Of a stretch of 64,000 nt of DNA, positions 1 to 64,000 are shown piece after piece. The position numbers were made by a program, and so were the translations under genes. Within the stretch, counting starts at the first letter, position 1. Every line of letters begins with the position of its first letter. The stretch is taken from the NCBI GenBank assembly GCA_946699065.1, contig CAMPDV010000705.1, positions 115,685 through 179,684 of the forward strand. The letters run 5' to 3'. The notes under the pieces are model-generated. The model was not told where the DNA came from and searched no databases. It saw nothing but the letters and a program-made list of their open reading frames with translations. Origin of the DNA: Loxodes magnus (Eukaryota > Ciliophora > Karyorelictea > Loxodida > Loxodidae).

Positions 1-229
1 CAAAATAAATAGAGAGAAGATTGGAATTACAAACCTACTTTAAACGGCAGATGTATAATTTGCTGCTAAGCAATCTATAATAAACATCAATTAAACTTTG
101 TTTAAAGTTTAAATAAATCTCATACTTAAACATTAAAATATGTTAATTTTCATGCTCCAAATCACTTAAAATGCTTCGATTTCCAAATATCTAAATTTAA
201 AAAGATTTAAAGTTTTTAGCTGTAACATT

Positions 230-1720
230 TAAATGGTTTAAAATTAAAATAGATATAATATATATAAATAACAGATTCAATTATATAAGAATTATAAAAG
301 TTTCAAAATAAATTTTTTAATGAAAAATAATAGAAATCTTCAATATTAAAAAAACATTAAAGTTTAAATATTTAATAATTTATAAGCAAAGTAATATTTA
401 ATTAGCAAGATTATTTATAAAATATACCTTTAGATCTAGGAAGTAATTTATTATAAAAGTTGAAATGTAAAGAACTATTTTTCAATTTTGAGTTATTTGT
501 ATATTTGATACAATACCTCATTTTATATAAAAAAGTTAAAATCTAATTTTATTATAAATTAAAAGGTGATTCAGATAATTTCATTTTGGGATTTTTATTA
601 AGAAGATTATTTTCAAAATATTTAATCTTGCATAAAAAATAAAATAATTTTATTAGATATAATAGTTATTAACTTTTGAAATTACTATTTTATTATATTA
701 TTATTATAATTATTTTAATTTATTATTTTATTGTTTTGTTTTTAATGTGCTATTTAATACTAATTCTCTTAAGTTTATTATTTCTTGCTTCGTTTTTATT
801 TTTATATTTTCTAACTTTTTTATTCTACGATTTTTTAATCACCTTAATCTTCTGAAATAATGAATTATTGCTTTTTTTAATACATTTACAGTAAATTTGT
901 ATATTTTAATTTTTTATTAAGATTCTAAACTCAGGCTTATTATAAAGCTTTTTCTTTCATATATAATGAGATGTTAATCATAATATGAATATCTTTGAAT
1001 CAGTTACCATTATTATTGTATATTTCTATTTAGATTTATTACATTTCTTAATCTTTTATTTTCTTCAAATTTAAAATTTCTTAAAATATTAATAGCTATG
1101 GTCCAGCTATATATATTAGCATTTCTTTCTATATTTTTATAATTTAATTTAATAGTAACTATTTTCTTTTTATTTTACCAGTTTCATAGATTTAATTTAA
1201 TTTTTTATTCATCATTCTACATTTATTTTAATTAAAGTTTTCATTCTATTTGCAATAAATGTTTTATTTAATTTTTAATTTTAATTACTAATTTTAACTA
1301 TTTTCTTTTAAAAATTGTATTTGATTCTAGCAATCAAAATAATTACTTTATTACATTGGAGATCTTTTTCTTTGCTTATAAATTTTTCTTCAGAGATTCA
1401 ATATACTATCCATAATATTCACTTATTGTAGATTAAAAATTACCTTTTTTAATTCATAGAAAATAGTACTTTCTACTAAAAATTTATTTATATTAATCAA
1501 CTAATTTTGTAATTATTATTAAATACAATTTTCACTAATTCTAAAGGATAAAAAATATTTAAATTTTATTTTTTCATAATATAAACTTTTTATTATCTAA
1601 GTTAAAAACTTAGTTTATGTTTTAATAAATTCTTAATTTCAAATTATTGAAATAAAATAATCTTTTATTAAATAAGTATATGAAAAGTTAAAAATATAGG
1701 AATGTAATAATAAAATATTA
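230..1720 (-). repeat. Conserved block downstream of kelch copy 1; segmental duplicate of 36.73-38.14 kb
   Basis: This AT-rich stretch matches 36.73-38.14 kb in the same orientation almost line by line; for example the block around 487-640 recurs at 37.01-37.16 kb. Related, more diverged versions lie downstream of the other kelch copies (5.2-6.18 plus 7.53-8.1, 28.1-28.8, 33.3-34.0, 38.8-40.0, 51.8-52.4 and 60.5-61.4 kb). On the minus strand, with TAA/TAG as Gln, it gives K/N/Q-rich coiled-coil-like peptide including a Cys-Gln-Asn-Gln motif shared with the 33-kb copy. It may be the 3' part of the kelch transcription unit or a second gene. Here the frame is not clean, so I list it as a repeat. 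Confidence 0.6.
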
Positions 1721-1836
1721 TAAAAATGAATGATAAAAACTATATATAAAGATAGTGTAAATAATTTGTATTATTTAATTAAAAAAGTATTAAAATATGT
1801 AACTTATTTAAGTTAAATTATTTTTTTATTGTTTAC

Positions 1837-2769
1837 TCATTAAACTATTTCTCTCCACTTTCCAATATTCAAATCATAACTATATAATTAACTTGATTAA
1901 CTAAACTAATAAACTTTATTTCTAATTGTAATAGGTTGAGTAGAACAAGGACCGTTCTAAGGAAATTCATCACCTTTCTTAAGAATTGTTTTTAAATCAT
2001 ATAAAAAAGTATCTAAATTAGAATATAAGTTTTTATAGATCAGAAATTACTTTAAATCAGGAATAAATATGGCTGAAGTTGTAGATTTTTCATCCAATTT
2101 ATGTTAACTATCTGTTCATATATTTTGTTAGCAATCATATATTTGAATTATGTCTTTGTATTCACTTTTATTTAATGTAAATCCACCGAAAACGTAAAGT
2201 TTAGAATTGTATTAATCGCATCCAAAGCAATATACTGAATGATTTATTGCTTATATTTCAGTAAAATTTTAAGTTCTAAAGTTAAAAACTTCACATGCTG
2301 GTTAATCTTAAATTTAATCTTTTTCAGAAGAAACTCCTGAAACAATATAAATAAGACTCTTTTAGTTAAAACGTGTTCTATGAAAGAATCTTCTGTTTAT
2401 CATTGAAAAATCTTGAATTTTTTTATTTGTTTCATGGATTATAAATCTTTAAAATAAATTTTCTAAGTCACCTGAAACTACTAAAGTATTATTCTTTATC
2501 TACTCTACTTATAAACTATCGGAACATATTTTTATATTATTTTAATTATTTTCAAATAAGTTTTCATTAATTTTATAGGTTAATTTGGAATCTTTTAAAA
2601 GAGTAGAAATATTATTAATATGAATCAGTTTAATATTGGAACATATTTCATATTTAGTAACTCCTATGCCAAATTTAGCGAATGTTCTATCATTTTAATA
2701 TGATTTAGAGCTCCTAATAAGCTTTCTTAAAAATAGTATTTAAATTAGCTTTTGTTGTGACTCATTCAT
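1837..2769 (-). CDS. Kelch-repeat protein, copy 1
   Basis: An open frame of 310 codons plus a terminal TGA when TAA/TAG are Gln. It starts MNESQQKLIQILFLRKLI, the N-terminus shared by the family. Kelch-type strands are visible, with Leu-Tyr-Val-Phe-Gly-Gly near residue 199 followed by an Ile-Tyr-Asp turn and then codon 218, the usual kelch Trp, which here is TGA (2116-2118). The last strand ends Gly-Lys-Trp-Arg-Glu with Trp as TGG, six codons before the TGA stop. Kelch domains are beta-propeller binding modules; no enzymatic function is implied. The start is fixed by the conserved N-terminus and by the equal length of the 34.3-kb copy (also 933 nt). The conserved downstream block follows on the same strand. 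Confidence 0.8.
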
Positions 2770-2816
2770 TTTATTTTTATAAATATTAAATAAAATTTCC
2801 TTTTTAAACAAAAACC

Positions 2817-2830
2817 ACGTATTTTTACGT
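2817..2830. promoter_or_regulatory. Near-palindromic ACGTA-TACGT box upstream of kelch copy 1
   Basis: The 14-mer ACGTATTTTTACGT lies about 48 bases upstream of the kelch ATG. The same box, same spacing, is upstream of copies at 9.2 kb (9275-9288, one change), 35.2 kb (35260-35273, a perfect palindrome ACGTAAATTTACGT) and 53.5 kb (53537-53550), and in decayed form at 13.39 and 36.53 kb. The other subfamily (20.7, 26.9, 41.0, 62.4 kb) lacks it and has a different conserved leader. Conservation in non-coding DNA suggests a promoter element; this is inference. Confidence 0.45.
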
Positions 2831-3409
2831 TTATTATTAACGAAAAATTAAAGAAAAATTTAGCATTTAAATAATAATTTTTAAAAAAGAAAAAATATAA
2901 TTTTATAAGAAAATAATTGATAAAATAAGTATTTTTGTATTTAATAATCTTTTTAATATTATAAGATGACTTATATCTAGAATCATTAAAGTTAAAAGTA
3001 TAATATATTTTCTTTATATAATAAAAATCCTTAATCTTAAAAAGTGACAAATATTATTTTCATAAATCAAGTTATCAAAAACTAATTTTAATTTTAATTA
3101 CTATTTTGTAATTAATTAGTAACATTAGTATGATATAAATATAAAAGATTATTATAAGCAAATAAATATTTTGTCCTATAGTTATAAGATTTTATAAATT
3201 AACATGATTAAAAGTAAAATTTATAACTATATATTATTAAAATATTGCTTATAAAGTTTAAATAATAAACTATAATTTAATCTTATTTTATATTAAACTT
3301 AATAAAATATACTTAAATAATAAAAAGTATTACATATAAACAAAAATTTATAATCATATTAAGTTTAATTACTTTAATTATAAGATATTATAATTAAAAA
3401 ATTTTTTAT

Positions 3410-4267
3410 GGAATTTAACATTGGACAACACCATAACAAAGGAAAATTAAAAAGGCTATAAAAAAAGCTCTTAAGATCTAAAAATAAAAATTTTAGGCTA
3501 TCAATTAATCAATCTCTTCATCTCCTTGTTAAAGCAAGTTCATTGCAAATCTCGAATTTTCTAATCTAGAAAAGGAAAAGATTGAAATCCTAAAATAAAT
3601 CATCGTTAAACAAAAAGAAACAACATTTAATCTTTCAAATTAGATAAGAGAAATATCAACCAATTACGATCAACTAAACATTAAAATTGATTAACTTAAA
3701 GATTTATTAGTAAAAAAAATATATTACGCGAGAATAAATCTGATCTCAGACTTAACTTCCACCATATCAGAATGTAAAAATGGAAATAGAACCAAACTAA
3801 ATTAATTATATCACGTAATAGCTCCTTAGAGTCAGGATTAATAAGAGATTAATAAAGATTAAGTTACCCTTATTAAAAGAATATAAGATATTGTAAAGCA
3901 ATTAGGCAAAAAACACCAAGAACAATTAACAGAAAGAAATGCTAATATATTCAATCAGTTGACATTTAATTAAAAACTGTTAAAAATTTAAAAAGCTATA
4001 AAAATAGGAAGAAGAAAAGCATTAAAATAAATAGCAAGAATCAACTTTACCAAATCAAGAATGTATAGAAAAAAAGTTTTTTAAGGAATCTCATACGAAG
4101 AATAAGTTTCCGGATAGTCTTCCTTATCAAAAAGACCGTGGAAGCCATCCATGTCATAAAATCTTGGCCGCTTCAAACAGGTTGAAAATCCTGGGGAAAG
4201 TAAAATTTTTTAAACCTTTAAGTAAATTATTATATTACATTATAGTTTAAATTTTATGTTTTAATGA
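3410..4267 (+). CDS. Coiled-coil, basic protein of unknown function
   Basis: A single TGA-free frame of about 285 codons with Gln for TAA/TAG. It has a heptad-like Glu/Lys/Ile/Leu segment in the first half (around Asn-Leu-Glu-Lys-Glu-Lys-Ile), a middle with Ile-Asn-Leu-Ile-Ser-Asp-Leu, and a basic C-terminal third rich in Lys/Arg. The region is visibly less AT-rich than its flanks, which supports coding. There is no in-frame ATG at the 5' end. An ATG at 3408-3410 opens a different frame for about 20 codons and would join the main frame if one A were gained or lost in the A-run at 3460-3466, so either an upstream exon or a one-base indel is likely. The last codons (from about 4200) are AT-rich and could include a GT-AG intron ending near 4244. 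No family recognised. Confidence 0.6.
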
Positions 4268-4402
4268 AAAAATATTTAATTTTATTACTTTAACAAATTA
4301 AATAAAAAATGTATAAATTATATAAATTATAAAAGAAATTAATAAATAATTTAAAATTTAATTTTTGAATAAATTACTATAAATAAATAATAATACATTT
4401 GA

Positions 4403-4442
4403 TTATAGAGCGCGTAGATTTTCGTTGATATTCAGCTCTTTA
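4403..4442 (-). mobile_element. 3' hairpin end of a non-LTR retrotransposon, decayed
   Basis: A 40-bp imperfect stem-loop beginning GATTATAGAGCGCGTAG and ending AGCTCTTT, preceded by an (ATA)n/(TAA)n-like tail. It is a diverged copy of the 3' end at 7467-7510, 31994-32035 and 49559-49605. In all four the tail lies on the side away from AGCTCT, so this copy points to the minus strand. The body to its right is not recognisable. Confidence 0.55.
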
Positions 4443-4829
4443 TAAATAAAATTACTTGGTTTAAGAGCGACTCTTAACTTTTTAGAAAAAATTTTAATTT
4501 AATCTTTAAAGATAAATATTTCTATCTTAATTTTTTTTAATTAATTGATTGTTAATTTTTTTAATGTTTTTTATGATATAAAATGTTATACAATAAAAAA
4601 TGGATAAAATTAGCTTAAGATTTTAATTAAAAGATTAAATAATGATAAAATAAATACTATTTTTTAAAATAAAAATAGATAATTAGATCATTTTTTTAAT
4701 TTAATTATATCCTTCAAAATTAATTATATTAAATTATTTAAGATGTTTTTTTCTAGTATATATTATTACAAATATATAATTTAGCGCTTGAATAGCATAA
4801 ATATACAATAAATTACTAAAATAGATAAT

Positions 4830-5190
4830 TGAAGTTCTTGGAGGTATTTCAACCTCTTTCCCACCAACAGTTAGATGGTTCTAGAGGTTAAACTAAAAGT
4901 TTGAAAGTTTCTCTAATTCTTCTCCTTGCTGTGTGTAAATCCTTCAATTAATTTTTCACCTAAATAATGCTCGGTATGTCTTTTCTTGTATGCATTTCTA
5001 AATTTGATAAAGTATAAAATTTCTCTTTCTCTTTTTATTTTTAGTTGCTTTTGTCTCTTCTTTTTGATCTCTAACTTCTTCTATTGGCTTAGTAATCTTA
5101 TTGTAAGTTTTTTAATTACTTGGAACATTTTTTTTCATGTTTAGTAAAAATCTTGATTTGTTTCCCCTTCGATTATCATTGTCCATTTCA
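4830..5190 (-). pseudogene. 3' end of retrotransposon ORF1 plus 3' hairpin
   Basis: On the minus strand this gives a Lys/Gln-rich basic peptide followed by a hairpin (GGTGGGAAAGAGGTTGAAATACCTCC on minus, partly palindromic). Both resemble the 3' end of the element at 48.0-48.84 kb, whose tail has the same GGCGGGAAGAGGTGAAATTCCTCC arrangement. Only the last part of ORF1 remains. The zinc knuckle is not readable here. Confidence 0.5.
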
Positions 5191-6297
5191 ATATAGTTAT
5201 TAATTCTAAGCTATTTTTATGTTTGATATAACATCTCATTTTATGTGGAAGGTTGAAAATCTAATTATTTTCTAAATAAAAAATATTTCAGATAATTTAA
5301 TTTAATGTTTTGTATTATTAATAAGAAGATTCCTAGCGATGCCTAAAATTATATAAAAATAAAGTAATTTTAATAGATATAATCATTATTAACATGTGAA
5401 ATTACTATAATCTAATATTATTACATTTGTTCTAATTTATCATTCTCTGTTATTTTTTTAATTACTTTAATCTTCTGAAATTATGAATTATTGTTTCATT
5501 TCATTGAAAAATTACAGTTTAAGAATTTAATTAAATTTCCTAATTTAGCATGATAATTTTTTATATATTTGATATTAGAAAAAAAATTAATAGTTACATT
5601 CAAACAACTTAAAACAAATAAATAACATCCTTTTATTATTTTTTAATTATAGTTTTAATATAAAAACTTTAATTATATCTCATTTATAATTTTTTAATAC
5701 ATTTTATTTTAATTATAATTTATATGTGAAATCACTACAATCCAATATTATTATTATATTTATTCTATTTGCTGACTTTATTTTTATTAATTTGCTATTT
5801 AGTATCAATTCTCTTAAGCTTATAATTACTTCCCTTTTCTAAAATTTTTAATACGAAATTTGTTAATTTTTGAATGTATTGAAATAATTAATTCTTATTT
5901 ATTTTTATTTAAAGATTTAAGTTATAGAATTTCAAATTAGTTTTATTGTTTTAAAAAATAAATAAAAATAAGTTTTAAATGTTTATAATAAAAAATAATC
6001 AATTCTTTTGATTCTAAAGTAAACTAACATTTGAAAATCTTCTATCTCGATTTTATATTCAACTTACTTCTGGATAGGCTTATAATAAGGATTTTCTTTA
6101 TCAAATTCAAAATATCCTATAAAATATATAAAAATATTCTTTATTGGTTACCATTATTTAATGCATTGTTTTTTAATTTTATCTAAATTCTTTAAAATAA
6201 ATGAAGCTCGGGTTTTTACTAAATAAAGTTAGATTGGTAAAAATTAAGAAGAATCAGAAGGGAACAAATAAAAATTAATAAAACCAAGAAAAAGAAT

Positions 6298-6990
6298 GAG
6301 TTCTCCTTCAAAATAAGAAACTAAAATTTAATAAGATTGTTAAGAAACTATACAGCAAGAAGTATCAAAATTCAATATCTAGCAATAGATAAGCTATGAA
6401 CAGCTTATAAAAGTGGTGCTTAACCTCCAAGAAGAGATTAAAAAGCTTTGAAAGGAGAACGCCAAGCTGACAGAATTAGTGACTGGAGGACACTAAGATT
6501 CTATTGACTTAAGACTGAACAACTAGGAAAGAGAAATCATCGCACTCTAAAACTATCAAAGTGAACAGCTGAGCCAAACAAACTCTCAAATCTAAAGGAT
6601 ATAGGACTAAAATTAACAACTTGAAAGCATTCTTCAAAGTTAAAACCTTAATTCATGAAAATAGAAAAAGAAAAGAATGAATAATAATAGTGAAAAATGA
6701 AAATAAGGAAAAAGAAACGTTGCTACTACTGTAGTAGCTACTAACATTTATATAGAAATTAATGAAAATTCTTAAAATTTAAAAAACATTATTGAATTTA
6801 GGAAAAACGAAAAAGAGAACAATTTTATTGTAATCAAGAAAGATAAATCTATAGAAGAAAAGAAAATTAACAAGTGCTGTGATTATAATAAACAGGGCCT
6901 TAAAGAAGAAAACTTTATGATATTCAAGAGCAACCTTCTCACAAATTATAAACTTCTTTGAGCAGCGGTCATGGACTACTGCAAGACTAT
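6298..6990 (+). pseudogene. Retrotransposon ORF1 (coiled coil plus CCHC knuckle), frameshifted
   Basis: The frame starts Met-Ser-Ser-Pro-Ser, runs through a coiled coil with the family signature EQLIKVVLNLQEEIKKL (also at 15.8 and 48.2 kb), then needs a one-base shift near 6700 to read the knuckle Cys-Tyr-Tyr-Cys-Ser-Ser-Tyr-Gln-His-Leu-Tyr-Arg-Asn, where the last Cys has become Asn. Downstream, His-Tyr-TGA-Ile-Gln-Glu-Lys aligns with Tyr-Trp(TGG)-Ile-Lys-Glu in the 15-kb copy. ORF1 proteins bind element RNA. Nucleotide shifts and the lost Cys mark this copy as dead. Confidence 0.65.
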
Positions 6991-7337
6991 TTTTAATTAT
7001 TTTATTATTTTATTAAATAGTTGTTCGAAGGTGAACAACAAGGTCATCTTCATCAGAGGTTGGGGAAGTTAAGTACCCATAATCGACTTTATGTCTTCCT
7101 CTGCTTTGGTTTGGCCTCGAGACATAAGATTCTTAGACCTTCGACGTTGGGTTGACTTGGTTGCGTTTATTTTTAATACTGGAACGAAAAAGAAATAATA
7201 TTGCGAGCTTCATCAGAGGTGGGGAATTTAAGTACCCATAATTGACACATGTCGTCCTCTGCTTTGGTGATGCAATGAGACACAATCCTGCCATGTCCTT
7301 GGACCTCCAGCAAGTATTAAAGATTACGAGTATTCTA

Positions 7338-7457
7338 AAATTATATCAGTATTGAACATTTTTATCAGTACTGAATAATTATACCAGTATTGAACAAGGT
7401 CTACCAGTATCTGATAATTTTATCAGTAATAAACATTCTTGTCAGTATGAAACATTT
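7338..7457 (+). repeat. Degenerate TATCAGTA-TGAA minisatellite in retrotransposon 3' UTR
   Basis: About six imperfect units built on ATCAGTAnTGAA with A/T spacers lie just before the 3' hairpin. The same array, reversed, occurs at 49604-49715 next to the same hairpin, so it belongs to the element. Confidence 0.7.
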
Positions 7458-7466
7458 TTTTTTAAA

Positions 7467-7510
7467 GAGCTGCGCACCAACGAGAGTGCTACACGCTCTA
7501 TAATCAAATT
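7467..7510 (+). mobile_element. 3' terminal hairpin of the retrotransposon
   Basis: AGAGCTGCGCACC...ACACGCTCT forms a stem with outer AGAGC/GCTCT pairs and inner GCAC/GTGC-type pairs. It is followed by TATAATC and the TTTA tail. The hairpin is shared by four copies and is the likely recognition structure for the element's reverse transcriptase (inference by analogy with stringent non-LTR elements). Confidence 0.6.
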
Positions 7511-8306
7511 TATTTATTTATTTAATCTAAATTCTTAATCATTTATCTTCTTCCAATTACAAAATATCTTAAAATTTTTAATAAATGTCATACAGTAGCA
7601 ATTATACCTTTCTTGTCCATGAGTTTTTAATTTACTTAATATTAATATTTTCATTTCGTTTATTTATTTACTCACTTTTAATAGTACTATTTTTATATTT
7701 TAATTCAATTTTCCATTTCTATTTCTACTTTAGAAAAGCTTTTGTTGAAATTTTCTAGTTTTAATTACTAATAGTAGCTCTCTTTTTTATAAATATTATT
7801 TTATTCTGTCAACGAAGTTAATTACTCCAGTACATTGAAGATATATTTCTTTGTTTATCAACTTTTGCTCAGGTTTAGTAGATTATATGACATTTCTCTT
7901 AATTTAGTCTACAAATTTTCTATTCCCAATTTGCGATAAAAAAGAGTTATTATCTAATGCTTATTTCTATATTCAACAAATATTATACTTCCTAATACGA
8001 AAAGCTTATTCTAGGTTAAAAGAATCAAATTATTCTTATTTTTCTTTTCTTCCAACTTCTTTTAAAGTTAACAGTCTAATTTACTTTTCACCAATTTCTT
8101 AAATTTAAATTATCGAGATTAATTAATCTTTTATTAAATAAGAATATGAAAAGTAAAAAATATTTGAATGTAATAATAAAGAATATAAAAAACTAAAGAT
8201 AATAGCTATATATGAAAATAATGTAATCAATTAAATGCTTTAAACTTAAATAAAGTATTATAATTATTAAATTATATAAATTAACATCTTTTTATTTTAA
8301 GTTTAC

Positions 8307-9228
8307 TCATTAAACTATTTCTTTCCACTTTCCAATATTCAAATCATATTTAAGCAATTTACTTTGCTAACTAAACTGAAAAACTTATTTTCTAACTGTA
8401 ATAGGTTATGTATAACAGACACAATCTTAAGAAAATTTATCTCCATTCTTAAATATAGTTTTTAAATCTAATAGCAAAGTATCTAAATTGGAATATAAAT
8501 TTCTATATATTAGAAATGACTTTATATCGGGAATAAATTAGGTTGAAGCGGCAACCTATTCATCTAATTTATGTTAACTATCTGTTCATATATTTTGTTA
8601 GCAATCATATATTTGAATTATGTCTTTTTATGTTCTTCTTTTAAAAGTAAATCCACCAAAAACATAAAGTTTAAAATCGTATTAAATACATCCAAAAAAT
8701 TGAACGGGATATTTTATTGGTTATATTTCAGTAAAATTTTAGTTCTTCAAGTTAAATACTTCACATGCTGGCTAATCTTAAGTTTAACCATTTTCAGAAG
8801 AAACTACTGAAACAATATAAATTAGACTTTTTTAGTTAAAATGTGTTCTATGAAGACGTCTTTAGTATTTCATTAAAAGCTCTTAATCTTTTCTAATAGT
8901 TTCATGAATTATAAATCTTTAAAGTAAATTTTCTAAGCCTCCTAAAATTACTAAAGTAGAATTCTTTATCTATTCTAATTATGAATGAAAAGAATGTTGT
9001 CAGTTATTTATTTAATTGATTTCGAAATTACTTTATTTAGTTTTGTAAGTTATTTTAAATGATAGAAATATTATTAATGTAAATCATCTTTAGATTGGAA
9101 ATTATTTCATATTTCGTAACTCCTATACCAAATTTAGCGAATAATCTATCATTCTAGTATTAACATGAATTTCTAATAAGCTTTCTTTAAAATAGTATTT
9201 GAATCAGTTATTTTTGTGACTCACTCAT
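8307..9228 (-). pseudogene. Kelch-repeat gene, copy 2, with indels
   Basis: Same N-terminus (MSESQKQLIQILFQRKL), kelch strands and terminal Trp-Lys-Glu-Ile-Val-Gln-TGA as copy 1. Deletions of about 10 nt in total in the middle move the frame (start to the kelch Trp is 640 nt instead of 651). The kelch Trp codon is TGA at 8586-8588. The box at 9275-9288 lies upstream. Its 3.3-kb surroundings (8.1-9.9 plus 10.7-11.0 kb) duplicate 52.4-54.7 kb. Confidence 0.7.
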
Positions 9229-9419
9229 TTTATTTTATAATATTTAGGTAAAATTTTTATTTCAAATAATTTGCACGTATTTTTACATTTTTAGATAGTA
9301 AAATAAAACTTAAATATCATTAAACAATTATATTTCTAAAATTAAAATTGCGAAAATATGCTTGAAAAATTATGTTATTAAGCTATAATAATTTATTATT
9401 TCATTTTAATTTTAACTTT

Positions 9420-9900
9420 CTAAGCAACTATGTTAATTATTTATGCTGATATAAAATATAAAAATTTGAAAGTTTATAGATTTAAATTCTTATTCTTTAT
9501 AATTGATTGATTTTTTAAGATGTATTCAATGATTCTATTTGTATAATTTTATCTTTAGTTACAAAAAAGATTCAACTATTTTAAATTCCAAACTTTTATA
9601 TTAATTTTTATTCTTAAATTTCAATTGTATTCTGCAAACTAAAGAAAATTGACTAAAATTATGTCGATATATTTATTCTTTTAATCCTAATATATTTTAT
9701 ATCTTTGATACTTATTTATAATATTAGTAGAATTTTTATTTTACTCTTTGATAAATAAAAATATTGTAATTTGCAGCTTTAGGATTAAAATATTTTTATT
9801 TCTAATAAAATATTAAATTTATTTAATTATTTTTTATTAATTAAACTAAATCTATCTAATAAAAGTATTCTCTAAACCTAACCTATTTTTTAATTTTTTA
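9420..9900. repeat. Upstream segment duplicated at 53.64-54.35 kb
   Basis: Blocks such as TTTCTAAGCAACTATGTTAA and the TATTTTATATCTTTGATACTTATTT region occur in the same order upstream of kelch copy 10. I see no reading frame of interest. This is part of a segmental duplication that includes the kelch gene and continues past the retroelement at 9.96-10.68 kb. Confidence 0.55.
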
Positions 9901-9959
9901 ATAATATTTATGATTGAAAAAAGGAATAAAAAAATGTAAAATTAAGTTTATAGTTTTAG

Positions 9960-10690
9960 AAGAGAACTTCACAACTAACTGATTCCACTCTCTCTCAAAC
10001 TAAAGGATGGCGTAGAACTTCGTTAGTCCCATCCTTATCTCCCGACCAAAAACAATTTGTTCTCCTAGTTTCTATTTAACTTGTTATTTCTTATTATTTC
10101 TTATTATTTCTTTCAGTTTCATTTTCCTTTCAGCACTATCTTCATCAGTGGTTTTTCTGACATATATAGCACCTGATCTTTCTACGATAGTAATTTATTT
10201 TATTTGTCTCTTATTATTATTAAGGTTCAATTTCCATTGGATGCTTTATTACTAATCTTGAAATTTTTAAACTGCTAGTTGTTATTATTCTTACCTTACT
10301 TAAAGTTCTTTAATTTCATATTAGAATCTAGAGAATTGAAATTATATAATTGAGGAACTTCATCGAATTATTTGCTAATATCTTCAAATTTAGCTACTAT
10401 TGACTCTTAAAGCTTATCAAGAGTTTCTTGTATGGCTACAAATTATAGATCTAGTTATTAAATAAAATTATCTAACATTTTTACTAATTTTTCTACTCTT
10501 AATCTTTGCTGTTTTAGCTTGTATTATATATTTTATATCCTTTGCTGCCCTGATTATGCAAAGGAAACCTAAGATTATTATTCTTAGTCTTGTTAAGATG
10601 ATTATTCGATTAAATTAGTTTGTTATTCTTATTCTTTAAAATATTCGTAAATAAAGATCTATTATTTCTTAGGTGTCATTTTGTTTTATA
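9960..10690 (-). mobile_element. Non-LTR retrotransposon copy, minus orientation
   Basis: The left end carries a 3' hairpin (GGATGGGACTAACGAAGTTCTACGCCATCC on minus). ORF1 runs from 10679 towards about 10000. The 54.3-kb paralogous segment lacks this block, indicating insertion after the duplication. Target duplications are not clear to me. Confidence 0.6.
10000..10679 (-). pseudogene. Retrotransposon ORF1 with zinc knuckle
   Basis: Starts Met-Thr-Pro-Lys-Lys, then a Gln-rich N-terminus and a coiled coil (Leu-Arg-Val-Glu-Lys-Leu-Val-Lys-Met-Leu). After a frame change near 10215 a knuckle reads Cys-Tyr-Ile-Cys-Gln-Lys-Asn-His-TGA-TGA-Arg-Gln-Cys (10132-10171). The two TGA codons occupy the positions that are Leu/Phe and Tyr in sister copies. 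At least one indel, so non-functional as it stands. Confidence 0.55.
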
Positions 10691-10777
10691 TAATAATAAA
10701 AGGAGTACAAATAGTTATTTATTTTAGCTATCCAAATAGAAATTATTAAGATTAAAGATTTTTTCTTTGTAAAGGCG

Positions 10778-11215
10778 ATGGAAATAACTAAAGTTTCGTG
10801 GAAAAGAATTGGTTTCGATATATTTAATCGTTTGATTTATAAGGAATTATGTTTCAGTAAATTGACAATTTTGACTTGATCTATATAACAGCTAGAAGCT
10901 ATAGATAAGTTTAATATACAGAGGAATAATCTGCCAAAATTAAGTAATGAAAGAATTATGAAATTATTTGAAATTTTATTATAATCAAATAAATAATTCC
11001 AATCTATGTTCTTCGATAATTTAGTCTTTAGGAAATAATAAAAAGAAGGGCTAATTTTTACTTAATTTTAATGTAAAAGTAATTATGAAAATAAAAATTT
11101 AAGTCTAATTCCGAATATTGTGGAAGATATATATACTATCTACAATTTGGAGAGAGAATTCAGCAAGTTAAAAATTTAGTCTATTTTGATTGTTACTAAG
11201 TCTATCTAAAAATGA
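10778..11215 (+). CDS. Unknown protein, paralogue of sequence at 54.5 kb
   Basis: 145 codons from ATG to TGA with one internal TGA (after Thr-Ile-Leu-Thr). The beginning (Met-Glu-Ile-Thr-Lys-Val-Ser-Trp) and middle (Ser-Ile-Gln-Gln-Leu-Glu-Ala-Ile-Asp) match translated DNA at 54.48-54.65 kb, where the frame is broken. At the internal TGA the 54-kb copy has a Leu codon (TTA), so here TGA could be Trp or a mutation. Probably a fragment of a larger gene duplicated with kelch copies 2 and 10. No domain recognised. Confidence 0.4.
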
Positions 11216-11480
11216 TAATTTATAGACTGAAAAATTAATAATTAATGAAAAGATAATTTTATAATATTATTAAATTAATAGCACTTCAATACTTTAAGGA
11301 TCCTATTTACAAAATTAATTCACATATCTTAATCATATAAACGTAATTACCTTTCAGAAGAACTATATACAATTTTTCTTACTTAAATATTATAAGGCAA
11401 TAAACTAATTAGAAATAGGTTTCTACTTGATTCTGTTCGTAAGTTTCTTTAAGAGTCTCAAGAAGCTAATTAAGTTTAAT

Positions 11481-12041
11481 ATGGTGTAAACTAGTCAAAG
11501 TGCATTTCCTATCTAATCATATACAACCTTCACTAGCATTTTAGTAGATGCCTTATAACTAAATACCTTAAGTGTAATATGTCTAAATACCTTACTCTTA
11601 AACACTCTAGTAATCATACTAGTAAAAGAATAAAGCCAATTAGAACTTACCTATGTAAAATAGTCTACAATTTACTATTCCTATTTAATACAATTTACCT
11701 CAATATTAATAATTAAGCTTTTAGATGCCATAAGACATTAGCACTAATTAATAACAATGTAATCAACATCAAATCGTTAAAATAGACCCATCAAAAAAAG
11801 CCACTGTGTTATAGAACTAGCCTTAAGTAGTAAAAGCTAAATTGTACCAAAAGAAAATTACTTAAATTAGACGTTCTTCCTGTAAGAAGAGGCCTAAATC
11901 CAATATCAAGATATAATTTTTGCATTGATTAGTATAATTAATAAAGTTTTATGGTTAATGAAACTTAACTTACAACCATACCTTAAAATTGTTGTCTCAA
12001 TATTATCTTAGATTGATATATTTGGTTTGTTTTATGACTGA
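11481..12041 (+). CDS. Hypothetical hydrophobic protein
   Basis: 186 codons, ATG to TGA, without internal TGA. Rich in Leu/Ile/Val stretches (around residues 17-50) that could be membrane segments. The DNA here is less AT-rich and has an unusual density of CTTA, CCTTA and CTAGT words. A second frame is also open across it, so which frame is coding is uncertain. The 3' end approaches the conserved block of kelch copy 3. Confidence 0.3.
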
Positions 12042-12409
12042 TGTACGTTCATAGTCCTAATAGATATTCTGCTTTATAAACTTCATTTAGTTCAAAGTTT
12101 CTAATTTTAAAGGATAAAGTAATATTTAGATTCTATTTTTTCTTAGCCTAAACTCCAAATTTTTTAAATAAAAAATTTAGTTATTGATTTTGATATTTTC
12201 TTAGTTAAATTTAAGAAAGATTTTTTTAATTGAATGGGTATTAGATAATTATAAGCAATATAAATTTGAAAGTAATAATAAAATAATATAGAAAAAGAAA
12301 GATAATAACTAGATATAAAAATAAAATAAAATAGTTATTTGTTTTAGTTAGAATAAAGTGTTAATATGATTATTTATGCTAATTAAATTATTTATATTTT
12401 TAAGTTTAT

Positions 12410-13341
12410 TCATTTACTATTTCTCTCCACTTTCCCTTATTAAACTCATAACTAAAGAGTAAGTATGATTAACTAAACTGAAACACTTCGTTTCTATTAA
12501 AAACTGGTTGTGTAAAACATGCACCATACTTAGGAAACATTTTTCCATGCTTAAATATATTTTTTAGATCAAATAATAAAGTATCTAAATCAGAGTATAA
12601 GTTTCTATATATAAGAAATTATTTTTAATTAGGAATAAATATGGCTGAGTTTGTAGCTTTTTAATCTAATTTATGCTAATTATCTATTCATATATTTTAT
12701 AAGCAATCATATACTTGAATTGTGTCATTTTATTAATCTAAATTAAATTCAAATCCACCAAAAGCATATAATTATGAATCATATTGATCGCATCCAAAAC
12801 AAAATACTGAATGATTGATAGACTATATCTCGCTAAAAGTATTAGTTCTCAAGTTAAATACTTCACATGCTGGCTAATCTTAAATTTAAGCCTTTTAAGA
12901 AGTAGTTCCTGATATAATATAAATAAGATTCTTTTAGTTAAAACGTGTTCTATGTAAACGTCTTTAGTATTTCATTGTAAACTCTTTATTTTTCTTATTA
13001 GTTTCATAAATCATAAATATTTAAGATCAATTTTCTAAGCCACCTGAAACTACTAAAGTATTATTTTTTATCTACTCTATTTACGAATGATAAGAAAATA
13101 GTTAGATATTTGTTTAATTATTTTCAAATTTTGTTTCATTAATTTTATAGGTTATTTTTATATCTTTTTTAATGGAAGAAATATTATTAATATGAATCAG
13201 CTTAAGATTGGAACATATTTCATATTTAGTAACTCCTATACCAAACTTAGCAAATATTCTATCATTCTAGTATGAATTAGACCTCCTAGTAAGCTTTCTT
13301 AAAAATAGTATTTGAATCAGTTATTTTTGTGACTCACTCAT
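12410..13341 (-). CDS. Kelch-repeat protein, copy 3
   Basis: The frame is open from the conserved ATG through the last kelch strand (Trp codon 305, TGG at 12427-12429). Codon 218 is TGA (12688-12690), exactly 651 nt from the start as in copies 1, 4, 5 and 7. A second TGA falls after Ser-Gly-Gly-Leu-Glu-Asn, where sister copies have Cys or Leu. One T is missing just before the usual stop, so the frame runs on into AT-rich DNA. Otherwise intact. Confidence 0.7.
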
Positions 13342-13441
13342 TTTATTTTTATAAATTAAAGATTGAATTTCCTTTTAAAGCAAAATACACGTAATTAATG
13401 TTTATTAATAGAAAAATAATAAAATTAAAATAATACTAATT

Positions 13442-13755
13442 AATTAACCAACTCTAGCTAAAAGAGTTTTTGGAACTGGAAACTTCTTTCCAGTTAGATG
13501 AACGACGCTATCTTTTTAAGAAATAACTTGGATATCCTGATGTGCTCCAGACATAGCTGCCAGGGAGCTCCATCGCTATGAACAGCCAGACTTACAGCTC
13601 GTACCAAGAGCGGATAATCTCGAAGATAATGTTCCCTTCAGAAAAGGTCTCTGACAAGGGACTTTCTGAGCTACAGGAAAGGAACTTGTTCCTTGCCATA
13701 AAAGCAGAAAGTTTAGTTAAGAAGGTAAATCTCATCTCCCACCATCTCTTTAATT
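13442..13755 (+). mobile_element. ~300-bp short element, copy 1, with conserved ORF
   Basis: GC-richer island matching 39049-39366 and 44316-44620 (both reversed). It begins with the AAAAGAGTTTTTGGA region, has a 5' leader, an ORF from ATG 13578, and ends CCCACCATCTCTTTAATTAT. The ORF encodes about 60 residues (MNSQTYSSYQERIISKIM...; then Phe-Pro-Ser-Glu, Gln-Glu-Arg-Asn-Leu-Phe-Leu-Ala-Ile-Lys). The same protein is readable in the other two copies despite many nucleotide differences, so the ORF has been under selection in the source element. It could be the 5' piece of a longer element. No homology recognised. Confidence 0.6.
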
Positions 13756-13799
13756 ATTATAAAATAATATTATTAAATATAAAACATAATTAAAATAAA

Positions 13800-15090
13800 G
13801 TATAAGAGATAAAATTAATTAGGCAGTTATAACTTATATTAAATTATACTTTATTTAAGCTATTAAAATAGAAATCTTATGATTAAAGCATTAAATTTAA
13901 AAATAAAATAGAAACTAATAAATTTTCTGATTTTTAAATTGATAAAAATAAATGTTTATAAATAGAGTTACTAATATAAAAATATTAATTATCAAGTAAA
14001 CTAATAAATTTAAATCATAAATAAATTACCTGTCATAAGGAATTAAACTTTTAACTTAATTATGAATATTTTAAATTTAAATTTCCAAAAAGTAAATATT
14101 TTAATCCTAATTTATTATTTATAAATTCCTTTTATTAAGCATTTAATATTTATTTTATCTATATGCAAAATAAAACTAAGAAAAGTAAAAATTATATGTT
14201 GCTATTATTAATACAAGTTATTAAAAGGTATCCATTTTATTGAATACAAATAATTTAATAAACAGAAGTTTTATAAGCAAATTATTATAAAAGCATTTTT
14301 ACATAAAAATATGCTAAAATCAGATAATTTTCAATATTTACTAAACTATATCTTTTATAACTAAAAAATTAATGTAAATCTAAAGAGTAGGAAATAATGT
14401 TCAATTATTTCTGGTTAAATATATGCTTTTAAATTTAGACATATGCTACTTTTTATAATTAACTTAAAATTTTAGTTTTTTTATCTTATGAGAAACATTT
14501 GTCTTTTTTAAGATACAAAATGAAATTTAGCTTTAAAATAAATGAAAAATATTTTAATATTGTTAGTATAGTAGTATAGAAATAAATAATTTATAAATAT
14601 CATAATAATAAGAGAAATAGAAATAATAAGTAGTAATAATATATTAGTATTCAAAAATAAAATAAGCTACTCAAAAATATTTATTATAACATAATAGAAC
14701 TAAAATAACTAGAAGTAAAATATCTATAATAGAAATAAATATATTTATATATTAAAATATAATATTTTTAATTATCATTTTATACTTATATTATATTATT
14801 ACTATCTTCAAAATTAGTAATTAATTAAAGAATTAATTATAAAATTTTAAGTTTTTAGATTATGCTTATTGCCTTATTAAAATGTATATATTTCTAAATT
14901 TATATAGAAAAAATAGATATTTTAATAATCTTATGTTAAAATAAAAAATTAAATAAAAGTTTCTCATTATTTAAACTATAATTTTATATATTTCATTATA
15001 AATCTCATAATCTTAATCAATTCTCAATGAGACTTAGATGTTTATTTTTGTAAATGCTACAAAGCGGAAAATTTAACCTCTTACATGATT
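13800..15090. other. AT-rich stretch without supported gene
   Basis: Low-complexity A/T words, many poly-A/T runs, no frame with protein-like composition that I trust, no duplicated block recognised. Confidence 0.4.
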
Positions 15091-15121
15091 GACTAAACAA
15101 TTTATTAGTTTTAGGTTTAGT

Positions 15122-16093
15122 ATATATAATAATAATATTAATTTTAAGTTTTCCGTTTTAGGGATTTCCAACCCCGTCAGGAAGACAGCAGTTCATGCTC
15201 CCTGCTGTTAAATATAAAAGTTCGGGTCGCCCAATTTTAGCGAGATTGGGAACTCAGATTTTTCCAGGTTTTCCCTCCTTTAACTTGCCTTGATTCCATC
15301 TTAATCTTATATTGAACCATCCGGGTTGCAATACATTCTTTTCATTCTTGCTTCTTCTTTTTTCTTCTTTTGTTGTTCTTTTATCCAATAGTTTCTTTAT
15401 TTCTATTAGAATTTCTAACATTTTCGATAAAAATGTCATACGCTTCCACAGCAGAAACATTTCTTTTTTATCTTTTATTATTTTCCTTGATTTGTTTGCT
15501 CTTCCTAGGCTTCGATTTCCATTTGTATAGCTACAGTTTCGCTTTACTCTTTCTTAAAGGTTTACAATTTCTCTTCTACTTTTCCGAGTCTGTTATCCAG
15601 TTCAGTCTGTTTCTAAAGCTAATTTTAGGATTCGTTAGTCTGACTTTGTGAGATATTCCAAAAGGCGTTAAGATCTCTTTCCTAGGACATAAGTCTTGAC
15701 TCAATTCCTTCTGCTAGGTCTAGCTTTGCCATCAGCTTATCATTGTCCTTCTTCAATCTCTTGACATCTTCCTGGAGGTTCAGTACCACTTTGATGAGCT
15801 ACTCCATGCTCATCTGGCCAGAAGGGTTGAACTCTGATACCTCCTGGTGGAGAACAGACTTCATCTGTTTCCTCGGTTTCTTGCTTGAGGTTGGAGTTTC
15901 TGTGTGTATATTCTTCAAGGTTGGCTTTCGTTCGTTTTGTTAGATTCCAAGTTGTTAGTTCAGTGTTGGTTAAGGTTGCGATAGAGAAGATTGTTAAGAT
16001 TATTAAGACTTGGTTTCTTGCTTCCTCCCTTCCTTTTTGGCTTAGGAAGAGGTGGTATAGAAGCCAGACTTGAAACCTTCAACCATTTTTTTA
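15122..16093 (-). mobile_element. Full ORF1-only non-LTR retrotransposon with 18-bp target duplication
   Basis: Flanked by the perfect direct repeat ATTAGTTTTAGGTTTAGT at 15104-15121 and 16094-16111. On the minus strand it starts almost at the ORF1 ATG, encodes a complete ORF1, and ends with two GC-rich hairpins (CAGCAG...CTGCTG and GGGGTTGGAAATCCC) and an (ATT)n tail. GC content is clearly higher than the host. The perfect long target duplication indicates a recent insertion. Confidence 0.85.
15193..16086 (-). CDS. Retrotransposon ORF1 protein (coiled coil, CCHC zinc knuckle), intact
   Basis: 297 codons from ATG (16086) to TGA (15193-15195) in one frame. An N-terminal Ser/Gln-rich basic region is followed by a coiled coil starting MSMEQLIKVVLNLQEDVKRL, a Gln/Glu-rich helix, then Cys-Phe-Cys-Cys-Gly-Ser-Val-TGA-His-Phe-Tyr-Arg-Lys-Cys, a CX2CX4HX4C knuckle with TGA as the residue before His, and a Lys/Gln-rich tail. 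TGG is also used (Ala-Phe-Trp-Asn, Asn-Tyr-Trp-Ile). The N-terminal third may be out of the ancestral frame: the other frame there resembles the 48-kb copy (Glu-Thr-Glu, Asp-Glu-Val-Cys-Ser-Pro-Pro). ORF1 proteins of this type package element RNA. An intact frame in a young insertion makes the internal TGA most easily read as Trp. Confidence 0.75.
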
Positions 16094-16323
16094 ATTAGTT
16101 TTAGGTTTAGTTTAAACTAATTTTGTAATATTATAAAGCTTAAATAATACAAAATATATTAATAAATTTATTGCCCTAATTTTAATTTCATTTTATTAAG
16201 ATTGCTGTATATTCGTTTTAAATCGCTTTTTATAACTAAGATAATTATCATTATCATACTATGCTAAGGATTAAAACCCTATAATTTAATTTAAATTCTT
16301 TAAACTGAAAATTTTATAATAAA

Positions 16324-18073
16324 ATGAAAAAAGAATCCTGGGTTTCAGAAAAAGAAAGTATCAATCAAAGTTAAGAATAATGAACTTCGTAACCGGAAAA
16401 TTTAAAGATATAAAATGAGTATAATAAACTTAAGACAGTTCATAAATGTTAGTATATGAAGAAACGAAGCAAGAAAATAACAAATAAGAAGATATTAAAT
16501 ATTTATAGTTAATATAAGTACATTAGAATGAAGAATAAATTTAACTAAACTAACAACTTTAGTGATAAAATAAAACTATAAATAATTATTAGAAGTTTTG
16601 AACAAATCAATATATACTTGATATGATCTTCATATTTTTGAATAAAAAAGAAATAGCAAAAATACAATAAATAAATAAGTTCTTTAATAACTATAATTTC
16701 AAATTCGAAAACTAGAAATAAAGCAATATAGTACTAACGAGGATTATGTATAAAATAAAGTAAAATGAACCTTAAAATAATTAGAAACTTCTAACATAAA
16801 AACTTTAGTCATTTCATCTATTCCATTATATCAAAACTTAAATCGAAATATTTAAGAAACCTTATAAAGTATTTTTCGAGGTCAAAACGCTAAAGGAAGA
16901 AACAATTTAAAGCAAATATAAGAAATTTAAGTATAATGATAGTCTTTGGAATTTTTATCTACTATAAATGTAAATTTTTAACAAAAAGTAAAGTAAATTA
17001 CTTATACTGGAAAAATCTAAAACGATTAAAATCTAAATTTTCTACAGAATTTTACCAATTTATAGTCATTTAATTTAACTCGTTTAGGAGTTTAGAAATT
17101 TGAGTGATGTTTTCTAATAGATTTTTGTCCAAAATGAAAGTTAAAAGAATTAAAAATACAAAGTAAAGATATAAATTATGATAATATAAAGAGATTTTTA
17201 GAACTAAAAGGAAATGAATTGGAAGAAATTTAAATAAACTGTAATAGATACTTAGATTAATTTATTTAACTATGCACTAACTTAAAGAAAGTTCAAATAT
17301 CAGATAAATTAGATAATATTGTAATAGATCAGCTATTAAAATCTAACCTTACAAGCTTAAATTTTTAATTTTCTAATTTTTCAAGTTAAAACTTTTAGAA
17401 AATATCGTCTTAATTATGAAAGGATCTTAAACATTTAAAAATAGAAAAATGCAAATATTTTAACAATTAGAATCTGATTATTTTATTGTAAAACTGTCCT
17501 AACTTAATGAGTATAAAATTATTTAAGCTTTCATTACTAACAAGTGAAGCTCTTTAATAAACAGGAGATTTTGGATAAAATTATGAATAAATATATTTAA
17601 GTTAACTAAGGTAAATAACAAACTAAGCATTAAAGTATATATTTCTAAAATGTAAAAAACTAAAGGATATTACTCTTTAGGTTATAAAATTTTAGAGTCT
17701 TAAAGTACTTTAAGAAATCCGTGAAAATAGTTAAAATCTAGAGAGATTTGAAATATAATTTTGTAATTTTTAAGATAAAAATTGAATTTAAGAAATTATA
17801 ACTTTATAGCATCTAAAAGAATTAATTTTGATTAATCGTAAATTAAACGATAGTGATACTGTCCAAATTGTATAAAAAATTGCAATAAATTACGATAACT
17901 AAATATAAGCTAAAACTAAATTTATGAATCAGGTTTACTTATTAAAAATTAATAAGATTAAATATATCCATTTTGAAGTAACTTAGAGTTTTAAATGCAG
18001 GATAACATCGATTAAAGAATAATAGATTACAAGTTTGGGATAAGAGTTTAAGAAATTAACAATAATAAAATGA
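16324..18073 (+). CDS. Leucine-rich-repeat protein A (one frameshift)
   Basis: Starts MKKESWVSEKESINQSQEQ. The frame shifts once near 16600-16625, then stays in one frame to TGA 18071-18073 (about 580 codons). The C-terminal two thirds are irregular LRRs of the FBXL/AMN1 type: units such as Leu-Lys-His-Leu-Lys-Ile-Glu-Lys-Cys, Leu-Leu-Gln-Asn-Cys-Pro-Asn-Leu, Cys-Lys-Lys-Leu-Lys-Asp-Ile. It aligns over its whole length with gene B at 46.2-47.9 kb at roughly 35-45% identity by eye, and four in-frame TGAs are at the same alignment positions in both (16766, 16937, 17417, 17783). LRRs form protein-binding solenoids; the N-terminus is not recognised as an F-box. The single indel may be sequencing or early decay. 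Confidence 0.75.
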
Positions 18074-18079
18074 ATCTTA

Positions 18080-19230
18080 AGATTTTAAAACTTATAAGCA
18101 TTATAGTAATATAATTTAAAATTAATTCCAAAAATTATATTAAAATTAACTTGCTTTTATGAAAATCATAAATAGCAAATAAATATTTATTATTCTTTAT
18201 ATTTTTATATATAAGAAAAAAAGATTTATAGCTAAATCTATCTTAATTATGTAAAATTAAAGATATGTTAATTTAGATTAAAATTTAATTAGTAAAAAAT
18301 ATTTAAAAATGATTTATTTAAATAAATAAAGCTTTTTTAGAATTTAGTTTAAATATTTTGGCACAGATATCTAAAAATATGCTTAAAATAAATGTTTAAA
18401 ATAAAAATGACTAAGTTAAATTTAAAAAATATAAAATAAGATTAATAATTTAATAAAATTTAAATAATAAAAATTATTAAAATATTTAAATAATTAAGCA
18501 TATAATATATGTTTTAATTTAATTTAATAAATGTTAAATTAATTTTTTTAAATAAAAATCCACTTAATTGATAGTTTATTCAAAAAATTTTCATATACTA
18601 TTGCTTAAAAATAAGAATGTAATATTAAATTTTAGTTTTATAAATTTTAAAATATTTTTTAATACTTCTAGTTTGTATTAATCATTTTGATTATAACAGA
18701 TAAAGGACTAAATAAAAATTATATAAGAAAATTAGTTTTAAAATAAATGATAAACAATAAATGAAGATATATAACACTTATCTTGGTACTAACAAAATGG
18801 AGTTGTTTTTACTATAAATAGATTATTAATTAATGGTATATTAATTTTATAACTTATAAGATTAATATTAATTTTTATTATAATAAATACTGATTTTATA
18901 ATTAATATAAATAGTTATTATTTAATAGATTTTAATAGTTTTACTATTACATAAAGATTTAATTAATCCATCTTTATTTTTCTTTTATTTTTTATTCACT
19001 GTTCATTTTTGCTTTTCAAAAATTATTATTTTTTTAATTTTCTTTTAAATTACGTATTAATGATTATACTAATTAATATTTTGAAACCTTTTATCAGTTA
19101 TATTATCATTCAACTTACTAATAAAATATTTTTCGCTGTTTATATTAATTACTATACTAAAATAAGCAGTCTCTTAAAATAAAAATTGCTGCATTTAGCG
19201 ATATTTAAAACTAAAAGTTATTATTTTAAT
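18080..19230. other. AT-rich intergenic DNA with a possible LRR remnant
   Basis: Mostly A/T runs. Around 19070-19130 the minus strand resembles the 46.30-46.36 kb C-terminal LRR region of gene B (TTTTATCAGTTA... motif), suggesting a third decayed LRR copy. Not enough to call a gene. Confidence 0.3.
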
Positions 19231-19549
19231 TTGTAGTTATTGTATAAAGGATTTAATAATGATTATAATTACTTTATTTATCTTAAATTAAATAAGATTA
19301 ATAAAAAGTTATTTGATAAGAATCTTAATTTCGTTCTGATGAAGGGAATCTTATTAAAATACCTAGTAAACACTATTATCTTATTATCTTACATTCATAG
19401 ACTAAAATTACATTTCTTTTTAGTGAAACTTTATCTAAATTAAAGCAAAATATTACTTTTAAATTTTAATTTTGTTGTGATCCATAGACTATATAGAATA
19501 CCTATTATTAAAATATATTCTTAATAATTTAAATCTATTCTAATTTCCA

Positions 19550-19900
19550 GGAATTAGCTTTCCTAGATTAAATAAATCATATAAAAGATAATCTATAAGT
19601 ATAAGTTCAGAACCAATCATTCAATTTCTTAAAAGATCTTTAAGACCGTCATTACTATATTGAAATCCCTTTTTGCATCTATGAAGATTATGATACTTTC
19701 AACCATATAATGGAATGTAATTACTTTTCAGATATAAAGGAATGATTATAGTATAAGATAGGGAATTTGAAATAAAACATTTGATTCTCTTTGGTCAAGT
19801 TTAAGAAATATGTTTCCTAGCAATTAAGTAGTATAGATAGATTTATAAATCAAAAGATTTCAAATAATTCTACTTGATCGAAGAATTGAGTTATTTAAAA
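19550..19900 (+). pseudogene. Reverse-transcriptase C-terminal zinc region, first copy
   Basis: Contains Ser-Leu-Arg-Pro-Ser-Leu-Leu-Tyr-TGA, then after a frame change Phe-Cys-Ile-Tyr-Glu-Asp-Tyr-Asp-Thr-Phe-Asn-His-Ile-Met-Glu-Cys. This is the Cys...Thr-x-x-His-Ile...Cys pattern typical of the segment after the RT domain of non-LTR elements. It is a tandem, diverged copy of the next feature. Confidence 0.5.
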
Positions 19901-19929
19901 TAGAAAAGAACGAATAATCAGAGGATGTT

Positions 19930-20331
19930 TAGATAAGAAATGTTAATGAGGAGGAAGCTATGCTAACAATTTCCACAAATTACTTATACGAAATTAAATA
20001 AATAATATAGACGAGAAATTATCAGTATATATAGACTTAGAACCTAAACTTATAATTTTCGTAAGAATCTTTAAGACCGTCATTATCCTATTGATAACTT
20101 TATTGTATATGTGGAGAGTATAAGACTTTCGAGCATATCTTTAAATCTATATACTATTATAGTATAAGGGATTAACTACCGGAAAAGATCGGGAATTATG
20201 ACTTAAGGCGTCTTATACAATATGATCAAGAATATTTAAACTCATTTTTAAAGGCTTAAATTGGATTATTTAGACTTATAGATTAAAATATTTCACAAGA
20301 AGTTAATGATAAGGAGATTTAAGATTCTTGA
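19930..20331 (+). pseudogene. Reverse-transcriptase C-terminal zinc region, second copy
   Basis: A frame of about 130 codons reads Leu-Tyr-Cys-Ile-Cys-Gly-Glu-Tyr-Lys-Thr-Phe-Glu-His-Ile-Phe, then an amphipathic tail (Leu-Pro-Glu-Lys-Ile-Gly-Asn-Tyr-Asp-Leu-Arg-Arg-Leu) to TGA near 20329. The Cys-x-Cys-Gly...Thr-x-x-His motif fits the zinc region after the RT of non-LTR retrotransposons. An upstream TGA (after Ser-Leu-Ser-Tyr) is CGA in the inverted 41.5-kb copy, and the 41.5-kb copy has TGA where this one has TAA, so in this dead family TGA can arise by mutation from non-Trp codons. No catalytic RT motif is in the window. Confidence 0.6.
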
Positions 20332-21900
20332 AATGGAGAAAGCAAAAAAGGAAGAAGCTAAAGATGAGTAGAAAGTAGGATTTTAAAGAAAAATGATTAG
20401 ATAAAGACAAGATTAAAAAACAATTTACAAATATTTACTAATGTCTATAATTGAAAGATGAAATCTTGCAATAAAAAAGTCTAAAATTTCTTTAGTTTAA
20501 ATTTAACTTAATAAATATTCTTCAAATTTTAAGATAAATTAGGCTAATAAAGTTAAAAAGATTAATTTAATTAAAAAAATACTTACTAAATAAAATTTTT
20601 CTATTATACATTTATTTTAATTTATGCTGCCATATTTAAAATAATTATTATTTTAAAGGGAAATTCTATCTAATAATTATAAAAAAAATGATAGAGTCAC
20701 AAAAATAACTGATTCAAATATTATTTTTAAGAAAGCTTATTAGAAGTTCTCATTAATACTAGAAGGATAAAATATTCGCTAAGTTTGGCATAGGGGTTAT
20801 GAAATATGAAATTTGTTCCAATCTTAAGATGATTCATTTTCATAATATTTCTACCATTAAAAATGATTACAAATTAACCTATAAAATTAATGAAAATAAT
20901 TTCGAAAGCAATTAAATAAATATCTAACTGACACCTTATTGTTCATAAATAGAGTAATTAAGTGATAATAAATTAATAATATCAGGAGGTTTATAAAATT
21001 GCTCTTTAAAATTTTTAATCCATGAAACAAATAAAAAAGATTAAGAGTTTTCAATGAAATACTAAAGACATTTTCATAGAACAAACTTTAACAAAAAGCA
21101 TCTTATTTATATTGTTTCAGGAATAAAATCTGAAAATGATTAAACTTAATATTAACCAGCATGTGAAGTATTTAACTTGAGGAATTAAAGTTTTACTGAA
21201 ATATAGTCAATAAATCATTCAGTACATTTTTTTGGATGTGATTAATATAATTCTAAACTTTATATTTTCGGTGGACTTAATTTTTAAGACAAATAGTTAA
21301 AAGACATTATTCAAATATATGATTGCTAATAAAACACATGGTAAAATAGCTAACTTAAATTGGATAAAGAGGCTACGACTTCAGCCTCATTTATTCCTCT
21401 TTTAAAGTCATTTCTGATCTATAGAAACTTATTTTTTAATTTTGATACTTTTTTATATGATTTAAAAACAATTCTTAAGAATGGAGATATATTTCCTAAA
21501 GGTGATGTCTGCTTTACATAACCTATTACGGAAAGAAATAAAGTTTTTCAGTTTAGTTAATCAAGTAAATTATTTAGTTATGATTTGAATATTGGAAAGT
21601 GGAGAGAAATAGTTAATGAGTAAACTTAAAACTAAAAAATATAATTAAATTTACTTAAATTAAATATTTTAATACTTTATTTTAGTTTAAAGCATATAAA
21701 TTACTTTCATTATTTTTATTTAGTTGCTAACACATATTCTTTAAATTATTTATATCTTCTTTCATATATTTTTTTATTACTTATTTAATAAAAGAGTATT
21801 TAGTCTCAAATGTTCTAACTTAAGAAAATTTTAAAATAAAAAACAAGTTTATTATTTAATAAAAAAGAAATTAAGAATAATAAAAGTAAAAAATTAATTT
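19970..21900. repeat. Arm of inverted repeat with 39.86-41.72 kb
   Basis: Kelch copy 4, its leader and the upstream RT fragment recur in reverse at 39.86-41.72 kb. An anchor pair is CTTAAGGCGTCTTATAC at 20202-20218 and its complement at 41449-41465. The arms are about 18 kb apart and diverged by substitutions and small indels. Confidence 0.75.
20688..21634 (+). CDS. Kelch-repeat protein, copy 4 (fully open, TGG at the kelch Trp)
   Basis: Open from MIESQKQLIQILFLRKLI through the last strand (Gly-Lys-Trp-Arg-Glu-Ile-Val) with no TGA at all. At codon 218 it has TGG (21339-21341) where nine sisters have TGA, which identifies the residue as Trp. Kelch Gly-Gly pairs are visible near residues 101 and 202. 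One T is missing before the usual stop, so the ORF continues as Asn-Glu-Gln into an AT-rich tail; the annotated end is the homologous stop site. The leader (GCTGCCATATTTAAAATAAT near 20627) is shared with copies 5, 9 and 11. It lies in an inverted repeat with copy 9. Confidence 0.8.
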
Positions 21901-22899
21901 GTCTTTTTAAATTAGAGGTTATTATGTAAAAGAAGTACATTGTTTTGATATTTGTAGAAAAAAAAGCAGAGAGTAATTAAAACTATTTTTGATTTATAAA
22001 AAAAGAGAAATTTGTTAACTAAAATAAATTAAGAGAAAGGATTTTTTGTTTAAACTTTAAAGAAAGGTCGATGAAATGAGAAAAAATTTAAAATTAAAAA
22101 TATGTTCTAGAATCAATTGAAATTTATAAAAAAGGATTCTATATTTAGTAATAAAGAATAGCAAGTATCTCACAATAGCTTCTAATGCTTAATAGAGTTT
22201 TTAATTTATTTAAAATGGATATAAAGTGAATATTAAGATATTTATAAAAATAGGTTTATAATCTAGTTAAATATCTGAATATATGGATTCAAATAGCATA
22301 CAAAAAAATCCTAGAAAAATAATAAGATTATGGTTGAATTTAACATTAATTCAGAATTGTAAGTTATTTTTAAATAGAACGAAGCTAAATTATTAAGAAT
22401 AAATAGAAATTAGCAAGAATGAACCGTAATAATGTTTTCTTGTAAATAAGATTTTTGGACTTTGTTAAGCATCTTATATAAGATTGTTTGAAAATTCATT
22501 ATTTAAAAATATTAAAACCAGGTGTATATGAAAGTTTTTATAGAAAGATTTAGGAACTGACGTAGATTATAATATTTTAAGAAAATTAAAAAATATATAT
22601 ATTATTTTAAAAATTATAAAGAAATCTTTTACTAAATAAGATCTAATTATATAATCCGCCGTTTATGCTAATTCTAAGATAAAATATTTAAAATATTAAA
22701 CTTTACTTGTTTTAGTTTATTATCTTATCTTAGTTTTTCAATTATTTTATTCATTTTTTATATAAATATTTTGAAATGCATAAAAAAAGAAGGATTAAAC
22801 GGTTTCATATAACAATAGATAAAAACTTAAAAATTTAAATATAGTTTTTTTGGTCATTTTGTTCATAATTTAGCGTAGAATGTTCTTGAAAAATTCTGA

Positions 22900-23640
22900 T
22901 TTTATCTATTTATATTTAATATAAATTTTTATAGTTAATATTGAAAAATATAGAATGAAGAATTATTGCAACTTTACTAGTAACTTTAGCAATAAATAAA
23001 GCTTTATTAATAGAATTTTTGAACAAATAAAAAGAAAAACTATATGAAATTATAATATTTAAGAAGAAAGAGAAATAAAAAGTATAAAAATTAAATAAGT
23101 TCTTTTAAAGATTTAATTTAAAGACGAAAAGTTAGAAATAAAGAGATAAAATATTAAAAAAATATATTTAAAATAAAATATAGGTAAAATAATTAGCAGC
23201 TTAAACACTAAAATTTTAGAATAAATAATAAATAAAATAAATAATAATGTAGTAAAAAACTATTATTAACTAATAGATTTACATATCTTTAAATACCATA
23301 CTTAAATAATTAACCTAAATTTATAAATAATTAAGTATTTTGCATTTAAAGGAAAAATATTATAAAATGATAAAAAATAAGAAAAATTAACTGATTTTTT
23401 AGCATTTTATAAAACTAATAAGAAATTATCTATAACATTAAAACAACAGAATATTTATAAAATTTGTATTAGGACTTATTAAATATGAATTTTATTCTAA
23501 TCTAAAGAATTTTAATTTTAAAAAGATTATAACATTTAAAAGAATTCTGATTCTAAAATAGCTTACAATATTTTTATCTAAACCAAAGATAAATTTTTAT
23601 TAATCATTTTTTTCTCATAAATAGAATATTTTAATATTAG
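22900..23640 (+). pseudogene. Decayed leucine-rich-repeat gene C
   Basis: Translated pieces (Tyr-Arg-Met-Lys-Asn, Phe-Glu-Gln-Ile, Lys-Leu-Glu-Ile-Lys-Arg) match the N-terminal part of LRR gene A (Tyr-Ile-Arg-Met-Lys-Asn, Phe-Glu-Gln-Ile, Lys-Leu-Glu-Ile-Lys). The rest loses the LRR pattern and is very A-rich. No intact frame. Confidence 0.45.
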
Positions 23641-24625
23641 TACTTTACTTTAAAAAGGTCATTGGAATATAATTCTTATTGATTTATTTTCCATAAAACT
23701 TGTAAAAAACTTAATGAATTTCAAAATAAAATAAAATATATAATCATAAAGCAAATTTCAATTAATTAAATTAAATTATCATTATTTTTAATTTTTATAA
23801 TAGAAATAATTTAATTAAAAATTACTTGGAATTTGAAATTAAAAAACATATAGTATAAGTGAAGTTAACCATTAAACTATTCAGTGTATATTATTTAGCA
23901 TTTATTATAAAATGTAAAGTTTATTAATTGTGGTACCTTTCCATTTTAAGGAAATTGCTACTAAAAAATATATATAAGCTTTCTATTTTTAAACAAACTA
24001 ATTAAGTGCAAAATAAGTTAGTTGAAAAGCAAATAATTTTAACTTGATTTATTCCTTAAATTTAGTTATATTTCATAAAAAGAAAGTATTTTTAAATTTT
24101 ATATTTTTAGCTTGATTTAAAGTAGATAATTAAATTTAGATATTTATGCTATGTTTAGCTTGTTTGGTTAAAAACATAATGTATTAATTGATAACTGTAG
24201 TTATTTATTTAAATATAAAATAAGTTATATTTTATGGAGAGAACTTTTGCAAGCAGATTTAAATAAAATAATTACTTTAAATAAATAAAAAATTAGATTA
24301 ATATTTCTAATTTCATATTAATATATTAAGTAAATCTATTAATCTTAGAAATTTATCCAGTATTTTATATATTTCATATTATCATCTTTAACTTACAATT
24401 ATTAAAATTACAAGGGGATCTTATATAATTTTTTAATATTTTATCTAACTGAAAATCTTATATTTTAATTACAATAGTTAGAAGAAATAAAATTATAAAC
24501 AATAATAAAGTTTAAATTTAGAATTTCTAGAATTTTTTCTGTCTAAATTATTTTATAAATCTATCTGTTTTATTAAAAACCCTAATTGATCGCATTGAAT
24601 TTTGTTAAGCTGATTAAACAATGTA

Positions 24626-25795
24626 TCAGATTAAATAATAAGAACTAATTAATTAATTTTAATTAAATTTACAATTTTAAACTAAGATTATTATTTTTGT
24701 AATTATCTTCTTTATATAAATTTAAAATAATTTAAATTCAAAGTTATAAAAAAAGTTATATAAGTAACTTACAACTTTATAAGTAATTTTTAAATAAAAT
24801 AAATATTTTTAATATTATTAAAATATCAATATAAAATAATTATTAGAAGTATCATTTTTATTTATTAACTACATTTATTTCTATTATAATTATATATTTT
24901 ATTTCAAGTATCTTTAGATTTAATTTACTTTAATATAAATAATTATTTATTTTATTTAGCATAAATATAATTTTACTAATATTTATTTTATATATCTCTA
25001 GTAAATATTATATTTATTAATGTTTGCTTTAAAAGAAAAAGATTAAAAAATATTAAGATAGTGTTCATTTTTTAGAAATAAATTTAATTTTGTATCTCGA
25101 TAAAGTGTTTTATAAATAAGAAAAATATATAAAATTTTAAAATTATTATTTTATAGAAAAAGAATAATTTTTATCCAACCAGAAAGGTACTAATTTAAAC
25201 AGAAATAATTGAACTGGGTTTTTAAGTCTTTCGTTTAATAAAATAATTTTAACTTTAACATTTAAAGAAATAAATATCTAATTTTTACTTTTTAAAAGGA
25301 ATTTAACTTGTAAATATTTAAGATTATCTTATTTTATGTTATTTATTTAAAAAAATGTTTTTAAAGAGATGTTTACTATAATATTTAAGAATAGATAAAT
25401 TAAAATATAATTGGTTTATTATTTGTAAATATATTTGAATATAAGATTTACTATTATTAAGATTAAACTTTTTACTTAGAATTAAATGTATTTTTATATT
25501 TTTAATATTGAATGTTTCTTATAAAATATTTATGAAAAGCAAGTTTATTTTTAAAATGTTAAAGTATATAAAAGTCATAGAAATGATATTTCTCATTTTA
25601 TAACAGTTCGTTTGTCTTTTTGTATTTATTGATATAAATATTTGATAACTTTAGGTTGGAATTTTTATTAAGTATTTTATTAAATTGATACAATAAGTGT
25701 TTTTTATTGATAGCTCTATAATTAACAATAACTGATTTGATTAAAAAGTTTGGTTCTAAATAGATGATTACTTTCTGGCATAATTTTGATAACAT
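24626..25795 (-). CDS. 389-codon TGA-free ORF of unknown function
   Basis: ATG (25795) to TGA (24626-24628) without any internal TGA in 389 codons, using TAA/TAG freely as Gln. Starts MLSKLCQKVIIYLEPNFLIK. Composition is Lys/Asn/Ile/Leu/Tyr/Phe-rich, with a Ser-Gly-Trp(TGG) near the middle. It is in one of the most AT-rich parts of the window, so composition bias cannot be excluded. The first 65 codons are identical to an ORF at 63423-63620 on the other strand, in the right arm of the inverted repeat. No domain recognised. Confidence 0.5.
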
Positions 25796-26904
25796 ATTTG
25801 ATATTTAATGAAATTAATTTTATTAATTTGTTAAGGTTAATTTTTTATTAATAATTAAATTTTAGATATTTGATTCTTAAGAAAGCTAAATTATTTTAAG
25901 CATGTAAATAAATTTAATGATGTACTGAAATAATAATATTTTTATAAAATTTCTGTTTTATTTAATTAATTGTACTTAAAAAGTATATATTTTTAATATC
26001 TTTATTTATTAAAAAGCAACATTTTAATTTATCTATTTTTCATTTTACTTTGCATAAAAAATAAATAAATATTAAATTATTTAATTAATCAAACTAATTT
26101 ATTAATAGTAAATTAAAATTTAAAATTATTACTTTATCAAATTATCAAATCATTCACAATCAAGTTAAAAATCATTCTTTAAACCAACTACTAACTTAAT
26201 AATTCATCATATATTTTTAACACCTAATACATTTTTATTTTACTAATCATCCATTTTTTACATACATTTTAAAATATTTAATCCTTAATTATAAAACTAA
26301 CCATTAACTTAAATACTTATTTGTATATATTACTTTTTTAAATTATAAATAGTTCTATTTTATTATCATTATATTTATAAATCAATTTACTTAGAAAATT
26401 TTTATTTTCTTACCATTTATTTTATTAATTATCAGTATAACTTTTATCTTTATTCTAACCTAATATTTTCATTTTATAAATGTAAGGAATAAATTTCCTA
26501 TTATTACTTTATGCTAATTTTTTATATTTATATAATATCTTATAGTTTTACATTAATTTTATAACATATTTAAGATAAGTGCTTTATAACTAGATTTAAT
26601 AAAAACTATATTTTTTTATTTCAAGCTCAGGAACTTGAATTTCATAAAGAAGATCTAATCTATTTTTTAATTAAATGTTTTTATCTTCAAGCTATCTACA
26701 AACTTTATGGTAAATTTACTAATAAGTTAAAAGATTTATTTAATAACAAAAATACTTACTAAATAAAATTTTTCTCTTGTTAATTTATTTTAACTTATGC
26801 TGCCATATTTAATAATTTTATTTTTTAAGATTTAATTTTTTCATAATCCAATAAACATTTAATTTTATTTTAAAGGGAAATTTTATATAATAATTATAAA
26901 AAAA

Positions 26905-27834
26905 ATGAGTGAGTCACAAAAATAACTGATTCAAATATTATTTTTAAGAAAGCTTATTAGAAACTCTCATTAATACTATAGTGATAGATTATTCGCTAAG
27001 TTTGGACTAGGGGTTATGAAATATGAAATAAGTTCCAATCTTAAGATAATTCATTTTCATAATATTTCTACCATTAAAAATAATTCCAAATTAACCTATA
27101 AAATTAATAAAAATAATTTCGAAAGCAATTAAATAAATATCTAACTGACACCTTATTGTTCATAAATAGAGTAGTTAAATAATAATAAATTAATAATATC
27201 AGGTGGTTCTAAAGATTTATCTTAAAGATTCATGATTCATGAAGAAAATTAAAATAATAAAGAGTTTTCAATGAAATATTAAAGGCGTTTTCATAGAACA
27301 AACTTTAACAAAAAACATCTTATTTATATTATTTCAGGAATTTAATCTGAAAAAGATTAAAATTAAGATTAACCAGCATGTGAAGTTTTTAACTTTAGAA
27401 CTTAAAGTTTTACTGAATTATAACCAATAAATCATTCAGTTTAATGTTTTGGATGCGATTAATACAATTCTAAGCTTTACGTTTTCGGTGGATTTAATTT
27501 AAAATAAGATAAATTAAAAGACATAATTCAAGTATATGATTGCTAACAAAATATATGAACAAATAGTTAACTTAAGTTAGATAAGCAGGCTATGACATCA
27601 GCCTCATTTATTCCTCTTTTAAAGTCATTTCTGATATATAGAAACTTTTTTTCTAATTTTGATACTTTTTTATATGATTTAAAAACAATTCTTAAGAATG
27701 GAGATATATTTCCTAAAGGTAGCGCCTGCTTTACATAACCTATTTCAGGTAGAAATAAAGTTTTTCAGTTTAGTTAATAAAGCTAATTATTTATTTATGA
27801 TTTGAATATTGGAAAGTGGAGAGAAATAGTTAAT
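26905..27834 (+). CDS. Kelch-repeat protein, copy 5
   Basis: Open for more than 305 codons from MSESQKQLIQILFLRKLIR. The only internal TGA is codon 218 (27556-27558), in Gln-Gln-Asn-Ile-TGA-Thr-Asn-Ser, the kelch Trp. A preceding Lys-Leu-Tyr-Val-Phe-Gly-Gly strand is intact, and the last strand uses TGG. As in copy 4, the terminal stop is shifted out of frame by a missing T; the end given is the homologous position. Partner of copy 11 in the large inverted repeat, but in better shape. Confidence 0.78.
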
Positions 27835-28139
27835 GAGTAAACTTAAAACTAAAAAATATAATTAAATTTACATAAATTAAATACTTTAATACTTTATTTT
27901 AGTTTAAAACATAATCAACTTTTATTATTTTTTAGTTACTAGCATTTATTCTCTATAATATTTTATATTTATTTTATATATCTTTTTTTTATGGCTTTTT
28001 TAATTAAAAAGAAACTATTCTTAAATATTGAATTAAAAAAATAAACTAGTTATTGTCATAGGAAAGAAAATATTTAGATTAAAAAAATAAAATAGAATGA
28101 TTATCTTTCTATTTATAAGTAAAAAATCTAAATTTAACA

Positions 28140-28830
28140 AAAGTATAAATTTTGCTGATGAATGAAGAAAATTTAAAATATTGTGTAAATATTACTATCG
28201 TTAACTAGTTTAAAAAATTATTTACGAACTACATGAGTTAATAAAACGGAAAATATACTTAATCTTCGAAGAAAGACATATAAGTAAGTAAATAAAAAGC
28301 TTTTTAATTGTAATAGAGTAATTAACTTTATTGTCAAAATAAACTAAATTTTATTTAGGAAAATAATTTCAGTAAATAAAAAAATATTAAAAGAATATTT
28401 AAAAAATTAATTTGAAAGTAGGAATATAATTGCAATATTTGATGTAAAATGATTGAAAAAAATGTAATTAAATAAATTTAGAAATAGATAAAATAAAAAA
28501 ATTATTATAAAAATAAATTTCAAGAGTTTAAGGAAAAGAAATTTTATAATTGTAAATCGGTCTAGCAGATAGATAAGAATTTTAGATGTTTTTGAGTTGA
28601 AAAAAACAAAAGATTAAGAATTTAGATAAAATAAAAAAACAATGAAACAAAATAATGGTAACTAATAATAAGATTTTTTCACTATGTTGTGCATCCTATG
28701 ATATTTGATGTAAAAAACTTATAAAAACCTATTTACTAGCAAGATGAATAAATAATTGAACAAAAGATTTCCAAGAATTAGTTGATTTAAAAAAATAATT
28801 TAAAGATACTATAATTTGCTATAAGTATTA
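28140..28830 (+). repeat. Conserved block downstream of kelch copy 5
   Basis: Reverse-complement of 60.5-61.2 and 38.8-39.7 kb (the latter split by a short element). On the + strand short coiled-coil-like peptides appear (Arg-Lys-Thr-Tyr-Lys-Gln-Val-Asn), homologous to the 33-kb block, but TGA and frame changes interrupt them. Confidence 0.55.
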
Positions 28831-28839
28831 AAAAAACTT

Positions 28840-31680
28840 CATATTAAATACGGATTTTATTGCTTTTTATTTTTTGTGTTTATTTAAAACTAAAATATTT
28901 TAAATAGCTAAACTTATTTATATCTAGATATAAAGAAATTTATAATTTGTTATTTATCCTTTAATATCAAATTGCTATATACGAAAAAATTAAAATTTAT
29001 AATGATAAAGCATTTATTTAAGTAAAACTTATTTTATAAAAAGATAAATAAATAGATGATTATATCTATTTGCATAAAATTGAAGATCTAGAAATATGAG
29101 ATATAGCTATAAAATTAAAATTATAAATATTAAAAAAATGTAATTAAATATTAAAGCAAAGAGTATCATTATACAATCTTAATTTAATCCATAAAAAATT
29201 AATGATTTGAACAAGAAAATTCTTTAAATATCAAACTAAAAATAATAATTAAAAAGAAAGAAAATATTTGAATATTAATAGAATAAAACTTTATTTAAGA
29301 ATAGAAAAATTAGATTTAGGAATTTAAATTAAAAATTATTTATCTTTTAATTTAATAAATAAGGCTAATTTTGACTATTAGATATTATTTTTATTAGAAA
29401 ATTTCTAAAATAAGAAATAATAAATTAATATAGGAAGATAATCTACAGCTAAATCTTCAAGAGTTGTTCCTCTTTCTACAGAAGGTAATGTATGAATTAC
29501 AAAATTTAATCTATTTTAATATCTATTAAGCATTCAAATAATGTGTTAAGTTATTTCAGGAATAAACTTATATTTAAATGTTATTTTCTAGTAATAAAAT
29601 TTATAATTTTGACTTAAAAAGATATTTCACTTTGATAGAAGCTATCAAGATTAAATATAAGATTATGCTAATTAGAATATTTTTTCTAAATGTGACTCTC
29701 TATAATTTAAAATATTTAAAGTAATTTTTTATTTATCTGTTCATTTATAAGTAAAGCATTCTAAGTTTGCAATTTAAATCTTCATATATATTATTACTTA
29801 TTATCTTAAATATATTATGGGAAAATTATTGTATTCATATAAATTTTAGCTAATGTTAAATTTAAGGATATTATCACAAAATCTGAACTAAAAAAATTTT
29901 TGGACTGTAGTTTGAAATCTACAATCTTTAATAATGGAACTTGATTAATTTTAGTTTTTTAATAGGATAACTTAAATACCAGCTAGAAATCTTAAAATAG
30001 AAGTGTCAGTTGAAAGTAAGGCTCTCACTTTTAATAGTTAGACAATCTTTTTAAATAAAGTATAAAGGTTTTTTATTAATTTACCTGATTAATATTCTAT
30101 CCTATACTTGTTATACTTTTAATTATAATAAAATTAAAAAATCTTGCTCTAAATTATTGACATTACTTTAAAATAAAGAAGCTATATATTACTTTAGGGA
30201 AGAAAGTTAGAATTTTATAATTATTAGTTTGGCTATAAGAAAAGTGAATCAAGTATTTTCTTTTAAACATATTTAACGAATCTCAATAAATAGAGACTAA
30301 GCTTTCAGTTATAAATAAAAATCAATCAAGATTCTTAGAAATTGTACTTTATCTAATTTGAACAACTGCTATTATTAAAGCATTAAAATTAAAACTTTAA
30401 ATCATTTAATCTTAACTTTCAGATACTTTAGAGATCTTAATTACTGGATTTTTAAATCCAAATCTACAGTAATCTTAATAGAGAACAAAAAATGTTAGTA
30501 TTAAAAAAAATTAGATACTTAGTAAGAAACTGCAGATTTTTCAAAAGTAAATAAAGACTGGAAGTAAAAAGCAAATTAATATTTAACTTTCAATGGAAAA
30601 TTATATAAAAGAAAATAATTTTAAAGCACTTAATTATTATAAATAGTGATATACGAAAATAAAGTAAAAAAATCTATTTGGAGATAAATTGAGTAAGATA
30701 TGCTAATATATCAAGATAAAGAATATCTGAAAAGTTGTAAAATGTTTAATAATTTAGCATTAATTAAATAAAAAGGATTTTAACTTATTTCTTTATTAAA
30801 CTATTAAATTGTTTAAGTTTTATATTAGATATGAGAACAAAATAGTTTTGATATTGGCAATTCTTATTAATTATTGATATATTGGTGTAACATAATTTAT
30901 TTAATAAACTTTTTTATATAGAAGAAGATATGATATAAAATATATAAATATTTAGGACTAAATGTAATAATTAATTAGTTTCTTATATATAATGTTCATA
31001 GTTTAAATTTTAATGTTTATAATTTATTTTCTTAAATTAATATTATTTTAATTATAAATTATTCAATTTATAATTATTAATTTTGTCTTCTCTATGCGAT
31101 TGATGCTTTCTAATATCTTTATCTTTAAAAATTATTTCCTAAAGCTTTTTAACACTTCCTTATATAATTTAAAGCTTTATTTACTATAATTTTTGATAGA
31201 TTTACTGAATTTTTAAGACGTTTAAGTGCTTAATTAATAATATTTGAATTAATTGAATGATAGAGATTTGAAAATGTAAACAAATTAAGAACTAGAAGCA
31301 TGAAATTGTAAGAATGTAAATAATGTTTGGTTTTAATAATAAATATATAATAAATTAAAGCTTTATTTAACTGTTTATATTTAAATTAATATACTATACC
31401 ACTTTCCTATACTACTTAATTTTAATTTAAAACTTTTTTATTTAAGTACATCACATTATATATTTTTATTTCTTTTTCTATAAAGTAATATAAATATTAA
31501 ATCAATTAATAGCTTAAAAAACATACCTAATGCTAAAATTAAGATAATAATATTTACTATAACAAGTAATATTTACTGCAAAGCTAAAATTTATAAATAC
31601 AATATTTTAATTGTAATAAGTAAACCTTCTTATTTTTTATTTATATTCATCTTTATATTTATCTACTTTTTTTTATTACA
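28840..31680. other. AT-rich DNA, mostly featureless
   Basis: 28840-29050 pairs in reverse with 38.53-38.75 kb. Around 30380-30490 the + strand shows LRR-like spacing (Leu-x-x-Leu-x-Ile) but no sustained frame. No further gene supported. Confidence 0.35.
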
Positions 31681-31689
31681 TATTCAATT

Positions 31690-32045
31690 TTAAATACGCT
31701 GCAAAGCCCTCGGATGCTGCTTAGAGGCTCACCAAGGCAACAAAAAAATGAGCGCAGACGGAGGATAAGTCGGAAGAAGAGAAACCAATAACAAGAGAAG
31801 GAAGATGAGACAAGCTGGATTACTCTGAATACCAGGAGGAGACTTTCTTCATTATAGGTTGGAGAAATATACCCGTAATCACATATTGTATCCTATGCTT
31901 TGGAAGGAAAATTACAGGGACGTACCGCAGGAAGAGAAAACAAGATAGAAAGACCAATAAAATATTTTTTGCGACATTAAATAAAATTAATTTAAAGAGC
32001 TGCACACCAACGAGAGTGGTACGCGCTCTATAATAGAATTTATCT
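31690..32045 (+). mobile_element. 5'-truncated retrotransposon 3' end
   Basis: GC-richer island starting at TACGCTGCAAAGCCC, with one copy of the 3' UTR unit (CTTCATTATAGGTTGG..., related to 7048 and 7208), then the hairpin AGAGCTGCACACC...GCGCTCTATAAT (31994-32030) and an ATTT-type tail. On + it could encode a short Glu/Lys-rich peptide. Truncation at the 5' end is typical of target-primed insertion. A target duplication is not clear. Confidence 0.65.
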
Positions 32046-32403
32046 ATTTATTTAAAATTAAGAAATAAAATTAATTATTAAGCATTTCAATTTATAAAAA
32101 TAACAGATTTCCCTTTAAAATGTAGGATACTAATATTTCAATAAGAAGATCTATCTGTCTAATAAATTTAAGGTTTTTAATTATAAATGTTCTTAAAGCT
32201 TTAAGGTAAGTTTTAGTAAGATAAATAGTATTATTAAATACAAAATAATTCTTATTTTTTAAACTTTTTATATTATAAAATTATTTAAAATATATTCTCA
32301 TTTTTTAATTTTTATTCATGTTACTATTTTTTAATTATTAATAAACATTAAATTATGAGCATTTGTTTAAAAAGTAAATTATGTCTAAGAATTATAAAAA
32401 TAA

Positions 32404-32830
32404 AATGAATGAGTCACAAAAATAACTGACTCAAATATTATTTTTAAGAAAGTTTAATAGGAACTCTTTTAATACTATAATGATAGAATATTTGCAAAGT
32501 TTGGTATAGGAGTAATTAAGTTTGAAATATGTTCCAATCTCAAACTGTCTCAAATTAAAAATATTTCTACCATTTAGAAAAATTCTAGAATAACCTATAA
32601 AGTTAATAAAAATTAATTTGAAAATCATTAAAAAATTATCTAACATACATCTATCTGTTCATAAATAGAGTAGATAATTATAATATTTTAATAGTATCAG
32701 GCGGTATGGATAATTAATCTAATGATTTATTATTCATGGAAAAATAAAAAACAAGGAGTTTTTAATGATAAGTAAAAGATATCTTCATAGAACACGATTT
32801 AACTAAGAGATTCTTATTTATATTTTATCA
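32404..32830 (+). pseudogene. Kelch-repeat gene, copy 6, truncated
   Basis: Begins MNESQKQLTQILFLRKFNR and follows the family to about codon 140 (His-Arg-Thr-Arg-Phe), then homology stops abruptly and gives way to unique GC-richer DNA. The C-terminal kelch strands are absent. Confidence 0.7.
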
Positions 32831-32839
32831 ACAACTAAG

Positions 32840-33210
32840 AAAGAGATATTCTAACTTAATGTTATAATCAGTGTGGAGGCTAGAACCAACTGAAATTAAT
32901 AAAAGAAAAAGCTCAATTTCAGTAATTAAAGCTAGCAAATTAAATTCTTCAAAAATTATAATTGAACTCAGACATTACTTTTCCAATCCGTCCAGCTCTT
33001 TCCAAGATCAGTGATATGTGAAGGTAAGAAAACTCTAAAATTCGGACTTTAGAACATGATTGATCAAGCTCCGATAATAAATTATTAACAAGACATTAAT
33101 ATCACTAGAGAGAACCCTCGAATAACCTAGGCTTATCTCTATGAGTCCGTTTTCTTTTATTCGTGATGACATCTAATACAAATTTACTCGTAAGGAAGTA
33201 TATACTGAGA
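32840..33210. other. Unique GC-richer insertion next to truncated kelch copy
   Basis: About 370 bp with words such as CCGTCCAGCTCTTTCCAAG and AACCCTCGAATAACCTAGGC, unlike anything else in the window. It sits exactly where kelch copy 6 breaks off. No ORF of note, no tail or hairpin recognised; an old transposon relic or translocated piece. Confidence 0.4.
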
Positions 33211-33251
33211 CTGATTACCTATAATCTAATAATTCTTAAATACCATATTTA

Positions 33252-34000
33252 TCATATAATATTTAAGAACCTATAATATGCTTAAATTATTCTTTTGATA
33301 TTAAAGTCAGGAAATATTTGAAAACATTCCTTCTTAACTTTATTATTCAGCTTGCTTATGGACAGGTTAATTATAAGGGTTTCCCATACAATGTTCAATA
33401 AGATATCATAACATATTGAAAAGTCTTCTTCACCATTTACCGAAGATATTGTACATTGTTTTTAAATTTCATCTAATTTCTTATTCTTTTATTTTCTTTT
33501 AGCTCCAAAACATCTTGCGATTCCTATCGTATACCAAACTGAACTACAGTTATAATATTTATTTCTTGAGTTTTCTTGCAATTTAATTGAATTATAATTT
33601 CTTATTTACCTATTTTTCAGAATAGTTGACTACTTTAATTATGATTATTCTACATTCATTTAATTTAATTCTTCAATATTATTCAAACATTAGAAATATA
33701 TTTATAAATGTTCTTTTATTCTTAATTATTTATTGTAGCTATCTTCTTTTATAAATTTTAGTTGATTCTAGCAAGTATATTACTCTATAGCGTCAAATAT
33801 CTTTTTCTTTGCTTAATACTTATATCGAAGATTAGTATTATTTCTGTTTATTCCCTCCCTAAAGTTTAAAAATTAGTTTCTAAAATAATTAGCAATAATA
33901 CTATTTACTAAATACTTAATTTTTTAGCATTCTTCAACAATTTTTATACTTTTTATTAATGTATTTTCCCTAATTAAAAGAATAAAGTAATCTTTAAATT
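33252..34000 (-). CDS. Coiled-coil ORF downstream of kelch copy 7
   Basis: A TGA-free frame of about 250 codons ending at TGA 33252-33254; the start is not fixed. A coiled-coil half (Ile-Glu-Glu-Leu-Asn-Gln region) is followed by a Cys-containing C-terminal part (Tyr-Asn-Cys-Ser-Ser-Val-Trp, Arg-Cys-Phe-Gly). It shares the Thr-Cys-Gln-Asn-Gln-Leu-Lys-Phe-x-Lys-Glu block with the copy at 1.3 kb. This is the best-preserved version of the conserved downstream block and argues that the block encodes protein, either as a separate gene or as the distal part of the kelch gene beyond an intron. Confidence 0.5.
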
Positions 34001-34280
34001 TTATTTTTTAAATTTAAACTTTTGCTTAAATAAATCTTAAACCCAGTTATAAATTTTTAATTTTCTTAAATATTAATATTTGAGATTAATTAATTTTTTA
34101 CTAAAAAAGTATATGAAAAATAAAAGTAACAAGAATGAAAGAAAATATAAAACAGATCAGAGAATAAATATTAGTAACCGTATAAAAATAATAAAAGCCA
34201 AGCATATGCTTTAAACTTAATTAAGATATTATAATATATAATTTATTAAGTAAATTTACTTAATTGTAATTATAAGTTTT

Positions 34281-35213
34281 TCATTAAACTAATTCTTTCC
34301 ACTTTCCAATATTCAAATCATAACTAAATAACTTACCCAATTTACTAAACTGAAAAACTTTGCTTCTGCTAAAATTTGGCTGTGTAAAAGAGATACCCTC
34401 TTAAGGAAATAATTCTCCATTCTTGAATATTGCTTTAAGATCAAATAATAAAGTGTCTAAGCCAAAATATAAGTTTCTATAAATAAGAAATGACTTTTAG
34501 CAAGGAATAAATATGGCTGATGTCGCTGATTTTTTTTCCAATTTGAGTTAACTATCTGTTCATATGTTTTATTAGCAATCATATATTTGAATTATATCTT
34601 TTGATTGCTTGTCTTAAAATTTATATCCTCCAAAGACATAAAGTTTAGAAACATATACATCACATCCAAAAAAATTAACGGGACAGTTTATTGGTTAGAT
34701 TTCACTAAAATTTTAATTTTTTAAGTTAAATATTTCACATGTTAGTTAATCTTAATTTTAATCTTTTTCAGATGACCTCCCTGATATAATATAAATATGA
34801 TTTTTTTTGTTAAATCTTGTTCTATGAAAATGTCTTTAGTATTTCATTGAAAACTCTTAATCTTTTTTATTTGTTTCATGGATTAAAAATTTTAAAGAGC
34901 AATTTTATAAGCCACCTGATATTATTAATTTATTATAATTTATCTACTCTATTTATGAACAATAAGGTGTCAGTTAAATATTTATTTAATTACTTTCAAA
35001 CTAATTTTCATTAATTTTATAGGTTATTTTAGAATTTTTTTTAATGGTAGTAATGTTATGAATATGTTTCAGTTTAAGATTGGAACAAACTTCATATTTC
35101 ATAATCCCTATGCCAAACTTAGTGAATATTCTATCATTCTAATTTTAATGAGAACTTCTAATAATCTTTCTTAAAAATAATAGTTGAATCATTTATTTTT
35201 GTGACTCACTCAT
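34281..35213 (-). CDS. Kelch-repeat protein, copy 7
   Basis: Exactly 933 nt, as copy 1: MSESQKQMIQLLFLRKIIR to Gly-Lys-Trp-Lys-Glu-Leu-Val-Gln-TGA. The only internal TGA is codon 218 (34560-34562), again at the kelch Trp (Asn-Ile-TGA-Thr-Asp-Ser). The protein differs from copy 1 at many residues while keeping frame and length, which argues for past selection. The perfect palindrome ACGTAAATTTACGT lies 47 bp upstream. Confidence 0.8.
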
Positions 35214-35259
35214 TTTAGTTTTATAAGTATTAAATAAATTTACTTTTTAAACGAAATAC

Positions 35260-35273
35260 ACGTAAATTTACGT
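35260..35273. promoter_or_regulatory. ACGTAAATTTACGT palindrome upstream of kelch copy 7
   Basis: Perfect 14-bp palindrome at the same distance from the ATG as the box upstream of copy 1; see the entry at 2817. A dyad suggests binding by a dimer. Confidence 0.45.
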
Positions 35274-35579
35274 TTATTAATAATAAAATATGTTGAAAAA
35301 ATGAAAATGAAAATTATATATTTTAAAAAAAGAAAACACATTTTAAAATAAATTTGTTAAATAAAAAAGCTCTTTAAGTATTATTATTTGTATTTAATAG
35401 CACTTTCAAATTAATAAGAACACTTTGTTTAAGAAATAATAACGTATGAAGTAACAATATAGTGAATGAAGCTAATAATAAATATATTGTAATAATTTAG
35501 ATGTTTTAATTAGAACAAAGTTATAATAATATATAATTTATTTAAGCTAATTTTTTATTTTTCTAGTTTTGAGTTTACT

Positions 35580-36482
35580 TGTCAAATATTTTCTTCCATT
35601 TTCCTATATTCAAATCATTAATAAATAAATTACTAGTTTAACCTAACTAATAATTTCGTTTCTACTTAAAGCGGATTGAATAAAGCAGAAACTACCTTGA
35701 GGAAATATTTCTACATGCTTTAAAATAATTTTTTATTCAATTATAAAAGTTGAAATCTAGAATTCAGTTTCTAAATATAAGAAAGACTTTAGCAAGGAAT
35801 AAATATGGAATATGTCACAATTTTTTAATCTAATTTAAGTAAACTTTCTGTTCACATATATTATTAAATCTCATATATTTAAATTATATCTTTCTTTGAT
35901 AATCTTTAAGGGAACTTCCACCTAAAACTTAAAGCTTGGATTTATAATAAACACATCCAATTTCAAGCACTGAAAAGTTTATTGATTGTATTTCAACTAA
36001 AGTAAGCCCTCAATTTAAAAATTTCGCAACTAGGAATATCTCAATTTTAGTCAAATCAGAAAAAGATCCTGATATTTTAATTTTAAAACTTATTCTATGA
36101 TAGATTCTTTTGTTTATCATTGAAATATTTAATTTTTTTAATTATTTCATGTATCAAAATTTTTTTAGTTGGGCCTACGGTCCCATCTGAAGTTATTAAT
36201 GTATATTATTTATCAACTCAGGTTATGAAAAAAAAAGCTACTGTTAGATATTTATTTAGTTTCTTTAAAAATTATTTATTTAGCTTTATAGGTTATTTTA
36301 GACCATTCTAAATAGTAAAAACTTTATTAACATAAATTTACTTAAGAGATTATATTTTTTTTTCATATTTAATGACTCCTATTCAAATTTAGCGAACATT
36401 ATTTCATTTTAGCATTAAAGAGAGTTTCTAATAAACTTTCTTAAAAATAATAAATAAATAATTTATTTTGGGACTGATTCAT
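35580..36482 (-). pseudogene. Kelch-repeat gene, copy 8, strongly decayed
   Basis: Same start region (MNQSQNKL) and same order of blocks, but many indels. Codon equivalent 218 is TGA (ATG-TGA-ACA-GAA). Lies head-to-tail directly upstream of copy 7 on the same strand, about 370 bp apart, so these two form the only close tandem pair. Confidence 0.65.
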
Positions 36483-36729
36483 TTATTTTTATACTTGTAT
36501 ATAAAATTAGCTTTTTAAACAAAATACATGTAAATTTAAATTTATTACTAATAAAAATTGTAAATAATTGATTTATTAAAAAATTATAATATTTTAAAGA
36601 TTAATACAAACTTAAAATAAATATTTATCAGAAGTAATTCATTAATTTAAGTTATCTTAAATATTACTTTTTAACTTTTATAAGCGAATTTTATTTTGGG
36701 TTTAAAGAAATATCATTATTAAGTTTTTA

Positions 36730-38140
36730 GATGTAGCATATAAATGGCTTAAAATAAAACAGATTTAATATAATATATACTCAAATTATATGAAACTTTT
36801 TCAAAACAAATTTTATAACAAAAATAGTAGAAATCTTCAATCACAAAAAGAATAATAAAATTTAAATATTTAATTATTATAATAAAAATAATATTTAATT
36901 AAAGAAAATTATTAATAAAGATAAAATTATTTCAAATATATGCAGGTTATAATTCTAAGAAATAATCTAATAATAATAGTTGAAATGTAAAAATCTATTT
37001 TATCAATTTCGAGTTATTTGTATATTTGATCCAATACCTCATTTTATATAAAAATGTTAAAATCTAATTTTATTATAAATTAAAAGGTGATTCAGGTAAT
37101 TTCATTTTTGGATTTTTATTAAGAAGATTATTTTCAGAATATTTAATCTTGCATAAAAAAATAAAATAATTTTATTAGATGAAATAGTTATTAACTTTTG
37201 AAATTACTATTTTATTATATTATTATAATTATTTTAATTTATTATTTTATTGTTTTGATCTTAATATGCTATTTAATACTAATTCTCTTAAGTTCATTAT
37301 TTCTTACTTGGTTACTTTTTTTTCATTTTCTAACTTTTTAATTCTGCAATTTTTTAATCACTTTAATCTTCTGAGATAATGAATTATTGTTTTTTTAAAT
37401 TACATTTCAGTAAATTTTAATATATTCTAATTTTTTATTAATATTTTAAAATCAGTCTTATTAAAATATTTTTCCTTTATATATAATAAGATGTTAAGCA
37501 TGATATGAATGTCTTTTGAATCAGTTATCATTATCATTGTATAATTCTGTTGCAATTTATCGTATTTCTTAAGCTTTTATCTTTTTAAACTCAAAATCTC
37601 TTACAAATTCCAATTAGCCATGGTCCAGTCATAATAAAATCAATTCTTTCCTCTTTTAATTTAATTTAATACTAACTATTTTCTTTTTATTTACAAGTTT
37701 CACAGATTTAATTTTGTTTTTATGATCATTCTACATTTATTTTAATTAAAATTTCCATTCTATTTTCAATAAATTTTTATTATTATTGCTTTATTTTAAT
37801 TACTAATTTTAACTCTATTATTTTAAAAATTGTATTTAATTCTAACAATCAAGATAATTACTTTATTACATTGGAGATCTTTTTCTTTGCTTTTATACAT
37901 TTCTTAAAAGATTTAATATATTATCCATTATATTCACTTCTTATAGTTTAAAATTGATTTTTTAACTAATTCTAAAAGATTAAAAAATTATAAATTTTAT
38001 TTTTTCATAATATAAACTTTTTATTCTCTAAGTAAAAAAATCTATATTAAGTTTTAATAAACATCTTAAATTAAAATGATTAAGATTAATTATTTTTTAT
38101 TAAATAAGTATATGAAAATTAAAATAAAACACATATGAAA
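36730..38140 (-). repeat. Segmental duplicate of 230-1720
   Basis: Same orientation and order as the block downstream of kelch copy 1. It ends at 38.28 kb in the last ~25 bp of a kelch gene, whose remainder has been replaced by the island at 38.31-38.52 kb. Confidence 0.7.
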
Positions 38141-38309
38141 GTAGAAATAAAGATATAGAGAATGAAAATTAGTAACAATATATGAATATTAATTAATAAA
38201 TTATATGTTTTAAATTTAATTAAAGTATTTAAAATATTTAAATTTTAAAAATATAATTACTATAGTCTAGTTTTAAGTATACTCATTAAACTATTTCTAC
38301 CCATTCATT

Positions 38310-38530
38310 TGTGAGTTTTGTCTTCTATAGGTCCGTGATCGGAATGCTATCCTAAGAGACCTTAGTATCTGGCATCTTTCGTCATTAATGCTACTTGATG
38401 CCTCTTCAATCTTGTCTTCTCTTCTCTTCTCTTGACTGGTTCTTCACATATGGAGTACTTCCTGGTACCAGAGTTTAAGTCAATTTCAGTTAGAGGGTTG
38501 CTCCTCCCTATTTATTTATATATTTAATAA
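38310..38530 (+). mobile_element. GC-richer island with TTTA tail, probable truncated retroelement
   Basis: Breaks a kelch copy after its last 25 bp. It contains a short CTTCT microsatellite (TCTTCTCTTCTCTTCTCTTG, 38412-38431), a small hairpin (AGAGGGTTGCTCCTCCCT) and then TATTTATTTATATATTTAAT, resembling the tails of the ORF1 elements. The left side joins a different duplicated block from the right side, so the insertion or a recombination at it rearranged the locus. Confidence 0.45.
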
Positions 38531-39048
38531 AATAAGTTTTACTTAAATTATAGATTTATCAATATAAATGATAATTATTTTACGTATTTATAATATTGAT
38601 ATTAAGGAATAGATAAAATAATTATAAATTTCTTTTTATATAGATATAACTGAGTTTTTGCTATACAAATATTTTAGTTTTAAATAAACGCAAACAACAA
38701 AATGTAATAAAATCCGTATTTAATAAGAAGTTTTTTAGTACTTATAGCATATTATAGTATATTTAGATTATTACTTTTTTTAAGTTAACTAATTCTTGAG
38801 AACATTTTGTCTCAATTATTTATATAACTTGCTACTGAATAGGTTTTTTATAAGTTTTTAAATAAAATATTCAATAGGATACATAAACATTGTGAAAAAT
38901 CTATTATATTACTATGATACATTGTTTTTAATTTTCATCTAAATTCTTAATCTTTTGTTTTTTTCAACTCAAAAACTTCTTCAAATTCTTATCGATCTGC
39001 TAGTCCAACTTACAATTATAAAATTTCTTTTCTTTAAGTTTTTGAAAT

Positions 39049-39366
39049 ATAATTGAAAAGATGGTGGGAGCTGAGAATGACCTTCGTGACAACACTTTCC
39101 GGTTTTATGGCTAGAAACAAGTTCCTTTCCTGTCGCTGAGAATCTCCCTGATCAGAGTCATTTTCTGAAGGGAACACTACCTTTTAGATTATCCGCTCTA
39201 GGTAGGGGCTTGAAGCCTGGCTGCTCATAGCAATGGAGCTCCCTAGCGGCTGTGCCTGGAGCACAGCAGGATATCCCAGTTATTCCATAAAAAGAGAGCG
39301 TCGGGTCGTGCAATCGGAAAGGAGTTTCCGGTTCAAAAACTTTTTTAGTTGAAATTAATTAATTAA
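39049..39366 (-). mobile_element. ~300-bp short element, copy 2, with target duplication
   Basis: Flanked by TTAAGTTTTTGAAAT (39034-39048) and TTAAGCTTTTGAAAT (39367-39381). The paralogous block at 60.77 kb has the empty site with a single TTAAGCTTTTAAAAT (60774-60788). The minus-strand ORF from ATG 39228 encodes the same ~60-residue protein as copy 1 (MSSQASSPYLERIIQKVVF...; Gln-Glu-Arg-Asn-Leu-Phe-Leu-Ala-Ile-Lys-Pro-Glu-Ser). Confidence 0.7.
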
Positions 39367-40050
39367 TTAAGCTTTTGAAATTTATTTTTAAATAATTTTT
39401 TTTATTTTATTTTTTCTAAAATTATTTAATCACATTTTTACAATCATTCTACATCCAAAATTGCATTATATTTAATCTTTCAAATTAATTTTTTAAATAT
39501 TCTTTTAATATTTTTATTTACTAAAGTTCTTTTCCTTTATAAAATTAGTTTATTTTGACAATAAAGTTATTTACTCTATTGCATTTAAAAATCTTTTTAT
39601 TTATTTATATGTCTTTCTTCAAAGATTTAGATATTTTCCGTTTTTCTCACTTCATACAGTTCAAAAATAGTTTTTTTAATTCAAGATAGTACTATTTACT
39701 CAACTTTTTAATTTTCTTCATTCATCAGCAAAATTTATACTTTTTATTAAATTCAGATTTTTTATTTATAACTAGAAAGATAATCATTCTATTTTATTTT
39801 TTTAATCTAAATATTTTCTTTCCTATGACAATAACCTAGTTTATTTTTTTTCTAATTCGAACGCTTGAGATTAATTTCTTTTTATTAAATAAGCAATAAA
39901 AAAAAAATATAAAATAAATTTAAAATATTATAGAGAATGAATGCTAGTAACTAAAAAATAATAAAAGTTGATTATGTTTTAAACTAAAATAAAGTATTAA
40001 AGTATTTAATTTAAGTAAATTTAATTATATTTTTTAGTTTAAGTTTGCTC

Positions 40051-40979
40051 ATTAACTATTTCTCTCCACTTTCCAATATTCAAATCATAAATAAATAATT
40101 AGCTTTATTAACTAAACTGAAAAATTTTATTTCAATCTGTAATAGGTTATGTAAAGCAGACTCCAATTTTAGGAAATATATTTCCATTCTTAAGAATTGT
40201 TTTTAAATCATATAAAAAAGTATCAAAACTAAAAAATAAGTTTCTATAGATCAGAAATGACTTTAAAAGAGCAATAAATGAGGATGAAGTCATAGCCTCT
40301 TTATCCAATTTAAGTTAACTATTTGTTCATATATTTTGTTAGCAATCATATACTTGAATTATGTCTTTTAATTTATCTTATTTTAAATTAAATCCACCGA
40401 AAACATAAAGCTTAGAATTGCATTAATCGCATCCAAAACATTAAACTGAATGATTTATTGGTTATATTTCAGTAAAACTTTAAGTTCTAAAGTTAAATAC
40501 TTCACATGTTAGTTAATCTTAATTTTAATTATTTTCAGATGACCTCCCTGAAATAATATAAATAAGATGTTTTTTGTTAAAGTTTGTTCTATGAAAATTT
40601 CTTTAATGTTTCATTGAAAACTATTAATCTTTTTTATTTGTTTCATGAATCATGAATCTTTAAGATAAATCTTTAGAACCACTTGATATTATTAATTTAT
40701 TATTATTTAACTACTCTATTTATGAAAACTAAAGTGTCAGTTAGATATTTATTTATTTGCTTTCGAAATTATTTTCATTAATTTTATAGGTTATTTTAGA
40801 ATTTTTTTAATGGTAGAAATATTATGAAAATGAATCATCTTAAGATTGGAACTTATTTCATATTTCATAACCCCTAGTCCAAACTTAGCGAATAATCTAT
40901 CACTATAGTATTATCGAGAGCTTCTAATAAGCTTTCTTAAAAATAATATTTGAATCAATTATTTTTATGACTCACTCGT
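40051..40979 (-). pseudogene. Kelch-repeat gene, copy 9, start lost
   Basis: The conserved ATG is ACG (40977-40979 on minus) and there is a one-base difference before the kelch Trp (TGA at 40327-40329). Otherwise close to copy 4, its partner in the inverted repeat. Likely non-functional unless ACG initiation is used. Confidence 0.65.
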
Positions 40980-41199
40980 TTTTTTTATAATTATAAGATA
41001 GAATTTCCCTTTAAAATAAAATGATAATTATTTTAAATTTGGCAGCATAAATTAAAATAAATGTATAAGTGAAAAATTTTATTTAGTAAGTATTTTTTTA
41101 ATTAAATTCATCTTTTTAACTTTATTAGCCTAGTTTACCTTAAAGTTTGAATAATATTTATTAAATTAAACTAAAGAGTTTTTAGACGTCTTTAATTGC

Positions 41200-42200
41200 A
41201 AGAATTGTTTCTTTCAATTATAGACATTAGTAAATGTTTGCAAATTGTTTTTTAATATTGTCTTTATCTAATCATTTTTCTTTAAATTCCTTTATTCTAC
41301 TCCTCTTTAGCTTCTTCCTTTTTTGCTTTCTCCATTTCAAGAATCTTAAGTCTCCTTATCATTAACTTATTGTGAAATATTTTAATTTGTAAGTCTAAAT
41401 AATCCAATTTAAGCCTTGAAAATGAGTTTATATATTCTTGATCATATTGTATAAGACGCCTTAAGTCATAATTCCCGATCTTTTCCGGTAGTCAATCCCT
41501 TATATTATAATAGTATATATATTTAAAGATATATTCAAAATTCTTATACTCTCCACACATACAATAAAGTTATCGATAGGATAATGACAATTTTAAAAAT
41601 CCTTACAAAAATTATAAACTTAGAATCTAAGTTTATATATACTGATAATTTCTGTCTATATTATTTGTTTAATTTCGCGTAAGTAATTTGTGGAAATTGA
41701 TAAAGATTACCAAATTATTCAATTTATATTTTAGCTTTTTCATTCTCATAATTTTTTTAGTAGCTACATTATAGTAATATTGTTGTATTTTTCTCTTATA
41801 TGTTTAGTTAAAGTTTTAAGATTTGTATTATCCTATTAACTATGCAGATCGATATTATAAAGGTCTAATAATTGCTACACTTAATCATAGTATTGAAATC
41901 CTTTTTTCCAGATATTAACGAAAACAGAGCCTATTGTTGATCTTGGAAAATAAATACTTTCTTATTTCATTTTATAGTAAAATCTGAAGAATTTTATAGC
42001 TATAATATTCTTAAAAGTTAACTAATCCAAATCTATATAAAATGACTCATTAAATGTTGGAGTTGCTCTTTTTGAAGAATATTTAGAACATAAAATAAAT
42101 TTATAAAATAATATCACAGTTAGTTTGCTGCTTATAGGGAATAACTTTCAATGAGAGAGTTTTATTAATCAATGTCCTGTTTTACTTCCAAAATTATTTC
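41200..42200 (-). pseudogene. Reverse-transcriptase C-terminal region, inverted copy
   Basis: 41.2-41.72 kb is the inverted copy of 19.97-20.5 kb, with Tyr-Cys-Met-Cys-Gly-Glu-Tyr-Lys and the same tail. It extends further upstream (to about 42.2 kb) into a degenerate frame with Phe-Trp-Lys-Gln and Asn-Glu-Ile-Arg-Lys-Tyr, plausibly the thumb/connection part of the RT protein. No catalytic Tyr-x-Asp-Asp seen. Confidence 0.5.
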
Positions 42201-42209
42201 ATAAGAACC

Positions 42210-43500
42210 ATTTAATTCTTAATAAAAAAATTAAATTTAATAGATAAATAGATATTCTTAATTAAATATTAATCTAATAAGCTTAAAAATGATATTAGCT
42301 ATTTTAATTAATCTAGCTATAATAATACTAATAATAATTTAATTTATTATTTTATTAATTAAGTAGAATTATTAAAAAATAAATAGTTTATCCTGTATTT
42401 ATAATTTTAAAGTATTTAATTAGATTTAAATTAAAAATTATAAATATAGTAATAAAAATATGATTAGAAACTTAAAATTTAAATATGTAATATTAAAGTT
42501 ATTTTAATTTAATTAAAATAGTTAATAATTATGCTTCTAAATAGCTTTTTATATTAGTGAAAATATAAATTATTATTAAATTTTTATATTTAATTATTAA
42601 ACAATTTATTAAACTTAGTTGTTATATATTAAAATTTAATATTATTATTTTAATAAATAAAATTTAGAATGTATGAATATTATGATTAGATTGATAATAT
42701 TTGATAATTAAATAAATAAATTAATATAAATTAAAATTACTGTTATAAAAGTAATTTATAACTTAATAGTTTTATTTAAAATTTATAAAGTAATATTATT
42801 ATCTTAGCATTAGAAATTTGTAGATTTGCTTATTTATTAAATAATTAGATTTAATATATTTAATTATAATAGTTAACTAAGAAAATATTATTAATTATAC
42901 TATACTTTAAATTAAAAGTATTAATTGGATGAAAATATTAGATATTTTTAATTATAATGTAATTATTTAAATAAAGCTTTAATTTTATTAGTTTAATATT
43001 TACAAATAACATTATATTATGCTAACATTTATTTCTATTTCTTATAATTTACATTTTTTTTAATCCCTTTCCTTTTAAGAATTTTTATATTTTTAAGAAC
43101 ATAAAAGATTAGTAAAAATCAGTGAATTTAATATATTTTATAAGAAATACATACTTAAATTTATCAGACAGTACTGAAAATAAAATATTTTGGAAGTAAT
43201 TTTTAAAGATAATTAAAGCTAAATTAACAGAGAGAAATTAAATTTTAATATTAATAAATTTATAATTAATAATTAATATGACATTCTATTATAAAAATCA
43301 TTATTAAGATAAATTAAATTTAAAAGCATAAAGATATAAAATATAGGAAGCAAATTAATAAACCTAGTTTAAATCATACAATTTTTTTTATTTTTGAGCT
43401 ATTTATATATTTTAATAATATATAGTTTAAAAAAATAAATTATAATATAATTAAAAAATTCTGAAAATATAAAATTATGTTTTGGTATTTATAAGATAAA
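42210..43500. other. AT-rich stretch without supported gene
   Basis: Almost pure A/T with TTA/TAA runs. No repeat partner and no protein-like frame recognised. Confidence 0.4.
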
Positions 43501-43529
43501 TTAATGATAATTAAGTTTTAAATGAAATT

Positions 43530-43960
43530 TTTTAATAAATTTAAAAGAAATTAACTTCTTATATTAAAATTTTGATTATTTCAGCTTTTTTCCTTAACAA
43601 TCAATTAAAAATAATTCTTAAAGTTGTTTATATTATTCCAATCAAGGATCTCTTCATCTAAGGAATTTATTCTTATTTTTGTTTTAATTTGTAAATTTCT
43701 AAGTGTCTTTTAAGTAATTACTTGTAAAAATTTTGATGAATTTGTCAATTTTAGAAATTAGATTTTTAGTGTAGCTTTTTTATATTATTTTAGTCATATA
43801 AATTTAATTTTTTAGTAATTTGTTCTTGTAATCGTTTTAAAACTAATAAGTTTCTAAAAATACCCCTATAATAAAGTCAATTTAATATGTGCTTATATTT
43901 ATCAAAAGCTTAATTTCGTAAAAAGATTATACTGAGTTATCCAGAAAAAGAGCAAATATT
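43530..43960 (-). CDS. Possible gene fragment, unknown
   Basis: On minus, one frame reads Arg-Asn-Leu-Leu-Val-Leu-Lys-Arg-Leu-Gln-Glu-Gln and, after a shift, another reads Lys-Phe-Leu-Arg-TGA-Arg-Asp-Pro-TGA-Leu-Glu-Gln. Composition is protein-like but short and broken. Confidence 0.25.
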
Positions 43961-44315
43961 ATTAAAAATTATAGTTTGATTCTATAATAATATAATAAAA
44001 TATTTATATATTATTTGAAAATTTTATTTATATTTATGTTATTCTAATTATATTAAATATTTTACATTTAATATAATTTTAGATTTACATTTAGTTTATT
44101 TGTAAAAAACTATTTTAAAGAATAAAATAAAAGCAGATAAAATTTAATTAAAATCTGATTTTAAATAATTTTAGTTATGAAAACATGTAAAATGGTAAAA
44201 TTAATATAGACATATTTTATTTTAAATTCATAAAAATAAAAGAATAAATTAAAACCAAACTTCCTAATTTAAAACTTTATACTAATAAAATTATTTTATT
44301 TCTATAATTGAAAAT

Positions 44316-44620
44316 ATGGTGGGAGCTGACTTTTGGCCTTTTTGACTAAACTTTATGGTTTTATAGTTAGCAAGTTCCTTTCCTGTCGCTGAAAAAGTCC
44401 CTGGCCAGAGTCATTTTCTGAAGGGAACGCTGTCTTTGAGATTATCCGCTCTTGGTAGAGGCTTGAAGCCCGGCTGATCATAGCGATTGAACTCCCTAGC
44501 ATCTGAGTCTGGAGCACAACAGGATATCCCCGTATTCCTTAAAAAGAGAGCGTCGGGTCATCTAATCGGAAAGGAGTTTCCTGTCTCAAAAACTCTTTTA
44601 GTTAAAATTAAATTAATAAA
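44316..44620 (-). mobile_element. ~300-bp short element, copy 3
   Basis: Third copy of the family at 13.44 and 39.05 kb. The minus ORF from ATG 44481 (MISRASSLYQERIISKTAF...) keeps Phe-Pro-Ser-Glu-Asn-Asp-Ser and Gln-Glu-Arg-Asn-Leu but its C-terminus is frameshifted. It sits at the 5' edge of the next gene and may interrupt it. Confidence 0.6.
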
Positions 44621-44660
44621 TTGAAATTCTTAAATTAAATTAAATTAAATAATAGAAAGA

Positions 44661-45470
44661 ATATTAACTGCAACCTTTTACAACCACTCCTCCAAGACAA
44701 AAATATAAGCACTAATATCTCTCGATGACTTAAACTGACTTCTGTAAACTAAAAAATAATGGAAAAAGGAATAGATTTAAGAAAATTTATTTTAACAACG
44801 ACTTGAGCAACTGATCAAAGAACAAGTTCTTGGAATAGATTAGTAGCAGACTTCTAAAATAATTTTTTGCTCGTCTAGAACTGTCATGTAACTGGAAAAG
44901 AAGCAAAAATAAATTAAGCGTACATCTAAATTCACACTATAGATACAGTTATACATAAGCATAACTCAATTTTAAGAAAAGTTTGAAACTAAGAAAAATC
45001 GAACTGAAATTTACTAGTAATAGTTCAGTAAACGAAAAAGTGTAGTGTAGAGAAGAGAGAAAAAAATAAAGTGCAAAAATATATAAAATAGGGTTATTTT
45101 TTAAATAAATAACATAAAAGCAATAATAATAGATCAACTTGAACGATTCTAATAGAAATTAAAAAAATATAAAACATGCTAAAATCATTCAAAAAGAAAT
45201 GCACTTCTGTATTAGCGTATAGTAGCTCTTTAAAACGGCAAACAAAGCAAGATAATATGAAAAAATGTTGAAAAACTTTATTACCTTTATTCAATATGTG
45301 ATGAGAATCATCAAAGGAAGAAGTTTAATCCGAATAAGTAGCGTAACTTTGCAAGTGAAATGGTTTTAAACTAGAGAGAATTATATAACTTTTTCGTTTC
45401 TCACAGGAGAAAGAACATTTTAAAGAAAGAATATCTTTTTCTAAAATCCTTTTAGATTGATACCTTATGA
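44661..45470 (+). CDS. Unknown protein, 5' end unclear
   Basis: About 270 codons in one frame to TGA 45468-45470 with only two internal TGAs: Asp-Leu-Asn-TGA-Leu-Leu-Gln (44736) and Lys-Ile-Ile-TGA-Lys-Asn-Val (45258). The C-terminal part has Leu-Tyr-Tyr-Leu-Tyr-Ser-Ile-Cys-Asp-Glu-Asn-His and Tyr-Asn-Phe-Phe-Val-Ser-His-Arg-Arg. Helical, Lys/Gln-rich middle. The DNA is less AT-rich than the flanks. No ATG at the 5' end; the short element at 44.3-44.6 kb lies there, so the first exon may be displaced. A second frame with eight TGAs was considered and dropped. Confidence 0.55.
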
Positions 45471-45474
45471 TTAT

Positions 45475-46240
45475 AAAATTATGGTTTAATTTTTTAATAA
45501 AATTTGAATCTAGACTCTATTATTCACAAATGCTTTAAAAGCGTAATAGAATTTTTAAAGATAATTTTAGTGAATTTTATTAATTTTATTAATTTAAAAT
45601 TTAAAAGTAAAAATAGTTTTTAAATGAAAAAAATATTGATAATATTATAATCATTAATTTTTCTATGACTTAGAGTGAATAAATACAGTGGAAGTATTTT
45701 TAGTAAATTGAGCAATTTATCCAAAAGTAAAAAATCTTAGTTTAATTATTCATATCAAAATCTAATAATATAAACTACTAAGTCCATGCTTTAAAGTTAA
45801 TATATATAAGCAAACCTTTTTAATTAAAAGCATGCAAAATCAACATTTATAATGATGTAACTGCTATACATTTCTCTTTTAACTTTCTACTATGATATTT
45901 TGCAAAATATTTAAATTAAATAAATTCTTAAACAAAATTATTAAGAAAGAGCGAAAAAAATTAAATAATCAATAAACAGTCTTATATATAGATAAATAGT
46001 CTTTATCTTACCATTTACCAAATTAAAGGTGCAATAATTGTATCTAAATTACTTCTTGATAATATATTACTTTTTACTAGTTTATAAGATTATTAATTAA
46101 TTTCATCATAATAAATAGTGATAATATTTAATTAAGCATAAATAATAATTTTATATGTAAATGTAATAAAAGTTTGTTATCAGTTAAAAACTTTAAGAGA
46201 TCTATATTTTCTTGAACTTCTCTTTTATATTTTATATCCA
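45475..46240. other. AT-rich intergenic DNA
   Basis: Convergent region between the + gene ending at 45470 and the - gene ending at 46245. No feature beyond A/T runs. Confidence 0.4.
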
Positions 46241-46244
46241 CTAT

Positions 46245-47900
46245 TCACTGATTCTATTGCCTAAAGTTATCAATTTTCTAAGATTCTTATAAATTACATA
46301 GATGATTATACTAATCAACTATTGGAAATCCTTTATCAGTTAGATCTTCATTAAAGCATAAATTTAAGCAACGCAGTTTATGAGAATTTTGTAGAATTAA
46401 AACGCAATCTTCATCTTATAAGTAACATCTAATTTGAAACAATTCTTTTAATAATTTTATATTTGCAATATTTTAAATTCAGTTACTTTATTCTATTTTA
46501 CAATTAAACATTATGAATTTCTCAAGCTTTTAGCAATTCTACTAAATTACTTATAAAGTATTGTATTATAAGTCTTCAAAATACGTTAGTGATATTTATT
46601 TTAATTGCTTGCAATTTTCAAATATTAAATCCAAAATCTTACTTTCTATTTATTTTATTTTTCCAATATAAATTTCTTCATATTTCATTCCATATTTACC
46701 TATTTTTTATAAGGACACAGATGTAATTTAAGGAAGATTAAATAATTTCAGTGATATTAATTTAGGTGAATTTTATAACAGAAGACTAAAACTATGATCA
46801 TCAAGAAATTCACATTAACTAATCTCAAATTTTTGCAGACTATTTCATTGCTATTTAAAAAGTGATTAAAACTCTTATTTTTAGATTTCAGTACCTTCTA
46901 TTTTTAGATGATGTAAATCCTATATTTTAACTTTATCTAAATTAAAATTTTTTCCCATGTTTGAGATTTATAGTTTCTTTATTTTGGGACATAAGTCAAT
47001 AAATGATTACTAATTATTATTAATTTCAATTTCTTCTATTAAATTACCCTTTTATGCTAGGTAATTTTTAATAATCTCTTAATTTATGTTATTACTTTCT
47101 ATTTTTAACGTTTTTAAATTTAAGTTTATACAATATTTTACTAAAAACTTACCTGTGATTTAGATATCTAAAAGTAAACTGAATATTTCAAGATGCTCTA
47201 AATTTTCTAATTTTGAGAGAAAACTTAAATCATTTTTATTTGTATCTGCTATATTTAATGTTAGTTATTTAACTTTCTAACTAGTTTAAGGGCTCAATAA
47301 ATCCAAATATTCTAAAGGTCAGTATAGCAACTATATTTCTAGTTATTTTAATTTATTTTCTATTTCTTAATCAAAGTTCTTTTCTAAAAACGATTAAACT
47401 CTTTTCATTTAAGTTTGCTTTAAAAGATTTCCTGAAATCAATAACTTTTTAATATTTGAGATTTCTAATTATTTTAAAACTCACTCTATTTTGTTTTGCA
47501 CATAATGTTTATCTTAATTATATTTTTTTATTTCTAATTTATTAAATTTATATGTATACTTATTAAAGTATTTATTCACTTACTAAAGAATGCCTATTTC
47601 GTGATTTTTTAAGAATGGGACTATTAAATCTAGAGTATATTAACTTTATCAAATTTTTAATTATATAGTTTTATATTTCTTGGTATGATTCTGCTCTTCA
47701 AATAAATGTTCTATTTCTTAATCTTATCTTTTTCTTATACTTATTTCTAAGTTGTTTTCTTGTTTTTAAGTTTCTTATTTTATTGCATAATTAGGAGATT
47801 AATAATTTGTTGTTGTTTGATCTTCTTTGATAAGTTAATTTGATTTTTAAAGCTTATGCCTACTTTAATCTTCTTTTTAGTGTTCGATATCTTTTTACAT
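46245..47900 (-). CDS. Leucine-rich-repeat protein B (single 551-codon frame)
   Basis: Starts MQKDIEHQKEDQSRHKLQK at 47900 and stays in one frame to TGA 46245-46247 with no indel. Irregular LRRs of the FBXL/AMN1 type run from about residue 120 to 530 (Leu-Lys-Gln-Leu-Glu-Ile-Ser-Asn-Ile-Lys; Phe-Glu-Asn-Cys-Lys-Gln-Leu-Lys-Gln-Ile-Ser-Leu; Asn-Cys-Gln-Lys-Leu-Glu-Lys-Phe). Internal TGA codons are at 84, 140, 194, 352 and 474; the last four coincide with TGAs in gene A. The Gln-rich N-terminal 80 residues are not recognised. The stop is assigned to the TGA after the last LRR-like unit; the frame is open beyond it, so the end is less sure than the start. Likely a binding scaffold. Confidence 0.75.
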
Positions 47901-47999
47901 TATTTTATAAATTAGAACTTTAAGAATTCTTAAACTACTTAAACAATTAAACATCAAGCAAGAGTTTTAAATTTTAAAATTTAATTATAATTTTTTAAC

Positions 48000-48845
48000 T
48001 AGCATACTAAATAAATTTGAGTAACCAAGACTTAATAATCTCCTCTATCTTAATCCATACTATACTAACAACCTGGAATTTAAAAAGAAGAGCAGAAGTA
48101 AGTATTGAAGACAGTCCATATATATACTCCAATCTCAGCTGAGAAACCGAGAAAGCAGATGAAGTCTGCTCTCCACCAGTTGGCCAGATGAGCATGGAAT
48201 AGCTAATTAGAGTAGTGCTAAACTTCAAGGAAGAGGTTAGGAAACTCAAGAAAGATAATGACAAATAATTGAAAAGCTTGACCTAGCCGAATGAATAGAG
48301 TCAAGACTTATGTCTAAAGAACGAGAACTGAGTGCTTTCTGGAACATATCGTAGGATTAAACTAGCTAATCCCAGAATTAGCATTAAAAACAGACTGATT
48401 TGGATAACAAACTTGAGAGACTAGAAGAGAAACTAAATGAGCAGAAAGGCGACTAAATGCTGATTGAAGAAATTGAAGAAGACCAAACCAATCAAGGTTG
48501 TAAAAAGATGCTATTATTGCAACTAAGAGGAGCACTTGTGAAGAAAATGCAAGGAATTCCTGAATTTCAAGAACCGATACTGGGAAAAATAGAGAAAGCA
48601 ATAAGCACTGAAAATAAAGGCTAGACAATTGCAGCAGAGGAGAATAAATGAAAGACTATGAATTACGGAATTTGAATCATTTACAAGAAGAAACTTTCGG
48701 GGAACGGAAGATGGAACTAGCGATAAAAAGATCAAATATCAAATGGGGGAGAGGAGAAACTTTTAAACTTTTTGACTTAATCCCGGAGCGATCCAGTAAT
48801 CGGCGGGAAGAGGTGAAATTCCTCCAAGATCGCCAAACTTAATAT
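48000..48845 (+). mobile_element. Non-LTR retrotransposon copy with decayed ORF1
   Basis: GC-richer island. The ORF1 signature MSMEQLIRVVLNFKEEVRKL starts at 48188. Frame changes near 48290 and 48500 are needed to reach Cys-Tyr-Tyr-Cys-Asn-Gln-Glu-Glu-His-Leu-TGA-Arg-Lys-Cys and a basic tail ending at TGA 48659-48661. In the tail, Arg-Tyr-Trp uses TGG where the 6.7-kb copy has TGA. The 3' end has the hairpin GGCGGGAAGAGGTGAAATTCCTCC around 48800-48830. The target duplication is not identified. Confidence 0.65.
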
Positions 48846-48849
48846 TAAT

Positions 48850-49555
48850 CTATAATCTATATATTGAATTTAATGTTGGCTAGAAGACACATAATATAAA
48901 TTAATTATTATATTATTTTAAAATTTTCTAAAAATAATTTAAAAATATACTGTAAAAATAAGCTATAATAATAATTTTATTGTATATTAGATCTCTAACA
49001 ATATTATTTATGTTTTTTATACTTTTTAAATATATTAAAAGAATTATATTTTAAATTTACATTTTAAAAGTTAAGGAAATAGGCTATTAACAATATAAAA
49101 ATTAAAAGATTCTATTATACTATAACATTTATATAAATAATTAAATATTATAATATAAAATTATTTATATTTAACTAATAAATTATTATAAAATTTAGAT
49201 TTGTAAAAAAGGAATCAACTATTAATTATTTAACTTAAGCAATAATTAAAAAATATTTAATGAAATATTTTATAAATTAATATTTATTTAATTAGGAAAA
49301 TTATGCTAATTTAATTACGAATGCAAATATGATATATGCTATAAATGTTTATAATTTTTATCTTAAGCAAGTATAAAAGATATTGAAAATTAAATATTAA
49401 TTTATTTTTAACTTAAAATATCTAATAAATATATAATTAGAAAAAGAAACATAATTTAGGAAAGATATTGAGAAGTATTGATATATACGGATGACATAGA
49501 TTGTATAATTACTTTTGATTAAACAAGAAAATAATTAGATAAATAATAAATAAAT
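48850..49555. other. AT-rich stretch without supported gene
   Basis: A/T runs only, between two retroelement copies. Confidence 0.4.
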
Positions 49556-49558
49556 TTG

Positions 49559-50029
49559 ATTATAGAGCGCGTAGCACTCTCATTGGTGCGCAGCTCTTTA
49601 AAAAAAATGTTTCATACTGACAAAAATGTTTCTTACTGATAAAATTATCAGATACTGGTATAATTATTCAGTACTGATAAAAATGTTCAATACTGATATA
49701 ATTTAAGAATACTCGTAATCTTATCTACTTGTTAGAGGTCCAAGGACATAGCAGGATTGTGTCTCATTGCCTCACCAAAGCAGAGGACGACATGTGTCAA
49801 TTATGGATACTTAAATTCCCCACCTCTGATGAAGCTCGCAATATTATTTCTTTTTAGTTCCAGAATTAAATTAAATTATATTAAATTTAAATTATGCCAG
49901 TCCCGAAGGTCTAAGAATCTTATGTCTCGAGGCCAAACCAAAGCAGAGGAAGACATAAAGTCGATTATGGGCACTTAACTATCCAAACCTCTGATGAAGA
50001 TGACCTGTTGTTCACCTTCGAACAACTAT
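49559..50029 (-). mobile_element. 5'-truncated retrotransposon 3' end
   Basis: Minus orientation. Hairpin GAGCGCGTAGCACTCTCATTGGTGCGCAGCTC at 49565-49597, tail to its left (TAAATAATAAATAAATTTG), the TATCAGTA minisatellite (49604-49715), then two copies of the 3' UTR unit (49745-50015) matching 7020-7300 in reverse. Homology to the 7-kb copy stops at about 50029. Standard-code ORFs reported here are within non-coding UTR. Confidence 0.75.
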
Positions 50030-50107
50030 GGCGGTTTTAAAAATTATTATAATAAAATAAGATATAAGAAATATTTTATGTATAGTACAGATGAAAAAAT
50101 GAAAGCT

Positions 50108-51620
50108 ATGAAATGAGAAAAAAAGAAAATAAATCACAATACATTTATGTAATTTGAAATTAGAAAAAATGCACACATTCGAATAATTAGAACGTTGGAT
50201 ATAAATAGAAATATCGTTAAACAACTAGAGTTTAGAATAAATTAATGCTAAAGATCCATATACAGAATATTAAATAAGATAACTATAAAAAAAGGTATTA
50301 TACCATATAAAGCCTCAACATTCCTAAAAACATTTGCTAAAAAAACATTTGGAAACGTTTGTGTGTTTGTTCCATTTTAGAGGAGACATAAGGAAAAGAA
50401 ATAATATAAAAATTAGAAATAAAATAGCAAAGGATACTTAGATTAATAATTTGTTTTCATTTCATGCCAAAAATAAAATAGTAGAAAATGAATTACAATT
50501 TGCCAATTTTAATTTCAATTATGAAAAAAATGTTACTTTTTAGACGTAAAATATTATTAATCTCAGAATCAACACTGATGGATGAGCATATCAGATGGTC
50601 AAATTAAAATAATTTCTTTTTAAGATACATTAATAGAATGACATGATCAAATTATAGATTAATGAATATATTTTTAAGCAAAAAACCTGAAATAGAAATT
50701 AAAGAAGAATAATCATATGAAGTGATAAATATAAAAAAACGTAGAAGCAATAACTTGAATGTAGGATAATACAACACGCTTCATATACAAAAGGAAATAT
50801 TATAAAATTTAATACTAGGACCATCCAATTACTCAAAATATAGCAAATACAAGAAGTAAGAGATATTCTATATTTTCCGATTAAGAACCAAATGTAGTAG
50901 AGCAGCTTAATCAATTAAAGAAAGGCTCTTCCCAGAAGAAGATTAATGACTATGTAGAAAGGAAAAAGGGATGGTTTTAAATTATAGCAGATTTGACTTT
51001 ACTCTAATGAAAGAAAGAACATAATCAAAAGACCGAAATAAAAAAAATTTATTCGATATTAAATAATCTTCAATTGAAAAAATAATATAACGTAACTGTA
51101 GATTTGAATAATATATGCAGTTTATAAATAAAAATCCAATAGTAAATAGATCGTATTATGAAGATTTAATTAATATATATTAGAAAAAATAAAATTGGAT
51201 ATAAAAATAAAATATTACGTTAACATTAAACAATCAGAAAAGACTAAAGAGCTGGTCTAAGCAAGAACACTTAATTCTATAAAGAATTAGTTTAAAAAAA
51301 TAAAAAAAAAGAAAAAGCTAAATTAAATAGGTTTGATTAAAATTTTGAAAAAATATATGTAGATTCCATGGAAAATGAATGACGGATGTAGTTTCAAAGT
51401 AGAATTAAATAGAAAAAAATATGAATTACAACAATGATGATTTTATGAGAATTAAATTCAAATTTAACAGGTTAATCAATATTAAATCTTATGGAAGAAA
51501 TACATAAATGCAATATGTAAATATAGACTCGTAATTATACTCAGAATTTTATTGGCAATTATTTAACTGGTTAAAAATGCGATGATCTTTTTAAAGGAAA
51601 AATAAAGTTAATTTATTACT
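50108..51620 (+). CDS. Unknown protein, one apparent frameshift
   Basis: Begins Met-Lys-TGA-Glu-Lys-Lys. The frame reads Ile-Ile-Pro-Tyr-Lys-Ala-Ser-Thr-Phe-Leu to about 50420, then a one-base shift in an A-rich run leads to the frame that continues Phe-Ser-Phe-His-Ala-Lys-Asn-Lys and stays open to about 51.6 kb if TGA is sense (for example Thr-Asp-Gly-TGA-Ala-Tyr-Gln, Asn-Glu-TGA-Arg-Met). The C-terminus is not fixed. DNA is A-rich on the sense strand, as in other coding regions here. No domain recognised. Confidence 0.4.
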
Positions 51621-52440
51621 ATTATTATTATATATATTTAAATCTTCTTTAGATATTAAAGCTTGCAAATTTTTTAAAACTTTCTGACTCTCATTTTTTT
51701 ATATCCAGCTTGATTTAGATAAGTTTTTTATAATGGTTTTCCATGCAGTTAATTGGATGTTAAAAAAAATTTAAATTAATTAAATACTAGTTACAATCGT
51801 TAAATTAAATCTTATTAAAATTCTTTATATTCTTAATTATTAATCTTCATCTAACTCAAAAATCTTATTCGTTTCCTTACTAAGTTATTGATAGCACTAC
51901 AATTAGCGAATTTCTTTCTAAGTATTTTTTCTATATTTGTTATATCTTTAAGTTTTTATTTTACCAGCTTTTTAGGCTCTTTTATTTTATTTTTCTGATT
52001 ATTCTATATCAATTTCAATAGCAATTCTCAGTTTTATTCATACACTTTAAATTGTTTTTTGAATATTCTGCTAGTTTTAAATTTAGTAATAGATGCACTC
52101 TTTTATCAATTTAAATTAATTCTAGCAATAAATTTTTCTACTCTATTATGTTGAAGATATTTTTCTCAACTCATTAATATTTCTTTAAAGTTTAAACAGA
52201 TTTCCATTTTATACTCTTTTTTGAGTATTTAAATTTATAATTTTTATTCTCGAACTATATGGCTAATAATTCAATATCTTTTTTACACTTATAAATAAAA
52301 TTTCACTTTGTAGTAAGTATAGTCTTCTCTTAATTTAAATTAAAAAATAATATTTTAATTAAAAAAAAAGTTATTTTTTAATTAAATATTAAGCATAAGA
52401 AAAGTTATAGACAAATGCATGATAACAATAATAAAATATT
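51620..52440 (-). repeat. Conserved block downstream of kelch copy 10
   Basis: Matches the blocks at 1.0-1.6 and 33.3-34.0 kb (GCAATAAATTTTTCTACTCTATT and following). Diverged, no intact frame. Confidence 0.45.
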
Positions 52441-52559
52441 ACTAAAAGATAATAATTAGATATAAAATGTATTAAATTATATTTCTTAAATTAAAATATA
52501 TTATTAATAATTAAATCATATTTAACTAACATTTATTATTTTCTTGTTTTAAATTTTCT

Positions 52560-53489
52560 TGTTAATCATTTCTCTCCATTTTCCAATACTCAAATCATAA
52601 CTATATAGTTAACATAATTCACTAAACGTATAAACTTTATTTCTAACTGTAATTGGTTACGTATAACAGATTCCTTATTCAGGAAATATATCTCCATTCT
52701 TAAGAATTGTTTTTAAATCAAATAAAAAAGTATCAAATCTAGAATATAAGTTTCTATATATTAGAAATGACTTTATATCAGGAATAAATTAAGCTGAAGT
52801 CATAGATTTTTCTTCTAATTTATGTTAACTATCTGTTCATATATTTTATTAGCAATCATATACTTGAATTATATCTTTTGATTCTTTTTAATTAAAAGAA
52901 AATCCACCAAAAATATAAAGCTTAGAATCGTTTACATCACATCCAAAAAATTGAACTGGATAATTTATTGGTTATATTTAAGTAAAACTTTAAGTTCTCA
53001 AGTTAAAAACTTCACATGCTGGTTAATCTTTAGTTTAATCCTTTTCAGATGAAACTCCTGAAACAATATAAACTAGATTCTTTTAATTAAAACGTGTTTT
53101 ATGAAGACGCCTTTAGTATTTCATTACAAACTCTTAATCTTTTTTATTAGTTTCATGGATTAAAAATCTTTAGATTCAATTTTCTAAGCCACCTGAAACT
53201 ACTAAAGTATTATTCTTTATCTACTCTATTTATGAATTATAAGAACTTTTTTGGATATTAATTTAATGGCTTTCAAATAAGTTTTCATTAATTTTATAGG
53301 TTATTTTATAACCATTTTTAATGGTAGAAATACTATTAATATGAATTAGCTTAAGATTAGAACATATTTCATATTTCATAACCCCTATGCCAAACTTAGC
53401 GAATATTCTATCATTCTATTATTGTTGCGAATTTCTAATGAGCTTCTTAAAAATAGTATTTGAACCAGTTATTTTTGCGATTCATTCAT
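52560..53489 (-). pseudogene. Kelch-repeat gene, copy 10, one early indel
   Basis: Starts MNESQKQLVQILFLR, then one T is missing after about 15 codons, shifting the frame. The rest aligns with the family. Kelch Trp codon TGA at 52837-52839, final Trp TGG. The usual stop is lost (AAC-AAG). The box ACGTATTTTTACGT is at 53537-53550. The surroundings duplicate those of copy 2. Confidence 0.65.
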
Positions 53490-53639
53490 TTTAGTTTTAT
53501 AAGTATTAGATAAAATTTCCTTTTTAATCAAAAACCACGTATTTTTACGTCTTTAGATAGTAAAATTAAACTAAATAGCATTAAATAATTATATTTATAA
53601 AATTAAAATTTCTAAAATATGCTTTAAAAAATATTTAAC

Positions 53640-54350
53640 TGAATTATAATAATTTAGTATTTATTTTTAATTTTAACTTTCTAAGCAACTATGTTAAATA
53701 CTTAGTGTTATTATAAAATTTTTAATTTAAAAGTTTATAAATTTATTTTTTATAATAATAGTATATTAAAGTGAATACATCTATATTTGGTTAGTCGCTA
53801 ATTTGAGTTTGTAAAAGGCTTTTATCCTCAATAAGTTTCATAGTTTAATTCTTCTAATTTCTCTGAATCATAAATTCTTATTACTTTTTTTTCTCCTCTA
53901 GCTAAGGATTGGAAATCAAAACCATACTATCTTTTCTTAAATAATCTCAGTGCATACATAATCTTATGACTTCTAAGTAAAAATTGATTGAGTTTGTAAG
54001 ATATAATAAAATATGTTTATAATTTGATCTATAGTTAATAAAAAGAATTAACTATTTTAAATAGCAAACTTTTATATTACTTTTAATTCTTAAATTTCCA
54101 TATTATTCTAATATTAAAAAGGTAAAAGTTAATTTAAATAATGTAAACTAAATTACTCTCTAAAGTCCTATTATATTTTATATCTTTGATACTTATTTTA
54201 ATATTAGTATAATTTTTATTTTTCTCTATTATAAATAAAAATATTATAGTTTGCAGTTTTAGGATTAGCATTTTTATTTTTTAATAAAGCAATTCTCTTT
54301 ATTTAAGTGCCTAATATTAATTAAACTTAAATTTATGTATTAATATATTC
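53640..54350. repeat. Upstream segment duplicated at 9.42-9.9 kb
   Basis: Continues the kelch-copy-2/copy-10 segmental duplication. Contains a unique ~150-bp insert around 53790-53960 not present in the 9-kb copy. Confidence 0.5.
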
Positions 54351-54720
54351 TTTAATATTAGTTATTTTTATTAATATTTCTAATTTTAAATATTAACTAA
54401 TAATCAAACAGTACCAGATGTCTCTTTATTTTAGATATACAAATATAAATTATCAACATTTACGAACTTTTCTTTACAAAAAGGATTAAAATAACTAAGA
54501 TTTCAAGGAAAGGGATAAGCTTCGAAATGATTAACCATTTGATTTATAAGTAATTATTCTTAATAAAAGTGATAATATTGATTTATCTATATAACAACAA
54601 GAGGCTATAGATGTGTTTAATATATAGAGGCAGATAACCTACCTACAATAAGTAATGAAAGAATTTTGAAACTGCTTGGTGCTTTTAATAATAAAAAAAT
54701 GATTATATTATATAATTGAA

Positions 54721-56349
54721 AATTACAGACTTGAGAATATAATATAAAAGAAATAATAAACTATATTAATTAAAATTTAAGACTAATTCAGTCCCTTTCT
54801 GGTAGAATGATTAATTATCTAGCTCTACTTTCTTGATAAGAGGAATTTTCCTTCTTTTCTTCCAAAATGCCTTAAACTGCTCTTTTTGATAAGATAGAAA
54901 TTAAATTAATTTCCTTATTAATATATACACAAAGATATATAAGGAGAGGTATGAAATCTGGTTTTTATAAATAGAAAGTAAGAGATAGTATATAAAACTA
55001 AAGCTACTTAGAAAGTGATTACATATGAAGGAGATGATTCATATAAAGTATTTCAGCAATTATGACTAAATTTGTGTAACTCTTGCTTTAAAATTACCAA
55101 AATCTTCTAATCAAAATCCTCATAAGAATGTCTCTTCGATTAGTTAAAAAGCCAAGAATAGAAGTAATCTTAAAACTAATTTTGAGTTGAAAAATTTGAT
55201 AATCTACTTTATAAGATAATTGAGAACTTCTTGTAGGATAAACTAAAAACTAATAAAAGAGCAGAAATTTTACTGTACTTAAGCTATAAAAGTGGGAAAA
55301 TATTTCAATTTGTCGTTTGATATACGAATATTTTTTCTTTAGTATTGTCTTCTAATAAATAGAAGTATATCCTAAATTTTTAAGTTATATTTTTAAAAAC
55401 CAAGCTTGATAAAAAAGTAGAGTGTGACTTTTAAAAATGCTATATATGCTTAAAAAAAGAACTCTCATAATATAAGAAATAAATATTAAATAATTAACTA
55501 TACTCTATCTAAGGCTCAAAGAAGGAACATATAGAACATTTTTTAAAAGAGAAAAATAGAAAAAAACGAGAAATCAAAAAATTATTTTTCGAGTAAGAGA
55601 GTCATATAGTATCTACTTCTTTTCACTTATATAAAATTGAAAAAAATTAAGCTTAATTTCATTAATGAGGAATAATTTGAATAAACAAGCTAACTTTTAA
55701 CTTAAGGAAATCTATCTGAATAAAGAAAAAAATAACTAGAGAAGAGTTAAATCTATGATTAAGTTGAAAGAGGTTTAAAAATATATTTAAGGCCAGAGTA
55801 TTAAAAAAATTAGCTTTAATATTAAGTTTAAAAGTCAAAAATTTAACTTAATATCTAATATATGAAAGTAAAACAGTCAAGATGATTCCATAACTATACA
55901 CTTTCTAAAATAAAAATCCTCAACTAATTTAGGCAGTCTTATTATTACAAAGAGTAAATTTATCTCCTTCAAAAACTATAAATGTTACAGTTAAATAAAG
56001 CCTGCTAAATTTAGCTCGAAATATAAATAATCATACATTTTGATTTATAAAAGGATGTTAAAAATCCTATGCTTTTCTGAAAACATCCGATAGAAAATTA
56101 AATAATAATTATTCTTCTTAAATAGTTAACCTAAAAACCAAGCTATTTATAGGATAATCTTAATTTATTTTAGATAAATCTATTATCATCAGAATAAGAT
56201 AAATTAATTTTACTCTAATATATTCAGCTGAACACTTAAATAATTTAGCAAAAATGAACAGTAAAATCTAAATTGAAAGACTAATAAATAATGAGTTTAG
56301 AAGTTCTTAGAATAACCATAATAAAATAGATTCTTCTCTTTAATTCTGA
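54721..56349 (+). CDS. Possible unknown gene, TGA-interrupted
   Basis: One frame from about 54.72 kb to TGA 56347-56349 has no indel but nine or more internal TGAs. Best stretches: Ala-Glu-Ile-Leu-Leu-Tyr-Leu-Ser-Tyr-Lys-Ser-Gly-Lys, Lys-Cys-Tyr-Ile-Cys-Leu-Lys-Lys, and Phe-Ile-Gly-Gln-Ser-Gln-Phe-Ile-Leu-Asp-Lys. Between 55660 and 55860 another frame looks more protein-like, so an indel pair or intron is possible. The beginning overlaps sequence homologous to 10.78-11.2 kb. Confidence 0.3.
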
Positions 56350-56514
56350 CTGAAAAGCCAAAGCTAAATTACAAAATAAAGCTTTAAAATTTGATAAGTT
56401 TTATAAAATAAAAAGAGTGTACAATGAATTTATATAAGAGAGGCTTAGTTAATTATAAATATTTAAAGTTATGAGATAATTATGTTTAAATTAGTTTAGT
56501 TATAAGTAAATTAA

Positions 56515-58634
56515 ATGGCTTAGCCAATTCTTGATATGCTTCCTCTATGTTTCTGTGGAGCAAATTCTAATAGCGAAGAAGCCTTTTATTAAACTAAGTG
56601 TAATCATTATTTTTGTGGACCATGCTATTCAGAAAGAATTGTAATAAATTTGTTTATCTGCTCGTGCAACTAGAAAATAAATCTAAATGAAATCAAATAA
56701 ATAAAGGGAAAAGTTAATTCAGGACAGATGAAAGCTATTTAGTAATTCCAAAGAAAAATAGAAAAAGTTCAAAATCCAATCTAATAGTAAATCTTTAATT
56801 AACATAACTTGACATAAAGCTAGGAAGGGATATAATAGGATTAAGCATAACCAAATCCGTCAAACTAGTAATTTAACGAATAAAATAAGGAGTAAGAAGA
56901 GTTTAAATAAATTCCTAGTTAGAATTAAGGATAAATCAATGATCCTATCTTTTTTTCTTTCGATCCAAAATTTAGAAATAATTAGGTGAAGCCAAATGAT
57001 CCTTAACCTTCAGATCCTCCTTCTTTTTAGCTTAATAATAACGAAGATACTTTCTTTGCTCAGAAATAGGAATAAAATGTTGGTGATTTTAAGGCCTAAT
57101 AGATGAAATAGTTCAATACTAACCGAGATAAATTTTGAGATATTAAGATGAATAAGCGTTTCTTAAACGCAGACAGTACTTTGATGAGGAATAGCTTTAA
57201 TACTTTGATGAATTGTGCTAATTAGTTCCAATCTAATAACTAAGAATAGTAATAACTTATAAATAAAATCCCATTCTAGAATCAACTAATATGTAGAACT
57301 CACTAATTAACTGCTTACTATGTATGCACTAATTGCATTGATTTCGTTTGCTAAACTTGTTAAATAGAAAAATGTAATAAATTTAATCACTAGCAGGAAA
57401 CATTAGACTAAGCTCTTTAGACATATAAAAGCAAAGTAGGAAAAGTGGTTAATAATTAATTAATCAAAATCAAAATCGAAATGCTAGAAAAACTGACTCA
57501 AGCTTATTAGCAACTTATTGCATAATTTAAGGAAAAAGAACAGCTAAGTAAAGAAGAAATTTAGAAATAAGTCTAAAATATAAAAGTCTTATTAGATCAA
57601 GTCTAAAAATATTGACTCGATAAATAGAACTATAAGTTAGATAAACCATTCAAACTATATAAAACCTTAGTTAGCCACTAGAAAATTAGCTATAAAGAAC
57701 TAAAGAGTTGTAATGGATGGACTTGAATGTTCTTAATGAGTAAAATATATAAAAATTGCTTTAGTTCAGTTCTTAATGGGAAAATCTAAATAAAGAAAGA
57801 TGTCCAAATAAAGTAGAATTTAATTAAGAACTTAATCTAAAAATAAACGTTCAAGAAATAGAGTAAATAAAGAAAAGCTTAAATTCTTTATTTTAGTTGG
57901 AAATAATTGATAAATATAACTTAGAAAATAATACCAAAAAACCAAATTAACTTCCTTATGGATAATGAATCAGTAACAAAGTAAATATAGAACTTCAAAA
58001 TTACAATATGTATTCCTAGTAATAGCCTTTGATTGTTTAGTAACCATAGCCAACTAATATCAATTAAAACTAGAACAATAATTATCAAGGATAACTATAT
58101 TAGCAAAATTACCAGCCAAAAGAATATCAATAATAATAGTAAATATAAAAGCATAATCTAAGTCCCTAATAAGTTTAGCATGCTAATTAACTGATTTACC
58201 TTATTTAGGATAATAACCCTTAATAGTAAGTTGATATAGCTATCAAATAAGAAACTCTTTACTAAAATGATACTTTTAACAATTAAAAAAATGCAAAATT
58301 GCAATTATAGTAGCCAAATTACCCTTAATTGTAAGGATAGAATTAGTAACAAGCTTGATAACCATATTAACCATAATTACAGTAGAATTAAGGACCAAAT
58401 CCTTAAGAGTAACAGAACTAGGATTAATTTTATAGATAGCTAATTTCTAAAGAGTTAATTAACAAGCACAATTTAAAGGAAACTGATATATCAGATATAG
58501 TCAAAACCATAAAGATTATAGAAGAAAACAAGAAATAAAATTTTATAGATGTAGTAAAGATAATAGATCTTTTAAAAAAGCATCCATATAACTATGAGAA
58601 AGCTGCTTGGGAATATTTAGGAGTTATTTTTTGA
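56515..58634 (+). CDS. RING and B-box (TRIM-like) protein
   Basis: Starts MAQPILDMLPLCFCGANSNS. RING finger at residues 12-51 with Cys12-x-Cys14, Cys29-x-His31, Cys34-x2-Cys37 and Cys49-x-Cys51. B-box around residues 260-297 (Cys260-x2-His, Cys-Thr-Asn-Cys, Cys-Gln-Thr-Cys, closing His). A coiled coil follows (to about 420), then a Gln/Asn/Pro-rich region and a helical C-terminus ending Tyr-Leu-Gly-Val-Ile-Phe-TGA (58632-58634). The order RING, B-box, coiled coil is that of TRIM ubiquitin ligases; known RINGs recruit E2 enzymes. A frame change at 57605-57610 is explained by one missing A in the run after GTCT. Internal TGAs at 57136, 57966 and 58356. The change could be a sequencing error or early decay. 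Confidence 0.75.
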
Positions 58635-59004
58635 GACTTTAACTTTTATGTCTATAAATCTTATTCGTAAAGTTGATATAATGCTCACTAAATTTTAAAT
58701 AAATAATTTAAAGGAATGTATAAAAATTTAAATAAACTATTTTTTAAATAATTTCATTTCTAAAAGAGTAAAAATTATAAATTTTATACATTCTTTAGTT
58801 TTAAGTATTACGTCAACTTATATTAGATTTATTTATCTTTTTAATATCAAAATAAAAATAAATGTATATTATGCTTTATTTATCATTTACTTATAATTAG
58901 ATTAAAAGTGAAATAAATAAAAAGAAAAGTTTTTATTAAGAGTTTTTATATTCATAATGTTTTAATTACTTTAAATAAAGCGTTACTTATTAATCATTAT
59001 GATG

Positions 59005-60456
59005 TCAACCTTTGTTTAATTCGTTAATTTCAATTATTTTTCCTTTATTTAAAAAAATTAAATAATATTTGGAAAATGCTTTTTGTGAGTCTATTAATGG
59101 GAAATATTCTTTAAATATGTTTGATTATTATTATTACAAAATAAATGTAAAAAAAGATTTATCATTCTCTAGGATCTCAACCAGTTACTTACTGTCTTTT
59201 GCTTAACGAGGATGGATACATCATTTTTCTTGATTAAGGAGAAGTTAGCCACTGTTGATTCTTAGTATGTTAAGCAAATATTTTTCTCTTATAAATTCCT
59301 TTTGATATAATCCATAGCTATTTAATCTAAGCTCATGTTCTTTTTTGTTCTTTTTAGTTAAATTTTATTCAAGTTATGCATTTCCTTAATAAATGAAATA
59401 TAGACTTACAGTGTCAGAAATTTTTTAGTTGTATCTAATTATCTTTTTATAAATATCTTGTTTTCTATCTTTTCAAAACTTTTAATTATATTCTTATTTT
59501 AAATTTCTAATTCTGGAATTTGATCTTTTTTTATTAAAGTTGGAGTTTTTTTCCAATTCCACTATTTTATTATTGGGCAAGTTTGATTAAGATTATCTTC
59601 ATAATTGTTCTTTCGTTAATAATTGATTTTATATTGTTTATTTTCTTAAAATCGTTGGATCATTATCCTGAAAATCAATACTGCTCCTAAGATCTCTTAT
59701 TTATATACTTTGATTAAATATATTTTCTTAGTATAGGGAAATTTATTTATTCCTTTTTCCGATTTAGTTTTAGAGTTTTTAATATATGTCATTTTTTTAT
59801 TCTTCTACTTATTACATTCCAACCATCACTTTACCTTGGAAATAAGAGTTAAATTCTGATGTAATCATCTATTTTTATTTTTCTTTGCCTGTATTCCTCT
59901 CGGCTTTTCTATTTTAGTTTCTAGAAAGGCACATCGACTATTCTTTTTTATCACTCAATTTTCTATTTTTTTTTATATGTTTGGTTATAAATCCTTATAA
60001 TAAATTTAGTAACGAAAATAGTTATAATCTTTTGAAAATATTTCTTAAAAATAAAAAGAACATCATTTTATATCTATTTGCGTTAAGCTTAGTTCTCACT
60101 TTCCTGTTATAGATTTGTTTTAAAGATCTTTAATTATTTCTGAAATATCTCATTCTTTTGACTTTATCATAATTTCCTCAAGATTTAAAATAAAATTTCC
60201 AATTATTAGATGCATGTTTTCTCTAGTAGCTCTATCCTTTTTTAGTTAAAGCAATGCTGTTATTACTTTATGCTTTAATTTAACAAAATGAAGAAACTAT
60301 TTGAGATTTACCTTTTGATAAACAATTTCAGCTTATAAACTTTTTTGCTTCATAAGGATTAGATCTTAAAAAATGTTAGCTATATTAATTCTAAATGCTG
60401 CTATAGTTTAAAATTATCCTAAAATCATAAAAGCATAATCTTATACTTTTAATCAT
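59005..60456 (-). CDS. Unknown 483-residue protein, single frame
   Basis: One frame from MIKSIRLCFYDFRIILNYSS (60456) to TGA 59005-59007, with no indel and five internal TGAs at codons 43, 93, 286, 328 and 412 (Ile-Ser-TGA-Asn-Cys, Lys-Ser-TGA-Gly-Asn, Gln-Leu-TGA-Arg-Gln, Lys-Phe-TGA-Lys-Asp, Glu-Lys-TGA-Cys-Ile-His). TGG is also used (Asn-Asn-Trp-Lys). The C-terminal half looks most protein-like (His-Glu-Leu-Arg-Leu-Asn-Ser-Tyr-Gly-Leu; Leu-Val-Glu-Ile-Leu-Glu-Asn-Asp). Another frame is also fairly open in the first half, so the N-terminus is less certain. Convergent with the RING gene, 370 bp apart. No family recognised. Confidence 0.5.
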
Positions 60457-61450
60457 TTTTGTCGTTACTTAGATGAAATTAGTTCTACAAATCTTCTTCT
60501 CACTTTTTATTTTAAAGTTAGTTAATTCTTGAAAAACTTTTGTCTCAATTATTTATTTAACTTGCTACTGAATAGGTTTTTTATAAGTTTTTTACATCAA
60601 ATATTCAATAGGATGCATAACATAGTGAAAAAAATCAATTATCATTTCTATGATACATTATTGTTTTCAAATTTGATTTAAATTCTTAATTTTTTGTTTT
60701 TTTTCAACTCAAAAACATCTTAAAACTCTTTTCGATCTGCTAGATCGAATTACAATTATAAAATTTCTTTTATTTAAGCTTTTAAAATTTATTTTTATAT
60801 TAAATTTTTATTTTATCTATTTTTAAATTTATTTAATTACATTTTTTTCAATCATTCTACATCAAATATTGCAATTATATTCCTGCTTTTAAATAATTTT
60901 TTTAATATTTTTTAATTTTTATTATTTACTTAAGTTATTTTTCTTTAGTTTATTTTGAAAATAAAATTAATTACTCTATTAAATTTAAAATCTTTTTATT
61001 TACTTATATGTCTTTCTTCTAAGAATTAGCATATTATCCGTTTTTCTCGCTTCATATAGTTCAAAAATAAATTTTTTAATTCAAAATAGTACTGTTTACT
61101 CAATATTTTAAATTTTCTACACTCATCAGCGAAATTTATACTTTTTATTAAATCCAGATTTTTATTATAAATAGAAAGATAATAATTCTATTTTATTTTT
61201 TTAATCTAAATATTTTCTTTTCTATGACAATAACCTAATTTATTTATTTTTTTAAATTCAATACGTGAGAATAATTTTCTTTTTGTTAAATAAGCAAAAA
61301 AAATTTGAAAGAAGATATAAATAATATATAGAATATGAGTTAATAAATATATAAAAATAATGAAAGTAATTTATATGTTTTAAACTAAAATAAAGTATTA
61401 AAGTATTTAATTTATTTAAATTTAATTATATTTTTTAGTTTTAAGTTTAC

Positions 61451-62385
61451 TCATTAACTATTTCTCTCCACTTTCCAATATTCAAATCATAACTAAATAA
61501 TTTACTTGATTAACTAAACTGAAAAACTTTATTTCTATCTGTAATAGGTTATGTAAAGCAGACACCCATTTAAGGAAATTTATCTCCATTCTTAAGAATT
61601 GTTTTTAAATCATATAAAAAAGTATCAAGCAAATTAAAAAATAAGTTTCTATAGATCAGAAATGACTTTAAAAGAGGAATAAATGAAGCTGAAGTCGCAG
61701 CCTCTTTATCCAATTTAAGTTAGCTATTTTACCATGTGTTTTATTAGCAATCATATATTTGAATAATGTCTTTTAACTATTTGTCTTAAAGATTAAGTCC
61801 ACCGAAAATATAAAGTTTAGAATTATATTAATCACATCCAAAACAATGTATTGAATTATTGATTGGTTATATTTCAGTAAAACTTTAAGATCTCAAGTTA
61901 AATACTTCACAAGTTGGTTAATCTTAATTTTAATTATTTTCAGATTAAATTCCTGAAATAATATAAATAAGATGCTTTTTGTTAAAGTTTGTTCTATGAA
62001 AATGTCTTTAGTATTTCATTGAAAACTCTTAATCTTTTTTATTTGTTTCATGGATTAAAAATTTTAAAGAGCAATTTTATAAACCTCCTGATATTATTAA
62101 TTTATTATTATTCAACTACTCTATTTATGAACAATTAGGTGTCAGTTATATATTCATTAAATTTCTTTCGAAATTATTTTCATTAATTTTATAGGTTATT
62201 TTATAATCATTTTTAATGGTAGTAATATTATGAAAATGAATCATCTTAAGATTGGAACAAATTTCATATTTCATAACCCCTATACCAAACTTAGCGAATA
62301 TTCTATCCTTCTAGTATTAATGAGAACTTCTTATAATCTTTCTTAAAAATAGTATTTGAATCAGTTATTTTTGTGACTCACTCAT
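61451..62385 (-). pseudogene. Kelch-repeat gene, copy 11, with small indels
   Basis: Same start (MSESQKQLIQILFLRKI) and strands. The distance from start to kelch Trp is one nt short, and the stop is shifted by the missing T. The kelch Trp codon is TGG (61733-61735), as in copy 4, within the same Asn-Thr-Trp-Gln-Asn-Ser context. Partner of copy 5 by position in the inverted repeat but closer to copy 4 at this codon, hinting at gene conversion. Confidence 0.65.
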
Positions 62386-63422
62386 TTTTTTTATAATTAT
62401 TAGATAGAATTTTCCTTTAAAATAATAATTATTTTAAATATGGCAGCATAAATTAAAATAAATGTATAATAGAAAAATTTTATTTAGTAAGTATTAATTA
62501 AATTAATCTTATAACTTTATTAACAAATTTAATTAAAGTTTGTATATAACTTTAAGATAAAAGTATTTAAAAGAAGAATAAATCTTCTTTATTAAATTCA
62601 AGTTTCATTAGTTTTTATTAAATCTAGTTATAAAGCACTTATCTTAAATATGTTATAAAATTAATGTAAAACTATAAGATATTATATAAATATAAAAAAT
62701 TAGCATAAAGTAATAATAGGAAATTTATTCCTTACATTTATAAAATGAAAATATTAGGTTAGAATAAAGATAAAAGTTATACTGATAATTAATAAAATAA
62801 ATGGTAAGAAAATAAAAATTTTCTAAGTAAATTGATTTATAAATATAATGATAATAAAATAGAACTATTTATAATTTAAAAAAGTAATATATACAAATAA
62901 GTATTTAAGTTAATGGTTAGTTTTATAATTAAGGATTAAATATTTTAAAATGTATGTAAAAAAATGGATGATTAGTAAAATAAAAATGTATTAGGTGTTA
63001 AAAATATATGATGAATTATTAAGTTAGTAGTTGGTTTAAAGAATGATTTTTAACTTGATTGTGAATGATTTGATAATTTGATAAAGTAATAATTTTAAAT
63101 TTTAATTTACTATTAATAAATTAGTTTGATTAATTAAATAATTTAATATTTATTTATTTTTTATGCAAAGTAAAATGAAAAATAGATAAATTAAAATGTT
63201 GCTTTTTAATAAATAAAGATATTAAAAATATATACTTTTTAAGTACAATTAATTAAATAAAACAGAAATTTTATAAAAATATTATTATTTCAGTACATCA
63301 TTAAATTTATTTACATGCTTAAAATAATTTAGCTTTCTTAAGAATCAAATATCTAAAATTTAATTATTAATAAAAAATTAACCTTAACAAATTAATAAAA
63401 TTAATTTCATTAAATATCAAAT

Positions 63423-64000
63423 ATGTTATCAAAATTATGCCAGAAAGTAATCATCTATTTAGAACCAAACTTTTTAATCAAATCAGTTATTGTTAATTAT
63501 AGAGCTATCAATAAAAAACACTTATTGTATCAATTTAATAAAATACTTAATAAAAATTCCAACCTAAAGTTATCAAATATTTATATCAATAAATACAAAA
63601 AGACAAACGAACTGTTATAAAATGAGAAATATCATTTCTATGACTTTTATATACTTTAACATTTTAAAAATAAACTTGCTTTTCATAAATATTTTATAAG
63701 AAACATTCAATATTAAAAATATAAAAATACATTTAATTCTAAGTAAAAAGTTTAATCTTAATAATAGTAAATCTTATATTCAAATATATTTACAAATAAT
63801 AAACCAATTATATTTTAATTTATCTATTCTTAAATATTATAGTAAACATCTCTTTAAAAACATTTTTTAAAATAAATAACATAAAATAAGATAATCTTAA
63901 ATATTTACAAGTGTAATTCCTTTTAAAAAGTAAAAATTAGATATTTATTTCTTTAAATGTTAAAGTTCAAATTATTTTATTAAACGAAAAACTTAGAAAC
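63423..64000 (+). CDS. Twin of the 389-codon ORF, cut by the window end
   Basis: ATG 63423, first 65 codons identical to the ORF at 25795-25598 (minus). Stays TGA-free for the remaining 192 codons of the window. The twin differs only by a few substitutions near the edge (for example AACTTAGAAAC versus GACTTAAAAACC). Function unknown. Confidence 0.5.

Follow-up and report, generated by a model that had tools for sequence, protein, structure and literature searches.

Kelch genes with UGA at a conserved tryptophan codon in Loxodes magnus, an example of an already described ambiguous genetic code

Comparison of gene copies in a 64-kb stretch of Loxodes magnus macronuclear DNA, the whole of which is referred to here as the window, indicates that UAA and UAG very probably specify glutamine, and that UGA very probably specifies tryptophan within coding sequences and signals termination close to the mRNA 3' end, with a kelch family encoded in the manner proposed by an initial annotation. 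This reading is right but already known, as the ambiguous UGA code of L. magnus (NCBI table 27) has been published. Only the kelch family is new; its copies are clustered, some are decaying, and in 33 of 50 no TGA lies within 10 codons of Trp 305.

The kelch gene represents a family of proteins of about 310 residues with many clustered copies. All eleven copies reported in the window have been found at the places assigned to them. Two of them, k1 (1837..2769, reverse strand; codon 218 at 2116-2118) and k7 (34281..35213, reverse strand; codon 218 at 34560-34562), have TGA at codon 218 and the terminus TAA TGA, and are 933 nt long, end in TGA and contain no further internal TGA, as had been described. 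TGA is also identified at codon 218 of k2 (8307..9228, reverse strand; 8586-8588), which has a frameshift from an 11-nt deletion, an additional TGA at codon 80 and the terminus TAA TGA; of k3 (12410..13341, reverse strand; 12688-12690), with an additional TGA at codon 105; of k5 (26905..27836, forward strand; 27556-27558); of k9 (40049..40977, reverse strand; 40327-40329), with a 1-nt deletion, an additional TGA at codon 283 and ACG in the start position; and of k10 (52560..53489, reverse strand; 52837-52839), with a 1-nt deletion near codon 15 and an additional TGA at codon 105. The degenerate k8 (35575..36490, reverse strand) has TGA as its codon in the 218 column (35852-35854). Codon 218 is TGG in k4 (20688..21619, forward strand; 21339-21341), which has no in-frame TGA stop close by, and in k11 (61450..62385, reverse strand; 61732-61734), which carries an in-frame 3-nt insertion after this codon. 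A frameshifted N-terminal fragment, k6 (32405..32830, forward strand), breaks off before codon 218, and no convincing C-terminal piece has been found beside 32405-32830. The proposed count of nine TGA copies is therefore corrected to eight, while the two TGG copies stand. A twelfth, very degenerate kelch remnant lies at about 23317-24250 on the forward strand, the codon in its Trp column being uncertain.

The spacing of 651 nt from ATG to codon 218 is exact in k1, k3, k4, k5 and k7, as had been claimed, and also in k11. In-frame TGAs away from Trp sites occur mostly in damaged kelch copies, at codons 80 (k2), 105 (k3 and k10), 108 (k6), 154 and 248 (k8) and 283 (k9); four of them fall in the nine window copies other than k6 and k8. 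Frameshifts are present in k2, k6, k8, k9 and k10. The region 3' of the kelch gene is repeated and rich in indels, and no frame in it was judged conserved on inspection.

The curated cut-offs of the Pfam families Kelch_1 and Kelch_6 are passed by all three copies tested (k1, k4 and k11). The window protein shares with kelch-repeat proteins of these families the Trp column, where the models strongly favour Trp, but is short and has few recognisable blades. A search of a large protein collection with k11 gave no homologue at E <= 0.001. When each of the 20 residues was placed at the TGA of k1, Trp scored highest in all eight of the listed kelch-type Pfam models covering codon 218, which supports the reading of this TGA as Trp. 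Among these eight models Kelch_6, Kelch_1 and Kelch_2 exceed their curated cut-offs for k1, and the Kelch_1 score is 30.2 bits with Trp against 25.4 with the runner-up residue.

Selection and gaps have been analysed in nine window copies, k6 and k8 being left out. The dN/dS 3' of the TGA is 0.435, compared with 0.95 +/- 0.14 in neutral simulation (none of 300 simulations was that low), and 5' of the TGA it is 0.488, compared with 0.89 +/- 0.09. Codons 219-308 are free of frameshift gaps, whereas 50 columns of the 3' flank in the same copies contain 8 distinct gaps, 5 of which are not multiples of three. The sequence following the TGA in these nine copies is under purifying selection. In 50 copies of the family codon 218 is TGA in 27 and TGG in 23, and their tree requires a minimum of three changes at this codon, against 16.2 with shuffled labels, the deep rows being TGA. 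The family ancestor most likely had TGA at codon 218, and TGA would have been replaced by TGG, and probably the reverse, as a silent change. The k10 clade looks neutral (omega-like values of 1.02 and 1.12), the k1 clade gives values of 0.77 and 0.76 that are not significant, and the TGG clade has constraint before codon 218 (0.58) and none after it (0.91). An uncompensated frameshift after codon 218 is found in 9 of the 40 fetched copies.

In-frame TGAs are also found in two F-box/LRR-like paralogues, G1 (46390..47668, reverse strand), which has five TGAs (47649, 47481, 47319, 46845 and 46479) and no TGG in 425 codons, and G2 (16697..17872, forward strand), which has six TGAs and no TGG in 392 codons. 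The two share 38% identity. The TGAs of G2 at 16766, 17417 and 17783 co-locate with TGAs of G1, and those at 16937, 17105 and 17135 do not. Of the TGA columns, four in the aligned part of G1 and six in G2, three are thus common to the two genes (393 columns aligned; hypergeometric P of 8e-6, or 3e-5 if the margins are widened), and one in G1 and three in G2 are unpartnered. Frameshifts are present in G2. Gag-like zinc knuckles with nearby TGAs occur at 48509..48550 (forward strand), with a TGA two residues past the His, and at 15418..15459 (reverse strand), with a TGA just ahead of the His and Phe-Tyr after it; in a Gag-like, zinc-knuckle-like stretch at 10133..10171 (reverse strand) the His is immediately followed by TGA TGA. 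One gene has four GT-AG intron candidates of 17, 20, 35 and 38 nt, none of them proven; introns of L. magnus are short, with a mode of 17 bp and 93% of at most 25 bp.

At 21 Gln columns of the 50 kelch copies TAA (643), TAG (116), CAA (196) and CAG (34) interchange, and each of two eRF1 genes has 20-21 TAR codons; these observations uphold the assignment of UAR to glutamine, as the kelch profiles, selection, the tree and the G1/G2 comparison uphold that of UGA to tryptophan. The role of UGA as stop is affirmed by the same two eRF1 genes (436 codons each), which belong to the same genome and both end in TGA, followed three codons later by a second in-frame TGA. They contain no internal TGA, and all four Trp codons in each are TGG; the Trp codons of G1 and G2 together comprise 11 TGA and no TGG.

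The claim that the Trp six codons before the stop is always TGG holds for the codon, as codon 305 is TGG in ten of ten window copies, but not for the stop: a TGA follows six codons on only in k1, k2 and k7, and in the other seven copies the next in-frame TGA lies 20 to 130 codons beyond codon 305. In 17 of the 50 copies a TGA follows Trp 305 within 10 codons; its absence from the other 33 is unexpected if UGA is the sole stop. An in-frame TAA or TAG occurs 5 to 12 codons past Trp 305 in all 50. The suggested depletion of sense UGA ahead of stops fits codon 305, which is TGG in every one of the 50 copies and unchanged on the tree, but is not significant alone, because one of nine other purine-ending codons with a G majority also never changed on the tree of these copies.

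No difference has been found from the karyorelict code, NCBI table 27 (Loxodes, Parduczia), in which UAR is Gln and UGA is Trp inside genes and stop at their end. Features described for this code are a depletion of sense UGA over about 20 codons ahead of the stop, selection of the stop by proximity to the poly(A) tail and, in what is reported for Loxodes in PMC13092985, a tRNA-Trp(CCA) with a 4-bp anticodon stem. According to the L. magnus paper UGA is the only stop. The macronuclear assembly is given as 706 Mbp in PMC11441545, and the assembly analysed here has 705,730,643 bp. The code of Condylostoma magnum, NCBI table 28, as presented in PMC4967479, likewise has UAR as Gln, UGA as Trp and context-dependent stops, but there UAA and UAG are also stops, whereas the stop shown in this genome, in eRF1, is TGA. 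ARAGORN in bacterial-code mode identified no tRNA, and Rfam at gathering score no family, within the window. Scans for sequence patterns in collections of viral and prokaryote contigs, which may not include the window's own genome records, returned nothing.

Stops of the Condylostoma type, in which UAA would also end the kelch copies that have no TGA, could account for the in-frame TAA or TAG of all 50 copies and for the 33 with no TGA within 10 codons. Such a code is nevertheless very unlikely here: eRF1 ends in TGA, UGA is the sole stop in the published account, the missing TGA of some copies may just reflect loss of the stop, and the deep lineages k1, k2, k7, L009 and L033 end in TGA, though k3, k8, L012 and L034 do not. 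It is highly improbable that UGA is only a stop and that the copies are pseudogenes of one ancestor with a nonsense mutation at codon 218. Frameshifts and other TGAs in some copies, the relaxed appearance of some recent duplicates and the many copies without a terminal TGA favour such decay, but older copies keep selection and frame past the TGA, codon 218 has switched three times or more between TGA and TGG, G1 and G2 have TGAs in common at 38% identity, and the published L. magnus genome uses UGA as Trp.

Euplotes reads UGA as Cys, a precedent for another residue at codon 218, such as Cys or selenocysteine. This is hardly credible for the kelch family, in which the codon is TGA or TGG in all 50 copies and never TGT or TGC, and for which Kelch_1 favours Trp over Cys by 5.7 bits. 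Removal of the TGA by splicing has been rejected, because the TGG copies hold the same codon in place with no gap. The initial candidate for the origin of the window was germline DNA of Tetrahymena carrying dead transposon-borne genes; the assembly size and the TGAs shared by G1 and G2 count against it. The Tetrahymena breakage sequence, 15 nt long, does not occur even when up to 2 mismatches are allowed, an absence that says little in one 64-kb window.

With UGA read as both Trp and stop, the fate of the internal UGA may be tied to the terminal one, so that after loss of the terminal UGA an internal sense UGA would not be tolerated and codon 218 would become TGG. A TGA lies within 10 codons of Trp 305 in 17 of the 27 copies with TGA at codon 218 but in none of the 23 with TGG, and both points of origin of TGG on the tree, in the simplest reading, lie in lineages without a terminal TGA. 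This dependence is unlikely, and shared ancestry accounts for the pattern equally well, because the tree has only about three changes and 10 TGA copies also are without a terminal UGA. If it were true, the family would preserve a natural trace of the selection that context-dependent termination imposes.

The use of one codon for both tryptophan and stop, already described for L. magnus, ranks with the most striking departures from the standard code. The window provides a tidy example of it, in which a conserved Trp codon of a multicopy gene flips between TGA and TGG, and the kelch family could help to measure how the distance to the stop limits sense UGA.

The window has a base composition of 14-28% GC (2-kb steps over 64 kb) and encodes eleven copies (k1 to k11, by position) of a gene of about 310 codons, together with a twelfth remnant. 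The k11 product scores 41.9 bits with Kelch_6 and 37.4 bits with Kelch_1 of the Pfam database, both above the curated cut-offs, which the two other copies tested, k1 and k4, likewise pass. The position of the kelch blade Trp column is codon 218, which is TGA in eight copies and TGG in two. The initial annotation had counted nine copies with TGA, one too many since k6 is truncated upstream of this codon; the two TGG copies are as described. Its interpretation that UAR encodes Gln and UGA encodes Trp or stop is judged to be right, the underlying observation being nearly so. An inverted duplication of about 1.4 kb (25218-26608 and 62609-64000, 99-100% identical) adjoins k5 and k11, and a GC-richer repeat of about 0.3 kb is present in three copies of about 80% identity (13440-13757, 39049-39366 and 44335-44601).

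All 20 residues were placed in turn at the TGA of codon 218 in translations of k1, which were scored against kelch-type models. Trp is the top-scoring residue in all eight listed models whose match spans the site, as exemplified by Kelch_1 (30.2 bits vs 25.4 for Phe) and Kelch_FKB95 (33.5 vs 28.0 for Tyr). With Trp at the site the curated cut-off is reached by three of these models (Kelch_6, Kelch_1 and Kelch_2) and missed by five; Kelch_3, the ninth on the list, matches best at residues 292-308. These scores point to Trp as the residue encoded by TGA at codon 218.

Nine window copies (all but k6, a fragment, and k8, which is degenerate) were compared for selection and gaps, with 300 neutral simulations using substitution rates from the downstream flank of the kelch repeat itself. 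The dN/dS ratio is 0.488 for codons 1-217 (neutral 0.89 +/- 0.09) and 0.435 for codons 219-309 (neutral 0.95 +/- 0.14), and none of the 300 simulations is as low in either case. Codons 219-308 have a single gap, of 3 nt, and no frameshift, codon 309 has a 1-nt gap, and codons 1-217 have 4 gaps, three of them frameshifting (k2, k9 and k10); the flanks have 8 distinct gaps over 50 columns on the 3' side and 2 over 42 on the 5' side. The kelch region 3' of the TGA is, on this sequence evidence, most probably translated.

The assembly (705,730,643 bp in 7843 contigs) contains 48 occurrences of a 26-nt pattern directly upstream of codon 218, on eight contigs (C705, which holds the window, C802, C1125, C1627, C4918, C6807, C422 and C64), where they are mostly densely clustered. 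Eight of these belong to window copies; the 40 from other places in the assembly were all retrieved (34 distinct sequences). Identical copies occur on several contigs, as if these were haplotypes or duplicated arrays. Together with k3 and k8, in which the exact pattern is absent, 50 copies (42 different tree rows) were compared, a sample biased toward copies that keep the pattern and drawn from contigs some of which appear to be near-duplicates of one another. At codon 218, 27 copies have TGA and 23 have TGG. A quick tree made without codons 218 and 305 implies three changes of state at codon 218, with TGA in its deep rows and some TGA rows nested within the TGG clade; the codon appears to switch silently between TGA and TGG.

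After codon 218, omega-like ratios from counts of unique changes in the older TGA-bearing rows are 0.53 for a set of 9 rows and 0.50 for a set of 8, with P = 0.0000 as printed from 2000 neutral draws. With ratios of 1.02 and 1.12 the k10 clade is neutral, constraint in the k1 clade is not significant by the same count against neutral draws, and the TGG clade is constrained only before codon 218 (0.58, and 0.91 after it). An uncompensated frameshift downstream of codon 218 is found in 9 of the 40 copies from outside the window. The family as a whole has thus evolved under selection, with decay in some recent copies. In-frame TGAs at non-Trp kelch codons are most simply mutations. Codon 105, a Leu or Cys codon in several window copies, is TGA in k3, k10 and the fetched loci L009, L012, L018, L019, L021, L025, L030, L034, L040, L044 and L048, and if UGA is read as Trp these copies have Trp there.

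In 17 of the 50 copies, every one of them carrying TGA as codon 218, a TGA lies within 10 codons of Trp 305. No such TGA is present in the remaining 33, where codon 218 is TGA in 10 and TGG in 23; some of these stay open for more than 130 codons, and they may have lost the stop. The Trp codon near the stop (codon 305), described earlier as always TGG, is indeed so in 50 of 50 copies and fits the known depletion of sense UGA; its lack of change on the tree is not exceptional, because nine comparable G-majority codons have 2, 0, 6, 2, 5, 2, 6, 5 and 2 changes.

In-frame TGAs are also present in two paralogous F-box/LRR-like genes, G1 (46390-47668, minus strand; five TGAs) and G2 (16697-17872, plus strand; six), which have 38% identity across 439 aligned residues and no TGG. 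Over 393 aligned columns G1 has TGA in 4 and G2 in 6, and three of these columns are common to both (P 8e-6), in line with the kelch result; the remaining TGAs are unpartnered. Pfam searches of both gave LRR matches only, all below the cut-off, and the F-box label comes from our own inspection of the sequence. A frameshift is present near the N terminus of G2, and G1 may have one close to its C terminus. Four decayed retroelement fragments encode Gag-like coiled-coil and zinc-knuckle regions (6200-6850, 9960-10800, 15150-16100 and 48020-48660); in a by-eye alignment three of the four zinc-knuckle stretches have TGA at or adjoining positions with Phe or Tyr in the others, which is only suggestive. 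A RING/B-box-like coding region (56476-58625, plus strand), with Pfam matches below the cut-off, also has in-frame TGAs. Its frame changes near 57550-57650, and four GT-AG candidates would restore it, one of 17 nt (57548-57564).

Passages of PMC11441545 give 706 Mbp for the Loxodes magnus macronuclear assembly, an intron length mode of 17 bp and, for karyorelicts, NCBI code table 27, in which UGA is the sole stop and also Trp and sense UGA is scarcer over the ~20 codons preceding the stop. The code is therefore not new, the ambiguous UGA being already described for this species. A passage of a 2026 paper (PMC13092985), citing other work, refers to a Loxodes tRNA-Trp with a 4-bp anticodon stem.

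The 21 kelch Gln columns comprise 643 TAA, 116 TAG, 196 CAA and 34 CAG codons. Searching the genome for eRF1 yielded three matches. Two are close paralogues about 35 kb apart on contig C196, and the reading of the stop rests on these two genes, read through to the end. Each has 436 codons with four TGG, 20-21 TAR and no internal TGA, and ends at a TGA, which we take to be the normal eRF1 C terminus; a second in-frame TGA follows three codons beyond the first in both. In eRF1, then, UGA is the stop, and the kelch genes and the LRR genes most probably read it as Trp.
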